From: an uncultured Tateyamaria sp.
GTDB taxonomy: Bacteria > Pseudomonadota > Alphaproteobacteria > Rhodobacterales > Rhodobacteraceae
Length of the DNA: 64,000 bases
Direction of reading: 5' to 3'
Assembly (NCBI RefSeq): GCF_947503385.1
Contig: NZ_CANNDO010000007.1
Span: forward strand, 1 to 64,000
Every line of letters starts with the position of its first letter. The stretch's first letter is position 1. Under the pieces are notes generated by a model. That model did not search any database and was not told the DNA's origin. It worked only from the letters and a program-made list of their open reading frames with translations. The position numbers and the translations under genes are program-made. Positions 1 through 64,000 of the stretch are shown here, in pieces.

Positions 1-1163
1 CCAGAGCTCTTCGGTGTCTTTCTCATCGTCCACTCCTTGGTGGTGACGATGAGCAACAAACCCTCTCTTATCAAATCGACCTAGTTGGACCCATAGGCGC
101 TGACGTCAGACATCCGGCAGGCCCACTTTCCTTGGGCGCACTGCAGCAAAGTAAGACAGAGCTTGTCCCAGTCGCTTCCATTGCTGGTCCGAAAGACAGC
201 TGGCGGTCAACTGGATGCGCAGGAAGGGGAAGTTGCAAAGTTCGACCCGATGGCCGCTTTGAGCCCTTTGTACATGTCCAGACGGGTGGCTTGCCAACTC
301 GATTTCCATCGTCGGGTTGAATTCTTATTTGAGCAAAACGATGTACTATGTGTGGAATACGTCATCTCGCCAGTCATACTTGTGCTTCTCGTACGTTTCG
401 CATTTCCAGCATTAATCACTTGGTTTTTTGAGCGTTTTGTTGAACCAAGAGCTGTCATGGCAAGGCAGCAGAGTAGGTCCAACTCCTTCGCTCCAATAGA
501 AGTATCCAACGCTTAAAGAATTGAGATCGCACGGAAGGACTTGGACGAACTCAAGCGCAAACTAAAAAAGACAGAGCAGTAGCTTTGTCCGCACAGCCGA
601 CGGGTGCGTCCAAAAATCGGAGAGCTCCTACGCGGCTTTGAGACGAGGTCGATGGCCACAATGGACTTCCAACTTCTATTGACACCCACCTGCCTTCTCA
701 ATTGTCCGAAGCGCCTGTTTTCTAGGGGTTTATCGCTAAGCTGGAAGAGCGAAGCCAAAGTTGGAAGAGCTATTCCCGGTACAGCTTCCATGTTTGGGGT
801 CAAACCGGGCCATTCTTGGGATGGAAAGCACGCCGTTGAAAGCTGTTTTAATAGGGTTTGGCGCGTTTCGGGCCATTGCAGTCGATCTTGTCACTGACGC
901 GGTCTAAGCCCGCCCGCAAGCCCGATTACACTCCTCTTTGAAAAACACGCCTGACAAACCGCCAATCCGTTGTCCTCCCTTCAAACACCCCTTTATTTAC
1001 TGCTCCGTCCGGGTTCTTGCGAGATCCTCCGGCCTCTTCCGGTTACTGCAGTATTTGATGTCTCCCTACAGTCAGCCTGCATCCTCTTGGCTTGGCCCGC
1101 GCGGCGCGATAAGAGGGGCGCGAAAATGGGGTCGAGAACGGCCCTTTGGCCGGGGAGCAGGGC
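1..1163. other. Long region without a supportable gene
   Basis: No reading frame here looks like a conserved protein. The short frames on both strands are under 120 codons, overlap each other and match nothing I recognise. Base composition is visibly less GC-rich than the genes that follow, up to about position 1000. The last 150 bases probably hold the promoter and leader of the gene starting at 1164. The stretch could be a degraded accessory segment or plain intergenic DNA. I see no tRNA, rRNA or insertion sequence ends in it. Confidence 0.5.
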
Positions 1164-1844
1164 GTGAGCAATACCGACAGTTTCATTGATGAGGTGACCG
1201 AAGAAGTTCGCCGGGATCGGCTCTTTGGTTACTTGCGCCGCTATGGCTGGATCGCGGTGCTTTTCATTCTGGTCATCGTGGGCGGGGCGGCCTTTAACGA
1301 ATACCGCAAGGCGCAGGAAGAGGCCAAGGCGCAGGCACTGGGCGATGCCATGCTGGCCGCGCTCAGCAACGATGACCCATCCGCGCGTGCCACCGCGCTG
1401 GCCGAGGTCAGCGCCGAGACCCCGGAAAGCATGGCCGTGCTGGCGCTGCTGCAGGCGGGTGCCTTTGCCGATGCAGGCGACACAGACGCAGCAATTGCGG
1501 CTCTGGGCCGGGTCGAAACCGCTGCGGATGCGCCTTTGATCTACCGCCAGATCGCGACCTTCCGCAGCTTGCTGCTGCAAACGGGTACACTGGATGCGGA
1601 GGCGCGCCGCGCAGGCTTTGAAGCATTGGCCGTTCCGGGCGTGTCATTCCGCCTTTTGGCCGAAGAACAACTGGCGCTGATCGACATCGAAACCGGCAAT
1701 GTGGACGCGGCCCTTGCCCGTCTGCGGCCCATGTTGGATGACGCCGAGGCGAGCGCGGGCTTGCAACGGCGCGCCCTACAGGCAATTGTGGCCCTAGGTG
1801 GAACGCTCGACGACGAAAGCGCGGACGACGCGGCAGAAAATTAA
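1164..1844 (+). CDS. Membrane-anchored TPR-like protein (YfgM/DUF2133-like)
   Basis: A 226-residue protein. The start chosen is GTG at 1164, because GGGGAG lies about eight bases upstream; an upstream TTG in frame has no such site. The N-terminus is cytosolic and charged, followed by one membrane segment at about residues 28-48. The rest is an alanine-rich helical domain typical of tetratricopeptide proteins of the YfgM type, which act as envelope or Sec-associated helpers. The next gene, a BamB-like lipoprotein, begins 12 bases after the stop, and the same pairing with der downstream is common in proteobacteria, so the three genes are probably one operon. Function is inferred from family and context. 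Confidence 0.75.
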   Translation: MSNTDSFIDEVTEEVRRDRLFGYLRRYGWIAVLFILVIVGGAAFNEYRKAQEEAKAQALGDAMLAALSNDDPSARATALAEVSAETPESMAVLALLQAGAFADAGDTDAAIAALGRVETAADAPLIYRQIATFRSLLLQTGTLDAEARRAGFEALAVPGVSFRLLAEEQLALIDIETGNVDAALARLRPMLDDAEASAGLQRRALQAIVALGGTLDDESADDAAEN

Positions 1845-1856
1845 GGGGCGGGGGAG

Positions 1857-3224
1857 ATGAGCATGACCCGTGGAGCACGCGCCGGCACAGTCCGGAACAT
1901 AGGTCTGGCGCCGCTTGGACTGGGCGTCATTGCCTTGTTCCTCAGCGCCTGCGCCGAGCGAGAGGTCATTCTCGCGGGCAAGCGCGAACCTATTGACGCG
2001 GTTTTGTCCAATGCCGCAGCCGCTGAACCGCAAGCCGAGGCGGTGACAGAGGCGGCACGCGCCATCACGTTGCCCGCACAGGTGACCAACGCCGAAGCGC
2101 CCCAAGGCCTTGGCACGCAGGCGTTTCGCACCGATCACCCAAGTCTGGGATCCGCGCTGACCCCGGTCTGGAGCGTCGGTATTGGCAAGGGCGACAGCCG
2201 CAAGCATCGTATCGTGGCCGATCCGGTTGTGGCGGGTGGCCGTGTCTTTACGCTCGACAGTCTCAGCACCGTGTCGGCGGTATCGACGGGCGGCCAATTG
2301 CTGTGGCAGCGCGACGTGCTGCCAGCCGGGGCGAACGAAGGCGACGGGACCGGCGGTGGGCTCGCTGCTGATGGAGATCTTCTGTATGTGACCACAGGCT
2401 ACGGCGCGCTGACCGCACTGGATGCGGACACGGGCGCAGTTGTCTGGACGCAGGACCTGAATGCACCCGCATCGGGTCGGCCTACGGTCTTTGGTGATCT
2501 GGTCTACGTGGTGTCGGGCGACGACACCGGCTGGGCCGTCAACAAGGCAACGGGTCGCGTGGCGTGGCAGATATCCTCGTCAGAGAGCCGGACAAACGTC
2601 CTTGGCGCACCGGCACCGGTGGTGGCAGACGGTTTGACTGTGTTTGCCTTTGGGTCGGGCGAAATGCAGGCCGTATTCAGTCAGGGCGGCCTGCGCCGCT
2701 GGGATGCGACGGTGCTGGGCGGGCGAACGGGACGGGCGCTGGCACGGATCGACGATGTGACCGGGCGGCCCGTAGCCGCAAACGGCGTGATCTATGCCGC
2801 CAACCAAGCGGGGCGGACCATTGCGATCAACGCAGGCAGCGGAGCACGTCTGTGGACTGCACCGGAGGGTGCGTTTGGCACTGTGCTGCCGGTGGCCGAC
2901 AGCGTTTTTCTGGTGAGCGACCGCAACGAGTTGCTGCGGCTCAGCGCCGAAGACGGCAGCCGCATCTGGGGCACCGAGCTTCCGCAATTCGTCAAGAACC
3001 GTCCCACGCAGCGCTATGAAATCTTTGCCCATCACGGGCCGGTGCTGGCCGGTGGTCGGTTGCTGGTCGCCTCGTCCGACGGCAGCCTGCGCAGCTATGA
3101 CCCAGCAAGCGGTGGTTTGGTCGGCGTGACGGAGATCCCCGCTGGCGCCACCACGGCACCGGTGGTGGCGGGGCGGACCCTTTATGTGGTGAACCGCAAG
3201 GGTGTTCTGATCGCCTATCGCTAA
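1857..3224 (+). CDS. bamB: BamB-like outer membrane lipoprotein with PQQ-type beta-propeller
   Basis: A 455-residue protein with a lipoprotein signal peptide: a hydrophobic stretch at about 16-30 ends in LSAC, placing the lipidated cysteine at residue 32. The remainder consists of repeated WD/PQQ-like blades such as ALDADTGAVVW and AINAGSGARLW, forming a predicted beta-propeller. In the BAM complex BamB helps insert outer membrane proteins. GGGGGAG precedes the ATG; a second ATG two codons later is possible. It sits between the YfgM-like gene and der, the classic bamB neighbourhood, which supports the assignment. It could instead be another propeller lipoprotein, but context makes BamB most likely. 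Confidence 0.8.
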   Translation: MSMTRGARAGTVRNIGLAPLGLGVIALFLSACAEREVILAGKREPIDAVLSNAAAAEPQAEAVTEAARAITLPAQVTNAEAPQGLGTQAFRTDHPSLGSALTPVWSVGIGKGDSRKHRIVADPVVAGGRVFTLDSLSTVSAVSTGGQLLWQRDVLPAGANEGDGTGGGLAADGDLLYVTTGYGALTALDADTGAVVWTQDLNAPASGRPTVFGDLVYVVSGDDTGWAVNKATGRVAWQISSSESRTNVLGAPAPVVADGLTVFAFGSGEMQAVFSQGGLRRWDATVLGGRTGRALARIDDVTGRPVAANGVIYAANQAGRTIAINAGSGARLWTAPEGAFGTVLPVADSVFLVSDRNELLRLSAEDGSRIWGTELPQFVKNRPTQRYEIFAHHGPVLAGGRLLVASSDGSLRSYDPASGGLVGVTEIPAGATTAPVVAGRTLYVVNRKGVLIAYR

Positions 3225-3290
3225 GCCCCCCTTTCGCGGCGGGGCAAGATGGTCTAAGGGCTGCGTCTGTTTTCCTGTCCGGGGGCTGTC

Positions 3291-4742
3291 ATGAGCTTCA
3301 CACTCGCCATTGTCGGACGGCCCAATGTGGGCAAGTCGACCCTGTTCAACCGTCTGGTGGGCAAGCGCCTTGCGCTGGTCGACGACCAGCCGGGTGTGAC
3401 GCGCGACCTGCGCGAGGGCGAGGGGCGACTGGCGGACCTGCGGTTCACCGTGATCGACACCGCAGGCCTCGAAGAGGCAGAGGATGATAGCCTGCAAGGC
3501 CGGATGCGTCGCCTGACCGAACGGGCCGTGGACATGGCGGATGTGTGCCTTTTTATGATTGACGCGCGCACTGGCGTGACACCCACGGATGAGGTTTTTG
3601 CCGACATCCTGCGCAAGCGCGCCGACCATGTGCTGCTTGCCGCCAACAAGGGCGAGGGGTCGGCCGCCGATGCCGGTGTGATAGAGGCCTATTCCCTAGG
3701 ATTGGGTGAGCCGATCCGCCTGTCGGCGGAGCATGGCGAGGGGCTGAACGATCTTTATGCCCAGTTGCAACCATTGGCAGACGGGTTTGCCGAACGGGCG
3801 GTGGACACAGGCCCAGAGATTGACGTGGACGTAGACGACGATGACGACGACGGCCCGCGCACCCCGACCCAAGCCCGCCCGCTGCAAGTGGCCGTTGTTG
3901 GCCGCCCCAACGCGGGCAAATCGACCCTGATCAACCGCATTGTGGGCGAGGACCGCCTGCTGACCGGGCCCGAAGCGGGGATCACCCGCGACGCCATTTC
4001 CCTGCGGACCGTGTGGGAGGGGACGCCCATGCGCATCTTCGACACGGCCGGGATGCGCAAACGGGCCAAGGTGCAGGAAAAGCTGGAGAAATTGTCGGTG
4101 AGCGACGGCCTGCGCGCGGTGAAGTTCGCTGAAGTGGTCGTGGTACTGCTTGACGCCGCGATCCCCTTTGAACAGCAGGACTTGCGCATCGCCGATCTGG
4201 CCGAGCGCGAAGGGCGCGCAGTGGTCGTCGCGGTCAACAAATGGGATGTCGAAGAGGACAAACAGGCCAAGCTGCGCGACCTGCGCGAAAGCTTCGAGCG
4301 GCTGTTGCCGCAGCTCAAAGGGGCGCCGCTGGTCACTGTTTCGGCCAAGACGGGGCGGGGTCTGGACCGGTTGCACAGCGCCATCCTCCGCGCGCACGAA
4401 GTCTGGAACCGGCGCGTGCCCACCGCTGCGTTGAACCGCTGGCTGGCAGGCATGATCGAAGCGCATCCGCCACCCGCACCCCAAGGCAAACGCATCAAGC
4501 TGCGCTACATGACCCAAGCCAAGACACGGCCCCCCGCCTTTGTGGTGATGTGCAGCCATCCTGACAAGGTGCCGGAGAGCTATAATCGCTATCTTGTCAA
4601 TGCGTTGCGGCTCGACTTTGACATGCCCGGCACGCCGATTCGCATCTATATGCGCGGTCAGAATCAGGACAACCCGTTCAAGGGCCGGAAGAAAGCGCCG
4701 CCATCAAAGCTGCGCAAACACACCGATGGTCGGCGCAAATAG
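3291..4742 (+). CDS. der: Ribosome biogenesis GTPase Der
   Basis: A 483-residue protein with two tandem GTPase domains, the hallmark of Der/EngA. The first P-loop, GRPNVGKST, is at about residue 9, and the second, GRPNAGKST, is at about residue 204. DTAG switch motifs follow each. The second domain has a normal NKWD motif, while the first has NKGE in that place. An acidic run of Asp residues at about 178-190 links the two domains. The C-terminus is a KH-like RNA-binding domain ending in basic residues. Der acts in 50S subunit assembly. Length and order are normal for the family. Confidence 0.96.
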
Positions 4743-4772
4743 ACGTCTGTGCGCCGCACAGGTAACGCGCGG

Positions 4773-5474
4773 TCAGTGCCCGCGTGCAGCGCGCAGCGTG
4801 GGCGAGATCAAAACGATTGCTGCGGCAGCCGCCGCCAAACCGGCAGATGCAGCGACGCCGTTTTGCACGAGAATTGCGATCAGGGCCCAGATGGCCGCGA
4901 TCCCATAGGTCGGTGTGCGTCCCAGCCGGGTCTGCACCCCAAAGGCGAGCAGCGCCGCAATGCCGATCATCACCAGAGCGGCCATGTCTTCGGACAGAAA
5001 TCCGTATCCGCCAAGCAACAACCCGATGGCCACGCAGGACGCCGCACTCAACCACCCGGCATAAAGGCCCACGGGCCACGCGGCGGTCCATATGTCGTCT
5101 TGCGGCGCGCGAAACAAGGCGACCAACGCAGGCAGCAGCATCGCCCAGATCAGGATCGTGGCCCAGACGGGGCTGAGCACTGCAACGGGCAACCAGATGG
5201 CCCCGACCGCCAGTGACAGCGCCAATGGCAAGCGCATGGCATCCCATGCCGGATCAGTGCCCCGTTTAAGCAACCCAAAGGCCGAGCCTGCGATCAGCCA
5301 CAGATAGATTAACCCCCAGATTGCAAAGGCATAGCCCTTGGGCTGGACCGGCGGATCGTTCTGCGGGATGGGGAAGCTGTCGGGATCAAACCCGCCGAAA
5401 TCCGGCACCCACAGGGGCGACGCGCCAAAAGCCAGCGCCAGAACCAGCACCAGAGCGGCGCGCCACGCGGTCAT
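4773..5474 (-). CDS. Polytopic membrane protein, TspO/MBR-like
   Basis: A 233-residue, strongly hydrophobic protein with an N-terminal signal-like segment and about six to seven further membrane segments. The region around [10 protein letters not shown] and several tryptophans resemble the tryptophan-rich sensory protein (TspO/MBR) superfamily as annotated in Rhodobacterales, but the match is loose and no ligand residues can be assigned. Its ATG overlaps the serS stop as ATGA (5471-5474), so it is translationally coupled to serS. Function unknown. Confidence 0.55.
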
Positions 5475-6763
5475 GCGAGCGCGCCGTCGGCTGCAAGCGT
5501 GGTTTTACCACCCAGATAGGGGGCAAGCACGGCGGGCAATCTTACGGAGCCGTCCGCCTGCTGGCCGTTTTCCAGCACCGCGATCAGGCAGCGTCCGACC
5601 GCAAGGCCAGAGCCGTTGAGCGTGTGCACGAACGCTGGCTTGCCGCCCCCTGCGGGCTTGAACCGCGCATTCATGCGGCGGGCCTGAAAATCGCCCGTGG
5701 TCGAGACGGAACTGATCTCGCGATAGGCGTCCTGACCGGGCAACCACGCCTCGATGTCGTATGTGCGCCGCGCCCCAAAGCCCATGTCGCCGGTGCAAAG
5801 AACAACCGTTCGGTAAGGGATTTCAAGGGCTTCCAGCAGGCCTTCGGCACAGCGCAGCATCCGCTTCTGTTCGGCTTCGGAGGTGTCGGGATGGGTGATG
5901 GACACCATTTCTACTTTTTCGAACTGGTGTTGTCGGAGCATTCCGGCCGTGTCACGGCCAGCGCTGCCCGCCTCGGAGCGGAAACAGAGCGTGTGCGCGG
6001 TCAGTCGGATGGGCAGGACGGCTTCGTCGAGGATGTCGCCCGCGACCGTGTAGGTCAGCGGCACTTCGGACGTGGGCACAAGCCACATCCCGTCCTCGGT
6101 GCGGTAGCTTTCTTCGCCGAATTTCGGCAATTTATCAGTACCATACATGGCGTCGTTGCGCACGAGAACGGGCGAGTTTACCTCCAGCAGACCGTTTTGA
6201 TCGACATGGGTGTCGATCATGTACTGGGCCAGCGCACGGTGGATGCGGGCAACGGCGCCCCTGAGCATGACAAAGCGGCTGCCCGAGGTTTTGGCGGCGG
6301 TTTCGAAGTCCATATGCGCTGCGACGCCGGCGATCTCGAAATGCTCTTTCGGTTCGAAATCAAAGGTTCGCGGCGTGCCCCAACGGTTGGTCTCGACATT
6401 GGCGGCCTCGTCCGCGCCATCTGGCACGTCCTCGGCGGGCAGGTTCGGGATGCGGGCCAGTGCGTCGGTTAGCTGAGCGTCGAGCGCCTTGGCTTCGTCC
6501 TGCATCTTGCCGATTTCGTTCTTCTTTTCAGAAACCAGCGCGCGGAGCCGTTCGAACGCGGCCTCGTCGCCGCGGCCCTTGGCGGCACCGACCTCCTTGC
6601 TGGCTTTGTTCTGTTCGGCCTGCGCGGTTTCGGCGGCGAGGATGCAGGCGCGGCGTTTTTCGTCCAGTTCCAAGAGCCTGGACGACATTCCTGCGTCCCC
6701 ACGGCGCGCAAGGGCTGCGTCGAAAGCGTCGGGATTGGCGCGGATGGCGCGAATGTCGTGCAT
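5471..6763 (-). CDS. serS: Seryl-tRNA synthetase
   Basis: A 430-residue class II aminoacyl-tRNA synthetase that charges tRNA-Ser in the cytoplasm. Residues 1-105 form the usual N-terminal antiparallel coiled-coil arm, starting [14 protein letters not shown]. The catalytic core carries the class II motifs, including [25 protein letters not shown] and the C-terminal NGSGLAVGR. Length is typical. It is the first gene of a two-gene transcript with the downstream membrane protein, which overlaps it by four bases. Confidence 0.97.
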
Positions 6764-6882
6764 GGGTCTGGTCCTTTGGGACGTGTTGCGGTGCGGGTCA
6801 TATGCCCCATCGCGCGGCGCGGGAAAAGGGGGGGAAGTGGCGGGGTGCGCCCGGTGGGAAATGTGCGCACGGGCGCGCGGTC

Positions 6883-8316
6883 CTACGCCCCGTCCTTATG
6901 TTTGTCCCAGCTGCGCATGTAGGCATGATCGTGCAGCACCTCCGTGGCCCAGTGTTCGGGCCATTCGGCGTCGCCCGGTGTGCTGTGGGGCAAAGAAACG
7001 GACGCATCGCCAAACACCTTGCTCAGGTTTAATCCTTCGAGGTTGGTTGGGGTGAGTGTAACGTCCCGCAGCGACGCGCGTTCAAGATCGCCGTCGCTCA
7101 GGCGCAGATCAGGACACGGGCGCACCGACCAGATCATCGCGCCGAAAAAGCTGGTTGCGTCCATCTTCACAGCGTCCAGCGTCGCACGAATGAGAAATGC
7201 GTTTGCAAACACCGCCAGCGTCAGGTTGGCATGGTCCAGAACGGCCTCATGCAACAGCGCATTGCTGAAATTGCCGTGTACGCAATTTGCATACGTCAGC
7301 GTGGCGCCGCCCAAATCCGCCCCTTGCAGATCGGCCCGCCGCATCACCGCACGGTCCAGATCGGCATGAGGCAGGTGCGCCGCAATCAGGCTGGCATTTG
7401 ACAGATCGGCTTGTTGGAACCGAGCGTTGCGCAGGTTGGCCCCTTCGAGCTGCGCGCCGTCCAGCCGCGCACGATTGAAATCCGCGCCTTGCAGGTCAAA
7501 CCCCTGTAGGTTCGCGCCGCGCAGATCAATCTCGTTCCCGAGATTGTCGCGGTCCACCGGGTTGAGGCGCCCGATTGTCTGGGCTGCCTTTTCCATGTCT
7601 GACCGGGCAGGGGTCAGTGCATTGGCCCAACTTGCGACGCCCGTCGCCGGGCGCGCTTGCGGCGGGTGGTCCTTGCTGAGTTCGCGCACATACACGCTGA
7701 GCAGGCGGGCGATGCGCGGACTTTCGTCCGGGTTTTCGGCGGCCAGACCATCCAGCCGGTCTATGGCGGCATTGCGCTGGACAATGTCGTCCTCCCACAG
7801 ATTGGCATAAGTGCCGTCATCCTGTCGGACACTCACCTGCCTGCGGGCATAGAGCCCTTCGGTGGCGGCGTTGATCTTTTCGTTGAACAGCGCGTTTTCC
7901 GTGTTTTCGTTGGCCTTGTCCGTCACCCGGATGCGGCGCATCGAAATGGGCAACGCAAAAAGGGCACCGACCACGGTGGTGAGCGCCGTGATCTGCACAA
8001 GGCGAAAGCGGAAATCCCAGACAGTTGTTTGATCGTCACGCCTGGGCAGGGCGGCACTGATCACGTCGATGATAAGTGCAAAGAGCCCAAAGGCCAGTAC
8101 TGCCGTGATGACAAGCCAAGACAGCGCGCCTGCCAGAAACAGGGTCGGGGGCAGGGATTTGAGCCCGAACTGATGCTGGATTTTGGGTACACCGCGCCGC
8201 GTTTTGCGGTGCGCGGGCAGCGTGACGTAGACGAGAAAGCCCGCCAGCGCGATGCCCAGCACCGCAACCGGGCCAGTGACCAGCCATTGCGGTATGGAAA
8301 GCTCGATCATGTCCAT
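6883..8316 (-). CDS. Membrane-anchored pentapeptide-repeat protein
   Basis: A 477-residue protein. The ATG at 8316 is preferred over farther starts because the extra residues upstream look non-native and read into the yajC promoter region. Three membrane segments lie in the first 170 residues, then a charged cytosolic linker. Residues from about 264 to 395 are a run of A(D/N)LXX pentapeptide repeats, for instance [15 protein letters not shown], predicted to fold as a right-handed beta-helix. Such proteins can mimic nucleic acid or act as scaffolds, but no specific role can be assigned. It is divergent from yajC, sharing the interval 8317-8489. Confidence 0.75.
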
Positions 8317-8489
8317 CTTCACCACCCTGACGCGAAGGGCCGTCTTTGGGAAGGGGGCGCACCCCCCGTATCGCCGCGCAAAAGCGCCTTTTGCGCCTTG
8401 CGCAGCACGGTCCCCGGCCATAGGTTCTGCCAAACGCGCGTGCAGGGCCAACCTGTGCCCGAAACAGCCCAGAATAACAGGACGTCTCT

Positions 8490-8768
8490 ATGGAAGCCTT
8501 TGGCCAGTTTATCCCCCTGATCCTGATCTTTGCGATCATGTATTTCCTGCTGATCCGACCGCAGCAGAAAAAGGTCAAGGAACACGCCGCCATGGTCGAA
8601 GCGCTGCGCCGCGGCGATCAGGTGGTCACGCAAGGTGGTCTGATCGGCAAGGTGTCCAAGGTCAAGGAAGACAACGAAGTTGAGGTGGAACTGGCTGAGG
8701 GCGTCAAGGTGCGCGTGGTCAAATCCACCATCGCACAGGTTCTGACAAAGACTGAGCCTGCGAAGTAA
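8490..8768 (+). CDS. yajC: Sec translocon accessory subunit YajC
   Basis: A 92-residue protein with one N-terminal membrane helix (about residues 7-23) followed by the family signature LIRPQQKKVKEH and a small cytoplasmic beta domain (GDQVVTQGGLIGKV). YajC binds SecDF and assists protein export. Its TAA stop shares one base with the ATG of secD, so translation is coupled. Length and motif are typical. Confidence 0.95.
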   Translation: MEAFGQFIPLILIFAIMYFLLIRPQQKKVKEHAAMVEALRRGDQVVTQGGLIGKVSKVKEDNEVEVELAEGVKVRVVKSTIAQVLTKTEPAK

Positions 8769-10432
8769 TGCTCCAGATCGAAGGCTGGAAACGGGTATTG
8801 ATCTGGGCGCTTGTGGCGCTTGGGCTGATGCTGGCACTGCCCAACGGGTTCTACACTCGCGTGGAGCAGCACAATGATGCGGTTCAGGCGATTGAACTGG
8901 GCGCGGACACCGCCGAGAACCAAGCGCTGCGCGCGCTGTGGCCCGACTGGATGCCGTCGAGCCTTGTGAACCTCGGGCTTGACCTGCGGGGCGGTGCGCA
9001 TTTGCTGGCCGAAGTGCAGGTTGAGGATGTCTATGCAAGCCGGATGGAGGCCAGCTGGCCCGAGATCCGCGATTTGCTGCGGCAGGAGCGGTCCACCATC
9101 GGCACCATCCGTTTGCAACCTTCGGAGCCGGATGAGTTGCGCATTCGCATTGGCGAACCTGCGGGGATGCCGCGGGCGCTGGAGCGGGTGCGGTCGCTGG
9201 CGCGGCCTGTGCAGACGCTGACCGGGGTCGGCGCAAATGATATCGTCGTCTCATCGGACGGGGCGGACGTGATTGTCGTGACGCTGAGCGAAGAGGAACG
9301 TCTGGCCTCGGACGAGCGCACAGTGCAGCAAAGCCTCGAAATCGTGCGGCGGCGCATTGACGAGGTGGGTACACGCGAGCCGACCATTCAGCGGCAGGGC
9401 ACGCAGCGTATCCTGATCCAGGTGCCGGGCATCGGCTCGGCTGCGGAATTGAAGGAGATCATCGGCACAACGGCGCAGCTGACCTTTAACCCGGTGGTGA
9501 ACCGGACAACGGATGAAAACGCGACGCCCGGCATCGGCAACAAGCTGGTGCCCAGCTTGGACGAACCCGGCACGTTCTACGTGATCGAAAGCGCCCCGGT
9601 GGTCACCGGCGAGGACCTTGTGGATGCGCAGCCCGCCTTTGACCAGAACGGCAGCCCGGCGGTGAACTTCCGGTTCAACACGTCCGGCGCGCGACGGTTC
9701 GGGGATTATACGGCGGACAATATCGGTTCGCCCTTTGCGATTGTACTGGATGACGAGGTGGTCAGCGCGCCTGTGATCCAGAGCCATATTCCCGGCGGGT
9801 CTGGCATCATCACCGGCAATTTCAACGTCGAGGAATCGACCAACCTCGCGGTGTTGCTGCGTGCGGGTGCCTTGCCTGCGGAGCTGACCTTTCTCGAAGA
9901 GCGGACCATCGGCCCCGAACTGGGACAGGACAGCATCGACGCGGGCAAGATCGCGACCATGGTCGCCTTTGCGGCCGTGCTTGTGTTCATGGCGCTGAGC
10001 TATGGTCTGTTCGGCCTTTTTGCCAATGTTGCATTGATTGTGAATATCGGGCTGATCTTTGGCCTGCTGAGCATGATCGGGGCGACGCTGACGCTGCCGG
10101 GCATTGCGGGGATTGTGCTGACGGTTGGCATGGCGGTGGATGCCAACGTGTTGATCTTTGAACGTATCCGCGAAGAGCTGAAATCGGCGCGGGGTCCAGC
10201 GCGGGCCATCGAGTTGGGGTACGAAAAGGCGCTGAGTGCCATTCTGGATGCCAACATCACCACATTCATCACCGCCGTGATCCTGTTCGCCATGGGCTCC
10301 GGCCCGGTGCGCGGCTTTGCCATCACGCTGGGCCTCGGCATTCTGACATCGGTGTTCACGGCGATCTTTGTCACCCGGCTGCTGATTGTCATGTGGTTCG
10401 AACGCCGCCGTCCGAAAACGATTGAGGTCTGA
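8768..10432 (+). CDS. secD: Protein translocase subunit SecD
   Basis: A 554-residue inner membrane protein of the RND superfamily which, with SecF, uses the proton motive force to help pull exported proteins across the membrane. It has an N-terminal membrane helix, the signature GLDLRGGAHLL near residue 72, a large periplasmic region, and five membrane helices in the last 180 residues including the conserved DANVLIFERIREE region. It overlaps yajC by one base and is followed two bases later by secF, the usual yajC-secD-secF order. Confidence 0.97.
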   Translation: MLQIEGWKRVLIWALVALGLMLALPNGFYTRVEQHNDAVQAIELGADTAENQALRALWPDWMPSSLVNLGLDLRGGAHLLAEVQVEDVYASRMEASWPEIRDLLRQERSTIGTIRLQPSEPDELRIRIGEPAGMPRALERVRSLARPVQTLTGVGANDIVVSSDGADVIVVTLSEEERLASDERTVQQSLEIVRRRIDEVGTREPTIQRQGTQRILIQVPGIGSAAELKEIIGTTAQLTFNPVVNRTTDENATPGIGNKLVPSLDEPGTFYVIESAPVVTGEDLVDAQPAFDQNGSPAVNFRFNTSGARRFGDYTADNIGSPFAIVLDDEVVSAPVIQSHIPGGSGIITGNFNVEESTNLAVLLRAGALPAELTFLEERTIGPELGQDSIDAGKIATMVAFAAVLVFMALSYGLFGLFANVALIVNIGLIFGLLSMIGATLTLPGIAGIVLTVGMAVDANVLIFERIREELKSARGPARAIELGYEKALSAILDANITTFITAVILFAMGSGPVRGFAITLGLGILTSVFTAIFVTRLLIVMWFERRRPKTIEV

Positions 10433-10433
10433 G

Positions 10434-11405
10434 ATGCGACTGAAGCTTGTCCCCAAAGAGACCTCGTTTGATTTCTTCAGCCGCTGGAAACTGTGGCTTG
10501 GCATATCGGCGCTGATGATGGTCATCGGCTTTGCCAGCTTTGCGCTGCAAGGTCTGAATTTCGGTATCGATTTCCGCGGTGGCACCACAGTGCGGACGGA
10601 AAGCACGCAACCGGTGGACATCGGCCTCTACCGGGATGCGCTGACGCCGTTGGGCTTGGGTGACATTTCGATAACGGAGGTGTTCGACCCGACATTCGAC
10701 GCCGATCAGAACGTGGCAATGATCCGTATTCAGGCGCAAGAAGGCCAAGAGGCCGTGACGCCGGATACAATCCGCGAGGTGCAGGGCGCACTGACCGCTG
10801 CTGTCCCGGATATGACCTTTCCGTCTGTGGAATCGGTGGGCCCGAAAGTGTCGGGCGAGTTGATCCAAACGGCTGCTATCGCGGTGGTTTTGGCCATCGG
10901 GGCAGTGCTGATCTATATCTGGCTGCGCTTTGAATGGCAGTTTGCACTGGGGGCCGTGGCGGCGCTTGTGCATGACGTGATCCTGACCATCGGCATATTC
11001 TCGGAACTACAGATCAAGTTTGACCTCGCCATCATCGCAGCCCTGCTGACCATCGTGGGCTATTCGCTGAACGACACGGTGGTTGTCTTTGACCGGGTGC
11101 GGGAGAACCTGCGCAAGTACAAGAAAAAGCCGCTGAATGAAGTGCTGAATATCTCGATCAACGAGACACTCAGCCGGACGGTCATGACATCGGTTACCAC
11201 GCTGCTGGCTCTGATATCGCTCTATATCCTTGGTGGGGACGTGATCCGCGGGTTCGTCTTTGCGATGATCTGGGGTGTGATCGTGGGGACGTATAGCTCG
11301 GTCTTTGTGGCATCGACCATTCTGCTGTGGCTTGGCGTCAAGCGGAACTGGGACAAGACAGACCCCAACACAACCGGAAACCAATTCGCCAACGTGGATG
11401 CCTGA
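10434..11405 (+). CDS. secF: Protein translocase subunit SecF
   Basis: A 323-residue partner of SecD. The ATG at 10434, one base after the secD stop, gives the typical N-terminus MRLKLVPKETSFDFF; longer starts run into secD. One N-terminal membrane helix is followed by the signature NFGIDFRGGTTV, a periplasmic domain, then five helices with the conserved VVVFDRVREN segment. The last eight bases overlap the next gene. Confidence 0.97.
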   Translation: MRLKLVPKETSFDFFSRWKLWLGISALMMVIGFASFALQGLNFGIDFRGGTTVRTESTQPVDIGLYRDALTPLGLGDISITEVFDPTFDADQNVAMIRIQAQEGQEAVTPDTIREVQGALTAAVPDMTFPSVESVGPKVSGELIQTAAIAVVLAIGAVLIYIWLRFEWQFALGAVAALVHDVILTIGIFSELQIKFDLAIIAALLTIVGYSLNDTVVVFDRVRENLRKYKKKPLNEVLNISINETLSRTVMTSVTTLLALISLYILGGDVIRGFVFAMIWGVIVGTYSSVFVASTILLWLGVKRNWDKTDPNTTGNQFANVDA

Positions 11406-12150
11406 GGCGTTCACCACGGCTCTGGCCTTGCCGGGGTTGTGGTGGCTGGTCGGGGCGATTGTCGCCGCCGGGCTTGTGCGCGGGTTCACCGGCTTTGGTT
11501 CTGCGCTGATCATCATGCCTGCGGCATCCTCGGTGCTGGACCCGTTTGCTGCACTTGTGTTTCTGACAGTTGTCGAGTTTTGGGGGCCGCTGCCGAACCT
11601 GCCTGCCGCATTGCGCACCGGACAGCGGGCCGAGGCGTTGCGCCTGTTGGCGGGGGCTGCGGTTGGGCTGCCACTGGGGCTGTGGGCCCTGTCTTATCTG
11701 GCGCCGGGCGTGTTCGGGTGGCTGGTCTCTTGCGTGGTGCTGGTGCTTTTGATGCTGGTCATGACCGGCTGGCGTTACCGGGGCACCTTGCGCAGCGGGG
11801 CCATCGCAGCCGTGGGCGGGGTGGGTGGTTTCCTAGGGGGGATCGCCGGGGTGCCCGGCCCTCCGGTCATCATGCTTTATATGGCCAGCGCGCTGCCCAT
11901 CGCGACAATCCGGGCAAATTTTCTCCTGTATCTGCTGGGCATCGACCTGATGATGATTGCGGTGATTGTCGGGATCGGACTGTTGGACATGACGGCACTG
12001 GCGGCCGGGTTGCTCTGCGTGCCGGTCTATATGCTGGCCAATGTTGCAGGTGCGTGGCTGTTTGATCCGGACAAGGAGCGACTTTTTCGCGCGGTGGCCT
12101 ACCTCACGATCGCGGCCTCCGCTATTCTGGGCCTGCCTGTCTGGGAGTGA
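11398..12150 (+). CDS. TauE/SafE-family sulfite/anion exporter-like permease
   Basis: A 250-residue polytopic protein with about eight membrane helices. The start at 11398 overlaps the secF stop by eight bases; a longer frame would run well inside secF. The internal GFTGFGSALIIMP and GVPGPPVIMLYM blocks are the two halves of the TauE/SafE (DUF81) repeat. Relatives export sulfite, sulfoacetate or other organic anions, but substrates cannot be told from sequence. Coupling to secF is probably just operon architecture. Confidence 0.8.
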   Translation: MPEAFTTALALPGLWWLVGAIVAAGLVRGFTGFGSALIIMPAASSVLDPFAALVFLTVVEFWGPLPNLPAALRTGQRAEALRLLAGAAVGLPLGLWALSYLAPGVFGWLVSCVVLVLLMLVMTGWRYRGTLRSGAIAAVGGVGGFLGGIAGVPGPPVIMLYMASALPIATIRANFLLYLLGIDLMMIAVIVGIGLLDMTALAAGLLCVPVYMLANVAGAWLFDPDKERLFRAVAYLTIAASAILGLPVWE

Positions 12151-12153
12151 ACC

Positions 12154-12507
12154 ATGCGCCTCAATGAGATCGAGTTTACCGAAGCCAAACCCGTCGAAGG
12201 ATACGGTCCGGGCTTTTTCCGCATCGGTGGCACAGTGATCGAGGGACCAGCGCTGACTGGCCCGCTTGGGACCGCGCTGTGGGGCGGATATGAGGACAGC
12301 GCAGCCCTGCTGGCCTTGGCCGATCACGTTGATGTGCTGTTTCTGGGCACAGGCGCGGAAATCGCCCATATCCCCGAAGCCTGCCGCACCGCGCTGGACG
12401 AGGCCGGGATTGGGGTCGAAGTGATGTCGTCGCCATCGGCGGCGCGCACGTACAACGTGCTGCTTAGCGAAGGACGGCGCATTGCGCTGGCAATGATGCC
12501 TGTGTGA
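12154..12507 (+). CDS. Mth938-like domain protein (DUF498)
   Basis: A 117-residue soluble protein of the Mth938/NDUFAF3-like fold, recognisable by the central VLFLGTGAEI stretch and the C-terminal SAARTYNVLLSEGRRIAL. Mitochondrial relatives help assemble respiratory complex I; the bacterial role is not settled. In alphaproteobacteria this gene usually follows secF, as here with only the TauE-like gene between them. It starts three bases after the preceding stop. A GC-rich hairpin follows. Confidence 0.8.
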   Translation: MRLNEIEFTEAKPVEGYGPGFFRIGGTVIEGPALTGPLGTALWGGYEDSAALLALADHVDVLFLGTGAEIAHIPEACRTALDEAGIGVEVMSSPSAARTYNVLLSEGRRIALAMMPV

Positions 12508-12511
12508 ACGG

Positions 12512-12558
12512 GCGGAGGGGGGGCAGCCCCCCGGCTGCGCCTCCCCCCGGAGTATTTT
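12512..12558 (+). terminator. GC-rich hairpin with T-tract, Rhodobacteraceae terminator repeat
   Basis: G-rich and C-rich arms form a long, slightly bulged hairpin, followed by GGAGTATTTTGAAAGAG. It lies between the Mth938-like gene and ccmA and fits a rho-independent terminator for the sec operon. The form resembles the elements at 15393-15483 and 23200-23266. Confidence 0.65.
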
Positions 12559-12615
12559 GAAAGAGAAGAAGCAAGGGGGCTTTTGGCAGGCGTTCCAATC
12601 CGTTAGCCATGTCTT

Positions 12616-13230
12616 ATGGATGTGACAGTCACCGATCTGGCCGTGGGACGGGGGGGCGTGCCGCTTTTGGCGGGCGTGTCCTTTGTGTTGTCGCCGGGGC
12701 GTGCGCTGGTGCTGCGCGGGCCAAACGGGTCGGGAAAGACGACGCTGCTGCGTACGGTTGCGGGATTGCAGCCTGCTTTGGCGGGAACGGTCAGCGGGGC
12801 GGAGGAGCGGATTGCCTATGCCGCCCATGCCGACGGGTTGAAGGCGGCGCTTACGGTGTCGGAAAACCTGACCTTCTGGGCGGCGGTCTTTGGACAGTCG
12901 CAGATCACACCGGCGCTTGCGGCCTTTGATCTGGAGGGGTTGGCCACGCGGCGCGCTGGTGCGCTGTCGGCGGGGCAAAAGCGGCGGCTGGGTCTGGCGC
13001 GGTTGATGGTGACGGGGCGGGCCGTGTGGGTGCTGGACGAGCCGACAGTGTCGCTGGATGCCGCATCAGTGACGCGGTTCGCAGATGCCGTGCGCGCGCA
13101 TCTGGCCGCAGGCGGCATGGCGCTGATCGCAACGCATATTGACCTTGGCATTGAGGCGGATGTGCTGGATGTGACTGGCTTTCAGACGCAGGCGGCAGCG
13201 CTCGGCCATGCAGATGAGGCGTTTTTGTGA
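12616..13230 (+). CDS. ccmA: Heme exporter ATP-binding protein CcmA
   Basis: A 204-residue ABC ATPase of the cytochrome c maturation system. Walker A is GPNGSGKTT at residues 35-43, the signature is LSAGQKRR, Walker B is VWVLDEP, and the switch histidine is in IATHID. CcmA powers release of holo-CcmE from CcmC with CcmB and CcmD at the inner membrane. The stop overlaps the ccmB GTG start (GTGA). Confidence 0.95.
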
Positions 13231-13883
13231 GGGCGCTGTTTTTCCGGGACCTCGCGCTTGCGCTGCGGGCGGGGGGCGGATTTGGCCTTGGGCTTGCGTT
13301 TTTCCTGATCGTCGTCGTGCTGGTGCCGTTCAGCGTCGGGGCTGACGTCACGCTTTTGGCGCGCATCGCACCCGGGGTGCTGTGGCTGGGAGCGCTGTTG
13401 GCGTGCCTGTTGTCGCTGGACCGGTTGCTGGCGGTGGACTGGGAGGACGGCGCGCTGGACCTGCTGGCGACCTCGCCCTTGCCGCTCGAAGGGGTTGTGG
13501 CAGTGAAGGCGGCAGCGCATTGGGTGACAACGGGTTTGCCACTGGTCGTGGCGGCACCGCTGTTCGGGGTGCTGCTGAACCTCGCGCCCGCAGGCTATGG
13601 CACGCTGGTGCTGAGCCTGTGTCTGGGCACGCCCGCGCTGTCGATGATTGGCGCTTTTGGGGCGGCGCTGACGGTGGGGATCAAGCGGGGCGGGTTGCTG
13701 TTGTCCCTGCTGGTGCTGCCGCTCTATGTGCCGACGCTGATTTTTGGCGCGGAGGCCGCGCGGCGGGCGGCGGAGGGGCTGGATGCCACCACGCCGCTGA
13801 TGCTGCTGGCGGGGGTCAGCGGGGCGGTTCTGGCTCTCATGCCATTTGCCGCAGGGGCGGTTTTGCGGGTGAATTTGCGGTAA
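13227..13883 (+). CDS. ccmB: Heme exporter membrane protein CcmB
   Basis: A 218-residue protein with six predicted membrane helices, the ABC-type membrane subunit pairing with CcmA. It begins with GTG overlapping the ccmA stop by four bases. The conserved [18 protein letters not shown] region (about residues 65-83) is typical of CcmB. Length matches the family. Confidence 0.95.
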
Positions 13884-13930
13884 CGCGGATTTACATTGTC
13901 GAAGCGGAGGAGGGGGCTTAGAACCACGCC

Positions 13931-14677
13931 ATGTCACTTTGGGAATATGCAAATCCTGTCCGGTTTCTGGGGCTGAGCGAACGGGTTATGCCGTGGCTGT
14001 GGGCGGGCGCCGCGCTGTGCCTTGTTGTGGGGCTGGTGTGGGGGTTCTTTTTCACGCCGGATGATTTCCGGCAGGGCTCTACCGTCAAGATCATTTACCT
14101 GCATGTGCCCTCGGCGCTGATGGCGATCAATGCATGGTTCATGATGCTGGTCGCCTCGCTGATCTGGATTGTCCGGCGGCACCACGTGTCGGCGCTGGCG
14201 GCGCGGGCGGCAGCGCCCGTGGGCATCGTGATGACGCTGATTGCGCTGGTCACCGGGGCGATCTGGGGCCAGCCGATGTGGGGCACGTGGTGGGCATGGG
14301 ACCCGCGGCTGACATCGTTCCTGATTCTGTTTCTGTTTTACCTAGGCTACGTCGCGCTGTGGGAGGCGGTCGAAGACCCCGATACGGCTGCGGACCTGAC
14401 GTCGATCCTGTGCCTCGTGGGGACGGTGTTTGCCGTGCTCAGCCGCTATGCGGTGAACTTCTGGAACCAAGGGCTGCATCAGGGTGCGTCGCTGAGCCTC
14501 GACACGGAAGAGAACGTGGCCGACGTATTCTATGTCCCGTTGCTGGTGTGCATCGCGGGTTTTGTGCTGCTGTTTTTGGCGCTGGTACTCTACCGAACGG
14601 GCACGGAAATCCGGGTGCGGCGCACCCGCGCCCTGATCGCGCGCGAGGCGCGCGGCGGGCAGGCGGAGCGCGCATGA
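13931..14677 (+). CDS. ccmC: Heme-handling protein CcmC
   Basis: A 248-residue membrane protein with six helices and the tryptophan-rich heme-binding WWD motif, WGQPMWGTWWAWDPRLTS. Conserved histidines flank the motif in YLHVPSA and in NQGLHQGASL. CcmC loads heme onto the chaperone CcmE. The stop overlaps the ccmD start as ATGA. Confidence 0.97.
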   Translation: MSLWEYANPVRFLGLSERVMPWLWAGAALCLVVGLVWGFFFTPDDFRQGSTVKIIYLHVPSALMAINAWFMMLVASLIWIVRRHHVSALAARAAAPVGIVMTLIALVTGAIWGQPMWGTWWAWDPRLTSFLILFLFYLGYVALWEAVEDPDTAADLTSILCLVGTVFAVLSRYAVNFWNQGLHQGASLSLDTEENVADVFYVPLLVCIAGFVLLFLALVLYRTGTEIRVRRTRALIAREARGGQAERA

Positions 14678-14826
14678 CGCCCGATCTGGGAAAATATGCC
14701 GAGGCTGTGTTGTCGGCCTACGCGGTGTCAATTGCGCTGCTGGTTGCCATCGTTGTGCTGAGCCTTTGGCGTGGCCGCAGGGTGCGCGCCGAGATGGAAG
14801 ATGTGGAGCGGCGGCAGGATGGCTAA
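14674..14826 (+). CDS. ccmD: Heme exporter accessory protein CcmD
   Basis: A 50-residue protein with one membrane helix (about residues 13-32) followed by a basic segment, RGRRVRAE, which is the usual CcmD pattern. It begins inside the ccmC stop codon and its end overlaps the ccmG start by eight bases, so it is read by tight coupling. CcmD stabilises the CcmABC-CcmE complex. Confidence 0.9.
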   Translation: MTPDLGKYAEAVLSAYAVSIALLVAIVVLSLWRGRRVRAEMEDVERRQDG

Positions 14827-15358
14827 AGTGCCGCCGTTGATGTTGGCCCCAATCGGGATTTTTGCCGCCTTTGTCGTTTTGGCGGCGGTGGGCATGTTTC
14901 GCGACAACCCCAATGCCTTGCCGTCCACCCGCGTGGGTGGGCCGGCGCCTGCACTGACGGACGCGACGCTCGCCGACTATCCGGGCGTTGGCGACGGAGA
15001 TCTGGCGCGTGGGGAGGTGACGCTGGTGAATTTCTGGGCGTCGTGGTGTCCGCCGTGCCGTGCAGAACATCCTAAGCTGCTGGAAATGGCCGCTGACGGT
15101 TTGCCGATCATTGGCGTGAATTTTCGCGACACGGAAGGGCCGGCGTCCAGCTACCTTGAGGATGACGGAAACCCGTTTGTGGCCATCGCCTTTGACCCCG
15201 CCGCCCGGTCGGCCATTGACTGGGGTGTGACCGCCCCGCCAGAGACGTTTATTCTGGACGCGGACGGCACGGTGCTTTTTCGATTTCAGGGCCCGCTGGT
15301 CGGGTCGGACTATGAACAGCGGTTCCTGCCAGAGCTTGAAAAAGCGCTGTCAAATTGA
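14819..15358 (+). CDS. ccmG: Thiol:disulfide interchange protein CcmG/DsbE
   Basis: A 179-residue membrane-tethered thioredoxin. The ATG at 14819 lies inside the ccmD end. An N-terminal anchor spans about residues 8-26. The active site WCPPC has its cysteines at 77 and 80, and the cis-proline region reads GVTAPPETFILD. CcmG reduces apocytochrome c cysteines in the periplasm before heme attachment. It closes the ccm cluster; ccmE, ccmF and ccmH are not in the window. Confidence 0.95.
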   Translation: MAKVPPLMLAPIGIFAAFVVLAAVGMFRDNPNALPSTRVGGPAPALTDATLADYPGVGDGDLARGEVTLVNFWASWCPPCRAEHPKLLEMAADGLPIIGVNFRDTEGPASSYLEDDGNPFVAIAFDPAARSAIDWGVTAPPETFILDADGTVLFRFQGPLVGSDYEQRFLPELEKALSN

Positions 15359-15392
15359 GCGCCTTACGGCGCACGCTATTTCTGGCGCTTTG

Positions 15393-15455
15393 TTTCTTCT
15401 GACCGGAAATACCACCGCCGGAGGCTCCGACATTGATGACGGGAGCCTCCGGCGG
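15393..15455. terminator. Bidirectional terminator between ccmG and acnA
   Basis: The arms 15415-15428 and 15442-15455 are a perfect 14-base inverted repeat (CCGCCGGAGGCTCC) around a 13-base loop. On the + strand it is followed by GGATTTATTT, fitting termination of the ccm transcript; on the - strand it lies downstream of acnA. Positions 15393-15414 are an exact inverted copy of 23245-23266, so it belongs to a dispersed family. Confidence 0.75.
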
Positions 15456-15465
15456 GGATTTATTT

Positions 15466-15483
15466 GGGGACAGAGACGGGGAC
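15466..15483 (+). repeat. Dispersed repeat tail, copy 1
   Basis: The 18-base sequence GGGGACAGAGACGGGGAC directly follows the ccmG-acnA hairpin and is repeated exactly at 34917-34934, in both cases after a T-rich run. It appears to be the tail of a mobile or terminator-like repeat element. Confidence 0.7.
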
Positions 15484-15518
15484 CTCGTAGCGCTATGGCC
15501 GCAGGGTCCGTGTTCTTG

Positions 15519-18206
<2,688 letters not shown>

Positions 18207-18305
18207 GGGAATTCCTTTCCTAAGGCGGATGGGGCATCAAGTTTGGGGGCGTCTTGCCCGATGAACAGCATCTGATCAACCGCAATTGGGGGGCTGCGAC
18301 GATTT

Positions 18306-18323
18306 TGTATACCATAGCATACA
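18306..18323. promoter_or_regulatory. Possible operator upstream of acnA
   Basis: TGTATACCATAGCATACA has perfect 5-base arms, TGTAT and ATACA, separated by eight bases. It lies about 100 bases upstream of acnA in an AT-richer stretch and before the divergent DUF1223 gene. The shape resembles operators of GntR-type regulators, but the regulator cannot be named. Confidence 0.35.
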
Positions 18324-18464
18324 GATTTTTCAGCAAATGCGCAGTAACGTGATGCAGCTGACACAAATGCTCAACAAACCTTGATTGGTCAAACGCCATA
18401 CCGTTCCATAGATCAGGGGAGTGCCCACGCTGCGGCGCCCCCGGACAAACACAAGTGCGTGCAG

Positions 18465-19160
18465 ATGAAAAACCTGATCTCATTGGCCTTTGCGGCCGCC
18501 ACCACCCTGATGGTCGCGCCTGCGTCCGCAGACTCGCCCGTTGTGGTAGAGTTGTTCACGTCGCAAGGCTGTTCGTCCTGCCCGCCTGCGGATGCGCTGA
18601 TGCACGAACTGGCCACGCGTGACGATGTGATCGCGCTGGCGCTGCATGTCGACTATTGGGACTATATCGGGTGGAAGGACGAATTTGCCGATCCGCGCTA
18701 TGCCAAGCGGCAGCGCGGTTACGCGGTCGAGGCGGGGCGGCGGTCGGTCTACACGCCCCAGATGATCATCAACGGCGAAACGGATATCGTGGGTGCCCGC
18801 CCCATGGAGTTGTCCAAAGTTATTGCGCAACACGCGGCGCGGCCAGAAACGGTGTCGCTGGACGTGGTGCGCGAGGGCGACGATCTGATCATCGCGGCAG
18901 AGGCCAAGCACGCGTCGGGGCCGTATGTGGTGCATATGGTGCGCTACACGCCGGAGCGCACGGCGCGGATCACACGCGGCGAGAATGCCGGGCACACGCT
19001 GACCTATGCCAACGTCACCGAAGACTGGAAAATCCTGACCCAGTGGGACGGGGCCACAGCGCTGCATCTGACGGCGGATGTCACGGGTGACAAACCTGTG
19101 GTCGTGGTGATCCAGCAGGGCGCGCATGGCCCAATCGAGGCGGCGGCGCTTCTGCGCTAG
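18465..19160 (+). CDS. Secreted thioredoxin-like protein, DUF1223 family
   Basis: A 231-residue protein with a clear signal peptide (cleavage near ASADS, about residue 22). A longer frame exists, but only the ATG at 18465 gives a clean signal sequence. The mature protein begins with VVELFTSQGCSSCPPAD, a CxxC at residues 36 and 39, then LHVDYWDYIGWKD, which are DUF1223 hallmarks. The fold is thioredoxin-like and probably acts in the periplasm; substrates are unknown. The stop overlaps the convergent acyltransferase gene by four bases. Confidence 0.85.
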   Translation: MKNLISLAFAAATTLMVAPASADSPVVVELFTSQGCSSCPPADALMHELATRDDVIALALHVDYWDYIGWKDEFADPRYAKRQRGYAVEAGRRSVYTPQMIINGETDIVGARPMELSKVIAQHAARPETVSLDVVREGDDLIIAAEAKHASGPYVVHMVRYTPERTARITRGENAGHTLTYANVTEDWKILTQWDGATALHLTADVTGDKPVVVVIQQGAHGPIEAAALLR

Positions 19161-20059
19161 GTCATATCCGCGTCGGACCGCCAGCGCCGTGGCACCCAAA
19201 ACCATTGTTCCGGATGGGCCCGGATACGCGCGCCCAGACTGTCATTCATCGCTTGGGTCATGGTTTCGGGGGTGGTGTGGTCAATCGGCGCTTCCATCAC
19301 GCAGTCAAAGTTGATGCCGTCCTTGGCCCGAATGCCGTAGAAGGGGATCAGCAGCGCGGCATAGCGCAGCGCCAGTTCCGCCGCCGAGATCGCCGTTTGC
19401 GCGTCATGCCCCAGAAATTGCAGCGCAGGCTGGCCCTGTGCGTGTTGATCAAACAGCAACACAAGCTGGCCGCCGCCCTTGAGGTGACGCACGAAACCGG
19501 CGGTGCCGCGACGGCCCTGAGGGAACACAGGCCCGCCAAAAGATTGCATTGTCCGCACGTAATGATCGTTGAAATAGGGGTTCTTCATCTCGCGATAAAG
19601 CCCGCCCACGGCATAGCCGCGTGCAACCAGCGCGGCGCGCACCGCCTCGTAATTGCCGAAATGGCCGGTGACGAGGATGACGGGCTTGCCAGACCGGGCC
19701 GCCGCCTCCATCGCGGCAAAGCCGGGGCCTGAAATGTCGGCCCTAGCCTGACGGGCCAGCAGCGCGCGGGTGGAGTAATTTTCGATCAACGTGCGCCCGG
19801 CATTGGTCAGGCTCGCCCGCGCGATGCGGTCCTTTTCGGCGTCCGGCAGATGCGGCAGGGCAAAGTCCACATGCACGCGCGCACGTTTGAGATAGCCCGC
19901 GCCAGGTCCCACCACATGGGCCATGGCCCAGCCCATGAACCGGACGCGGGCCGTATAGGGCAGGGCCAGCGCCAGCCCGATCAACCCACGGGCAAGCAGA
20001 TCGGTCGCCCGATAGGCCGCGCGGGCGGGCAGGGACAAGGTGGCTGTGTCTTGGGGCAT
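19157..20059 (-). CDS. Lysophospholipid/lipid A acyltransferase (LpxL/HtrB-like)
   Basis: A 300-residue member of the LPLAT superfamily. The acyltransferase block reads VILVTGHFGNYEAVRAAL, with the catalytic His and downstream Glu of the HxxxxE form used by LpxL/LpxM enzymes. An N-terminal hydrophobic segment at about residues 25-45 would anchor it to the inner membrane. Family members add secondary acyl chains to lipid A. It may be co-transcribed with the EamA gene upstream, eight bases away. The exact acyl donor and position cannot be read from sequence. Confidence 0.85.
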   Translation of the reverse strand: MPQDTATLSLPARAAYRATDLLARGLIGLALALPYTARVRFMGWAMAHVVGPGAGYLKRARVHVDFALPHLPDAEKDRIARASLTNAGRTLIENYSTRALLARQARADISGPGFAAMEAAARSGKPVILVTGHFGNYEAVRAALVARGYAVGGLYREMKNPYFNDHYVRTMQSFGGPVFPQGRRGTAGFVRHLKGGGQLVLLFDQHAQGQPALQFLGHDAQTAISAAELALRYAALLIPFYGIRAKDGINFDCVMEAPIDHTTPETMTQAMNDSLGARIRAHPEQWFWVPRRWRSDADMT

Positions 20060-20067
20060 CGGTTGGC

Positions 20068-20940
20068 TCAGGTTGTGGCGCGGGCGCGCGTTTCGCGATG
20101 CCAGACATAAATCCCGGCCCCCGCGATCACAAGCGCGCCCAGCACTGTCGGTGCGTCAGGCACTTCGGCAAAAAGCACCAGACCGATCACGATGGCATAG
20201 ATCAGACCGGCATAGTTGAACGGTGCAAGCAGCCCGGCCTCTGCCATGGACAGCGCGCGCACCAGCATCAATTGGCCCGCCGTGCCAAAAACCGCGATGA
20301 GCGCAAGCAGCGTGATATCGCGCGCAGTCAGCGCGGGCATCACAAACGGCATGAACGTGCTGAGGATGACCGCACCCACAAGGCCCGTGTAAAACAGCGA
20401 GGTCCAAACATCTTCGGACGGGCCAACACGGCGGGTGATAAGCGTATATCCGGCGAAACAGGTGGCCGCCACCAGCGGCAAAAGTGCAGCAGGCTGGAAC
20501 AGCTCGGATCCGGGCCGGATGACGATGAGCGCGCCGATCAAGGCAATAACGACGGCGGCGATACGGCGCGGGCCAAGTGCTTCGCGCAGGAAAAGTGCGC
20601 CGCCAAGGGTGATCAGGATGGGGTTGGTGGCCATGACAGCGGTCGCCTCGGCAAGTTCGATCCGTGACAGGGCCTGAAAGAAAAAGAACGTGGCAAGCAT
20701 CAGCAGCACAGAGCGGGCAATCTGTAGTTTGGGATAGGCGGTGCGGACCACGGATTTGAGGCGCGGCGCCACAAGGATCACGACGATCAGCATTTGACCG
20801 GCATACCGCGCCCAAAGCGCGGTGACCGGGCCGGTCGTTGGTGCCGCGGCCTTGACCGTGGCATCCATCAGACTGAAGCACAGGATGGCCGCGAGCGTCA
20901 GCAGGATCGCGGTGCGGGGCAATGAGGGCGTCGCGGGCAT
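20068..20940 (-). CDS. EamA/DMT-family transporter
   Basis: A 290-residue protein with ten predicted membrane helices in two homologous halves, each an EamA domain (about residues 10-140 and 150-280). The first half contains PVTALWARYAGQ and the RSVLLMLATFFFFQAL region usual for this group. Relatives export amino acids, nucleotide sugars or other metabolites; substrate unknown. It precedes the lipid A-type acyltransferase gene on the same strand. Confidence 0.85.
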   Translation of the reverse strand: MPATPSLPRTAILLTLAAILCFSLMDATVKAAAPTTGPVTALWARYAGQMLIVVILVAPRLKSVVRTAYPKLQIARSVLLMLATFFFFQALSRIELAEATAVMATNPILITLGGALFLREALGPRRIAAVVIALIGALIVIRPGSELFQPAALLPLVAATCFAGYTLITRRVGPSEDVWTSLFYTGLVGAVILSTFMPFVMPALTARDITLLALIAVFGTAGQLMLVRALSMAEAGLLAPFNYAGLIYAIVIGLVLFAEVPDAPTVLGALVIAGAGIYVWHRETRARATT

Positions 20941-21068
20941 CCCCGCCGCATACGCGCGCGCCGCGCGTGTGTCGAGTGTTGCAACGCCTCACAAAGCCCG
21001 TGCCCCCAAGTCTTGATCCCGCGCTGCACCGTGACCGGCTACGGCGCGCGGTTGTGCAAGGCCGACGG

Positions 21069-22148
21069 CTAGGCGTCTTCCTCCTCTTCCTCGACCATCA
21101 GCATCAGGTCGCCACGCGCTTCCATATCGCGGATGGTGGCGACGATGCTGCCCATCGCCTCTTCGACATCGGCGGGTTTGGGCGTTCCGGCTTCGGTGAT
21201 TTCCTCGCGCAACTGATCCGCCATGCGGGCCGACATGTTGTCGAGGATGTAGTCGACGCTCGCCTGCATATTCATGGCCGGGGCACCTGCCATGGCAATG
21301 ACCAGCGCCTCTTGATCGATATCGCGCAGGATGCGGGGGATGTCGCGGTCAGCGATGCGGGCAGGGATATTGGCAAAGGTAAAGATCGCCTTGCGCACCG
21401 CATTTGCGAACCCTTCATCCTTTTCATCAAGACCGGCAAGCACGTCGTCGCGTGTCGTTGCCTTGGACGAGTTGAGGATCGCGCCCACCCGTTCCACCGG
21501 CCCGTTATCAAAGGCGCTGATCGGTCGTGCACCCAATTGGCTGGCCAGCGACAGGCCGATACGATCCACCGCAGCCGGGGTCACAGCGCTTGTCTGGGAC
21601 ACCGCATAGGTGATTTGCCGGGCGCGGGGGCCGGGCAGCATTCCAAGCAACTCGGCGGCCTTGGGCACATCCAGCTTTGACAGCATGACGGCGGCGACCT
21701 CGATGCTTTCGGATTCGAGGACGCCCGCCAAAAGGTCATTGTCCATCTCGCGGATACGCGCCCACGGATCGCCTGCCTCGCGTACCCCGGCCTCCTTGCG
21801 CAGGCGCGCGGCCGTCTGGGGGCTGATCTTGCCATCAAGCGCTTCGAGCGCGCCGGCCATGCCGTTGGAAAAGGTCAGGCCAATCCGCTCAACCTCTTCG
21901 GCGAACTCGGCCACAACCTCTTGCAATGTTTCACGGTCAACGGTGCGCATCTGGCCCATCGCCTTGGTCAGCTGGGCCTGCAATTCCTCTGGCAATTCTT
22001 CGAGCGGGATATCGGCCCCCTCATTGATCAGCAGGCGCACGACGATGGCGGCCTTGGCCTTGCGGCTGAGCGTGCCGCCCTTGATCAAGGAACCGCCGCC
22101 CGAGAGTGCAACAGCACGGGCGGCGGGGGATGGTAAAAGCTCTGTCAT
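21069..22148 (-). CDS. Orphan FliG-like protein
   Basis: A 359-residue protein starting MTELLPSPAARAVAL; the ATG at 22148 is preferred because the frame upstream looks unrelated. The C-terminal half matches the middle and C-terminal domains of the flagellar motor switch protein FliG, with VLARG-type helices and the charged region DIDQEALVIAMAGAP and DNMSARMADQLREEI. The C-terminus is strongly acidic (VEEEEEDA). No other flagellar gene is nearby. It may be a true switch protein encoded away from the flagellar cluster or a repurposed paralogue. Confidence 0.75.
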   Translation of the reverse strand: MTELLPSPAARAVALSGGGSLIKGGTLSRKAKAAIVVRLLINEGADIPLEELPEELQAQLTKAMGQMRTVDRETLQEVVAEFAEEVERIGLTFSNGMAGALEALDGKISPQTAARLRKEAGVREAGDPWARIREMDNDLLAGVLESESIEVAAVMLSKLDVPKAAELLGMLPGPRARQITYAVSQTSAVTPAAVDRIGLSLASQLGARPISAFDNGPVERVGAILNSSKATTRDDVLAGLDEKDEGFANAVRKAIFTFANIPARIADRDIPRILRDIDQEALVIAMAGAPAMNMQASVDYILDNMSARMADQLREEITEAGTPKPADVEEAMGSIVATIRDMEARGDLMLMVEEEEEDA

Positions 22149-22188
22149 GTCCTGCCTCTGACCCCTTTTGCAAAGGGTTCTGGCAGGC

Positions 22189-22226
22189 AAAGGTTGAGAA
22201 ACATTCAATCCTGTCCCTCAACCTTT
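22189..22226. terminator. Stem-loop between fliG-like gene and TPR gene
   Basis: AAAGGTTGAG (22189-22198) and CTCAACCTTT (22217-22226) are a perfect 10-base inverted repeat with an 18-base loop. It lies just after the stop of the TPR gene on the - strand and before the fliG-like start. There is no strong T-tract, so a terminator or a leader structure are both possible. Confidence 0.4.
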
Positions 22227-22236
22227 CGAAAAAGCG

Positions 22237-22836
22237 TCAGTAGCTGTAGGTGGTGCCCGTCTGGATCGCGTTGCGCAGCGATACTTCGGACCAAGTGCCG
22301 GTGCCGCCGCGGTTCTGGATTTCGCGCAGCTGCTCAAGGGCGGCCACTTTGTTACCCGCGTCGACCAGTCCCTGACCCATGTAAGAGCGCGCAAGGATGT
22401 TGTCGGGGTTCACGTCGATGGCTTGTGTGTAATAGGCATTGGCCAGCTCGGCCCGGCCCAATTTGCGGGCGGTAAAACCGCGATAGGTCAGCACGCGGTC
22501 GCTGAGCTGTTCGGGCATCTGGTCCAGCACCTTGATCGCGTCCTGATAGCGACCCGCATAGGCCAGTTCACGCACGGCCTTGTACAACGTATCGCTGTCC
22601 ATGTAGCCGGTCCGGTCGGGGCGGACGCATTTGTTGATGCTGACGTCGAAAACACCATTCACCGGCTGCGAGAATTTCACCCATTTGCCGATCTCGGGAT
22701 CCCACTGGCGGGCCTGAAAGCAGTTCTTGGTGGTTTCGGTCTTTTTCGGGGGCTCTTCGCTGTCCTTGGCCAGCACGATTGTGGGCGCAAGGGTGGGCAG
22801 GGCGAGGGCGGTGGTGAGGATCAGGGCACGCAGCAT
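22237..22836 (-). CDS. Periplasmic TPR-containing protein
   Basis: A 199-residue protein with a signal peptide (MLRALILTTALALPTLAP, cleavage near VLAKD). The ATG at 22836 has GGAGA upstream and gives the clean signal peptide. Residues 70-190 carry two to three TPR units, such as AELANAYYTQAIDVNPDN. A pair of cysteines (CFQARQWDPEIGKW and INKCVRPD) may form a disulfide in the periplasm. Role unknown; such proteins often bind partners in envelope assembly. Confidence 0.75.
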   Translation of the reverse strand: MLRALILTTALALPTLAPTIVLAKDSEEPPKKTETTKNCFQARQWDPEIGKWVKFSQPVNGVFDVSINKCVRPDRTGYMDSDTLYKAVRELAYAGRYQDAIKVLDQMPEQLSDRVLTYRGFTARKLGRAELANAYYTQAIDVNPDNILARSYMGQGLVDAGNKVAALEQLREIQNRGGTGTWSEVSLRNAIQTGTTYSY

Positions 22837-22938
22837 CTTGGGTCTCCGTTCGGGATGCGTTTGGGATATGTACGAGATCAACCCCAAACGCGGATGCTTT
22901 ATGCGATCACGAAGCCGTGATAATAGTTACGAACGCGG

Positions 22939-23103
22939 TCAGCCCGTGGTCGTCACGCAGGAATTTGTCGCGGCATCAAAGGTGGTGCCGGGTGCGCAAG
23001 ACATGGCCTGCTGTTCGTGTTTGCCGTAATTGCAGCCCGCAGCGAAGCTGAGCGTGGGGGCGAGGGTGAGGGCCAGCGCGACGGCGAGGGTCTTGGTCTT
23101 CAT
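22939..23103 (-). CDS. Small secreted cysteine-containing protein
   Basis: A 54-residue protein with a typical signal peptide (MKTKTLAVALALTLAP, cleavage near SFAAG) and a mature part of about 32 residues with three cysteines (CNYGKHEQQAMSC and NSCV). The ATG at 23103 follows AAGGAGAC at ideal spacing. The cysteine spacing and the form CAPGTTFDAATNSC recall a minimal chitin-binding/peritrophin-like loop, but this is only a likeness. It lies downstream of purB on the same strand, separated by a terminator-like repeat. Function unknown. Confidence 0.75.
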   Translation of the reverse strand: MKTKTLAVALALTLAPTLSFAAGCNYGKHEQQAMSCAPGTTFDAATNSCVTTTG

Positions 23104-23199
23104 CTTTCGTCTCCTTTTCATCGGGTGACGTAAGGGTAGGCCAGAACAGGGCGCGGACCAAAGAAAAACTGCGCAATGCGCAGTCCTCTGCCCGGAACT

Positions 23200-23266
23200 C
23201 GGGCGCAGGAGGGGGCGCTGCCCCCGCGCGTGCCGCGCCCCCCGTGGTATTTCCGGTCAGAAGAAA
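23200..23266. terminator. Terminator-like repeat after purB
   Basis: A GC-rich inverted repeat (GGGGGCGCTGCCCCC and flanking GCGC arms) lies directly downstream of purB on the - strand. Positions 23245-23266 are a 22-base exact inverted copy of 15393-15414, beginning TGGTATTTCC and ending AGAAGAAA. It is another copy of the dispersed family seen between ccmG and acnA. Confidence 0.65.
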
Positions 23267-23269
23267 CGA

Positions 23270-24574
23270 TCAGTCGCCAAAGACGCGGGCAAAGATCGTG
23301 TCGACATGTTTGGTGTGATAGCCCATGTCGAATTTTTCCTCGATCCCGTCGGTGCTAAGAGCCGCAACGACATCCGCATCGGCCAGCAACTCCGCTTTGA
23401 AATCGGTGCGTTCTTCCCAGACCTTGAGGGCGTTGCGCTGGACCATGGTATAGGCGTCCTCGCGGCTGACACCCGCTTGGGTCAGGGCCAAAAGGACGCG
23501 CTGCGACATAACGAGGCCGGGAAACTTGTTCATGTTGTCCAGCATATTCTCGGGGAAGATCAGCATCTTGTCGACGACGCCGGTCAGGCGGGCCAGCGCA
23601 AAGTCGAGGGTGATTGTGGCATCGGGGCCGATCATCCGTTCGACGCTGGAGTGGCTGATATCGCGTTCGTGCCAAAGCGCCACATTCTCCATCGCGGGGA
23701 TCACGGCGGCGCGCACCATGCGGGCGAGACCGGTGAGGTTTTCCGTCAGCACCGGGTTTTTCTTGTGCGGCATGGCGGAGGAGCCTTTTTGGCCCATGGA
23801 AAAGAATTCGGCACCCTCCAGCACTTCGGTGCGCTGCATGTGGCGGATTTCTATAGCGATGTTTTCAATCGAACTGGCGATGACCCCCAGCGTCGCAAAG
23901 AACGCCGCATGGCGATCCCGTGGGATCACTTGTGTGCTGATCGGTTCGGGCACCAGACCCAACTTGTCGCAGACATGTTCCTCGACCGCAGGGTCGATAT
24001 TGGCGAAGGTGCCCACCGCACCGGAGATAGCGCCGGTCGCAATTTCGGCGCGGGCGTCGCGCATCCGGCTGAGGTTGCGGTCCATCTCGGCATAAAAGCG
24101 GGCAAAGGTCAGGCCCATGGTTGTGGGTTCGGCGTGGATGCCGTGGCTGCGGCCCACGCGGAGTGTGTCCTTGTGCTCAAGGGCGCGCTTTTTGAGGGCG
24201 GAGAGCAGTGCTTCGAGATCGGTGATGAGGATGTCGGCGGCGCGGGTGAGCTGCACGTTGAAACAGGTGTCGAGCACGTCCGAAGATGTCATTCCCTGAT
24301 GCACAAAGCGGGCCTCGTCGCTGCCCACATGTTCGGCCAGATGCGTCAGAAAGGCGATGACGTCATGTTTTGTGACGGCTTCGATCTCGTCGATGCGCGC
24401 CACGTCGAATTCTACATCCTTGGCTTTCCAGACGGCCTCGGCATTCTCTCGCGGGATCACGCCCAGATCGGCCATGGCGTCGCAGGCATGTGCCTCGATC
24501 TCGTACCAGATGCGGAATTTCGTGGCTGGGTCCCAGATGGCAACCATGTCAGGGCGGGAATAACGGGGGATCAT
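23270..24574 (-). CDS. purB: Adenylosuccinate lyase
   Basis: A 434-residue cytoplasmic enzyme catalysing two steps of purine synthesis, cleaving SAICAR and adenylosuccinate to release fumarate. The superfamily signature GSSAMPHKKNP lies near residue 265, and substrate-binding GMTSSDVLDTC and SHGIHAEPT blocks are present. The ATG at 24574 gives the expected MIPRYSRPDMVAIWDP start; longer in-frame extensions run across non-coding sequence. Length is normal. Confidence 0.97.
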   Translation of the reverse strand: MIPRYSRPDMVAIWDPATKFRIWYEIEAHACDAMADLGVIPRENAEAVWKAKDVEFDVARIDEIEAVTKHDVIAFLTHLAEHVGSDEARFVHQGMTSSDVLDTCFNVQLTRAADILITDLEALLSALKKRALEHKDTLRVGRSHGIHAEPTTMGLTFARFYAEMDRNLSRMRDARAEIATGAISGAVGTFANIDPAVEEHVCDKLGLVPEPISTQVIPRDRHAAFFATLGVIASSIENIAIEIRHMQRTEVLEGAEFFSMGQKGSSAMPHKKNPVLTENLTGLARMVRAAVIPAMENVALWHERDISHSSVERMIGPDATITLDFALARLTGVVDKMLIFPENMLDNMNKFPGLVMSQRVLLALTQAGVSREDAYTMVQRNALKVWEERTDFKAELLADADVVAALSTDGIEEKFDMGYHTKHVDTIFARVFGD

Positions 24575-24655
24575 GGGGCACCTTTTTGTGACTGTCGCAT
24601 CATGTGCCGCGTCCTTAGACTGCGGTCCGATGAACGACAAGATGAAGGCACGCAG

Positions 24656-24988
24656 ATGAGACGCTTTGCCCTGATGATTGCCCTCTTGGCCTCGCCCGCT
24701 GGGGCGGAGCCTTGGGTGACGCTGGATGGTGCCGGCGTGCGGGCCGCGCTGGAAGGGCGCGTGATCGCCTTTGAGACCGCGCGGCAGGACTTTCGGTCTT
24801 CGGGGCGCACGCTTTATGTTTTTGGCGGGCGTGACAGCTGGGGGTATTGGCGGGTTCAGGGCGATCAGTATTGCAGCCAGTGGCCCCCGTCGGACCTGTG
24901 GGCCTGCTATGACATCGCGGTGTCGGGGGCGATGGTGCGCTTTGTCGGAACGGGAAACGATGTGACGGATGGTGTTTATGCCGACTAA
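24656..24988 (+). CDS. Small secreted hypothetical protein
   Basis: A 110-residue protein with a signal peptide (MRRFALMIALLASPAGA). The mature domain contains GRTLYVFGGRDSWGYWRV and a cysteine pair (YCSQWPPSDLWAC), and is probably a compact beta-rich periplasmic protein. I do not recognise the family firmly. It is divergent from purB, with about 80 bases between. Its end overlaps the next gene by 20 bases. Confidence 0.65.
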   Translation: MRRFALMIALLASPAGAEPWVTLDGAGVRAALEGRVIAFETARQDFRSSGRTLYVFGGRDSWGYWRVQGDQYCSQWPPSDLWACYDIAVSGAMVRFVGTGNDVTDGVYAD

Positions 24989-25391
24989 CCGGGTGTTGCA
25001 GGATTTCGTCGGTGTCTGGCAGATCAGTCGTAAGATCCACCATGCCGACGGCACCTGTGCGACATTTGACGGACAGGCGGTGTTTGCGCCCGAGGCGGAT
25101 GGTTTGCGCCACGACGAGACGGGCACGCTGCGCATCGGCGCAGGCCCGCCATTAAGTGCAACGCAACGCTACTGCTGGGACGCGGATCTGGCCGTATATT
25201 TCGAGGATGGGCGGTTTTTTCACCATGTGCCGCCACTGGGCGGCGATACCGCGCATTGGTGCGATCCCGATCAATATGACGGGCGGTACGGGTTTGAAGA
25301 CTGGCCCAGCTTTACCGTGCAGTGGCGGGTCAGGGGCCCGCGCAAGGATTACCGGATGCTGTCGCGCTATGACCGTGCTGGCAGCATCTGA
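24969..25391 (+). CDS. DUF6314-like protein
   Basis: A 140-residue soluble protein. The opening FVGVWQISRKIHHADG, the central LRHDETGTLRIG, and the YFEDGRFFHHVPP and HWCDPDQYDGRY stretches fit the DUF6314 family, a small calycin-like beta-barrel of unknown role. The ATG at 24969 overlaps the preceding gene; another ATG nine bases later is possible. Its 3' end overlaps the convergent DUF6455-type gene by 25 bases. Confidence 0.6.
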   Translation: MVFMPTNRVLQDFVGVWQISRKIHHADGTCATFDGQAVFAPEADGLRHDETGTLRIGAGPPLSATQRYCWDADLAVYFEDGRFFHHVPPLGGDTAHWCDPDQYDGRYGFEDWPSFTVQWRVRGPRKDYRMLSRYDRAGSI

Positions 25392-25627
25392 AAGGCGGCC
25401 TTGTTCGGGCAAATATCCGGCGGCTCCGGCAGGGTCAGCGACATTGCCTGCACGGCGGCGCAGCCGGGTTGATCCGGGCAGGCAACGCAGCGCAGGACCA
25501 TTTCGCGCAGGCGGCGGGCGTGGGCTTGGGTTGCGTGTTCGCGTGGGCCAATTGGTGATTTGCGCAGGCGTGACATCATGCCGGACATGAGGTCGGCGCT
25601 TGTGGCGGTCTTGGTGAAAAGGGGCAT
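25367..25627 (-). CDS. DUF6455-like small cysteine protein
   Basis: An 86-residue protein with a near-perfect AGGAGG site before the ATG at 25627. The pattern CVACPDQPGC followed by a CP pair (DICPNKAAF) matches the DUF6455 family found mainly in Rhodobacterales. Four conserved cysteines suggest metal or iron-sulfur binding, which is inference. An FNR-type box lies 58 bases upstream, in the interval shared with divergent bioY, so oxygen-dependent control is plausible. Confidence 0.7.
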   Translation of the reverse strand: MPLFTKTATSADLMSGMMSRLRKSPIGPREHATQAHARRLREMVLRCVACPDQPGCAAVQAMSLTLPEPPDICPNKAAFQMLPARS

Positions 25628-25684
25628 GGCAGCCTCCTGAGTGGCATTCAATCAGACAGTGTCACAGTTTGGTTTGGCCTGTCC

Positions 25685-25698
25685 TTGATGTGCATCAA
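25685..25698. promoter_or_regulatory. FNR/FnrL-type binding site
   Basis: TTGATGTGCATCAA is a perfect match to the FNR-family consensus TTGAT-N4-ATCAA. It sits between the divergent DUF6455-like gene (58 bases from its start) and bioY (79 bases from its start). Rhodobacterales carry FnrL, an oxygen-sensing regulator that uses this site. Confidence 0.75.
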
Positions 25699-25776
25699 CT
25701 GTCTTTCGCACTTGCAGAAACAGGGGCGGCTTGGCACAAGACGGGCAGCAAAAACACGGATCGGTGAGGGCCAATC

Positions 25777-26376
25777 ATGGAAAACACGTGGAATAACAAA
25801 GTGCTGAGCGATGTGCTTGGTGCCGATAGCGGGACGGCGTTGCGCGTCAAGCAGGTTGCACTGGTGGTGCTGGGTGTCGTGGCGCTGGCGATTGCGGCGA
25901 AAATCAAGGTGCCAATGTGGCCCGTGCCGGTGACGATGGGGACCTTTGCGGTGCTGACAATCGGCGCGGCCTATGGTGCGCGTTTGGGGTTGGTGACGAT
26001 CCTGGCCTACATGATCGTGGGTGCGTTGGGCTTTGACATTTTTGCGGGATCTTCGGCCGAGACATTCGGCCTGACTTACATGATGGGCGGCACAGGCGGC
26101 TATCTGGTGGGCTACGTGCTGGCCACGGTAGCGCTGGGTGCGCTGGCGCAGCGCGGCTGGGACCGGTCGGTGGTCTGGATGGCGCTGGCGATGGGGATCG
26201 GCACCGTGCTGATCTATGTGCCGGGCTTGCTGTGGCTGGGTCAGCTTTATGGTTGGGACAAGCCGATCCTTGCATGGGGTCTGACGCCGTTCCTGCTGGG
26301 TGATGCGCTGAAACTGGCACTGGCCGCGGCGGTTCTGCCGGCGGCGTGGAAACTGGTTGGCCGCGCGCGCGGCTAA
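25777..26376 (+). CDS. bioY: Biotin transporter S component BioY
   Basis: A 199-residue membrane protein with six helices, the substrate-binding subunit of an ECF-type biotin importer. Typical blocks are KVPMWPVPVTMGTF, YMIVGALGFDIFAG and GGTGGYLVGY, followed by YVPGLLWLGQLYGW. No bioM or bioN is adjacent, so it may work alone or share an energising module, as known for some BioY proteins. An FNR-type box lies upstream. Confidence 0.93.
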   Translation: MENTWNNKVLSDVLGADSGTALRVKQVALVVLGVVALAIAAKIKVPMWPVPVTMGTFAVLTIGAAYGARLGLVTILAYMIVGALGFDIFAGSSAETFGLTYMMGGTGGYLVGYVLATVALGALAQRGWDRSVVWMALAMGIGTVLIYVPGLLWLGQLYGWDKPILAWGLTPFLLGDALKLALAAAVLPAAWKLVGRARG

Positions 26377-26400
26377 GTGCAGACTTGATCCAAAGGAAAG

Positions 26401-26426
26401 GCGCGGACCCCTGACGGGGCCCGCGT
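26401..26426. terminator. Hairpin between bioY and hydrolase-OsmC gene
   Basis: GCGCGGACCCC and GGGGCCCGCGT pair with one mismatch around a TGAC loop, 25 bases after bioY and before the convergent hydrolase gene. A short T-containing run follows on each side. It could serve both convergent transcripts. Confidence 0.5.
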
Positions 26427-26470
26427 CTTACTTCATTCTGGGACATGCGTTGACCTGAGCCCTTTTGCGA

Positions 26471-27709
26471 TCAGGTGGTCGCGGGCGTTTGGGTTGTCGC
26501 CGGGGTCAGTTCGGTGATCACGGTCGAGCTGCGTTCCAGCGTGCGGTGCACGGGGCATTTGTCCGCGATTTCCATTAGGCGGGCGCGTTGCGTGTCATCC
26601 AGCGCGCCGGTCAGGGTGATGCGGCGTTTCCATTCATCCACTTTGTCACCAATCGCGGCGTCCGCGTCCTGTGCGTGGACCTTGTTGTGGCTCACATCCA
26701 CTGAAACATGATCCAGCGGCCACTCCTTTCGGCGGGCATACATGCGGATTGTCATCGACGTACAGGCCGCAAGACCCGCGCTGACAAGGCCATAGGGCGA
26801 CAGCCCCTTGTTTGTGCCGCCGTAAGCGCGTGGCTCATCGGCGAGGATGTGGTGACGGGTGCCATGCGTAATGTCTTGCAGGAACCCTTTTGGGTCCGCC
26901 TCGGCGCTGCGCACAACCCCTTCGGGCGCACCGATGGGTGGGGCGGGCGGTGTGAGTGACAGGTATCGTTTCGCCCATGTGGCGATGATGTCGGCGGCGT
27001 ATTCGGCATGTTCGCTGCTGGTGATCAGGTGGTCGGCGTCGTCGAGGGTGACAAAGCTTTTGGGGTGTTTTGCGGCCAGGAAAATCTGGCTGGCGTTGTC
27101 GATGCTGACGATGCTGTCGCGCGGCGCGTGCAGGATCAGAAGCGCAGCATCCAGTTTGCCGATGGCGGGGGTGAGCGCGCCTTGGGCCACATCGTCGATA
27201 AACTGCTTGCCGATGCGGAAGGGGCGACCACCCAGCGACACTTCTGCGACACCTTTGGAGATAATCTCGGGCAGGGCGTCGGCGAAGTTGTGAGTGACGT
27301 GTTCGGGATCGAAGGGCGCGCCGAGCGTGGCGACCGCCTTGATCTGGGGCAGATCGGCTGTGGCTTTGAGCACGGCGGCGCCGCCCAGCGAGTGGCCGAT
27401 TAGCAGGGTGGGCGGCATGTCCCGGTCGTTGAGGTATTCCACCGCTTTTTCAAGGTCTTCGACGTTGGACGTAAAGCTGGTGTTCGAAAACTCCCCCTCC
27501 GAATGCCCCAGCCCGGTGAAATCAAAACGCAGCACGGCGATGCCCATCGTGCTGAGACGCGCAGCGATGCGGCGGGCGGCGGGGATGTCCTTGCCGCAGG
27601 TAAAGCAGTGGGCAAACACAGCAGTGGCAAGATGCGGCCCTTCGGGCAAATCAAGCCGCGCGTCGAGCGGGCCGGCGTGGCCCGGAAAGGTGATGCGTTC
27701 CGTTGGCAT
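26471..27709 (-). CDS. Alpha/beta hydrolase fused to OsmC domain
   Basis: A 412-residue two-domain protein. Residues 1-250 are an alpha/beta hydrolase with nucleophile Ser107 in LLIGHSLGGAAVL, an FAHCFTCGKD region near residue 32, and a C-terminal catalytic His region (DDADHLI). Residues 265-405 are an OsmC/Ohr-type domain with SMTIRMYARRKEWPLD and CPVHRTLERSS. OsmC proteins reduce organic hydroperoxides with paired cysteines; one cysteine (in DKCPVH) is seen, and another in AACTS. The fusion is a known architecture. Substrate unknown. Confidence 0.88.
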   Translation of the reverse strand: MPTERITFPGHAGPLDARLDLPEGPHLATAVFAHCFTCGKDIPAARRIAARLSTMGIAVLRFDFTGLGHSEGEFSNTSFTSNVEDLEKAVEYLNDRDMPPTLLIGHSLGGAAVLKATADLPQIKAVATLGAPFDPEHVTHNFADALPEIISKGVAEVSLGGRPFRIGKQFIDDVAQGALTPAIGKLDAALLILHAPRDSIVSIDNASQIFLAAKHPKSFVTLDDADHLITSSEHAEYAADIIATWAKRYLSLTPPAPPIGAPEGVVRSAEADPKGFLQDITHGTRHHILADEPRAYGGTNKGLSPYGLVSAGLAACTSMTIRMYARRKEWPLDHVSVDVSHNKVHAQDADAAIGDKVDEWKRRITLTGALDDTQRARLMEIADKCPVHRTLERSSTVITELTPATTQTPATT

Positions 27710-27818
27710 TTGGTATCTCCTGTTGCTGACAGGATGGGGGTTTGCGCGCCTTTGGGGAAGGGGGTGAAATATGCCCTCACGCGGAGGTGTTGAGTCTCAC
27801 CATGGTGGAGACGCGACG

Positions 27819-29639
27819 CTACCCGGCCATCTGGCTGTCGGGCCGCGTGGCCGACCAGTTCGCCCACGGCTCACCTGCCCAGACAATCGCCGCTTCCAGC
27901 GGCATGGGGCGGGCAATGCCGTAGCCCTGAAAACAACGTCCGCCCGCCGCCATGATGGTGGTGATCTGTTCGGCGGTTTCGGCCCCTTCGGCAACCACGT
28001 CGACACCCAGCTTGCCCGCCAGATCAATCGTGGCGGTGACGACGTGATGCGCTTTTTCATCGCGGTCCACGGCAGATGTCAGTTGGCGGTCAATCTTGAT
28101 CCCGTGCACGGCGAGAGAGGCCAAGTGCGCCAGCCCAGCGTGACCGATGCCGAAATCGTCCAGCAGCAAGGTGAATCCGGCGGCGCGGAGCCGTTCCAAT
28201 TGGCGCGCCACAGCATCATTTGACGCAAGGGTGACCACGGTTGTCTCCAGCACCTCAATCGACAGGCGCGACGGCATGAAACTGGCCTGCGCGGTGCGGG
28301 CAATCAGTTCGTCCGGGATGGTGGCGTTGCGCATGGCACCGGTGGACAGGTTGATTGAAATCCCGACATCCTGCAGCCCGGCCTCATCCAGCACGCGCAG
28401 GCTTTCGGCGGCGTGTTCGATCACCATGAAGTCCAGTTCCGAGATCAGGCCAAGCCGTTCGACATGGGGCAGGAATTCGCCCGGCGGGATCATGCCCCGT
28501 TCCGGATGCTCCCAGCGGGCCAGCATTTCGAACCGGACCACCCGGTGAGAATACGTGTCCACAATCGGTTGAAAATGAAAGGTAAAAGCATCCTCTTCAA
28601 TCGCTTTGGCAACCTCGCGCTGCATCTGTTGCTGTTGAACAAAGCTGCGGTGGAGCGCAGTGTCATAGCCTGCGACGCGGTCCGGTTTTTGATGCTTGGC
28701 CGTGTACAGCGCCACGTCACCACGGTTCAGGATTTCATCCGCTGCATCAATGTCGCCTGCGGCCAGAACCGCACCAACCGAGATTGACGCCTGTATCTCG
28801 CCGGATTGCCACGGCATCGGCTTGCGCGCCGCTTTGCGCAACTGGCGCGCCAGATCAAGCGCAGTGCTGAGGTCGGTGATGCCGGGGATCAGCAATGTGA
28901 ATTCGTCGCCACCTGCGCGTGCGACCGTCCAACTGTCCTGTGCGAGGCCGCGCAGGATGTCGGCAAAATGGCGCAGAATGTTGTCGCCCGCGATATGACC
29001 ATATGTGTCGTTAATCGCCTTAAAGTCATTCATGTCGATCTGAAGAACTGCGAACGGGTCCCCCTTGGCAATCAGCGCCTCGAGAGTGGCCCAAAGCCGG
29101 GCGCGGTTTTCCAGCCCGGTGAGGGTGTCGACATTGGCCAATTGTTCAAGGCCCTCTTGCGCGGCAATCAGCGCCGTTTCCCGTTCCAATCGTTCGGTAA
29201 TGTCACGCCCGGCCACGAGGTAACGCGTATGCGATCCGTCCTGAACCACCGCGTGGCTGAATTCATGGATAAATCGGGTGCCGTCACCGCGCATATTGGT
29301 CCGCTGCGTGAGCTTGCTGAACCGTTCCTCGGTCGGGTCAAAACGGAAGGCGGCGACATCTTCGGGTGCCATCGCATCCTCGGGTGGCAACGCGAACTCA
29401 AGCCCGTAGCGGCCCAACATCTCTTCGGCATCGCGGCCCATGATCTGACAATAAGCGTCGTTGACCCAAATCACCGTGCCGTCCCGTTCCATCAGCACAA
29501 GGCCGTCACTGGCGCTCTCGGCGATGGCGCGAAAGGTGCGCGCGGCGCGTTGGTTGGCGTGGATCTGTCGGAACGCATAGGCAAACAGGCCAGACAGGAT
29601 CGTGGCCAGCACAAGGTAAATCGCTATCCTAGGTTCCAT
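27819..29639 (-). CDS. Membrane-anchored PAS-GGDEF-EAL c-di-GMP protein
   Basis: A 606-residue signalling protein with an N-terminal membrane helix (about residues 5-22), a PAS domain (about 35-165), a GGDEF domain and an EAL domain. The synthase motif GGDEF is intact near residue 242. The hydrolase domain begins with EML rather than EAL near residue 368, but its key blocks are present: NLS, DDFGIGHAG, KIDRQ and AEGAET. Both activities are therefore possible, and the balance cannot be told. It would set c-di-GMP levels that govern motility or attachment. Confidence 0.9.
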   Translation of the reverse strand: MEPRIAIYLVLATILSGLFAYAFRQIHANQRAARTFRAIAESASDGLVLMERDGTVIWVNDAYCQIMGRDAEEMLGRYGLEFALPPEDAMAPEDVAAFRFDPTEERFSKLTQRTNMRGDGTRFIHEFSHAVVQDGSHTRYLVAGRDITERLERETALIAAQEGLEQLANVDTLTGLENRARLWATLEALIAKGDPFAVLQIDMNDFKAINDTYGHIAGDNILRHFADILRGLAQDSWTVARAGGDEFTLLIPGITDLSTALDLARQLRKAARKPMPWQSGEIQASISVGAVLAAGDIDAADEILNRGDVALYTAKHQKPDRVAGYDTALHRSFVQQQQMQREVAKAIEEDAFTFHFQPIVDTYSHRVVRFEMLARWEHPERGMIPPGEFLPHVERLGLISELDFMVIEHAAESLRVLDEAGLQDVGISINLSTGAMRNATIPDELIARTAQASFMPSRLSIEVLETTVVTLASNDAVARQLERLRAAGFTLLLDDFGIGHAGLAHLASLAVHGIKIDRQLTSAVDRDEKAHHVVTATIDLAGKLGVDVVAEGAETAEQITTIMAAGGRCFQGYGIARPMPLEAAIVWAGEPWANWSATRPDSQMAG

Positions 29640-29764
29640 AAGCTGTCTCCGGCGCGTGCAGCGACGCTAGCCGTTGACGGCAAATGAAGGGTTTAGGAAC
29701 CGGGTTTTACGAAAATGCGAGACACTTTCTTTACATGATGTGACCGCGCGCCCGCGTCCCGGCC

Positions 29765-30622
29765 TTAGGGGGTGGCACCGGTTGTTGTTCCGCCCGTCGT
29801 GGGCGGGGTGGGATCGCCGTATTTCTCCTGAATTTCCCGTTCGATCTCTTCTTTCAACATGCGCATCTGCTCGGTGACGGTTGTGGATTCCGAAATGGCT
29901 TCGGATGCCTTGCGCAGCCGTTCGATGATCTCTTCCTTGGCCTTTTTGTGGGCTTCCATCTCTTCGACGCGCTTTTTCTCCTCTGCTATGCGACGCTTGC
30001 GTTGTGCCTTGCGCTGTGCGGCCTCGCGCGCGCGGCGGGCCTTTGCTTCGGCGGCCCTGCGTTCTGCCTCGGTTTCCTGCTCTTTGCGGTCGGCTTCGGC
30101 GTCGGCTTTGTCCTTGGCGGCGTCGGCCTTTTTGCGGTCGTCATCGGCCTTGTTGCCTGCGTCCCGCACATTGGCATCCACCTTGGCCTCGGCGGCATCG
30201 CGGTCAATCTCGGCCTTGCGCCGTGCTTCTTCGGCTTCCAGCCGGGCCTTCTCGGCCTCCAGCTTGGCCTTCTCCTCGGACTCTTCAGCCTCTTCGAGAG
30301 CCTTTTCCTCTTCTTCCTCGATCTCGGCCAACCGCTCTTCGTGTTTGAGCTCGGCTTCCATGATCTTTCGGCGCTCTTCCTCTTTGATCAGTTCCATCTC
30401 GATTGTGGACCGCACCGTGCGCAACAGCGCGCTGGTGCTGGCCTGCGAGATGAACGAGGTCTTGAGTTCGATATTGGCGCGGAACAGCGGGTCGTCAGGT
30501 GCGTTTTCCTCTGCCGGGCCGGTGGCCTCTTCGATCTTGCCCTTGATCTTTTCAAGCTCGTCTTCAAGCTCCGCGCGGGTGCCTTCGGTCTTGTCCACAT
30601 AGGACGTTAAATTATCGCTCAT
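29765..30622 (-). CDS. Highly charged coiled-coil protein
   Basis: A 285-residue soluble protein with no signal peptide. Residues 1-75 are mixed, including LFRANIELKTSFISQAS. From about 80 to 265 almost every residue is E, K, A, R or D in heptad-like order, predicting one long coiled coil. The tail is Thr/Gly/Pro-rich (PTPPTTGGTTTGATP). The start at 30622 follows a G-rich Shine-Dalgarno. I do not recognise the family. It could be a scaffold or tether; TolA-like sequence is only a composition likeness, as there is no membrane segment. Confidence 0.7.
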   Translation of the reverse strand: MSDNLTSYVDKTEGTRAELEDELEKIKGKIEEATGPAEENAPDDPLFRANIELKTSFISQASTSALLRTVRSTIEMELIKEEERRKIMEAELKHEERLAEIEEEEEKALEEAEESEEKAKLEAEKARLEAEEARRKAEIDRDAAEAKVDANVRDAGNKADDDRKKADAAKDKADAEADRKEQETEAERRAAEAKARRAREAAQRKAQRKRRIAEEKKRVEEMEAHKKAKEEIIERLRKASEAISESTTVTEQMRMLKEEIEREIQEKYGDPTPPTTGGTTTGATP

Positions 30623-30956
30623 CTGGTCCCCCCAGAGTATCTATGCCCTTGTCAAAACAACACGTGTGAAATCATACGGGGCCCAATGCAAAACGAACGG
30701 CACGCAGTGGCGCAATCCGGGTGGCCCTGCGTGTATGATAACACATATGCGCGCATTTTGCGCGGGCGGGCCGTTGATCTGCGCCCACAGGGGCTGCGTG
30801 ACCAACGCCTATGGGCCGATTGCTGCCGCCATGATCGTGATATGGAACACCAATTGAACGCGCCGGTCGGGGAACAAGGCCTGCGGCGGGGCGTACATTT
30901 GGCGGCGCTCAGGCACGCGGTGGGGTCCGGGCGCGTTCAGACCAATGGCCGGCGCC
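30623..30956. other. Intergenic region upstream of coiled-coil gene
   Basis: 334 bases with no convincing gene. Two + strand frames of 60-100 codons overlap in different phases and lack family resemblance or a good ribosome site. The interval probably contains the promoter of the coiled-coil gene and the 3' untranslated region of dddP. Confidence 0.5.
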
Positions 30957-32297
30957 TCACTGGCCCATCAGCGCGGGATCATAGGGATAGCTGATCAGGT
31001 TTTCGAAGCCGTTTTCGGTCACCAAAACCTGATCTTCGAGCTTGATGGTGAAATCACCGCCAACCTCGCCCACCGCCGCCTCGACACACAGCACCATACC
31101 GGGCTCAAGCGCATAGTCGAACGACCCGGGCACCGCCTTGTCGGGATAGGCCACGAGGGGCCATTCGTCACACAGACCGACACCGTGCATGAGGCAGCCG
31201 TATTTCTGCGCCTGAAACTTGTCGTCCAGCACATGCGTGTTTGCCGTCAGTTCGGGGATGGTCACGCCGGGTTTGATCATCTCCATATTCTGCATGATGT
31301 GTTCGTGGGCGTGCTGCATCGCATAGACCATGTCGGGGCGCGGTTTTTCGTCCCCGATCCACCAACTGCGAGAGATGTCCACGCAGATGCCATAGGAGCC
31401 GACAAGATCCGTGTCGAAGCTGATGATCTCGTTGCGCTGGCAAATGCGCGGGCCGCATTCCTGAAACCACGGGTTGGTGCGCGGCCCGGAACTGAGCAGG
31501 CGCGTCTCGATCCACTCGCCGCCGCGCTTGATGTTTTCGGCGTGCAGCACAGCCCAGATATCATCCTCGCATGTGGTGCCATCACCCACATTGGCGCGGG
31601 CGAAATCCTCCATTGCCTGCACAGCGGCCTCGCATGAATGGACCGCGCAGCGCATGGCAAGGATTTCGTCCATTCCTTTGACGGAACGGGATTTTTCGGT
31701 GACCTCTTCGCCATCCATAACAGTCAGACCTTGGGCTTCGAGCGCGCGCAATCCGTGGACCATGGGTTTGTCGACGGCCAGCCGTGTCAGGCCCGGCGCG
31801 TGTTCGGCCAGCAATATGCGCACCTCGTTGGCAAAGGCGTCGGCGGCCACGTCAATCTTGTCGCCCCGGTCGAAATAGAACAGGTCCGCACCGGACCGCA
31901 CCTCTTTGACCAGGGGATTAAAGGAGCTGAGGAAGGGTGCGTTTTTGTAGTCCCAGATGACCATATGCCCGTCGGCACAGATCAGCACGGCACGAAACGG
32001 ATTATGCGTGTTCCAAAGCTGCATATTGGTCGAGTCGGTGGCGTAGCGGATGTTGAGCGGGTCAAACATCAACAGCCCGGCATAGTCACGGTCCACGATA
32101 TGGCGGGTCAGCCGCCGCCAGCGATGCGCGCGCATCGCGGCCAGATTGGGCAGGGTCAGGCCCGCCGCCTGCCAGGCGCGCTGGGTCTGCAGGGGTGGGC
32201 CGATCTCGATCCGGTCGGCATCGTTTGGCGTGCCATCGGGCAGGGTCGCACCACGGGCCGGGTCGATCTTGCGGGTGTCGCGATAATGCTGGTTCAT
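30957..32297 (-). CDS. dddP: DMSP lyase DddP
   Basis: A 446-residue protein of the M24 peptidase fold that cleaves dimethylsulfoniopropionate to dimethyl sulfide and acrylate rather than peptides. The opening MNQHYRDTRKIDPARGATL and the middle LMFDPLNIRYATDSTNMQLW are DddP hallmarks. The metal ligands known for Ruegeria DddP, D295, D297, D307, H371, E406 and E421, and the catalytic D377 all fall at the same numbers here, in FDTDLVGSYGICVDISR, MHGVGLCDEWP, VEAAVG and KLEDQ. It acts in the cytoplasm as an iron-dependent homodimer in characterised members. No other DMSP gene is adjacent. Divergent from the S41-like gene. Confidence 0.95.
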   Translation of the reverse strand: MNQHYRDTRKIDPARGATLPDGTPNDADRIEIGPPLQTQRAWQAAGLTLPNLAAMRAHRWRRLTRHIVDRDYAGLLMFDPLNIRYATDSTNMQLWNTHNPFRAVLICADGHMVIWDYKNAPFLSSFNPLVKEVRSGADLFYFDRGDKIDVAADAFANEVRILLAEHAPGLTRLAVDKPMVHGLRALEAQGLTVMDGEEVTEKSRSVKGMDEILAMRCAVHSCEAAVQAMEDFARANVGDGTTCEDDIWAVLHAENIKRGGEWIETRLLSSGPRTNPWFQECGPRICQRNEIISFDTDLVGSYGICVDISRSWWIGDEKPRPDMVYAMQHAHEHIMQNMEMIKPGVTIPELTANTHVLDDKFQAQKYGCLMHGVGLCDEWPLVAYPDKAVPGSFDYALEPGMVLCVEAAVGEVGGDFTIKLEDQVLVTENGFENLISYPYDPALMGQ

Positions 32298-32387
32298 GGA
32301 AGCCTCCCTTGGCGGTAGAGTGGCGGGGCGTGCAGGGGCCGTGTTGCCGGAATGCGACCATGCGCTGCGTCGTTTTTTGGAGGTGTG

Positions 32388-33431
32388 ATGCGGTTTTCAA
32401 GGGATTGTGCGGTGGTGCGCGAGGCGGTGGGGCGGGACCCGTCCTGTGCCGGACATGACCTGTCGGCGCCGCTTGCCGAGATGGAGGCCGCGACGGACCC
32501 GGACCTGTTTCTATGCGCCGCGATGCGGGTGCTGGCCCCGGCAGGGAACGGGCACACGCGCATCATCCCGAACGCAGCCATACGGGTCTGGCCGGTGCGG
32601 ATTGTGGCGCGGCAACAGGGATTTGGCATGGTGCAGGGGGCGGCTGTGCGCAAGCTGGAGACGGTGAACGGCGTGCCCGTCGCCGACGCGTTGGATCGGT
32701 TTCGGCCCATGCTGGCCGGAACGCCCGCCCGGCAGTCTGTCATTGGCGCGATGCTGCTGGCTTGGCCAACGGCACTGGGCGCAGCTTCGGTGACATATGG
32801 GCTGGATGGCGACAGCGTGCAGTTTGGCCCTGACAGGTTGGTGCCTGCATTGCCGCTTTATCCGATGTCTGACACAGGACGGGCCAGCCCCGACGAAGAG
32901 GGCGGGGCGCTGCCAGCGCCGGTGGTCTGGGACGATCCGGTCTGGCATGTGCGCATCGCCCGCTTTTCAACGCCCTTGCCGCCCGGACTGGCGGAGAGGA
33001 TCCTGACCCGGCCACATGCAAATATCGTGGTGGACTTGCGGGGCAATACGGGCGGGGATTTCACCCGCATCCTTCCGGTGATTGACGCGCTGCGCACGCA
33101 CTGGCACGGCACGCGCCTGTCGGTCCGGGTGGACCGGTTTACCTTTTCCGCGGCCATTGTCGCGGCGGTGCTGTTCCAGCACCATCTGGGCGCGCGCCTG
33201 TTTGGCGAAGCGATGGGGGACGGGCTGCGGTTCTGGGCCGAAGGGGACACGATGGAGATGCCTGACACCGGCGCGCATCTGCGCTGGTCCAGCGCGTGGC
33301 ACGACTGGGAGACCGGGCAGCCCGACGCCACCACACCGCCTGAAATTGCGCGCCATATGGTGGCGACGGGACCGTTGCGGATCACGCCGTGTACGGATGG
33401 CGCTGCGGCACATGACTGGGCCGCAGGGTGA
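32388..33431 (+). CDS. S41-type peptidase-like protein without signal peptide
   Basis: A 347-residue protein. The ATG at 32388 has GGAGG about seven bases upstream. The C-terminal half resembles the S41 tail-specific protease fold, with NIVVDLRGNTGGDF and then VDRFTFSAAIVAAVL, where Ser254 would be the nucleophile. No PDZ domain or signal peptide is obvious, so it may act in the cytoplasm, unlike CtpA-type enzymes. The partner Lys/His are not certain. It is divergent from dddP and followed by the DUF3445 gene. Confidence 0.65.
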   Translation: MRFSRDCAVVREAVGRDPSCAGHDLSAPLAEMEAATDPDLFLCAAMRVLAPAGNGHTRIIPNAAIRVWPVRIVARQQGFGMVQGAAVRKLETVNGVPVADALDRFRPMLAGTPARQSVIGAMLLAWPTALGAASVTYGLDGDSVQFGPDRLVPALPLYPMSDTGRASPDEEGGALPAPVVWDDPVWHVRIARFSTPLPPGLAERILTRPHANIVVDLRGNTGGDFTRILPVIDALRTHWHGTRLSVRVDRFTFSAAIVAAVLFQHHLGARLFGEAMGDGLRFWAEGDTMEMPDTGAHLRWSSAWHDWETGQPDATTPPEIARHMVATGPLRITPCTDGAAAHDWAAG

Positions 33432-33468
33432 TCTGGTCATAGGGCGCCAACCGTGACAAAACTCTGAT

Positions 33469-34215
33469 ATGACGGCGATTTTGCAGACAACGCTGCCCGA
33501 GGATATGCGCTGTGCGCGGGCACTGCCGGGCATTCAGCCCGAGACCGGGCCATGGCTGCGGGTCGACGAAGCCTACGGCGCACAGATGGCGCGCCGCGAG
33601 GTGCTGTTGGCGGAACGTGCGGGGGAAGTGCTGTATCTGGACCCCGCTGCGCGGCCTGCGGCACAAGAACTTCTGGACATGGTGCTGGACGTTTTGCCCG
33701 ATCTTGGTTTTGACGTGGACGGTACACAGGTCCGCCGCCCGGACGGGCGTGTGATCGGTATACGGCGCACGCACCCGATGGAGACGCTGGGGCGGCTCTG
33801 CCAATGCGACTTTGTCCTGATGGAGAAGCGCGGGAATGAGCACGTATTGACTGCGGCTGTGCTGTGTTTCCCGGCGTCGTGGCGGCTGCGGGAAAAGGCG
33901 GGCCGGCCCCTTACGGACATTCACGTGCCGGTGGACGAATATGATGGTGACGTCGCGCGGCGGGTGCAGCGCCTGTTTGACGGCATTCAGGTGGGCCGTC
34001 CGCTGTGGCGGTTCAATCAGCTTTGGTATCAAAACCCGGAGCTGTTCCAGCCCCGGTCCGCGCAAGAACCGCGTCGCGTGGGATCACGGTCAGACACGGG
34101 ACCATACTACCGGACCGAGCGGCAGACGCTGCTGCGCCTGCCGCAAAGCCGGGCGGTGGTCTTTGCCATTCACACGCTGGTGCTGGCGCGCAATGACCTG
34201 CCCGCGCTGGGTTAG
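33469..34215 (+). CDS. Heme-dependent oxidative N-demethylase alpha-like protein (DUF3445)
   Basis: A 248-residue protein of the DUF3445/HODM alpha family. The pattern YGAQMARREVLLAER, LGRLCQCDFVLMEKR and the C-terminal RTERQTLLRLPQS and FAIHTLVLARNDLP are typical. Relatives bind heme and oxidatively demethylate dimethylamine or similar amines. The reductase and other subunits are not found nearby, so its partner is unknown. It begins 37 bases after the S41-like gene and may share its transcript. Confidence 0.75.
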   Translation: MTAILQTTLPEDMRCARALPGIQPETGPWLRVDEAYGAQMARREVLLAERAGEVLYLDPAARPAAQELLDMVLDVLPDLGFDVDGTQVRRPDGRVIGIRRTHPMETLGRLCQCDFVLMEKRGNEHVLTAAVLCFPASWRLREKAGRPLTDIHVPVDEYDGDVARRVQRLFDGIQVGRPLWRFNQLWYQNPELFQPRSAQEPRRVGSRSDTGPYYRTERQTLLRLPQSRAVVFAIHTLVLARNDLPALG

Positions 34216-34282
34216 GCCGTTCGCGTGCGCACAACCGACCCGCAGCGCCGGGTGTTAGGCCAGCGCTGCAATAGCGTGCCCG

Positions 34283-34726
34283 TTAGCCGCCCGCCCAAGC
34301 GTCGAAGATCACCACATGGGGCTGGCCGTTGGACGTCGCACGGTTTGACCGTCCGTTTGGATTGACCACGCAGTTCACCTGTTGCCGCAGACAGGAAAAA
34401 TGCTGCGACTCGACGACATCGACCGGCTGATCAAAGCGCAAGGTCAGCGCGTAATGCCCTTGGGGCATACTGCGCGCGGCCTTGATCCGGCCCGCAAACC
34501 GATGCCCGAGATAGCGGCCCGACACGCGCTGGCCGGGGCGATAGCATGGCTGGCCGTGGTCGCGCGCCCGCGCGCTCAGGGTGTTCCAGTCGCGGGCGCC
34601 CCATTGGTGCGCCACGGCCTCGAGCGCCTGGGCGTGGGTGCAGGGGCGGCCCGCAGCCAAAAGCGATGCGCGCAGCCGTTTGGCCTGCGCCTTGAGCGCA
34701 TCGCGCGAAGGTAGGGGGATATCCAT
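34283..34726 (-). CDS. Glyoxalase_8-like small protein
   Basis: A 147-residue soluble protein. The ATG at 34726 follows AAGGAGAC. The N-terminus SRDALKAQAKRLRASL and ALEAVAHQWGARDWNTL, plus GQRVSGRYLGHRFAGRI, match the Rhodobacterales group annotated as glyoxalase superfamily (Glyoxalase_8). Actual activity is unknown, and catalytic metal ligands are not evident. Confidence 0.65.
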   Translation of the reverse strand: MDIPLPSRDALKAQAKRLRASLLAAGRPCTHAQALEAVAHQWGARDWNTLSARARDHGQPCYRPGQRVSGRYLGHRFAGRIKAARSMPQGHYALTLRFDQPVDVVESQHFSCLRQQVNCVVNPNGRSNRATSNGQPHVVIFDAWAGG

Positions 34727-34852
34727 ATCCGTCTCCTTGTACTGAGGTCGCAAAGGGGGACGTTCGGGGCTCCGCATTGCCGAAAGACGCGACCGTAGGA
34801 CAGATCGGATCATCAGGGCTTTACCACGTGGCGGAGGGCAGGGGCCTGAACC

Positions 34853-35359
34853 CTATGGCGCGCTCATAAGGGGATGTGCGGCTTTTGGCAAGCCGGCCCT
34901 TCGGGGAGGATTTTTGGGGGACAGAGACGGGGACGGGGCGTGCCTTGATGCCAGAAAGGCACGCGCACGGGCGATGGGGTCGTGCAAGTATTGATCCGGG
35001 CCGCGCATCTTGCGGGCATTGAGGGCGCGCGTGTCCAGCAAGTCAAATCGCACCAGCGCGACAGTGCCGCGCCAACCGGGAATGCGCTGCGTCATCCGGG
35101 TCGCGTTCCAGGCCAGAAGGCGGTCGCGGGACGTTGTGCCGCGATAATCGAGACAGAGTGTTCCGTCGGTGACATAGATGTGGTTGCGGGGATTGGGCCC
35201 ATTGGGGATGATGCGCTCGGCCCACAGACCGCCGTGTTGCCAGTCGTGCAAACACACACCGGCAAGGATGTGGCAGGCCCCGTGTGCGAAAAAGGCGCGG
35301 TCGGACAAGGCCCAGCGTCTGGCCGGGTCGGCTTTGGTGCCCGGTTTGGGTTGGAACAT
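34853..35359 (-). CDS. Hypothetical protein with C-terminus reading into a repeat
   Basis: A 168-residue protein starting MFQPKPGTKADPARRW at 35359, two bases beyond the stop of the lytic transglycosylase gene. The body (HACHILAGV-like ACHILAGVCLHDW, GPNPRNHIYVTDG, ALVRFDLLDTRAL) looks like a genuine folded domain; I do not recognise the family. The last 30 residues (about RHAPSPSLSPKN onward) are encoded by the dispersed repeat at 34908-34934 and flanking DNA, so the original stop may have been lost by insertion. Confidence 0.6.
   Translation of the reverse strand: MFQPKPGTKADPARRWALSDRAFFAHGACHILAGVCLHDWQHGGLWAERIIPNGPNPRNHIYVTDGTLCLDYRGTTSRDRLLAWNATRMTQRIPGWRGTVALVRFDLLDTRALNARKMRGPDQYLHDPIARARAFLASRHAPSPSLSPKNPPRRAGLPKAAHPLMSAP
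34917..34934 (+). repeat. Dispersed repeat tail, copy 2
   Basis: An exact 18-base copy of 15466-15483 (GGGGACAGAGACGGGGAC), preceded by a T-run (GGATTTTTG). It lies inside the 3' end of the 34853-35359 gene rather than between genes. Confidence 0.7.
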
Positions 35360-35360
35360 C

Positions 35361-36158
35361 TTAGCCGTCGATGCGCGCGCCCATGATCGCGATCGCCTGC
35401 TGATAGACCGTCGCGGCATTCCACTGCTTGATCACTTTGAAATTGGGCTGGCCTTCCTGATAGCCCTTGCCGGGTTTCCAGCCCTTTTGGCGCAGGAAAT
35501 TGGCCGTGGAGGCCAGCGCGTCGGTCTGGTTGTAGAGATCCACGCGCCCGTCGCCATTGCCGTCCACCCCGTAGGTCAGCGCATTGCCCGGCAGGAACTG
35601 CGTGTGGCCCAGCTCACCATGTTTGGCCCCTTTGGTGGAGCCGGTGATGGAACCTTGGTCCACCAGCTTTAGCGCGCCAATGGCGTGCGGTTTGAAGAAA
35701 TCGGACCGGCGGCAATCATAGGTCAGCGTCACGATGGCGGACACGACCGAACTGTCGCCCATGAAGTTGCCAAAGGCCGTCTCCATCCCGTGGATGGCGA
35801 TCAGAACACCTGCGGGCACGCCGTAATTACGCTCCAGCGCGGCAAAGTAGTCGGGATTGCGTGCCTTGCGCTTACGGCCCTGTGCCACGATCGTGTCCGC
35901 GCCGCGGATCTGCATGAATTTGGGCAGGGAATAGCGAAAGCTCTTTTGGTTGCGGTCGGCGGCGATGGTGCGGGTGGCATAGGTCGCGTTCTGTAACGCC
36001 TGAAGGCCCGGACCCTTGACGCCAGCGCGTTGTGCATCCTGTGCAAACCCAGCTTTCCACGCGTCGAACCCGGCACCGGTATTGCCGCAGGGCGCGGCCT
36101 CGACCGTGCCCGCCAAAGCCAGAGAAAGACCAAGACCCAATGCTATTTTCTGCAGCAT
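35361..36158 (-). CDS. Lytic murein transglycosylase, MltB/SLT_2 type
   Basis: A 265-residue exported enzyme that cleaves peptidoglycan between MurNAc and GlcNAc. A signal peptide spans residues 1-21 (cleavage near VEAAP). The catalytic Glu126 is in IHGMETAFGNFMG, followed by family blocks ALKLVDQGS, GELGHTQFLPGNAL and DGNGDGRVDLYNQTDAL. It lacks a lipobox, so it is a soluble periplasmic form. The downstream hypothetical gene begins two bases after the stop. Confidence 0.9.
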   Translation of the reverse strand: MLQKIALGLGLSLALAGTVEAAPCGNTGAGFDAWKAGFAQDAQRAGVKGPGLQALQNATYATRTIAADRNQKSFRYSLPKFMQIRGADTIVAQGRKRKARNPDYFAALERNYGVPAGVLIAIHGMETAFGNFMGDSSVVSAIVTLTYDCRRSDFFKPHAIGALKLVDQGSITGSTKGAKHGELGHTQFLPGNALTYGVDGNGDGRVDLYNQTDALASTANFLRQKGWKPGKGYQEGQPNFKVIKQWNAATVYQQAIAIMGARIDG

Positions 36159-36268
36159 ACCCGTGCTCCGTCACATTACGATAGGGGCAGGGTAGCGGAT
36201 TGGGCGGAGGTTAGGCAAAGACAAACGCCCGCCCGCGCGTTTTGGCGCCGGCGATCCGAGCGCGGGGC

Positions 36269-36844
36269 CTACCAGGTCGGCGTGGACTTGCGCAATTGCT
36301 TGAGCTGCGTGTCGTATTGGGTTTTGAGCGTGGATCGGCATTTCAGCGTCTCGCACGCGCCCATCTCGCGCGCGATCTCTTTGGCGAGGAACGGCTGTCC
36401 GAGGTCGTTGGCGCGTTTGATCAGCGCCCGCATCTCCCATTCCGATTCGTCCTGCGCAAAGGCGTTCATGCGCTTGAGCGCGAGCCGGTTGGCGTTGAAC
36501 GGCGTGACCTTCGTGCCGCTCTCGTAGCGGTCCGACGCGGCCGCCTCGTCGGACGCCACCTGGCCAAATTCGGGAATGAACACGGAGATGACGCTGATCT
36601 TGGTGTCTGGGCTGGCGTTCCAGAAAAAGGCGGACGCGCCCAGGGCGATCATGACGAAGACGATATACAGGGTCCGGGCCGCGGAAAAGATATGCCCGAC
36701 CGCGTCCAGTATCGATATGCCCTGCGGTTGCACGTGGCGGCGCACCGGGTCAGCCGACCGGGACGTTTGGGGCGGCACATCCTGTGCCGCGCTTTGCTGT
36801 GCGATCCGGGCGAGCCGGTCTTCGAACGAGGTCTGTTCTGGCAT
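36269..36844 (-). CDS. Single-pass membrane protein of unknown function
   Basis: A 191-residue protein starting MPEQTSFEDRLARI at 36844; the longer frame would run through the glnA terminator and is rejected. One membrane helix is predicted at about residues 57-77 (LYIVFVMIALGASAFF). The C-terminal domain is charged, with cysteines in GACETLKCRS. Family not recognised. It lies downstream of glnA on the same strand but behind a strong terminator. Confidence 0.65.
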   Translation of the reverse strand: MPEQTSFEDRLARIAQQSAAQDVPPQTSRSADPVRRHVQPQGISILDAVGHIFSAARTLYIVFVMIALGASAFFWNASPDTKISVISVFIPEFGQVASDEAAASDRYESGTKVTPFNANRLALKRMNAFAQDESEWEMRALIKRANDLGQPFLAKEIAREMGACETLKCRSTLKTQYDTQLKQLRKSTPTW

Positions 36845-36924
36845 CAGAAGGGTCCGGGGTCTGTGATCAATCCACCCAATTATGCACGCGCAATGTGGCT
36901 CATAGTTTGGAGCCTTTACGACAT

Positions 36925-36950
36925 AAAAAAGGCGCGCCCGAAGGCGCGCC
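36925..36950 (-). terminator. Rho-independent terminator of glnBA
   Basis: On the - strand, GGCGCGCC arms pair around a TTCG loop and are followed by TTTTTT (36930-36925). It lies about 30 bases after the glnA stop, a textbook terminator. Confidence 0.9.
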
Positions 36951-36979
36951 CGTAGATTCAACTGCTTAGTAGAGAGGAG

Positions 36980-38383
36980 TCAGCAGCTGTAATACATGCC
37001 GAACTCGACCGGGTGAGGCGTGTGTTCGTATGTTTCGATCTCTTCCATCTTAAGCGCGATATAGCCTTCGATCTGGTCCTTGGTGAACACGTCACCGGCC
37101 AGCAAAAAGTCCATGTCGGCTTCCAGCTCTTGCATCGCTTCGCGAAGCGACCCGCAGACTGTCGGGATGCCCGCAAGCTCTTCGGGCGGCAGATCATAGA
37201 GGTCCTTGTCCGACGGATCGCCGGGATGGATCTTGTTCTTGATCCCGTCAAGGCCCGCCATCAGCAAGGCGGCAAAGCACAGGTAGGGGTTTGCCGACGG
37301 GTCGGGGAACCGGGCCTCAACCCGTTTCGCCTTGGGCGACTCCGTCCATGGGATCCGCACGCAGCCCGAGCGGTTGCGGGCCGAATAGGCACGCAGCACA
37401 GGGGCCTCGAAACCGGGGATCAGACGCTTGTAGCTGTTGGTCGACGGGTTGGTAAAGGCGTTGAGCGCCTTGGCGTGTTTCAGCACACCACCGATGAAAT
37501 ACAGCGCCTCATCGCTGAGGTCGGCATATTTGTCGCCTGCAAACAAGGGCTTGCCGTCTTTCCAGATCGACATGTTCACGTGCATTCCGGTGCCGTTGTC
37601 GCCCGCGATGGGCTTGGGCATGAATGTGGCCGACTTGCCATAAGCGGCGGCGACGTTGTGGATGACGTATTTATACTTTTGCAGCTCGTCGGCCTGCTTG
37701 GTCAGGCTGTCAAAGATCAGGCCCAGCTCGTGCTGGCAGGACGCCACCTCGTGGTGGTGCTTGTCGACCTTCATGCCCAGACGTTTCATGGTGCTGAGCA
37801 TTTCAGAGCGCAGGTCCTGGCTTTCGTCCGTGGGGTTCACGGGGAAGTAGCCGCCCTTGACGCCCGGACGGTGGCCCATGTTGCCCATCTCGTATTCGGT
37901 GTCGGTGTTCCACGACGCGTCCGTTGCATCAACTTCGTAGGATACCTTGTTGATGCTATTGGAAAACCGCACATCGTCAAAAAGGAAGAACTCCGCTTCG
38001 GGGCCCATATAGGCCACGTCGCCAATGCCGGTGGATTTCAGATAGGCTTCGGCCTTTTCGGCGGTGCCGCGCGGGTCACGTTCATAGGCTTCGCCGGTGT
38101 CCGGCTCTACGATGGAGCAATGCACGCAGATCGTCTTTTCCGCATAGAACGGGTCAACATAGGCGCTGTCCTGATCGGGCATCAGCTTCATGTCGGAGGC
38201 TTCGATCGACTTCCAGCCCGCAATGGACGAGCCGTCAAACATAAAGCCTTCTTCGAGGAAATCCTCGTCGACCTGATCGGCCATGACCGTCACGTGCTGC
38301 AGCTTGCCGCGCGGGTCCGTGAAACGGATGTCGACATATGCCGCATCTTCTTCTTTGATAAGATCAAGAACAGGGTTTGCCAT
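36980..38383 (-). CDS. glnA: Glutamine synthetase type I
   Basis: A 467-residue enzyme making glutamine from glutamate, ammonia and ATP, the entry point for nitrogen. Family blocks include [30 protein letters not shown] and the ATP-binding [10 protein letters not shown]. The adenylylation site tyrosine lies in [10 protein letters not shown] near residue 397, so control by GlnE is expected. It is 33 bases downstream of glnB in a glnBA operon closed by a strong terminator. Confidence 0.98.
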
Positions 38384-38416
38384 GTCCCGAAAATCCTTCC
38401 TGAGTTGGTTTAGTGT

Positions 38417-38803
<387 letters not shown>

Positions 38804-38925
38804 CTAGGGTCGTCCATCGCAGGCGGCTTAGAATGGCTGATTGACAAGGTGATTTGATAGGGTGTGGTGCAAAAACATGCAATGCGCACAAAAAACGGGC
38901 AGAATGAAAACTTTGGGGATTTGAT

Positions 38926-39636
38926 GTGACCGAACTGCTGACCGCCGCCCAGATGCGGGCCATTGAACAGGCCGCAATCGAGTCGGGTGCTGTGACCGGG
39001 CTGGAGTTGATGGAGCGTGCGGGGCAGGGCGTCGTGGAGGCCGTGTTCGAGGAATGGCCGGAACTGTCCGAGGGCGCACACCGTGCCGTGGTCCTGTGCG
39101 GGCCGGGCAACAATGGCGGTGACGGTTTTGTCGTGGCGCGGTTGCTGCACGCGCGCGGGTGGGATGTGCAGGTGTTTCTGTATGGGGATGCAGACAAGCT
39201 GCCGCCGGATGCAAAGACAAACTATGAGCGATGGCGTGAAGCGGGTGACGTCGCACCGGTCTCTGGCCTCGACGACGTGTCGAGCAGATCACCGGAGTTG
39301 GTTGTGGATGGCCTCTTTGGGACTGGTTTGACCCGCCCGGTTGAGGATCTCTGTGATCTATTTCTGGATCTGAACGAAGAAACCCTGCGTGCCCATCGCT
39401 TCCAATTCGCGAATTGCAGACTCACATCGGTCGATATTCCAAGCGGTCTTTGCAGCGATAGCGGACGCGTTCTTGGGCCGTCGCATTGGACAGAAGGCGC
39501 GCAGTGGTGGCGTCCAACCCATCTTCAAAGCCAACTGACGGTGACGTTTCATCGCATGAAGGTCGGCCATATGCTGGCAGAAGGTCTCCACGCGTGCGGT
39601 AAGGTCGTGGTGAAGGACATTGGCCTTGAGCGATAG
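38926..39636 (+). CDS. nnr: NAD(P)H-hydrate epimerase half of Nnr (frameshifted)
   Basis: A 236-residue YjeF_N domain, which repairs damaged NAD(P)HX by epimerisation. The GTG start at 38926 follows GGGGA. Conserved blocks are LELMERAG, LCGPGNNGGDGFVVARLL, DGLFGTGL and VDIPSGL. In most bacteria this domain is fused to the dehydratase domain. Here the frame stops at 39636 just after VVVKDIGLER, while the dehydratase continues in the +1 frame from about 39620, so the pair looks split by one extra base near 39626-39627. Confidence 0.85.
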   Translation: MTELLTAAQMRAIEQAAIESGAVTGLELMERAGQGVVEAVFEEWPELSEGAHRAVVLCGPGNNGGDGFVVARLLHARGWDVQVFLYGDADKLPPDAKTNYERWREAGDVAPVSGLDDVSSRSPELVVDGLFGTGLTRPVEDLCDLFLDLNEETLRAHRFQFANCRLTSVDIPSGLCSDSGRVLGPSHWTEGAQWWRPTHLQSQLTVTFHRMKVGHMLAEGLHACGKVVVKDIGLER

Positions 39637-40570
39637 CAAACCAAACACCCCCCCAAGCGGGGAGCGCGCCGGAGTGGCCGAGACAACCACAGGGCCCGAT
39701 TTCGTTCGGCTGGTGAACAGGCCGGATGGGCTGGCCAAACCCTCCGGCAACAAGTTCGATCACGGACATGCCTTGATCCTGTCGGGTGGTCCGGGGCGCA
39801 CGGGGGCTGCACGTCTGGCCGCGCGCGCGGCGCTGCGGATTGGCGCGGGGCTGGTGACGCTGGGCGTGCCGCCCGGGACACAGATGGAGGTCGCCGCACA
39901 AATCACGGCGCTGATGCTGACCCGTGTGGCGGATGCCGATGGGCTCTGCGCTGTTTTGGGTGACGACCGCATCAACGCGCTTTGTCTGGGCCCCGGCCTT
40001 GGCCTGCACGATCATGCCGCGTCGCTTGTGGATGTCGTGCTGAGCGCAGCGCATCTGAGTGCCGAACGCCTCATGGTGTTTGACGCAGACGCGCTGACCC
40101 TGATTGCGCAGGACACCCGGCGGATGGAGGCGTTGAACGAACACGCTGTCTTGACCCCGCATGGCGGCGAGTTTGCCCGCTTGTTCCCCGATATCGCAGA
40201 AAAGCTGGCAGCGGCGTCGGACCGGGGGCCGGCCTACTCCAAGGTGGATGCCACGCGGGAGGCTGCGGCGCGGTGCGGGGCCGTCGTCTTGTTCAAGGGG
40301 CCGGACACAGTGATTGCGCACCCGGATGGCCGTTGTTCTGTCCATGCGGCAGCGTATGACCGCGAAGCGCCGTGGCTGGCCACTGCCGGGGCAGGGGACG
40401 TGCTGGCCGGTTTCATCACCGGGCTGCTGGCGCGCGGCTTTGACCCGATGGCGGCCTGCGAGACCGCTGTTTGGCTGCACGTGGAATGCGCGCGCGCCTT
40501 TGGGCCCGGACTGATCGCAGAGGACCTGCCCGAGATGTTGCCGCAAGTCCTGCGCGCGTTGGAAAGCTAG
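39620..40570 (+). CDS. nnr: ADP-dependent NAD(P)H-hydrate dehydratase half of Nnr (frameshifted)
   Basis: The C-terminal CARKD/YjeF_C domain, which dehydrates NAD(P)HX. Blocks are KFDHGHALILSGGPGRTGAA, VFDADALTLI, LTPHGGEFARL and WLATAGAGDVLAGFITG. The first possible start is TTG at 39620 with no good ribosome site, and the sequence follows the epimerase domain exactly if one base is removed (GGCCTT to GGCCT, giving IGLSDS). It is therefore probably the second half of a disrupted fusion gene or the product of a sequencing error; separate translation by reinitiation is the alternative. Confidence 0.85.
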   Translation: MALSDSKPNTPPSGERAGVAETTTGPDFVRLVNRPDGLAKPSGNKFDHGHALILSGGPGRTGAARLAARAALRIGAGLVTLGVPPGTQMEVAAQITALMLTRVADADGLCAVLGDDRINALCLGPGLGLHDHAASLVDVVLSAAHLSAERLMVFDADALTLIAQDTRRMEALNEHAVLTPHGGEFARLFPDIAEKLAAASDRGPAYSKVDATREAAARCGAVVLFKGPDTVIAHPDGRCSVHAAAYDREAPWLATAGAGDVLAGFITGLLARGFDPMAACETAVWLHVECARAFGPGLIAEDLPEMLPQVLRALES

Positions 40571-41073
40571 GCGGCCACCACCGCCTCTTCGGCGACCATG
40601 GCGGGCACAGATAACTCCAGCCCGTCGGCATAGATCACGTATGGCGCGTCAAAGCCCAAGCGGACCAGCACCATCTGGCGTGGGCCCAGCGACGTGATGT
40701 GTTCGTCATCCACCAGACAGCCAGCGGGCATCACCGCCTGCGTTGTGCCCCCCAATGCCTTGGCCCGCCAGTCGCGCACCAGCACGGTCTGTGCTGCGGG
40801 CAGCATCACGGTGTGGGGTGGCTTAATATGGCCCAGAGCGCCCGCATTGATGCGCACCGCTTCGATCTTGACCTTTTCGGTCTCGATTGCCTGCAATGGG
40901 ACCATGCCCGCATTGCGCGTGATGATCCGGTCGCCGGGCGACAGGAACTCCACTGGAATTTCACCGTCACTTGTCAGGACGATGGTGCCGGCCACTAGGC
41001 CCACATGGGAAATACACGTGCGTTGTTGCGGGATAATCCCGCCCGATGCACGCCCGACCGTTTTCGGTTTCAT
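40567..41073 (-). CDS. Hint-domain (Hedgehog/intein-like) protein
   Basis: A 168-residue protein starting at 41073. Residues 20-150 match the Hint_2 domain common in Rhodobacterales: LVAGTIVLTSDGEIPVEFL, SPGDRIITRNAGMVPL, and a closing block around VDDEHITSL. Hint domains cleave or rearrange peptides autocatalytically; the usual leading catalytic Cys appears as C20 in QQRTCISHVG or is absent at the domain boundary, so activity is uncertain. It ends convergently with nnr, overlapping by four bases. Confidence 0.75.
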   Translation of the reverse strand: MKPKTVGRASGGIIPQQRTCISHVGLVAGTIVLTSDGEIPVEFLSPGDRIITRNAGMVPLQAIETEKVKIEAVRINAGALGHIKPPHTVMLPAAQTVLVRDWRAKALGGTTQAVMPAGCLVDDEHITSLGPRQMVLVRLGFDAPYVIYADGLELSVPAMVAEEAVVAA

Positions 41074-41211
41074 GGCGTTTCTCACTTTGTATACCTGCCT
41101 CAGGTAACGCAAAGATAACTGAACTTTCCCTTAATGTCGTGCAATTTCTGCACGCTGGCGGATCGAATGGGTCTCGCTTCGGGGCGCGGGACTTGCTAGA
41201 GGGGCGTCAGA

Positions 41212-41296
41212 GCGGGCGTGGCGGAATTGGTAGACGCACCAGATTTAGGTTCTGGCGCCGCAAGGTGTGGGAGTTCGAGTCTCCCCGCCCGCACCA
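41212..41296 (+). tRNA. tRNA-Leu(UAG)
   Basis: An 85-base class II tRNA with encoded CCA. Acceptor arms GCGGGCG (41212-41218) and CGCCCGC (41286-41292) pair perfectly. The anticodon stem CCAGA/TCTGG encloses TTTAGGT with anticodon TAG at 41246-41248, and the T-arm reads GAGTTCGAGTCTC. It lies between the Hint gene and the 3' end of the accessory operon. Confidence 0.97.
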
Positions 41297-41462
41297 TTTT
41301 TTACCGGCCGACCGACTACGGCGACTTGAGGCCGTGCACGTTCTAAAGTTCTCCACTCACCGGCACCACAACAGATACACGCCACCGGTGTGCGCAATCC
41401 GGGATGCAGCGGGCGCACTTGGGCCACCGCCGGGCCGGATCACCTCCAGTCACCAAAATGCA

Positions 41463-41489
41463 AAACCGCCCCGGCGGGCGGGGCGGTTT
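41463..41489 (-). terminator. Terminator of the accessory operon
   Basis: AAACCGCCCC and GGGGCGGTTT form a perfect 10-base stem with a 7-base loop. On the - strand the hairpin is followed by TTTTGCATTTT. It lies 34 bases after the last gene of the operon. Confidence 0.85.
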
Positions 41490-41522
41490 CATCTTATGGC
41501 TCGCGTAATCTTCCGCGCGCGC

Positions 41523-43115
41523 TTACCGCCAGGGCGAACCGGAGACAGCCGCCAGCGACGCCGCCGGAGGGGCGGGCAGCATCTGGCCACGGCGGCCATG
41601 ACTGCCCGCTTTCATAGCACGCCCACCAAAGGCCATAGCTTTGGCCTTGGACACGGCCCCGCGTGCATATGCCGGAACAAGAACGTGCCCGATATACTTG
41701 ATATTGCTGATTTTCAGGACATGGCCGGGAACACTGTCATCCGGATCGACGGAACTGGCGGTCTTCTTGCCTGAAATCATAAGCGGCTTGCCGATGCTCT
41801 TGTAGGCGGCAAAGACCAACTCCGAGCAGTACCACGCATTCGGGTCCTCTGCCGCGACATAGATCAGGTGGTCAATGACCCCCCAATTGTCAAACGGCTT
41901 GCCAACCTGCGCGCGCATGAACTTGACCAGACCTTTTCGGTCCGCATCCGTCAGATCGGGCACGCGGTAGGCAGCGGCGTAATAGTCATTGTCGAGCGCG
42001 TCGGAAAGCGAATGCTCCGATACGGTGCCATCGGCTTCGATCACCATGCCGCCCCCGATATACATAAAGGCGTGGCTGACCGGGGCCTTGGTATGGTCCT
42101 TGATCGTCTTGCTGAGCAACTCGGTGCCGGTGGAAACAAGAATGTCGCCGACCTCAAGGTGCCGCGCTTCGATCTGGATGGGCGTCGCTCCGCCAATCGC
42201 CAGCTTTTTGTAGCTGTCCTTGGGCGGGAAGTGTTCCTTGCCGTCGTCCACATAGCGTCGCATGACCGCATCGGTGATGCCGCCCAGTTCGGTGGCGCGC
42301 ATGGCGTCCACCATCGTTTCGCGGTGATCGCTGGGCGTGGCCCCCCAAAGCGCCATTTCCTCGGCCATCGACTTGGCCTTGGACACGGTGCTGCGCGCGT
42401 AGGCGGGAACAAGAACGTGCCCGATATACTTGATATTGTTGATCTTTAGCACATGGCCCGGCACGCTGTCATCCGGGTCAACGGCGCTTGCCACCTTTTT
42501 GCCCGAGGTCATCAGCGGCTTGCCGATGCTTTTGTAGGCGGCAAAGACAAGCTCTGAACAGTACCACGCATTCGGGTCCTCGGAGACGACGTAAATCAGG
42601 TGGTCAATGACCCCCCAATTGTCAAAGGGCTTGCCGATCTGGGCACGCATGAACTTGACCAGCCCGGCGCGGTCCGCATCCGTAAGATCAGGCACGCGGT
42701 AAGCGGCGGCGTAATAGTCATTGGCCAGCGCATCCGCGAGCGAGCGTTCGGCGACCTTGCCATCCGCCTCGATGATCTTGCCGCCGCCCACATACATGAA
42801 CGCGTGGCTCACCGGGGCCTTTGTGTGGTCCTTGATCGTCTTGCTCAGCAATTCGGTGCCGGTGGAAACAAGGATGTCACCGACCTCCAGATGCCGCGCC
42901 TCGATCTGGGTGGGGGTTGCCCCGCCTATGGCCAGCTTTTTGTACGTGTCCTTGGGCGGGAAATGCTCCTTGCCGTCATCCACGTACCGCCGCATGAGCG
43001 CGTCGGTGATCCCGCCCATCTCTGTGGCGCGCAAGGCGTCCACCATCGTTTCGCGGTCCTGTGGATGGCCTTCGTACTCATCCAGCTCGTGCTGCAATAC
43101 GTCGTTGTTATCCAT
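41523..43115 (-). CDS. Tandem permuted papain-like (YiiX/NlpC-P60 type) protein
   Basis: A 530-residue soluble protein made of two near-identical copies 244 residues apart. Each copy carries a circularly permuted papain-like domain: a conserved His in APVSHAFMY (H104 and H348) and a Cys in NAWYCSELVFAAY (C186 and C430), with GDILVSTGTELLSKTIKDH before them. Such YiiX/LRAT-like folds act as cysteine peptidases, amidases or acyltransferases. No signal peptide is present. A GAAGGAG site precedes the ATG. It is the last gene of the operon, 32 bases after A4. Both active sites look intact. Confidence 0.8.
   Translation of the reverse strand: MDNNDVLQHELDEYEGHPQDRETMVDALRATEMGGITDALMRRYVDDGKEHFPPKDTYKKLAIGGATPTQIEARHLEVGDILVSTGTELLSKTIKDHTKAPVSHAFMYVGGGKIIEADGKVAERSLADALANDYYAAAYRVPDLTDADRAGLVKFMRAQIGKPFDNWGVIDHLIYVVSEDPNAWYCSELVFAAYKSIGKPLMTSGKKVASAVDPDDSVPGHVLKINNIKYIGHVLVPAYARSTVSKAKSMAEEMALWGATPSDHRETMVDAMRATELGGITDAVMRRYVDDGKEHFPPKDSYKKLAIGGATPIQIEARHLEVGDILVSTGTELLSKTIKDHTKAPVSHAFMYIGGGMVIEADGTVSEHSLSDALDNDYYAAAYRVPDLTDADRKGLVKFMRAQVGKPFDNWGVIDHLIYVAAEDPNAWYCSELVFAAYKSIGKPLMISGKKTASSVDPDDSVPGHVLKISNIKYIGHVLVPAYARGAVSKAKAMAFGGRAMKAGSHGRRGQMLPAPPAASLAAVSGSPWR
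41641..43104. repeat. 732-base tandem direct repeat within a gene
   Basis: Two coding copies offset by exactly 732 bases (244 codons). For example, TTGGCCTTGGACACGG begins at 41641 and again at 42373. Long stretches are identical at DNA level, pointing to a recent duplication or ongoing gene conversion. Confidence 0.85.
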
Positions 43116-43147
43116 GGGAAAATCTCCTTCTCGATAAAGTCAAATGA

Positions 43148-44320
43148 TCAGCCGCCAGTCCCGGTGTTGGGCGGCGCTGCGGATGGGTTGGCGGAATTGG
43201 CCTGAATGTTGGCGATCATGCCCGGATCGGCGAACCGTTCGAGCGGGAACATGTCGGATTTGAATTGCAGATCGACCTCTCCGGTGAGGTTGGCGCTGAC
43301 GTCAATCTCGTTCTCGCTGTCTTTCTGGGAGCTGGACACATAGGCCACCGAGGTCTTTTGCGATCCGCTGACCGGCGACAGAAAGCTGCTGTATTTCAAC
43401 TGGTTCTCATGCTTCATGTCGAACTTCTTGGAGGCCGAAGCGGTGGCGGCATCGCGGGTATCGATGCGAAAGCCCATCTGCGCCTTGATCCGGCCCCGTG
43501 TCACGTTGATCCGGTTGATCCCCATCAGCATCATCGACGACAGCATCTGCTGGCGCGATTGCGCGAGATGTCGGCGCGCAGCGGGGACCACCACCTCTTC
43601 GACATCGCTGAGATCGGCATCGTCGGTCAGACCCATGGTACGGCGCATCCGCGAGGCATCCGCGTCGCTCAGGTCCTTGACCGTGCGCAGCGCGCCCTGA
43701 TTGCCGCTGGTGTCCACCTGATAGGAGGCGGGAAAGGCCGAAGCGACCCAGTCACGCGCAGCGTTATCGGAGATGTTGTCAGACATGAAATCATCCACCG
43801 TTTTGGCCACGTTCGACAACAGCTCGCCAAAGGCTTCCATCTGTTGAATGGACGCGTCCACAATGGCGTTGAACGTGCCCTTGATCAGATCCGCCACAAA
43901 GGTGGGGAATGCGATAGCGTTCAGTGTGTTTTCAGTGACTTGCGCGACGTTGTTGGCAGCGGCTGGGTTAAAGGATGGCTCGTTCATGGGCCGGGCCGTG
44001 GCCTGCGCGGCGATCGGCGCGTCGGCGGGCAGCGCCGACTTGTCAAATTCCATCGTGCGGGTCTTGCGCACCATCGGTGTCTGGCCCAGCTTCAGGCTTT
44101 GCTGCCAGTCATCGCGGATCAGTTCGGCGGTATAGGCCGAAATCTTGTGCATGTTCGCCTGCATCTCGTCCTGCGTCTCGGGCGGCAATTGAGCGTAGGA
44201 CGGGCTGGAGATCAGAAGAGCCGCGACCTGACTTTCCACCAGATCGTTGACAGCACGGATGGGCTTGGGACCGTCCGGGTTGGGGGTGGCGAAATGGCCG
44301 GGCAGGATGTCGTGATCCAT
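43148..44320 (-). CDS. Accessory operon paralogue A4 (DUF2589-like layout)
   Basis: A 390-residue protein, start ATG 44320 overlapping the A3 stop as TGATG; an in-frame GTG three bases upstream is the alternative. The layout is shared with A1-A3: an N-terminal SPSYAQLPPETQ motif (residues 39-50), a helical core FPTFVADLIKGTFNAIVDAS near 139-158 followed by QQMEAFGELL, a helix RRHLAQSRQQML with MGINRINVTRGRIKAQMGF, a Ser/Lys-rich linker, and LTGEVDLQFKSDMFPLERF near the C-terminus. No signal peptide. Closest to A3, sharing the EDWQ/DDWQ-KLGQ region. The last part resembles DUF2589 in layout; this is inference. Confidence 0.7.
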   Translation of the reverse strand: MDHDILPGHFATPNPDGPKPIRAVNDLVESQVAALLISSPSYAQLPPETQDEMQANMHKISAYTAELIRDDWQQSLKLGQTPMVRKTRTMEFDKSALPADAPIAAQATARPMNEPSFNPAAANNVAQVTENTLNAIAFPTFVADLIKGTFNAIVDASIQQMEAFGELLSNVAKTVDDFMSDNISDNAARDWVASAFPASYQVDTSGNQGALRTVKDLSDADASRMRRTMGLTDDADLSDVEEVVVPAARRHLAQSRQQMLSSMMLMGINRINVTRGRIKAQMGFRIDTRDAATASASKKFDMKHENQLKYSSFLSPVSGSQKTSVAYVSSSQKDSENEIDVSANLTGEVDLQFKSDMFPLERFADPGMIANIQANSANPSAAPPNTGTGG

Positions 44321-45666
44321 CACGCGGCCCTCCCTTCGGTGTGTGTGTCCAGTGATTTGGACTTGGCGGGCGTGACTGCCGATTTGACCGTATCGGCGGC
44401 TGCCTTTTTGGGGTCGGGGGCCTTGGGCACTGCGTTGGGTTTGCGGGTCTTCATATGGGCATCAAGGGCGTCGCCTGCGGATGTCTTGGGCGGGGCCGCG
44501 CCGGTCTTCTTGGACGGCGTGTTTTGCTCGGGCACGGGCGTGTTCTTGCGGATGCGTTCCAGCCGTTCGGCAGAGGCGAGGCGATTGAGGGGCATGTAGT
44601 CGGTCGAGAAATGCAGATCGACTTCGCCGGTCAGGTCCGCGCTGACGTCCAGTTCCGCATTTGAATCCTTTTTGCTGGAGGACACATAGGTGACCGAACT
44701 CGACACCGACGCGCCCCAGCCAAAGGCACCAAAGCTGCCCGAGGCTCCGACGCTCACATCCGTCAGGTTCGCCTTGCTGGCGCTGGCGCTGTCGCTGGCG
44801 TCGATCTGAAAGCCCATAGTGGCGCGGATGCGGCCATGGTTGATCACCACCCGTTGCAGCCCGATCATCACCAGAGACGACAGCATTTCGAGCCGCGATT
44901 GCGCCAGCTTGCGGCGTGCGGCAGGCAGCAGGACCTCTTCGATGGTGATGTCGTCGATGCTGTCGACCTTGGTTGACAGGGCCAGCCGTTCCTTGATGCC
45001 CTTGGGCGGATCGGTGGCGTCCGTGGGGGCGGCGGTCACGCCGCCTTGGCCGGGGACCAACTGGATATGTTTGGGATATTGCTGGGCGAGCCATTGTGCG
45101 GCCTGCACGTCCGACACGTTCTCATTCTCAAATTGCTCAACGGTTTTGGACACGTTTTCAAGCAGTTCCATAAAGCTGTCCATTTGCGACGTGGTCGCAT
45201 CGAGGATCGCGCCGAACGTGCCTTTGATCAGATCGGAGACAAAGACCGGAAACGAGATCGCCTTGAGCGTGGACTGGGTGACCGACCCGACACGTGCGGT
45301 TGCGGCCTGCTCAAAGCCTGACCCGGATTGCGCCGTGGAAAGGGTATCGGGGGGCAGCATGTCGGGGTCGATGCCGACAGTTTCGCGGGTCTCCACCGCC
45401 GGGCGCTGGCCCAGCTTGTCCGACAATTGCCAATCCTCCAGCGCGAGGGTCGCTGCGTGCCGCGCGATGCGCCCGATCATGGCCTTGACCGGTCCGTGGC
45501 GCGGCTCCGGCGCACCGGCAAAGGCGGGAGAGGCGGCAACCAGCGCGTCCACCTGTGCGTCGACCAGCGCGTCCAGTTGCGCGGGCCGGGAAGGTCCGTC
45601 GGGGCCGGGCAGCCCCTTGAACGGGCCGGGCAGGGCGTCGGGCCAGTCGTCTTGCGTGTCTGTCAT
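44320..45666 (-). CDS. Accessory operon paralogue A3 (DUF2589-like layout)
   Basis: A 448-residue protein starting MTDTQDDWPDALPG at 45666, where its ATG overlaps the preceding stop as ATGA; a longer frame is rejected for this reason. It has an N-terminal ALVAASPAFAGAP motif, the helical core FPVFVSDLIKGTFGAILDAT near 139-158, the RRKLAQSRLEMLSSL helix leading into VVINHGRIRATMGF, then SSSKKDSNAELDVSADLTGE and a STDYMPLNRLASAERL end. The C-terminal tail is long and rich in Lys, Pro and Ala. It pairs with A4 more than with A1/A2. Confidence 0.7.
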   Translation of the reverse strand: MTDTQDDWPDALPGPFKGLPGPDGPSRPAQLDALVDAQVDALVAASPAFAGAPEPRHGPVKAMIGRIARHAATLALEDWQLSDKLGQRPAVETRETVGIDPDMLPPDTLSTAQSGSGFEQAATARVGSVTQSTLKAISFPVFVSDLIKGTFGAILDATTSQMDSFMELLENVSKTVEQFENENVSDVQAAQWLAQQYPKHIQLVPGQGGVTAAPTDATDPPKGIKERLALSTKVDSIDDITIEEVLLPAARRKLAQSRLEMLSSLVMIGLQRVVINHGRIRATMGFQIDASDSASASKANLTDVSVGASGSFGAFGWGASVSSSVTYVSSSKKDSNAELDVSADLTGEVDLHFSTDYMPLNRLASAERLERIRKNTPVPEQNTPSKKTGAAPPKTSAGDALDAHMKTRKPNAVPKAPDPKKAAADTVKSAVTPAKSKSLDTHTEGRAA

Positions 45667-46610
45667 GCCCAACCTCCGCCCGGGGGTCTGTAGCTGGGGG
45701 TGGGCGCTGCCGGATAGGGCTGCGGGTTCTGCGGTGCGGGACTTTGCCGGGTCAGGGACGCCGCTGCCACCAGCCACATATCCGCATGGTTGAACAGCGC
45801 AGGCGTCGCCGCCGCCAGATCACCGGCCTTGGTCGGTTGCGCGCGCAGCGTCGCCAGATGTTCTGCCAGCCAGCGCAGCATGAACTGGCCGGTTTGCGCA
45901 CGCCGCACGATATCGCTCACCTTTGGGGGCACGCCGCCGGGCGACACGGCCAGCTTTTCGATCAGCGACCACATGTCCCGCGCCTGATACAGCTGGTGCA
46001 GGCCGGGGTGCCCCAGCACCGCCACGGCAGAGCGCAATTGCCGGTTCAGGATTTGTGCTGTGTGCCCGACGGACGCGATCTGGCGGCGGTCCATGTCCGT
46101 CAGCACCGCCTCGACCACCATGCCAACGCCGCGCGCGGCGTATTGGCGGTCGCCATTTGTGCGTGCTTGCGCCATCTGGCTCAACTGCGTGCTCAACAGC
46201 CGCAACAGCTTGCGGAAATCCCGCGCGCCGCTAAAGCCGAAAAGCTGTTGGAACACCTGCGCCCGACGACTGTCGTCGTACCAGCCGCCCCGCTGCGCGG
46301 TCGCGAAATCCTCAAGCAGTTTCGACAATTCGCGGTCGCGGATGGGCAGCGTCACACGCTGTTCGACCACCAGTTCGGCCAGCTGCATCAGGCCCGATGT
46401 CTCAAGCTCCGCATACATATAGAGCGCCGCGATGCTTTCCAGCTTGGTGCGGTCGAGCCCGCCGGGGCCCGTGGCGTGCAGGGGTGGCAACTGGACCGGC
46501 TCGACCGAAAGTGCGGCGGCGGCGACCGGCGCGCCGTAGCGCTGCAAGGTGCGCGCCTGATGCTCCAGAATGGAGCCGAATGTCAGGGCACTTTGGCAGA
46601 GCGAAACCAT
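45663..46610 (-). CDS. Small relative of the 731-residue accessory protein
   Basis: A 315-residue all-helical protein without signal peptide. Residues about 60-225 resemble residues 413-625 of the 731-residue protein in the same operon: ALYMYAELE pairs with AIYVVYQCE, and LHQLYQARDMWSLIEKLA pairs with IKQVYGVNSMWQVIERVA, at similar spacing. The tail is Pro-rich (NPQPYPAAPTPSYRPPGGG). Family not recognised. It sits between A2 and A3 and overlaps A3 by four bases, so it is probably made in step with them. Confidence 0.6.
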   Translation of the reverse strand: MVSLCQSALTFGSILEHQARTLQRYGAPVAAAALSVEPVQLPPLHATGPGGLDRTKLESIAALYMYAELETSGLMQLAELVVEQRVTLPIRDRELSKLLEDFATAQRGGWYDDSRRAQVFQQLFGFSGARDFRKLLRLLSTQLSQMAQARTNGDRQYAARGVGMVVEAVLTDMDRRQIASVGHTAQILNRQLRSAVAVLGHPGLHQLYQARDMWSLIEKLAVSPGGVPPKVSDIVRRAQTGQFMLRWLAEHLATLRAQPTKAGDLAAATPALFNHADMWLVAAASLTRQSPAPQNPQPYPAAPTPSYRPPGGGWA

Positions 46611-46613
46611 GAC

Positions 46614-47717
46614 CTAGCCCCCCGGCATCGGCGGGATGGGCACGGTGGGTGCGGGTGCGCCGCCTTGCTGCGAAGGGGCCTTGGCCTTGGCGGCGACCTC
46701 TTCCTGATTGACGCCCAGCAACTCAGTCATGCGCTCCAGCGGGAAATAGTCGGTCTTGAATTGCAGATCGACATTGCCTGTCAGCTTGACCTTGGTTTCC
46801 GAGCTTTGCTCGTCATCGTTCTCGGTGTTGGTGTCGGTGGTGATGTTCAGGGTCGAATCGCGCTCGTAGCTGCGCTTGGGTTTGAGGAACCAGAACCCTT
46901 TGTGCTTGGACTTGTACTTGGTCTCGCGGTTGTATTCGAACCCCGTCTGCTTGTCGAAATGGCGCTTGGACAGTGTCTCGACGTTCAGGTCGAACTGCAC
47001 GCCTGCCTTGATCTGGCCCTTGGTCACAACGATGCGGGTCAGGCCCATGGTCATCATCGTGGCCAGCATCTGCTGGCGGTCCATCGACATCTTCTTGCGG
47101 GCGGCGGTCACCAGTTCCTTTTCGGTGTCCTCGTCGTCCATATCGTCAAAGTTGAAGGGCAGGCCCAGATCGGCCATGAAGTCGGGTGCATTGTCCGGGT
47201 TGGCGTCATCCTTGGGCACCACCCGGTTGTTTTGCAAATCCGCCTGCAGGTGGTCGGGATACTGATCCAAAAGGAAGTCGCGGCCCTGTTCTTCGGACAC
47301 GTTGTCCTTCATGTACTGGTCCACGGATTTGGCGACATTCGACACCAACTCGCCATAGGCTTCCATTTGCTGGATATTGCTGTCCACCACGGCCTGAAAC
47401 ACGCCTTGGATCAGTTCAGCGACAAAGCCGGGGAAATCCACCTGCTTGATCGTATTGGTGAATGCCTCGCTCATCTGGCCGGTAAATTCGGCATCCGAGG
47501 GTTGGTCGCCCGTGGCCATCTGGCGCGCGGGCATCCCGCCACCGCCGGGCATGAGGCCAAGCGCATCCGCGCCGCCCACATCGGCGATATAGCCGATCAC
47601 CTTGTCCGTATCGGCCAGCACCTTGGCCTGTTGCTCTGGCGGCAGTTGCCGGAACGAGTTTGAGTTTTGCAGGACAGAGGCGGCGCGGGCGCGGGCCTGT
47701 TGCGTGGCGGCGGACAT
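46614..47717 (-). CDS. Accessory operon paralogue A2 (DUF2589-like layout)
   Basis: A 367-residue protein with ATG at 47717 overlapping the preceding stop as TGATG; GTG three bases upstream is possible. Motifs: SFRQLPPEQQAKVL near residue 21, core FPGFVAELIQGVFQAVVDSN then QQMEAYGELVSNVAKSVDQY, the helix ARKKMSMDRQQMLATM leading to GLTRIVVTKGQIKAGVQF, a Lys/Ser-rich variable segment, and LTGNVDLQFKTDYFPLERM. The C-terminus is Pro-rich. Closest to A1. Cytoplasmic, function unknown. Confidence 0.7.
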   Translation of the reverse strand: MSAATQQARARAASVLQNSNSFRQLPPEQQAKVLADTDKVIGYIADVGGADALGLMPGGGGMPARQMATGDQPSDAEFTGQMSEAFTNTIKQVDFPGFVAELIQGVFQAVVDSNIQQMEAYGELVSNVAKSVDQYMKDNVSEEQGRDFLLDQYPDHLQADLQNNRVVPKDDANPDNAPDFMADLGLPFNFDDMDDEDTEKELVTAARKKMSMDRQQMLATMMTMGLTRIVVTKGQIKAGVQFDLNVETLSKRHFDKQTGFEYNRETKYKSKHKGFWFLKPKRSYERDSTLNITTDTNTENDDEQSSETKVKLTGNVDLQFKTDYFPLERMTELLGVNQEEVAAKAKAPSQQGGAPAPTVPIPPMPGG

Positions 47718-48823
47718 CACATGACCCCCATATGCGGCATCTGTTCAGGGCCCCATTCCTGTGCCCATGCGGCCTCTTGCGCGGCGGCATCTGTGGGCTG
47801 CGGGGCAGGGGTGTCGGCGCTTGTATTGGGTTTTTCAAAGGCGACGGGGCGCAGGAATACCGCCATGCGCGCGGGCATATCGTGGCGGGTGCGAATGCTC
47901 AGCACGGTGACGGAGCCGGGCCCGGTATAGCCATCGGGCGTCAGCGCGGTCAGCCAGCGGTCAAAACTGCTGAGCGATGCGGGCCGTTCCGCCATGGGCA
48001 GCCGCAACAGCGGCAGCATCACCGTGGGCGCGTCGGGCAGCGCATCCAGATTGATGTCCAGCCGCATCTCGACCGACTGGCCCGAGCGCAAGAGCGTGAT
48101 TGTCGCCGATCCCGCGGGCAGGTGATAGCGCGCGCCGAGGGCAAAGGCGCCCACGGTCATCAGGCCCGCGTGCCGGTGTTCAAGTCCAAAGGCCTTCATC
48201 AGCGGCTCAAGCGCGGCAAAGCTGGTGTCTTGCGTGATCTCAAATGTGATCTGCTGACCACCGGCGCGGCGTCCGCAGCTGATCGTGGTGTAAAACGGTG
48301 ACAGCCCCGGCAGGGCGGCCAGCGCGATCTGCGCCATTTGTCCGATGGACTGGGGAAATTCGTTGGTCATGTCATAGGACCAGCCAAAGGTCGCGGCGGC
48401 TTCCATCACTCCGTGGCGGTCCACGGCTGTGGCAAAGTTGGCGCCATAATTGCTGTGCCCGGGCATCCGGGCGGCGCGAAACGGCTCGCTGCGCTCATCG
48501 AACCAGTGCAACGCCTGACTGCCCAGATCGGCGCCGATGACGGCACGGGCGGCATGGGTGGCAATCTGCGCCTGATCGTGGGGGGCGAACTGGTCGGTCG
48601 GGTCCAGCTTGAAGGCGAGCGCCGAGGCGTTGGATTCCGAATAAGTGGGGCCAAACGCGTCGCGTTTCTGTACGGCGGCGGGCGGCTGATCGAGCCACCA
48701 GTCCAGCGAGGTGTCCAGCGCCGAGCCGACCGCAGGCAGGTCCAGCGGGTTGGGCGTCAGCAGGTGGTGCGAGGCATTGCTTAGCAGCGACTTGGCCGCA
48801 TCGGAGGCACGACGGTGAGCCAT
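47717..48823 (-). CDS. Accessory operon protein, possible ABBA-like beta/alpha fold
   Basis: A 368-residue soluble protein. The ATG at 48823 follows AAGGAG. The C-terminal half alternates strand-helix units, such as FYTTISCGRRAGGQQITFE, ATITLLRSGQSVEMRLDIN and SVTVLSIRTRHDMPARMAVF, each near 50-80 residues apart. This repeating pattern recalls the ABBA prenyltransferase barrel, but I see no firm motif, so treat it as a shape likeness only. It opens the second half of the operon after a 55-base gap. Confidence 0.5.
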   Translation of the reverse strand: MAHRRASDAAKSLLSNASHHLLTPNPLDLPAVGSALDTSLDWWLDQPPAAVQKRDAFGPTYSESNASALAFKLDPTDQFAPHDQAQIATHAARAVIGADLGSQALHWFDERSEPFRAARMPGHSNYGANFATAVDRHGVMEAAATFGWSYDMTNEFPQSIGQMAQIALAALPGLSPFYTTISCGRRAGGQQITFEITQDTSFAALEPLMKAFGLEHRHAGLMTVGAFALGARYHLPAGSATITLLRSGQSVEMRLDINLDALPDAPTVMLPLLRLPMAERPASLSSFDRWLTALTPDGYTGPGSVTVLSIRTRHDMPARMAVFLRPVAFEKPNTSADTPAPQPTDAAAQEAAWAQEWGPEQMPHMGVM

Positions 48824-48860
48824 GATGGCACTCCTTCCGGGTTGGGTGTGACGGGATGGG

Positions 48861-48878
48861 GGCGGCGGGTGCGCCGCC
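48861..48878. terminator. Hairpin in the only sizeable gap of the accessory operon
   Basis: GGCGGCG and CGCCGCC form a perfect 7-base stem with a GGTG loop, directly after the stop of the 731-residue gene. There is no T-tract on the - strand, so attenuation or mRNA processing is likelier than full termination. Confidence 0.4.
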
Positions 48879-51074
48879 TCACATCCCGATCATCGAACGG
48901 ATCTGGTCAGGCGACGGCGTCTGACCGGCGGCCAGCATGTCACGCAGTTGGCCGGACACATCATTGCCGCCGCCCATCGCGGGCATGTCCTGCCCGCCAA
49001 AGCTGCCGAAACCGGGGATGGTCGGCGTGGCTGGCGTGTCGGCGGGCTGGCTCATCTTGGCGACGTGGTCGTCCTGCACACCGTTGACGGCAAGGTAATA
49101 CTGCGACGCTTGGAACATCCGCATACTGTCGGCGTAGGACAGATCGGCGGTGTCGTCCTCATGTTCGGCAAACAGCTTGTTGCCCGAGGACAGCGACCAG
49201 ATAGTGCTGCGCCGTGCCACTATGTCGAGGATGGTGCGCACCTCTTCGGCCAATGTGCGGTGCTTGACGATGTTGACGGTGGTGCCGAACTCGCTTTGGG
49301 CGACGCGTTCGATCACCTGCCACATGCTGTTGACGCCGTAGACCTGTTTGATCCGCGGCAGGCTGAGGATTTCCATAGCCCGCTTGAGCTGGGTGCCCAT
49401 GCGTTCGGCGGCAAACTGCGTCCCGGCATAGCCGTAAAGCGTGCAATTGGCCGCCAGATCGCGCACGGCCTTGCGGACTTGTTCGCCCGTGGTGGCCTTG
49501 GCACGGCGACCGCGGGTCTCGAACATCTCGCTGACGGTTTGTTGGCGATTGTATTCCGAGGTGGAGAAAATCACCCGCTCCAACAGCTCGTTGAACTCGA
49601 CATTCGCGGTCACGTCCCGGCCCACATTGCCGCCGCCCGCGTTGAGCGCGCGGGTGTATTGCGCGGCCCGGCCATTGGGGCTGACCCGGTCGTCCTTGTC
49701 CCAGTAGTAATCGTCGAGCTTGCGGGCGAGGTTGTCGCCGGACATGGGCAAAAGGCCCGCCATGAACAATTCCACGATCCGGTCCACCACCGGGAACAGC
49801 ATCATCTGCTCGCACTGATAGACCACGTAGATGGCGGACATGGCCCGGATGTTGTCGGGCACAATCTGCTGATCCTCCATGCCCCCGCCAGACAGGGGCG
49901 GCAGGTCGAGAAAGGCGATGCCCGATCCGCCCCCGTCGCCACCGGCCCCGGCCAGCGTGACGTCGTTGTACTTGGCGGTTGTGGCGGCGGCGAACCCGGC
50001 GCTGCCGGGCGGGCGCGTGTCATAGAGGTCGACCATCGCGCGGCCAACCTTGCCAAAAGCATCGGCAAAGATCGGGCGCATCGGCTCAAGAACACCGTAG
50101 GCGGCGGCGAACACGTCCGAGCGCAGGCTAAAGCTGGCCTCAAACGCGTCATTGCCCACGACAATGCCTTCGCCAGAGGAGGAGGCCGCCGATTTCAGTT
50201 CGTCCACGGCCTTGCGCACATTGTCATAAAACGCCCGGTCGTCCGGGTCATAGGTGCCGTCGGCCAACAAAAGGCCGATGACGGCGTGGCGCATCCCGGG
50301 CTTGTTGCCCATGCCCAGCTTGACCAGCGCATCCTCGACCCCGCGGATGTAATTCCGCTGGCCAGAGGACAATGTCTCGGTCGTGCCGGAGGTGTCGTAT
50401 TGCAGGTTCCGCGGCAGTTTGGCCGCGTCAAAGGCGAAATTGGCTGTGAATGCGTCGAAAATATTTTGGGGTGGCTGGTCAGGCATGGTGTCGGCCTCGT
50501 TGGAAGTGTCAGAATTGGAATTGGTATCGCTTGAATCTGTGCCGGTGTCGGGCGTGTCGCCCGCGCCGCCGACGACAACGACCTCGTCTTCGGTCACGAA
50601 CGGGTCGGGCATGTCGCCGCCTTCGTCGGCCCCCAGATCTTCGGTGTCGGCCTCGGCCAGCATCTCGATCCCGGTGGCCTCAAGAAAGGCATCGCGGACC
50701 TTGTCGTCTGCGGCGTCACCGCGCCCGGCAAAGGCGCGGGCCAGCGATGCGAGCCTCGCATCGCTTTCGCCTACGAAATCGGACAGGGCGATCAGTGCCG
50801 CGCGGTAGCGCGGCGTGTCCCAGTTGGCGGCAAAGCGGGCCACGTGGCTGGTGATGATCAACCCGATGATGCCACGCAGAATGTTGCGGGTGGGCACAAG
50901 GTCAGGGCCGATCCTGTCTGCGACACGCGCCAGCCGGGGACGGACGAGGGGACCGGCCAGAGACAGGAAATCGTCCAGTGCGGCGCGTTGCGCCTGCGGC
51001 GTGGCGATGCCCGGAAACAGGATGTCTTCCAGTTCCTTGCGGATGTTGCGTTCCAGTTTGGGGGTATCAGGCAT
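48879..51074 (-). CDS. Large acidic accessory protein
   Basis: A 731-residue protein without signal peptide; AGGAGG lies just before the ATG at 51074. Residues 1-140 are helical. Residues 141-200 are a strongly acidic, Asp/Thr/Ser-rich low-complexity spacer. Residues 205-400 form a second domain (RNLQYDTSGTTETLSSGQ onward). Residues 410-625 form a helical domain related to the 315-residue protein of this operon. The tail is Pro/Gly/Met-rich. I do not recognise any domain. Its length and its relative in the operon suggest a structural or adaptor role. It overlaps the protease gene by eight bases. Confidence 0.65.
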   Translation of the reverse strand: MPDTPKLERNIRKELEDILFPGIATPQAQRAALDDFLSLAGPLVRPRLARVADRIGPDLVPTRNILRGIIGLIITSHVARFAANWDTPRYRAALIALSDFVGESDARLASLARAFAGRGDAADDKVRDAFLEATGIEMLAEADTEDLGADEGGDMPDPFVTEDEVVVVGGAGDTPDTGTDSSDTNSNSDTSNEADTMPDQPPQNIFDAFTANFAFDAAKLPRNLQYDTSGTTETLSSGQRNYIRGVEDALVKLGMGNKPGMRHAVIGLLLADGTYDPDDRAFYDNVRKAVDELKSAASSSGEGIVVGNDAFEASFSLRSDVFAAAYGVLEPMRPIFADAFGKVGRAMVDLYDTRPPGSAGFAAATTAKYNDVTLAGAGGDGGGSGIAFLDLPPLSGGGMEDQQIVPDNIRAMSAIYVVYQCEQMMLFPVVDRIVELFMAGLLPMSGDNLARKLDDYYWDKDDRVSPNGRAAQYTRALNAGGGNVGRDVTANVEFNELLERVIFSTSEYNRQQTVSEMFETRGRRAKATTGEQVRKAVRDLAANCTLYGYAGTQFAAERMGTQLKRAMEILSLPRIKQVYGVNSMWQVIERVAQSEFGTTVNIVKHRTLAEEVRTILDIVARRSTIWSLSSGNKLFAEHEDDTADLSYADSMRMFQASQYYLAVNGVQDDHVAKMSQPADTPATPTIPGFGSFGGQDMPAMGGGNDVSGQLRDMLAAGQTPSPDQIRSMIGM

Positions 51075-52449
51075 TTTGGCCTCCTCCTTGTTTCTGCAGC
51101 ACGTCCCGTGTGGCGGCCAATGCGGCGCCCGCGTTCAGGCATCCCGCGCCGATCTCGTCTGCGGGGCTCAACCCCCGTGTGGCGGTCGATGTCAGAATGG
51201 ACGTGATGGTTTCGGTGCTAAGCGTGCCGCCCAAACGGTCGCTCAGCGACAGCATCAGCGCCACGGTGCCCGACACGAACGGGGCGGCGTGGCTGGTGCC
51301 GGTGGATGGTTTGTAGCCCTGCAATCCGGCGCTGATCACGTCGGTGCCGGGCGCGCATAGCGTCACATGTGCGCCGATAGTCGAAAACCGCGCACGGTAG
51401 CCCGACGCGTTCATGGCCCCCACAGCGATCACCCCGGGCAGGGCGGCGGGGTAGAACACCTCGCGCCTGCCGGAATTGCCCATGGCCGCGACGCAGACTG
51501 CGCCCCTTTTCTGAGCGTAGGCGATGCTGTCACTGTGGACCGCCGGAACGCCCACGGGCACGTCATGTTCGGATGTGCCCAGCGACAGGTTCAGCACCCG
51601 CGCACCCATATCGGTGGCGGATTTGATCGCGGCATCAATGTCGATGGTGCCACCGATGCCAACGACCCGGCCTCCGGCGCCGCGGGCTGCGGCAAGCGCG
51701 CGGATCGGGATCAGACCGCAGGTGCCGGCTAGACCGGGCAAAATGCTCAGCCCGCGTGCGCCGATAATGCCCGCCACATGACTGCCGTGACCGGTTTCGT
51801 CCCGCGCGCAGAAATCGCGCCCTTTGCTGTCGCCCAGCAGTTCAACACCGCTCGCCAGTGTGCCCATGCCCAGATCGACTGTGTCCAACCCGCCCTGAAT
51901 GCGCCCGTCAAATTCCGGGTGATCCAGCGCCACACCGGTGTCGATCACCGCCACGCGTACGCTGGTCTGACCCGGCTCAATGGCGAGCGCTTGGGCGGCC
52001 TGCACGCGTTTGTGCGGCGCCTCGACCAGCGCGCGGTCCGGTGTGGATACGGATGGGTCGGCCCCGGCCAGCAGCGGGGCGTGCGCCAGCGGTTCCGGCA
52101 TCGCCCATTCCACGCCCGGATCGGCAGACATTTCCTGTGCCACGGCTTCGGCAGCACATTTGTCCGACAGTTCGACCGCAACCACGCGGTCAAGGCCCAT
52201 GGATATCTCCAGATCGTCGAAACCCTGTGCCCGCTCGCCTGCCTTGTTCACGCCAAAGGCTGACCCAAAGACCCGCGAACAGCGCATTCCCGACACGCAG
52301 CAATGCACCGAATGGTCGATGCTGCCGCCATCATCCAGCGTGTTCATCGCGCGCGCCGCCCCTTGGGCCACGTCCAGATGCGCCGGCAGATGGACCGGCG
52401 CCGTGCGCAGCTTGGCCATCACGCGGCCCGTGGTGTTGGGGCGGGTCAT
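51067..52449 (-). CDS. Subtilisin-like serine protease (S8), cytoplasmic type
   Basis: A 460-residue S8 protease. The catalytic triad is complete: Asp170 in VAVIDTGVALDHPEF, His221 in ETGHGSHVAGIIGA, Ser386 in GTSHAAPFVSGTVAL, with oxyanion Asn325 in AAMGNSG. Residues 60-125 resemble an inhibitor-I9-like propeptide (RVVAVELS ... DPGVEWAMPEP). A short Cys cluster (HCCVSGMRC) lies near residue 50. There is no signal peptide. Its ATG overlaps the preceding stop as ATGA. Within the operon it may mature or activate the paralogous proteins or respond to a trigger; this is inference. Confidence 0.88.
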   Translation of the reverse strand: MTRPNTTGRVMAKLRTAPVHLPAHLDVAQGAARAMNTLDDGGSIDHSVHCCVSGMRCSRVFGSAFGVNKAGERAQGFDDLEISMGLDRVVAVELSDKCAAEAVAQEMSADPGVEWAMPEPLAHAPLLAGADPSVSTPDRALVEAPHKRVQAAQALAIEPGQTSVRVAVIDTGVALDHPEFDGRIQGGLDTVDLGMGTLASGVELLGDSKGRDFCARDETGHGSHVAGIIGARGLSILPGLAGTCGLIPIRALAAARGAGGRVVGIGGTIDIDAAIKSATDMGARVLNLSLGTSEHDVPVGVPAVHSDSIAYAQKRGAVCVAAMGNSGRREVFYPAALPGVIAVGAMNASGYRARFSTIGAHVTLCAPGTDVISAGLQGYKPSTGTSHAAPFVSGTVALMLSLSDRLGGTLSTETITSILTSTATRGLSPADEIGAGCLNAGAALAATRDVLQKQGGGQNA

Positions 52450-53255
52450 GGGTCTGACCCCTCGGGCTCATCCGGGGCGGGGGCGTCCCAGCCTTCGGCC
52501 TCTTCGGGCACCAGATCAATCCGTTGCAGCGATCCATCCGGCAGGGACAGTTCCAGCGCGCCGGTGTTTTCATCTTCGGGCAGTTCAAGATCGATATGGC
52601 TGGCGGATGCAGCACGGATGGGCACCATCCGGTTGTTGAGCCGCGCCTGAACCGGGCGCTGCGGGTCGACAAGACCAGCGCCACGCAGCCGCATCTGACG
52701 CTGTTTCTGGCGGATGGGCACCATGTTTTCGGTCGCGTCGGGGTCCACCGGCACGGGCGCGCCGGGGCCGATGTTGACGTAGTTGATCCGGGGCCGCGAC
52801 AGCTTGAGCGCTTCTTGCAACCGGTTCGGATCAACGCCGGAGAACCGCGATATCCCGTCCTGACCCGAGCGCTGATTGAGACGGTTGAGCTGCGCGGTAT
52901 TGCGCACCCCAAGCCTCTGAAGTCGCACGGTTTCTTCGGGTGCCAGCCCGGCCTCTTCCAGCGTTGGGGCCTGTGTCAGTTCCATCGAGATCGTGTTTTC
53001 CTCGATCATGGCGCGGGTGATGGTGGCAAAGCCGAGATGAATCTGGCTTGCGCCTTCCTCGTTCGGGGCCGAGGGGCGCAGGCGCACCACGCCGTCCTGA
53101 TCCATTTCGACAAAGACGGACAGGTCGATGGCAAAATCCTTGAGCGCAAAGGTCAGCGGGCGGTTCACCGCCTTGAGCCGCAGCGCATCCTGCGTCTTGT
53201 CCAGCTGTGCCGTGATCGCCTCAAGGAAATCTTCGATGGGGGCGGCGAGGGTCAT
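52446..53255 (-). CDS. Accessory protein with beta domain and helix-hairpin-helix-like segment
   Basis: A 269-residue protein. The N-terminal 95 residues form a strand-rich domain (LTFALKDFAIDLSVFVEMD, then IHLGFATITRAMIEENTI) that in outline resembles the trypsin-co-occurring (trypco) type domain; this is a weak inference. Residues 100-150 read LAPEETVRLQRLGVRNTAQL followed by NRLNQRSGQDGISRFSGVD, similar to helix-hairpin-helix DUF4332-like segments. The C-terminal 110 residues are strand-rich and acidic at the end. It overlaps both neighbours by four bases. Confidence 0.5.
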   Translation of the reverse strand: MTLAAPIEDFLEAITAQLDKTQDALRLKAVNRPLTFALKDFAIDLSVFVEMDQDGVVRLRPSAPNEEGASQIHLGFATITRAMIEENTISMELTQAPTLEEAGLAPEETVRLQRLGVRNTAQLNRLNQRSGQDGISRFSGVDPNRLQEALKLSRPRINYVNIGPGAPVPVDPDATENMVPIRQKQRQMRLRGAGLVDPQRPVQARLNNRMVPIRAASASHIDLELPEDENTGALELSLPDGSLQRIDLVPEEAEGWDAPAPDEPEGSDP

Positions 53256-53503
53256 GGCGCCTCTCCCGTTGGCGCGCGCACCATACTAAAGCGCATTGTG
53301 GACAGGGGGGCTTCGAACCCGGTGCGCATCTGCGTGCTGGCGGGCCGTGAACCTGCGACCAAACCGGCCTCGGTGTCGTCAAAACCAACCTCCATCGGCA
53401 ATGTCAGCCGCGCCGCGGTCACTTTGACGACATCCTGCCCCGTGTCGGCGGCAAAGGCGTCGATCAGCCCGATCAGCGCTGTCTGAAGCTCGGGCATACT
53501 CAT
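53252..53503 (-). CDS. Small accessory protein (83 residues)
   Basis: An 83-residue protein starting MSMPELQTALIGLIDAFA. The ATG at 53503 overlaps the A1 stop as ATGA, and its own stop overlaps the next start, so it is translated in a coupled chain. Longer upstream frames are rejected. The second half (LTLPMEVGFDDTEAGLVAG, then RTGFEAPLSTMRFSMV) is strand-rich. Family not recognised; it likely partners the 269-residue protein. Confidence 0.65.
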   Translation of the reverse strand: MSMPELQTALIGLIDAFAADTGQDVVKVTAARLTLPMEVGFDDTEAGLVAGSRPASTQMRTGFEAPLSTMRFSMVRAPTGEAP

Positions 53504-54630
53504 TTCAACTCCTCCGGTGCAGGCACCGACCACGCGTTTTCCGCGACGGGATGCGCCTCCAGCGCCTGACCGGTGCTGACCGGAGTTGTGGGCGCGGCAG
53601 GATCGACAGGCGCGGGGGCCTGTTCTGCGGGGAAAGGTTTGGCGTGGTTGTTGATCAGCTGGATCGCCTGACTGTCGGCAAACCGTTCCATGGGGAAGTA
53701 ATCGGTCTTGAACTTGATCCGCACTTCGCCGGTCAGTTCGGCCCGAGCCGTGATCTCCGACTGGGTGTTGAGATTGGTTGTGGTGACCTTGACGCCCGCA
53801 GCCCCAAAAGGATTGCGCCCGGCGGTGCCCTGCATCGACCAATTGGTGGTGGAGGTGTCGTTGAATGTGACATCCGCAGACTGCGTGGCATCCACGGTAA
53901 AAATCATCTTGGCGTTGATCTCACCGTCTTCGACCACCGTGCGCTGAAGGCCCATCATCACGATGGTGGCCAGCGATTGGTGCCGCGTTTCGGCCAGCGT
54001 GCGGCGCACCTGCGGAATGACGGTCTCGTTCAGCGCGGGCTCATCAATGTCGCCCAGATCGCCAAAGCCAAGGTCCTGCAAAAAACTGGGCAGTTGGGTG
54101 CCGCCGGACGCCTCGGGCGGCGCGACTTTGAGCGTGGGCGAGCCGCCCGCCAGATCGCGCTGGAACACGCCGCCGTAATTGTCGGCAAGGTGGTCGCGCG
54201 CCATGTCGTCGGTGACATGCTCGTCCATGAACTGATCGACCGTCTTGGACACCGAGGCCAGCAACTGGCTATAGGCTTCCATCTGCTGGATCGAACTGTC
54301 GACGATGGCCTGAAACGTGCCTTGGATCAGCGACGCGACAAAGCTGGGGAAATCAATGGCGTTCAGCGTGTCCGCCGCCACTTCACCCATGTTGCGCACC
54401 GGGTCGTTGACCGCTGTGCCGCCGCCGCCGCCACCTGCTGTGCCGCCTTGGGTGCCCTGCATGGGCCGCGCCATAGCCCCGTTTGGCCCCTGTTCGAGAT
54501 AGCCAAACACTTTTTGCGCCTGACCCAACATCTCTTGCTGTTGCGCCGGGGGCAGCGACCGGAAGGCAGGGCTGGATTGCAGCGCCGTGCTCATTTCGCG
54601 GGCCGATGGGGGCAGGCCTGCGGGGGTCAT
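53500..54630 (-). CDS. Accessory operon paralogue A1 (DUF2589-like layout)
   Basis: A 376-residue protein starting MTPAGLPPSAREM at 54630, coupled by ATGA to the upstream gene. Residues 20-46 carry SPAFRSLPPAQQQEML. A Gly-rich linker (about 60-72) leads to the helical core FPSFVASLIQGTFQAIVDSS at 94-113 then IQQMEAYSQLLASVSKTVDQ. Residues 207-247 hold the QVRRTLAETRHQSL helix and QRTVVEDGEINAKMIF, and 299-317 read LTGEVRIKFKTDYFPMERF. It is the founder-like shortest member with A2. Cytoplasmic; function unknown. Confidence 0.7.
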   Translation of the reverse strand: MTPAGLPPSAREMSTALQSSPAFRSLPPAQQQEMLGQAQKVFGYLEQGPNGAMARPMQGTQGGTAGGGGGGTAVNDPVRNMGEVAADTLNAIDFPSFVASLIQGTFQAIVDSSIQQMEAYSQLLASVSKTVDQFMDEHVTDDMARDHLADNYGGVFQRDLAGGSPTLKVAPPEASGGTQLPSFLQDLGFGDLGDIDEPALNETVIPQVRRTLAETRHQSLATIVMMGLQRTVVEDGEINAKMIFTVDATQSADVTFNDTSTTNWSMQGTAGRNPFGAAGVKVTTTNLNTQSEITARAELTGEVRIKFKTDYFPMERFADSQAIQLINNHAKPFPAEQAPAPVDPAAPTTPVSTGQALEAHPVAENAWSVPAPEELK

Positions 54631-55811
54631 GTCGCGGCCCCCATGTCAGGTGCAGAGACGTCCAAGCCATCCAGCGACAGGTCCGCGTTTTTGGCGATGG
54701 GCGCAACCAGACCCGACTGGGCGCTGTCGCGGCCAAAAAAGTCGGCGATCTGTTCGACCATGATCTGTGGCGTCGGCATTTGAACCGGAGCCCCTTTGTC
54801 CGCGCGCAGCAGCGCCAGCACGCGGGCGTGGGTTTCCACGCCAAAGAGGCCGGGCGTGTCGCCCAGACCCTGTTCCTTTTGAAAGGTCTCGATCGTTTTG
54901 CCCGGTGCGACATGGGCCAGAGCGGCGGTGCGCATCGCGTCGGATTTTAGCGGGCTGATGGCCGCCAGCAGGGCGGGCAGGGCGCGGTCAGCGCCCATCT
55001 GGATCACCCGCTCGACCACGAGGGCCAGGCCTTTTTCACTGTTCAGACCCAACTGATGCGCCAGCGACAGGATGGGCAGCAGATAGACCTGCGCCGTGAT
55101 CTTGAACTGCACGGCCTGAAAGGCGGGCACCTTGGCCGCCGCCTTGAACCGGGCCACCCATTCCTTGGACCAGACCAGCTTGCCTGAGACGGGCTGCAAT
55201 TGCGGCAGATCGGCACCGACCCCGCCCGAAGCGGCGGGCAGGGTGTTGGTGACGGTGAGCAGCGCCTGTGGATCAGCTTCGGGGAAATCATCGGCGGGAC
55301 CGAACGCTGTGGCAAAGGCCGCGGCATCGGCGGCGTGCATCTCTTTGAGAAGGCGACCCAGATCGCCGCTGGCCTGCGTAAACCGGCCCAGCCCATAGCG
55401 CAGCCCGTGCCCGTCCAGATTGGCCTGACAGCGGCCATAGGCCGGTTCCTGACCCGCCGGGGTGGTCGCAAGGTAAAGAATGCGCCGCATCAGCGCGGGC
55501 GTGAGCGTGGCCGTGCCCGAGGGGGCCGGCTGTGGCGCAGGGGCAGGGGCAGGGGCAGAGGCAGGGGCAGACGGGACAGGGGCGGCCTGCTGTGTCGCCA
55601 TGCCGGCCAGTTCCAAAGGGCTGGCATCAAGATCGACAAAGTCACTTGGCCGGTCCACAGTCAGCGGCTCTGGCATAGGGGTAGGGATCGGGGCAGGGGC
55701 AGACCGGCAAAGATCACCGGTGTCGTTGTCGCGGTATCCCATGCTTTGCGCCTGCACGGCGGGGGCAAGAATACGGGCGCGGCTGGCGGCAATGTCGAGG
55801 GCGGGCATCAT
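54627..55811 (-). CDS. Accessory protein with lysozyme-superfamily (GH46-like) domain
   Basis: A 394-residue protein. Residues 75-100 are Pro/Ala-rich, encoded by a GGGGCA-type repeat. Residues 104-300 look like a chitosanase/GH46-type lysozyme fold: YGRCQANLDGHGLRYG then LGRFTQASGDLG, and later FQAVQFKITAQVYLLPIL with SEKGLALVVERVIQMG. Asp133 aligns with the GH46 catalytic Asp, but the expected Glu about 18 residues earlier is replaced within LATTPAGQ. It may bind rather than cleave glycans, or the likeness may be only structural. No signal peptide. Confidence 0.5.
   Translation of the reverse strand: MMPALDIAASRARILAPAVQAQSMGYRDNDTGDLCRSAPAPIPTPMPEPLTVDRPSDFVDLDASPLELAGMATQQAAPVPSAPASAPAPAPAPQPAPSGTATLTPALMRRILYLATTPAGQEPAYGRCQANLDGHGLRYGLGRFTQASGDLGRLLKEMHAADAAAFATAFGPADDFPEADPQALLTVTNTLPAASGGVGADLPQLQPVSGKLVWSKEWVARFKAAAKVPAFQAVQFKITAQVYLLPILSLAHQLGLNSEKGLALVVERVIQMGADRALPALLAAISPLKSDAMRTAALAHVAPGKTIETFQKEQGLGDTPGLFGVETHARVLALLRADKGAPVQMPTPQIMVEQIADFFGRDSAQSGLVAPIAKNADLSLDGLDVSAPDMGAAT
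55538..55570. repeat. Short tandem repeat in the Pro/Ala-rich linker
   Basis: A run of GGGGCA-type hexamers (CAGGGGCAGGGGCAGGGGCA and near copies) encodes the Pro-Ala linker of the 394-residue protein. Its length may vary between strains by slippage. Confidence 0.6.
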
Positions 55812-56005
55812 CGTGCCGCCTCGCTGCCGTCAATCGACCGTTCGATGATACCGCCCACTTCGGACGGGTCCGCGAACCAGTGTTTGACGGCCTTGTCGGA
55901 ATTGGCGGGGTGGATTTGTTCAACCCAGCCGCGCCACACCTCTTCGCCCTTGCCGGGGTCCTGACGTTCGCTGCGATACGCGACGATGAAACGGAATGAC
56001 TGCAC
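55808..56005 (-). CDS. Small first gene of the accessory operon
   Basis: A 65-residue soluble protein with GTG at 56005 and a weak GGGGCTGAG site. It reads SFRFIVAYRSERQDPGKGEE and then VWRGWVEQIHP, with SEVGGIIERSI at the end. Its stop overlaps the start of the 394-residue gene (ATGA), which is the main evidence that it is real. Family not recognised. Confidence 0.6.
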   Translation of the reverse strand: MQSFRFIVAYRSERQDPGKGEEVWRGWVEQIHPANSDKAVKHWFADPSEVGGIIERSIDGSEAAR

Positions 56006-56108
56006 TGCTCAGCCCCATGATTCGATCTGTTGGATCAGCAGACACGGGGCCGGTCCCAAAGCTCTCACAGGGCTCTCACAAGTCTACCACGCCGCGTGAG
56101 ACATGAAA

Positions 56109-56131
56109 AAGCCCGCGCTAGTGGCGGGCTT
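56109..56131 (-). terminator. Terminator of the BTAD regulator gene
   Basis: AAGCCCGC and GCGGGCTT pair around a 7-base loop, and on the - strand the hairpin is followed by TTTTT (ending 56106). It lies about 25 bases after the regulator stop, separating it from the accessory operon, whose promoter should lie at 56006-56108. Confidence 0.85.
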
Positions 56132-56154
56132 GAAACACGTTTGTTTGCAGGGGC

Positions 56155-57096
56155 TTATTTGGTCGATGCACCATCAGTGCGCAGGGCGTGATCCACATGT
56201 TCCACAAGGCTGCGGGCCTGATTGAGGTTGCCAAGCGCCTTGGCCAGATGATCGGTGAGCGCGCCGGACCGGCCCTTTTGCAGCGGTGCCGCAGGCAGCG
56301 CGGGATCGCGGCGCAGCACCCGTTCGGCTGGCGGCTGGATCGCCACGGACAACAATCCGCGATACATTTGCTGGGTCTCAAAACTGGGTTCCACCCCAAG
56401 CTCATCCTGCAAAAGAGCGGCACAGTCGGTGTACTGGCGGATCGCCATACCCCGATTGCCCGACAGCAGGTAACAGCGCATCAGCGCCCGGTGCGCATGT
56501 TCCCACAAAGGGTCCTGCTGCACGAGGACCTGCGCCCATGAAATCGCCTCGGTCCATTCGGCTTCGGCCATGAAATGCTGCATCAGCCGGTCCGCGATGT
56601 CAGTGTAGCAGGACCGGGCCTGCTCGCGCGCGACCATACACCAATCCCAAGACTGCCCTTCGAACAGGTCACCGCGATAGAGCGTCGCCGCCTCTTGGAG
56701 CATTGCGAGATCATCCGCACCGACGGTACCGTATGGCAGATCCGAGATGCGCGTGACCAGCAAATCAAAATGCATGTGGTCGATGTGCAGATATTTGGAC
56801 GGTTTCAGTGCGACATCCCGCGGTGTCGTTTCAAGATACCAGTCGGGATCAAGCCCGGCTTGGGTAAAGCCTTGTCGAATGCGCCACAAATCGGTGGACA
56901 GCGCGCGCCGCGCCTGCGTGTCGGTACAATCCATGCGCAGGGTTGAGGCGGCTTCGATCCGGCCCAGCCCGCGGCCCAGATGAAAGGCACTGAGAAAGAA
57001 CAATTCGCGCGACTTTTGCGTCTCAAATTCCACGCGCGCGCCCGATCCTCCCGTAATGCACACACGTCCGAACATCGTCACCCGAAGGTTCTTCAT
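56155..57096 (-). CDS. BTAD/SARP-type transcriptional regulator
   Basis: A 313-residue regulator. Residues 1-90 form an OmpR-like winged helix (RVTMFGRVCITGGSGARVEF and RRALSTDLWRIRQ). Residues 95-255 match the bacterial transcriptional activator domain, with YRGDLFEGQSWDWCMVARE, HAHRALMRCYLLSGNRGMA and the closing LGVEPSFETQQMYRGLL. No ATPase domain is present, as in small SARP proteins. It lies just upstream of the accessory operon on the same strand and is a natural candidate to control it, although a terminator separates the two. Confidence 0.8.
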   Translation of the reverse strand: MKNLRVTMFGRVCITGGSGARVEFETQKSRELFFLSAFHLGRGLGRIEAASTLRMDCTDTQARRALSTDLWRIRQGFTQAGLDPDWYLETTPRDVALKPSKYLHIDHMHFDLLVTRISDLPYGTVGADDLAMLQEAATLYRGDLFEGQSWDWCMVAREQARSCYTDIADRLMQHFMAEAEWTEAISWAQVLVQQDPLWEHAHRALMRCYLLSGNRGMAIRQYTDCAALLQDELGVEPSFETQQMYRGLLSVAIQPPAERVLRRDPALPAAPLQKGRSGALTDHLAKALGNLNQARSLVEHVDHALRTDGASTK

Positions 57097-57233
57097 AATC
57101 GTGCTCCCGAAATAAAATCTCTTAAACTACAGGCAAATCGTACCCGCCTCGCGGGAACCTGCCAAGTGTGGGGATCACGAAAACTTTATCACCGGCGGCG
57201 GGACGCCTATCGGTGTTTTGACGCGGACGCGCG

Positions 57234-57623
57234 TCAGGCGCTTGCTGTTTTGGCGGTGGGTGTGGCCGGGCAGATATGGGAAACAAGGTCGGTCAATTCC
57301 TGCAAATCGACAGGTTTCCGCAGGATCAGCCGGGCGTTCCGGCACATGTCAAACAATTCACCCTTTGGAAACAGACCGCTTCCCGTGACATAGATCACAT
57401 GCGCATCGGGCACGGCAAAGGCCGCGTAATTGGCGACATCGGTCGAATAGGAATTGCCGATCATAAGGTCCAGCAATAGGACATCCGGCACCTGACGCTT
57501 GAGATGGGCAATGGCGCTGTCCGGGTCGCCCGCGGGCAAAACCGAATGCCCTGCGTTTTCCAATGCTTCACTGAATGCAAACCGCAAACCTGCGTCGTCT
57601 TCTAGGACCAGTACCTGCGCCAT
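57234..57623 (-). CDS. Stand-alone response regulator receiver
   Basis: A 129-residue single receiver domain. Phosphoacceptor Asp52 is in DVLLLDLMIG, acidic residues E8 D9 D10 lie in VLVLEDDAG, and the conserved Lys is in LILRKPVD. No output domain follows. It probably pairs with the histidine kinase encoded upstream at 57738-58946 on the same strand. Confidence 0.88.
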   Translation of the reverse strand: MAQVLVLEDDAGLRFAFSEALENAGHSVLPAGDPDSAIAHLKRQVPDVLLLDLMIGNSYSTDVANYAAFAVPDAHVIYVTGSGLFPKGELFDMCRNARLILRKPVDLQELTDLVSHICPATPTAKTASA

Positions 57624-57737
57624 CTTGAACCTCGCTCAGCGTATCGGCAGCCATATGCGCGAGACGTTAAATTATGGCTAATGTAACTGGCAAGGCGTTC
57701 GGAACGGTTTCTTTTTGTTAACTCAGGTTGACAGGTC

Positions 57738-58946
57738 CTAAACCTTTAGAATTGTCGGAAATGTGATCTTAAATGTTGCACCGGACTGCCCGTCCGACAC
57801 CGCCGATATGTCCCAATTGTGCCTGCGACAGATCTCGGCGCAGGTGGCCAATCCCAGACCGGAGCCCTGCACATTTGATTTGAGTCGGGTGAACGGCGTG
57901 AAAATGGCGCGGTTTTGATCCGGCGCAAAGCCGGTGCCCGTGTCGGATATCCGCAGCACCGCGCTGGTGCCAGTCACTTCGGTGGTCAGTGTGATGCGCA
58001 GCGGGCGGTCGGCATGACCGTGTTTCAGTGCATTTGACACGATATTGCCCAGCAGAATGTGCAGCATCGTCGGTTCGGCCATCAGATCGAATTTCGGGCC
58101 GGACAGCGCGATGTCCTCTGCATTGTCGCGCAAGGCGGGGTCGAGCAGATCAAGAACGCTTTGTACCGTATCGTTCAGGTGGATTTGGCGCATTTCCATC
58201 GGGGCCGCCGAAGATTGCGCATGGGCCATCAGCTTGGTTGTCAGCGCATCCATCTGAACCACCGCACCCTGCATATGTTTCAGGTAGGGTTCTGCTTCGG
58301 GCGGCAAATCGTTTTCAAACTTGGCACAGAACAGCTCAAGCAGCCCGCTCAGCGCGTTGATCGGGGTTTTCAGGTCATGGCTGGCGGCATTGGCAAAGGT
58401 TTCCATCGACATGACGGAATTCTGCAAGGTGCTGATATGCGCCTCAAGGTGGAGACCCCGGTTCGATTCCTGTTCCCGCATCATGTTCGCGGTCTGCAAT
58501 GCGGTGGCGCTGGCGCGCAAATGGTCCTGAGACAACATATAGAGTTGTCGGCGCACCCCCTTGATCCGCATCAGCGACAGGTGAAAGGTCACGTCCTTGG
58601 GCACGTCGACCCGGTGGGGGTTGTTCATCGGCAGCGTGATCAGTCCGGAGGAAATCGCATTGCGCAACGCGCGCCGCAGGTCGGGTTCGTCCAGATGGGT
58701 CAACTGCCAAAAGGCGATCCCTTCGAGGCCTGTGTCGTGCTGCGCGTCCTGATGCGGATAAAGCCGCCCGGCACGCCGCGTGTGCAGCACGATCCGGGCC
58801 GCGTCATCCAAAAGAAACGCGGCACTGGGCATCGCCACAAAAGCCGCGCGCGCGACCTTTGCTTCGTAGAGCAACGAGTGTTCGGGCGCCTCCTCGGCGG
58901 CGCCGACACCGGAGCGGGCCGTGTCAGGCGACACTGGCTTTGGCAC
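57738..58946 (-). CDS. Sensor histidine kinase, soluble
   Basis: A 402-residue kinase with no membrane helix. Residues 35-145 are PAS-like. The phosphoacceptor His190 is in AASHDLKTPINAL, the N box is NIVSNALKHG, G1 is DTGTGFAPD and G2 is GSGLGLA. The GTG start at 58946 lies 23 bases inside the CheB-CheR gene, implying coupling. It would phosphorylate one of the neighbouring receivers. Confidence 0.9.
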   Translation of the reverse strand: MPKPVSPDTARSGVGAAEEAPEHSLLYEAKVARAAFVAMPSAAFLLDDAARIVLHTRRAGRLYPHQDAQHDTGLEGIAFWQLTHLDEPDLRRALRNAISSGLITLPMNNPHRVDVPKDVTFHLSLMRIKGVRRQLYMLSQDHLRASATALQTANMMREQESNRGLHLEAHISTLQNSVMSMETFANAASHDLKTPINALSGLLELFCAKFENDLPPEAEPYLKHMQGAVVQMDALTTKLMAHAQSSAAPMEMRQIHLNDTVQSVLDLLDPALRDNAEDIALSGPKFDLMAEPTMLHILLGNIVSNALKHGHADRPLRITLTTEVTGTSAVLRISDTGTGFAPDQNRAIFTPFTRLKSNVQGSGLGLATCAEICRRHNWDISAVSDGQSGATFKITFPTILKV

Positions 58947-61900
58947 CGTTCAGAATGCGCAGGCTGCCGAACACATGGCTGACCTTTCCATTTGCGCCGT
59001 GCCGGGCCTGTCCGCGACACTCGCAGTGAATGCTGCTGCCGTCTCGCCGCGTGACCTCGGTTTTGGTCACAAATGCCTTGCCATGCTCCAATGTGCCCTG
59101 GATCAGTTCCTGAATGCGCTGGCGATCCCCATCCGCGATCCGGCGCAACAGGTGTTCGACCGACGGCGTGGCAGAGTTGGTGCTGTCCCCAAGGATGTCA
59201 TACATCACACTGTTCCAGCTTGGGTCGTAATTTTCGACATCAATGGAATAGACGCCGATCCCCATATCTTCCTGAAGCGCCTCGATGCTTTCGCGCAGGT
59301 TCTGGTTGCGCAACTGCGTCGCCACATCCCAGACAACGCCGATCATCTGGATCGGCTCATTGAGCGAATCCCGCACCAGCGTGATCATTCCGCGCACCCG
59401 CGTGATATGGCCGCCCTCGCCAAAGACCCGGCACTCGTAGTCGAGCGTGCCGCCGTCCTGCAACAGATCCTCCATCTCGGCCAGATGCGTGACGCGGTCC
59501 TCGGGGTGTAGCCGTGCGTGCGCCTCGTCCCAAGAGGGGGCAGGCCCGTCGGCGGGCATCCCGTGCAGCTTGTACATCCCCGGCGACCAGAACAGCTCTT
59601 TGCTGTCGAGGTTGTAGGTCCAGTGCGCCACATGGCTGAGTTCGCTGATCATCGACACAATCCGCGCCAGCGGTTCATTGTCGTATTGGGTGATCGTGAT
59701 CGACAGGCCGATGAGCTTTTTGTGGTGATCGTGCACAGGCGACAACATCATCGTATAATGCTTGCCCTCCGACAGGATCGGCACCCGGCGCGTTTCCTGC
59801 ACCCGCAGCACCGTATTGGCCAGCGGCGCCAGCGCAGGGAAGCCTGCGGGCAGGCTGCACTGGCTGAGGTGCACGCCGGTGGGCGGCAGGTCGACCAGCC
59901 CAAAGAAGTCGAGCGCAACGCGGCTCATCCGGCGCAGCATCAACGCCTGATCCGCCAATGCGATGGCATAAGGCGCCGAAGACAATGTCGCCTCAAGCTC
60001 GGAGGCCAGTGCCTGACGTTCGGCAGAACTGATCTGTAGCTCTTCGTTGACGGTCAGCAATTCCTCGTTGGTGGATTGCAGTTCTTCGTTCGAGGTTTCC
60101 AGCTCTTCGTTGGTGGCCTGGAATTCCTCGTTGGTGGATTGCAGTTCTTCGTTGGCGGACTGCATCTCTTCGTTGGCGGTCTGTAGTTCTTCGATGGTCT
60201 GTTGCAACGCCTCTTGGGTGGACCGAATCTCAAGCTCCATCCGTTCGATATAGGCGCGCTGTTCTTCGTCGGTGATGTCGCCGAGATTGGTTTCGACCTG
60301 TTCTTCGAACTTGGTATCGACGGAGACAAGGCAGTGCATCTCACCGCCTTTGAAATTGTGGAACGGATACACGTTCAGCTGGATACGGTTGCCCACCGGG
60401 GTCGCCACCGAATGCCAGCGGCCCATGCGTCGTTCTTCGTTGCGCATGGCCACCGCGATGAGGCTGGTGGCCTCTGATCGCAACGGTTCGATCAACATCT
60501 TGAGGTTCAGCGAGGTCGACATGCCCGCGCGGATTTCCATGAACGGGCTCAGGTCGCCCAGCACCTCGATGATGGTGCCGTTGCGGGTGGTGATAAAACC
60601 ATTGGGCGCCACCACGCGCGCCAGCGACAGATCGGCCTGCGCGTTGGGATCATTGGCAGAGGTCGTTTTGCCGCCCAGACCGGATTTGCGCCGCGTGCGG
60701 TGGAACATGCCTGTGCCGGGCTCGATCGACAACTCTCCCGAGATGCCGCGCCGTTTGCCAAACACTTTGTCCGCGCCCTGCCGCGCCTCAAAGAATACGG
60801 CCATCTCGCCCACGGTTTCGGACGTGCCCAGAAACAGCAGCCCGGTCGAGCTCAGCGCATAGTGCAACCGGCTCAGAACGCGCTCTTGCAGCGACAGGTT
60901 GAAGTAGATCAGCAGGTTGCGGATGCTCACCAGATCCACGTTGATAAAGGGCGGGTCCTGGAACACGTTGTGATGCGAAAACAGCGTCACGGCGCGCAAC
61001 TCGGGGCGCACTGTGATGTCGGTTTCACCCATCACAAAGTAATCGGGCAGCAATTCCGGCGGGATATCCTGCGCCGCCGTGATCGGATAGACCCCGCGCC
61101 GTGCCACTTCGATGGCGTTCTGGTCGATATCCGTGGCAAAGATTTGCACGTTACGCTTGGCCAGTGCGCTGATACCGCCAAGGATTTCGGCAATGATAAT
61201 CGCGACGGAATAGGCCTCTTCTCCGGTGGCGCAGCCCACAATCCAGATGCGGATGGGGCCGGTGGTCCGGTTGTCGAACGTTTCTTTCAGTTCGGATTTC
61301 AGATGCTCGAACTGGTAGGGATCGCGGAAGAAACGGGTGACCGAAATCAGAAGGTCCCGGTGCAGCGCGTCCACTTCGTCGGCATTGGCGCGGCAGTAGT
61401 CCACATAGGCATCGTATGTGTCGATCCCCAGCGCTGTCATACGCCGTGCCACGCGGCGGTTCAGGGTGTTTTCCTTGTAGTCCCGGAAATCCACCTGCGT
61501 GCGGGCCAGCAGGATGCCAAACAGATCGCCCAGCGGGCTGGGCGTGTCCATCAGGTCGCGCAGCCCGTCGAAATTGCGGGGCCGGGCGAGGATTTTTTCC
61601 AGATGCGTGCCGATTTGCTCGGGCGACAGGGTCAGGTCGATGCAACCGGTTTCAATGGCCGAGGTGGGCATACCATCATACTTGGCCGTTGCCGGTTCTT
61701 GCGCGATGGTGATGCCGCCCGCCTCGCGGATGGATTGCGAGCCATAGCTGCCGTCCGAACCCGTCCCGGACAACACAATGCCCACACAGTTTTCACCGCA
61801 CACTTCGGCGATGCTTTTGAACAGGCGGTCGGCAGAGGGTTTGGGCGTGGCCGGGTGGCCGGACGGGTTGCGCAGGCGCAACATGCCACGCTCATAGACG

Positions 61901-62220
61901 ACGTCCGTGTTGGGCGGCGTCACGTAAATTGCATTTGGCTCCGCCACCGTTTCGCTTTTGAGCTCGAACACCGGCAGCTTTGTCTCGCGCGAGATCAGCG
62001 TGGACAGAACGCTCTTGTGCGTGGGCGACATGTGCAGTGCGATTACGTATACGGCGGATGCGTTCGCGGGCAGGTTCTGCGCCAAGAGCGAGACTGCCTC
62101 CAACCCGCCTGCCGAGGCGGCAATCCCTACGATATATGGGTCCCTGAGTGTTTCAGACGTCTTTTCGGTCTGGTCTTCTTCAGCGTCGATCGGTTTCTCC
62201 GATCCTGACTCTTCCGTCAT
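58924..62220 (-). CDS. CheB-CheR-PAS fusion protein
   Basis: A 1098-residue fusion. Residues 28-215 are a CheB methylesterase domain with Ser36 in GIAASAGGLEAV, His in ALHMSPTHK and Asp in GTGSDGSYG. Residues 225-490 are a CheR methyltransferase with the SAM motif GCATGEEAYS near 328. Residues 665-725 form a coiled coil of repeated NEEL units. Two PAS-like domains follow to about 1090. It lacks a CheB receiver domain. Such proteins often regulate kinases rather than chemoreceptors. It overlaps the kinase gene downstream by 23 bases. Confidence 0.93.
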   Translation of the reverse strand: MTEESGSEKPIDAEEDQTEKTSETLRDPYIVGIAASAGGLEAVSLLAQNLPANASAVYVIALHMSPTHKSVLSTLISRETKLPVFELKSETVAEPNAIYVTPPNTDVVYERGMLRLRNPSGHPATPKPSADRLFKSIAEVCGENCVGIVLSGTGSDGSYGSQSIREAGGITIAQEPATAKYDGMPTSAIETGCIDLTLSPEQIGTHLEKILARPRNFDGLRDLMDTPSPLGDLFGILLARTQVDFRDYKENTLNRRVARRMTALGIDTYDAYVDYCRANADEVDALHRDLLISVTRFFRDPYQFEHLKSELKETFDNRTTGPIRIWIVGCATGEEAYSVAIIIAEILGGISALAKRNVQIFATDIDQNAIEVARRGVYPITAAQDIPPELLPDYFVMGETDITVRPELRAVTLFSHHNVFQDPPFINVDLVSIRNLLIYFNLSLQERVLSRLHYALSSTGLLFLGTSETVGEMAVFFEARQGADKVFGKRRGISGELSIEPGTGMFHRTRRKSGLGGKTTSANDPNAQADLSLARVVAPNGFITTRNGTIIEVLGDLSPFMEIRAGMSTSLNLKMLIEPLRSEATSLIAVAMRNEERRMGRWHSVATPVGNRIQLNVYPFHNFKGGEMHCLVSVDTKFEEQVETNLGDITDEEQRAYIERMELEIRSTQEALQQTIEELQTANEEMQSANEELQSTNEEFQATNEELETSNEELQSTNEELLTVNEELQISSAERQALASELEATLSSAPYAIALADQALMLRRMSRVALDFFGLVDLPPTGVHLSQCSLPAGFPALAPLANTVLRVQETRRVPILSEGKHYTMMLSPVHDHHKKLIGLSITITQYDNEPLARIVSMISELSHVAHWTYNLDSKELFWSPGMYKLHGMPADGPAPSWDEAHARLHPEDRVTHLAEMEDLLQDGGTLDYECRVFGEGGHITRVRGMITLVRDSLNEPIQMIGVVWDVATQLRNQNLRESIEALQEDMGIGVYSIDVENYDPSWNSVMYDILGDSTNSATPSVEHLLRRIADGDRQRIQELIQGTLEHGKAFVTKTEVTRRDGSSIHCECRGQARHGANGKVSHVFGSLRILNGAKASVA

Positions 62221-62235
62221 ATTTTGAATTACCTG

Positions 62236-62622
62236 TTAGGCGGCGCAATATTGGTCGATGAGGGATAACAAGGTCCCCGGCGATACAGGTTTGGGCGTGA
62301 AACCATTCATGCCCAGTTCAGCAACGCGGGACGAATTGTGATAGGTGACATCCGCGGTGACGGCAATGATGGGCACCTTGCTTGGAGGATCCTGAACCTC
62401 GTTGCGGATTTTCAGAGTTGCGTCGATGCCGGACATGACCGGCATGTGCAAGTCCATCAACACCAGTCCGAACTCGCCCGGTTGCTTTTCCAGCAACTTG
62501 CACCCTTCGTCGCCGTTTGATGCGATTTCGACCTCAACGCCCAGACCAGAGATGATCTCGCGCATCATAAAGCGCGTAAACTCATCATCCTCGATCAGCA
62601 GCACTTTGTGCATATACGTCAT
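62236..62622 (-). CDS. Receiver-domain response regulator
   Basis: A 128-residue receiver. Asp57 is in LVLMDLHMPVMSGID, the acidic pair is in LLIEDDEF, and the Lys is in GFTPKPVSP. The ATG at 62622 overlaps the kinase stop as ATGA; MHKVLLIED three codons later is an alternative. Coupled translation with the kinase at 62619-64000 suggests a cognate pair. Confidence 0.9.
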   Translation of the reverse strand: MTYMHKVLLIEDDEFTRFMMREIISGLGVEVEIASNGDEGCKLLEKQPGEFGLVLMDLHMPVMSGIDATLKIRNEVQDPPSKVPIIAVTADVTYHNSSRVAELGMNGFTPKPVSPGTLLSLIDQYCAA

Positions 62623-64000
62623 GTCGGGAGGTCCACCAAGGCCACGTTTTCCAACCTTAACAAGAAAACGGTGGTAAAACCATCCCTGATCCGGTCATCG
62701 AGAGTGAGTGTCGCACCCATCAGTCGGGCCAGCTCGCTACAGATGGCAAGGCCAAGACCAGACCCGCCATGGGCGCGCAGCATTCCGGAATCCGCTTGGG
62801 TAAATCGTTCGAAAATGCGCGCACGGGCGTCCTCCGGAATGCCGTTTCCTGTGTCACTGACACGTATGTCAATTGCGGGATTGCCATCTGAGGTAGCATT
62901 TTTTATCGCAATGTCCACCTCTCCGGCATCGGTAAACTTGATTGCGTTGTCCACGAGGTTCGAAACGATCTGCGTGACGTGCGAGGCATCCATGTTGATC
63001 AGGGGCGGCAGGTCGCGCGCCACGTCCAGCGTGATCTTGATGTTCTTGTCGCGCATGTGGCGCATACCCTCGGCGCTTTGATGCCAGTCCTTGGCAAGGC
63101 TGTGGATATCGGTTGGCGTCATTTTGATTTCAACCGCGTCAGCTTCGATGCGCGACATATCCAGCGAGTTGTTCATCAGGCTCATCAGTTGATGCGACGC
63201 CTTGGTCGCCGTTTCGGCATAGACGCGCGGTTTGTCGTCAATATCCTTGTAGGTCGCGATCAGGTGCAGGAACCCCATGATCGCGTTCAGCGGCGTGCGG
63301 ATCTCATGGCTCATTGTGGCGAGGAATTGCGAGCGTATGGACAGCGCCTGCCGCGCCTCCGCCTCTGCCTGTTTGCGGTCGATGATTTCGTTGCCAAGCG
63401 CATCCATCTGCTCGCGGGTGCGGCATTCAAAGCGGTCAATCGCGTCCACAATACGGTCAAGATCATCGGTCTTTTCGCTGCCTGCACGGTCCAGCCGCAA
63501 CGCGTTGGTGTTGTCGGCGTTGGTATTGTCCACGTGATCCGCGATCTTGCGCAGATGCCGCGACACCATGTGACCGACCAGAAACAGCAGGGCGATTGCC
63601 GCGATATAGGCCTTGGCCAGATTGGTGAGGAACGTGGTCCAGAATTCGGCCCAGACCCGTGCACGCACCGCATCCAGCGACAGCCGCACATCCAGCACGC
63701 CGACCAGTTCGCTGCGGTTGTTGTCGAGCTTGTGCACCAGTTCGTAGACACGCTGATCGTCGGGCGTTGCGGCTTGCTCGTCAGGGTCGCCGCGCGTCCA
63801 GCTTTGCCCGGTGGAGGATTGCAACTCCACAAACGCGATATTGGGATCCGCCGCCAATCCGTCCAGAATGACATCGACCTGATCAAAGTTGAACGTCCAC
63901 ACCGCCTGTTCGAGCGGGCTGGCAAGCGTGTCTTCGATCCGGCTCAGCACGAGCGTCGCGTCCGTACGCTGCCGGAAGTAGCTCGCGCCCAACTGGGCGC
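62619..64000 (-). CDS. Membrane sensor histidine kinase, cut by window end
   Basis: At least 457 residues with the frame open to the window edge, so the N-terminus, presumably with the first membrane helix, is missing. A periplasmic sensor region is followed by a membrane helix (AYIAAIALLFLVGHMV) and a HAMP-like linker. The His box is FLATMSHEIRTPLNAIMG, the N box is NLVDNAIKFTDAG, then DTGNGIPED and GGSGLGLAICSELARLMG. It overlaps the receiver gene downstream by four bases. Confidence 0.9.
   Translation of the reverse strand, partial: AQLGASYFRQRTDATLVLSRIEDTLASPLEQAVWTFNFDQVDVILDGLAADPNIAFVELQSSTGQSWTRGDPDEQAATPDDQRVYELVHKLDNNRSELVGVLDVRLSLDAVRARVWAEFWTTFLTNLAKAYIAAIALLFLVGHMVSRHLRKIADHVDNTNADNTNALRLDRAGSEKTDDLDRIVDAIDRFECRTREQMDALGNEIIDRKQAEAEARQALSIRSQFLATMSHEIRTPLNAIMGFLHLIATYKDIDDKPRVYAETATKASHQLMSLMNNSLDMSRIEADAVEIKMTPTDIHSLAKDWHQSAEGMRHMRDKNIKITLDVARDLPPLINMDASHVTQIVSNLVDNAIKFTDAGEVDIAIKNATSDGNPAIDIRVSDTGNGIPEDARARIFERFTQADSGMLRAHGGSGLGLAICSELARLMGATLTLDDRIRDGFTTVFLLRLENVALVDLPT

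What the first reader, a model, noticed from the sequence alone, without database searches (positions are those of the whole stretch)
41523..56005. Thirteen-gene cytoplasmic operon with two kinds of peptidase: candidate undescribed system
Thirteen - strand genes run from 56005 to 41523. Most are joined by ATGA, GTGA or TGATG overlaps, and the group is bounded by a terminator at 41463-41489 and by the regulator's terminator at 56109-56131. None has a signal peptide. They encode four paralogues, a 731-residue acidic protein and its smaller relative, an S8 protease with intact triad, a double papain-like protein, a lysozyme-like protein and several unknowns. Strong coupling suggests fixed stoichiometry, as in a complex or defence/conflict machine. 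The function is inference.
Basis: partly seen in the sequence, partly recalled or inferred. Interest (0 to 1): 0.88.

Follow-up and report, generated by a model that had tools for sequence, protein, structure and literature searches.

The report
Unnamed mobile multi-hydrolase gene system
A block of thirteen bacterial genes without a name turns out to recur, in the same order, in distantly related bacteria, and looks like a self-assembled machine that carries swappable enzymes for breaking cell walls and proteins; what it is used for is still a guess.

Summary
The operon is real, at the stated coordinates, and the gene set recurs. A pattern scan of 84,980 species genomes gave 36 loci; with others I count 35 genomes, of which 24 carry all five single-copy core families E, S8, G, H and J, in one order. 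The 24 span Pseudomonadota, Myxococcota, Acidobacteriota and Actinomycetota. In the window's genus only its own genome has it (1 of 20). Core proteins co-vary (r 0.71-0.89).

New: H (368 aa) has the PT-barrel (aromatic prenyltransferase) fold (Foldseek E 2.3e-10), but the window's branch lacks three of four candidate diphosphate anchors. E has a Trypco2-like conflict-system domain in 8 of 22 members. First and last genes are exchangeable hydrolases: trypsin, papain-like C70/C92, amidases, M15. The four paralogues are helix plus long-hairpin proteins of no established family.

Best guess: an NTPase-free, protease-gated effector complex that damages cell envelopes; own-cell lysis versus delivery is unresolved, and every mechanistic step is inference. 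Ten literature searches found no description; the library is partial.

The parts
55808..56005 (-). gene A, 65 aa, unknown; first gene of the operon
   Evidence: ORF with 4-base overlap to B; relatives seen only in L029 and weakly in L081
54627..55811 (-). gene B, 394 aa, GH46/lysozyme-like domain; exchangeable front effector position
   Evidence: PF01374 26.2 bits, just under cut-off 27; relatives have the same domain or trypsin/Amidase_2/C70 instead; GH46 catalytic residues not clearly conserved
53500..54630 (-). gene C, 376 aa, paralogue 1 (helix + long beta-hairpin family)
   Evidence: alignment A1; hairpin seen on the model of paralogue L
53252..53503 (-). gene D, 83 aa, small conserved core protein
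   Evidence: profile hits between a paralogue and E in most full loci
52446..53255 (-). gene E, 269 aa, Trypco2-like N-terminal domain, HhH-like middle, TIG-like end
   Evidence: Pfam on 22 members: Trypco2 in 8 (best 1.7e-4), TIG in 2, DUF4332 in 2; the window's own copy has no match
51067..52449 (-). gene F, 460 aa, S8 (subtilisin-like) serine protease with conserved N-terminal region
   Evidence: PF00082 2.3e-38; Asp/His/Ser kept by eye in 25 rows
48879..51074 (-). gene G, 731 aa, acidic core protein
   Evidence: present between S8 and H in the full loci; no Pfam family above noise in 26 members
47717..48823 (-). gene H, 368 aa, PT-barrel (ABBA/DMATS prenyltransferase) fold
   Evidence: AF2 pLDDT 88.1, pTM 0.85; CymD 6os3 E 2.3e-10, TM 0.65-0.68, 105 matches E<0.001; Trp_DMAT in 9 of 26 members, not the window's
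46614..47720 (-). gene I, 368 aa, paralogue 2
   Evidence: alignment A1
45663..46610 (-). gene J, 315 aa, relative of the C-terminal half of G
44320..45666 (-). gene K, paralogue 3, 448 aa if it starts at the ATG overlapping J's stop (ORF as listed runs to 45777)
43148..44323 (-). gene L, 391 aa, paralogue 4 (structure predicted)
   Evidence: AF2 pLDDT 69.6: helices 121-268, strands 271-290, 301-310, 319-328, 339-357
41523..43115 (-). gene M, 530 aa, tandem C92 permuted papain-like domains; exchangeable back effector position
   Evidence: PF05708 9.3e-19; 300-nt repeat 41631-41930 / 42363-42662 at 85%
41461..41491 (-). terminator-like stem after M
   Evidence: 13 pairs, T-rich tail
56109..56131 (-). 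terminator-like stem between regulator and operon
   Evidence: 8 pairs, T tail
56155..57096 (-). BTAD-domain regulator, 313 aa, linked to the operon in other genomes too
   Evidence: PF03704 1.1e-21; homologues near the cluster in 9 of 25 genomes gene-called, window included
41212..41296 (+). tRNA-Leu; shared gene order with sister genomes stops here
   Evidence: ARAGORN; blastn against 4 sister genomes

Best explanation
A horizontally spread, NTPase-free effector complex of the biological-conflict type. Shown: a constant core (four or five hairpin paralogues, D, E, S8 protease, G, H, J) is encoded in fixed order and is flanked front and back by proteins whose catalytic domains change from genome to genome, many of them with a shared non-catalytic stretch. 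Inferred: the core assembles in the cytoplasm; E (Trypco2-like) tethers protease and effectors; the S8 protease is the switch that cleaves the assembly when a trigger is met; the hairpin paralogues form a ring or a membrane-contacting layer; the released hydrolases then attack peptidoglycan and proteins, so the envelope fails. I lean to the producer's own envelope (programmed lysis, as in abortive infection), because the window's operon has no secretion signal or secretion apparatus and I noticed no immunity gene at a conserved place (not searched systematically). H modifies or binds a partner; in the window's branch it probably no longer prenylates.
For: Fixed order and co-variation: all 10 pairs of the five core families correlate at r 0.71-0.89, permuted maximum 0.24-0.35, 24 genomes. 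Exchangeable enzymes at both ends: C92 (window, L013), trypsin (L014, L015, L022), trypsin + Amidase_2 + C70 (L061, L063), trypsin + C70 (L060), Amidase_2 + C92 + C70 (L048), Amidase_3 + trypsin (L074), M15/VanY (L016, L020). B proteins of different kinds share an N-terminal stretch of about 150 aa, and several M-type proteins a C-terminal stretch of about 180 aa. Trypco2-like domain in 8 of 22 E proteins; Trypco domains were named as neighbours of trypsin-like peptidases in conflict systems (PMC7159879, passages). S8 triad kept. Patchy spread: any paralogue in 1 of 20 genomes of the genus and 1 of 289 of the class, the window's own in both cases, and in 5 of 394 of the family, of which two, the window's and G533, hold the full set. 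The G583 variant couples S8-G-paralogue-D-E to an 895-aa protein with a GH24 lysozyme domain (5.6e-26 to a PDB lysozyme) and a stretch like muramoyl-pentapeptide carboxypeptidase (2.3e-8).
Against: No trigger, target or lysis has been shown. PADLOC gave only S8 models (subtilase, IetS). The hairpin as a whole is amphipathic (z>2 in 69 of 90) but its distal part, which would enter a membrane, is not (6 of 90), so a pore is not supported there. The paralogue model is of middling confidence and matched nothing in the PDB below E 0.09 or among viral models below 0.012. GH46 catalytic residues are not clearly conserved in B (12 rows by eye), so the window's own B may not be a hydrolase, and the window's B and M lack the shared stretches found in other loci. 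The window's E has no Trypco2 match itself. A sigma-54 site expected from the neighbouring activators was not found (0 of 17 loci).
Confidence: 0.33

Rival explanations
1. A delivered particle: the core assembles a toxin-loaded nanoparticle in the cytoplasm that is set free by lysis of some cells and carries the hydrolases into neighbours or eukaryotic cells, as extracellular contractile injection systems do by other means.
For: Effectors with a constant region and swappable catalytic domains, no signal peptides in the window's operon, several paralogues of one structural family; weak best fold matches of the paralogue include ring, pore and collar subunits with long hairpins (E 0.01-1, not significant).
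Against: No tube, sheath, spike, baseplate or AAA ATPase family in the operon (Pfam on all 13; PHROGs on A-J); a weak Phage_HCP1 match in 5 of 94 paralogue members is best 0.039. No relative of the paralogue in the viral-contig scan or in 50,697 phage records, nor of L044's H in the phage records.
Confidence: 0.25
2. A maturation pathway for a modified peptide: S8 protease plus PT-barrel prenyltransferase, as in cyanobactin pathways.
For: H has the aromatic prenyltransferase fold; the S8 protein scores against the PatA/PatG protease model (84.7 bits, cut-off 421).
Against: The window's branch of H lacks three of four candidate diphosphate anchors; the small gene D is conserved rather than hypervariable; no YcaO or transporter family in the operon; four large paralogues and wall hydrolases are not explained; the T7SS mycosin model scores the protease higher (154.9 bits) than PatA.
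Confidence: 0.08
3. A housekeeping or nutritional envelope-remodelling operon that happens to be mobile.
For: Peptidoglycan hydrolases and proteases; upstream two-component and chemotaxis-like genes.
Against: Rare and patchy even within a genus, no signal peptides in the window's operon, enzymes not constant.
Confidence: 0.1
4. An immune-type system that blocks phage by proteolysis without killing the cell, with the hydrolases directed at phage or at incoming particles.
For: Trypco2-like domain and many proteases.
Against: Amidases and muramidases have no substrate in the cytoplasm; no NTPase sensor in the 13 proteins.
Confidence: 0.14

Closest known systems
VMAP/vWA-MoxR ternary and other NTP-dependent conflict systems with Trypco1/Trypco2 (PMC7159879, passages seen)
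   Same: Trypco2-like domain, trypsin-like and other peptidases, lysozyme- and papain-like effector domains, swappable effectors
   Different: no NTPase, vWA or MoxR family in the operon; core families unnamed; fixed order of ten or more genes
DMATS-type aromatic prenyltransferases (CymD, PriB, TleC)
   Same: PT-barrel fold of H; type I members keep Arg, Lys-x-Tyr and Arg at candidate anchor strands
   Different: 9-16% identity to the fold matches listed; profile match weak and in 9 of 26 members only; type II, including the window, lost three anchors; part of a protein machine, not of a metabolite cluster as far as seen
DUF2589 proteins
   Same: order of motifs: LIxGxxxA helix, a strand motif, then an SDxxP-like end; often in tandem pairs, with amidase-like (by eye) or peptidoglycan-binding genes near in some loci
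   Different: profile match not significant (1 of 150 column shuffles scored as high, the reversed alignment nearly so); about half the size
DUF6683 (PF20388)
   Same: 10 of 94 paralogue members match, best 4.3e-4; function unknown
   Different: the window's L does not match, nor do C and I or K; kinship not followed up
Bacterial gasdermins with adjacent proteases (recalled)
   Same: idea of a protease that switches a membrane-active partner
   Different: no gasdermin among the 50 listed fold matches of the paralogue; several paralogues; no demonstrated pore
Cyanobactin PatA/PatG + PatF (pathway recalled)
   Same: S8 protease and PT-barrel protein in one operon
   Different: no YcaO, no precursor seen, protease far below the model's cut-off

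Membership tests
DMATS/ABBA prenyltransferase | PT-barrel fold | tested here: met
   Foldseek E 2.3e-10, prob 1.00, TM 0.65-0.68 to CymD; 105 matches E<0.001; the 50 listed are all prenyltransferases of this fold
DMATS/ABBA prenyltransferase | match to the family profile above its cut-off | tested here: not met
   window: no match; 9 of 26 members match Trp_DMAT, best E 5.6e-4; the PF11991 search gives no match in G000 at 0.01
DMATS/ABBA prenyltransferase | four basic residues that hold the diphosphate (Arg119, Lys187, Arg248, Arg378 in TleC, PMC4786772 passages) | tested here: inconclusive
   13 of 26 rows (type I) have Arg, Lys and Arg at the first three candidate sites; the 13 type II rows, window included, lack all three. 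Sites were paired by eye by strand order, not by superposition
DMATS/ABBA prenyltransferase | prenyl transfer activity | not testable with these tools
   needs an assay
NTP-dependent Trypco conflict system | Trypco2 domain | tested here: inconclusive
   8 of 22 E members, best 1.7e-4; window's E none
NTP-dependent Trypco conflict system | NTPase (MoxR, STAND, AAA) in the operon | tested here: not met
   no NTPase family in the 13 proteins; an AAA/cyclase protein lies next to the L048 cluster
DUF2589 | significant match to PF11655 or profile-profile match | tested here: inconclusive
   no PF11655 match among the 25 of 36 families shown for 94 members; hhalign P 0.006, probability 6%, a colinear full-length path only with a lowered threshold, global mode failed; 1 of 150 shuffles as high, reversed alignment 21.2 against 24.7
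Contractile injection system / phage tail | sheath, tube, baseplate or phage structural gene | tested here: not met
   Pfam on all 13; PHROGs on A-J; no relative of the paralogue in the viral-contig scan or phage records
Known anti-phage defence system | PADLOC model match other than generic protease | tested here: not met
   10 of the 13 proteins scanned (A, B, C, E, F, G, H, J, L, M); only subtilase and IetS models, all on the S8 protein
Cyanobactin pathway | precursor peptide and YcaO | tested here: not met
   no YcaO family in the 13; D is conserved across loci

The most novel reading that the evidence does not exclude
A new class of machine: an NTPase-free, protease-switched assembly of hairpin-ring subunits with a docked PT-barrel protein, loaded at both ends with interchangeable wall- and protein-degrading enzymes, passed between phyla as one block. 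In type I clusters the PT-barrel prenylates a machine subunit to bring it to the membrane, a use of aromatic-prenyltransferase chemistry in a conflict system that I do not know from print; in type II it survives as a binding scaffold.
Probability: 0.25. Interest if true: 0.93.

Novelty: categorically new. Interest (0 to 1): 0.82.

Why it matters
A block of ten or more genes kept in order in four phyla (and in part in two more, Chloroflexota and Gemmatimonadota, where contigs end), yet present in about one genome in a hundred or fewer in the groups sampled, is strong evidence for a selected machine that the libraries searched do not name. If it works as proposed it adds a way of assembling and switching lytic enzymes without an NTPase, and puts the aromatic prenyltransferase fold in an unexpected setting. 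Two deep types that differ in the candidate active site of H make a direct test possible.

Tried and rejected
Viral or plasmid origin: the paralogue query against viral contigs gave none, phages none (L044's H none); H in plasmids gave one, an 880-kb Burkholderia replicon. Contractile system, cyanobactin pathway: see membership rows. NCBIfam and PADLOC: S8 and C92 models, below the NCBIfam cut-offs, and noise. Sigma-54 control: an activator homologue lies near 7 clusters, but no -24/-12 site was found upstream of B in 17 loci. DUF2589 kinship: suggestive, not significant. DUF6683 (10 of 94 paralogue members, best 4.3e-4) and, for H, Qn_am_d_aIII (5 of 26, best 0.0039) were seen and not followed up. 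Pore reading: amphipathic periodicity holds for the hairpin base only. Integrative element: shared order stops at tRNA-Leu in 4 of 4 sister genomes compared, but the sisters' right flank lies on another contig, and no copy of the tRNA end and no match to my typed integrase motifs was found in the stretches read; a rearrangement is as likely. Fold searches of the paralogue: nothing significant in PDB or viral models. Literature: ten searches listed no paper describing this gene set; the library is partial. DMATS chains were not reached by sequence from the H profile or one H member.

Rows dropped: L034 (frame broken) and L026 (over-long ORF) from the H alignment; L022, whose S8 lies in two ORFs, from the S8 alignment; loci L001-L005 and L009-L011 from the core tables as copies of the window or of L021 (L011 was kept in A4); three plasmid rows from the structure input for the paralogue, and the plasmid row and the L011 copy from that for H.
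Full report
WHAT IS THERE. Thirteen minus-strand ORFs fill 56005-41523; I call them A to M in order of transcription. Eight of 12 junctions overlap by four bases and one by eight; gaps are 55, 3 and 32 bases (the eighth overlap takes the ATG at 45666 as the start of K). Two terminator-like stems bound the group. No protein of the operon shows a signal-peptide-like start; the most hydrophobic stretch is one in G, mean 1.68 with charged residues in it. C, I, K and L are paralogues. J resembles the C-terminal half of G. F is an S8 protease and M a tandem of C92 papain-like domains from a duplication.

DOES IT RECUR. One pattern scan of 84,980 species genomes with the paralogue profile returned 36 loci. 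Five pairs of loci are two contigs of one genome, so 31 genomes; adding the window, G583 and G690 and a Burkholderia pyrrocinia replicon gives 35. Of the 35, 24 hold all of E, S8, G, H and J: Pseudomonadota, Myxococcota (two of them titled Deltaproteobacteria), one Pyrinomonadaceae and one Nocardioides. Five are cut by contig ends (L023, L025, L031, L036, L039; Chloroflexota and Gemmatimonadota are among these), one is decayed (L041, Cupriavidus), one is a variant without H and J (G583), and four hold a lone paralogue, split or truncated in three of them (G432/L047, L046, L043, G690). The order is B - paralogue - D - E - S8 - G - H - one to three paralogues - J - one or two paralogues, on one strand. 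The search was made with the paralogue, so it cannot count core genes that occur without it; an H search of 299 genomes of the phylum found only the window's genome, and H is single-copy in 18 of 18 genomes searched through their loci (19 given, one not held). The set is rare: a paralogue in 1 of 289 genomes of the class and 1 of 20 of the genus, the window's own each time, and in 5 of 394 of the family, two of them with the full set.

ONE UNIT. Pairwise distances of E, S8, G, H and J over 24 genomes correlate at 0.71 to 0.89 for all ten pairs; the largest value in 999 permutations was 0.24 to 0.35. A tree of the joined core has two deep groups of 11 and 13. Myxococcota and the genus Ramlibacter appear in both groups, which suggests transfer between lineages; the tree tool itself warns that this is no proof.

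H IS A PT-BARREL PROTEIN. The AlphaFold2 model has pLDDT 88.1 and pTM 0.85, with repeated beta-beta-alpha-alpha units. Foldseek finds bacterial and fungal aromatic prenyltransferases: CymD E 2.3e-10, TM 0.65-0.68; 105 matches below 0.001; the 50 listed are all of this kind, at 9-16% identity. Pfam Trp_DMAT matches 9 of 26 members by sequence, best 5.6e-4, but not the window's protein. In TleC the diphosphate is held by Arg119, Lys187, Arg248 and Arg378 (PMC4786772, passages). By order of strands I pair the first three with LRF, K-x-Y-Y and QR in H: present in 13 of 26 rows, absent in the other 13, window included. The 22 tree rows that could be scored split as the tree does; L034 and L026 were not scored. 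So the window's H is a member of the fold but probably not a prenyltransferase. The pairing is by eye.

E, G AND THE PARALOGUES. Pfam on 22 E proteins gives Trypco2 in 8, TIG in 2, DUF4332 in 2, none in the window's. Trypco1 and Trypco2 were named as neighbours of trypsin-like peptidases in VMAP conflict systems (PMC7159879, passages; see also PMC10907252, passages). G has no family above noise in 26 members. Of 94 paralogue members 10 match DUF6683 (best 4.3e-4), a family of unknown function, and 5 match Phage_HCP1 (best 0.039). The paralogue model (pLDDT 69.6) has helices, then four strands that read as one long hairpin, median 89 residues in 91 rows. Nothing in the PDB matches below E 0.09, nor among viral models below 0.012. 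The hairpin shows beta-type periodicity (z>2 in 69 of 90) but its distal part does not (6 of 90). A DUF2589 profile aligns in the same motif order over the full length when the threshold is lowered, with weak statistics: 1 of 150 shuffles as high, and the reversed alignment close behind.

EXCHANGEABLE ENZYMES. At the front (B) and back (M) the enzymes change: GH46-like, below the cut-off, in the window, L028 and L029; trypsin, Amidase_2 and C70 in L061 and L063; trypsin and C70 in L060; Amidase_2, C92 and C70 in L048; C92 in the window and L013; trypsin in L014, L015 and L022; Amidase_3 and trypsin in L074; M15/VanY in L016 and L020; no family above a cut-off in four M-position proteins of gamma and delta loci. 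B proteins with different enzymes share an N-terminal stretch; several M-type proteins share a C-terminal one; the window's B and M show neither at E 1e-4. The GH46 active residues are not clearly conserved in 12 B proteins by eye. The G583 variant carries an 895-aa protein with a GH24 lysozyme (5.6e-26 to a PDB lysozyme) and a stretch like muramoyl-pentapeptide carboxypeptidase (2.3e-8); its first part reads to me like a CHAT/caspase-type protease, by eye only.

CONTROL AND PLACE. In 25 genomes gene-called with flanks, a BTAD regulator homologue lies near the cluster in 9 (in two of them downstream on the other strand), and a sigma-54 activator homologue in 7 (in three of them downstream on the other strand) (family checked in one by Pfam, and by annotation in another). 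No sigma-54 site was found before B in 17 loci. In four sister genomes gene order is shared up to the tRNA-Leu at 41296 and then differs.

READING. Constant core, fixed order, variable hydrolases often with a constant non-catalytic part, a conflict-type adaptor and a conserved protease together point to an effector machine. That it acts on the envelope follows from amidases, muramidases and carboxypeptidases in relatives. Whose envelope is open; I lean to self-lysis since the window's operon has no secretion device and no immunity gene was noticed, but immunity genes were not searched for systematically. All steps of mechanism are inference.

Noticed in passing
window 41212-41296 and 38300-64000: Gene order shared with 4 of 4 sister genomes compared stops at the 3' end of tRNA-Leu; the sisters' next genes lie on another contig of this genome (C4 near 174.8 kb). 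Large insertion or rearrangement.
   Followed up: partly
window 58924-62220: 1098-aa protein with CheB methylesterase, CheR methyltransferase and PAS-like regions (PDB matches), next to a histidine kinase (57738-58946) and a lone receiver (57234-57623); a 21-nt repeat at 60038-60226 lies inside it.
   Followed up: partly
window 40567-41112: Hint_2-domain protein just beyond tRNA-Leu on the conserved-flank side.
   Followed up: no
L077 4543-17132: Variant of the system in G583: S8, G, one paralogue, a new 724-aa protein, D, E, then a 553-aa protein that reads like an M15 peptidase (by eye) and a lysozyme-bearing protein; no H or J.
   Followed up: partly
L079 10652-12071: A lone paralogue (271 aa) followed by a 212-aa protein with a weak match to D: perhaps the simplest form of the unit.
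   Followed up: partly
L050, L051, L055, L058, L059: DUF2589 genes in tandem pairs; in L059 near a peptidase-domain ABC transporter and HlyD protein, in L055 and L056 near a peptidoglycan-binding protein. One paper held the name DUF2589.
   Followed up: partly
L041 7269-13484: Decayed copy in Cupriavidus necator A5-1: H and two paralogues present, no S8, E or G match in the 7 kb before H, J and last paralogue in pieces.
   Followed up: no
L048 24405-29002: Downstream of the Burkholderia copy: adenylate/guanylate cyclase-AAA-TPR protein and a patatin-like phospholipase.
   Followed up: no
L042, L044, L045, L032 (M position): Proteins of 880-1079 aa without Pfam match above a cut-off; L042, L044 and L045 are related by blastp.
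   Followed up: no
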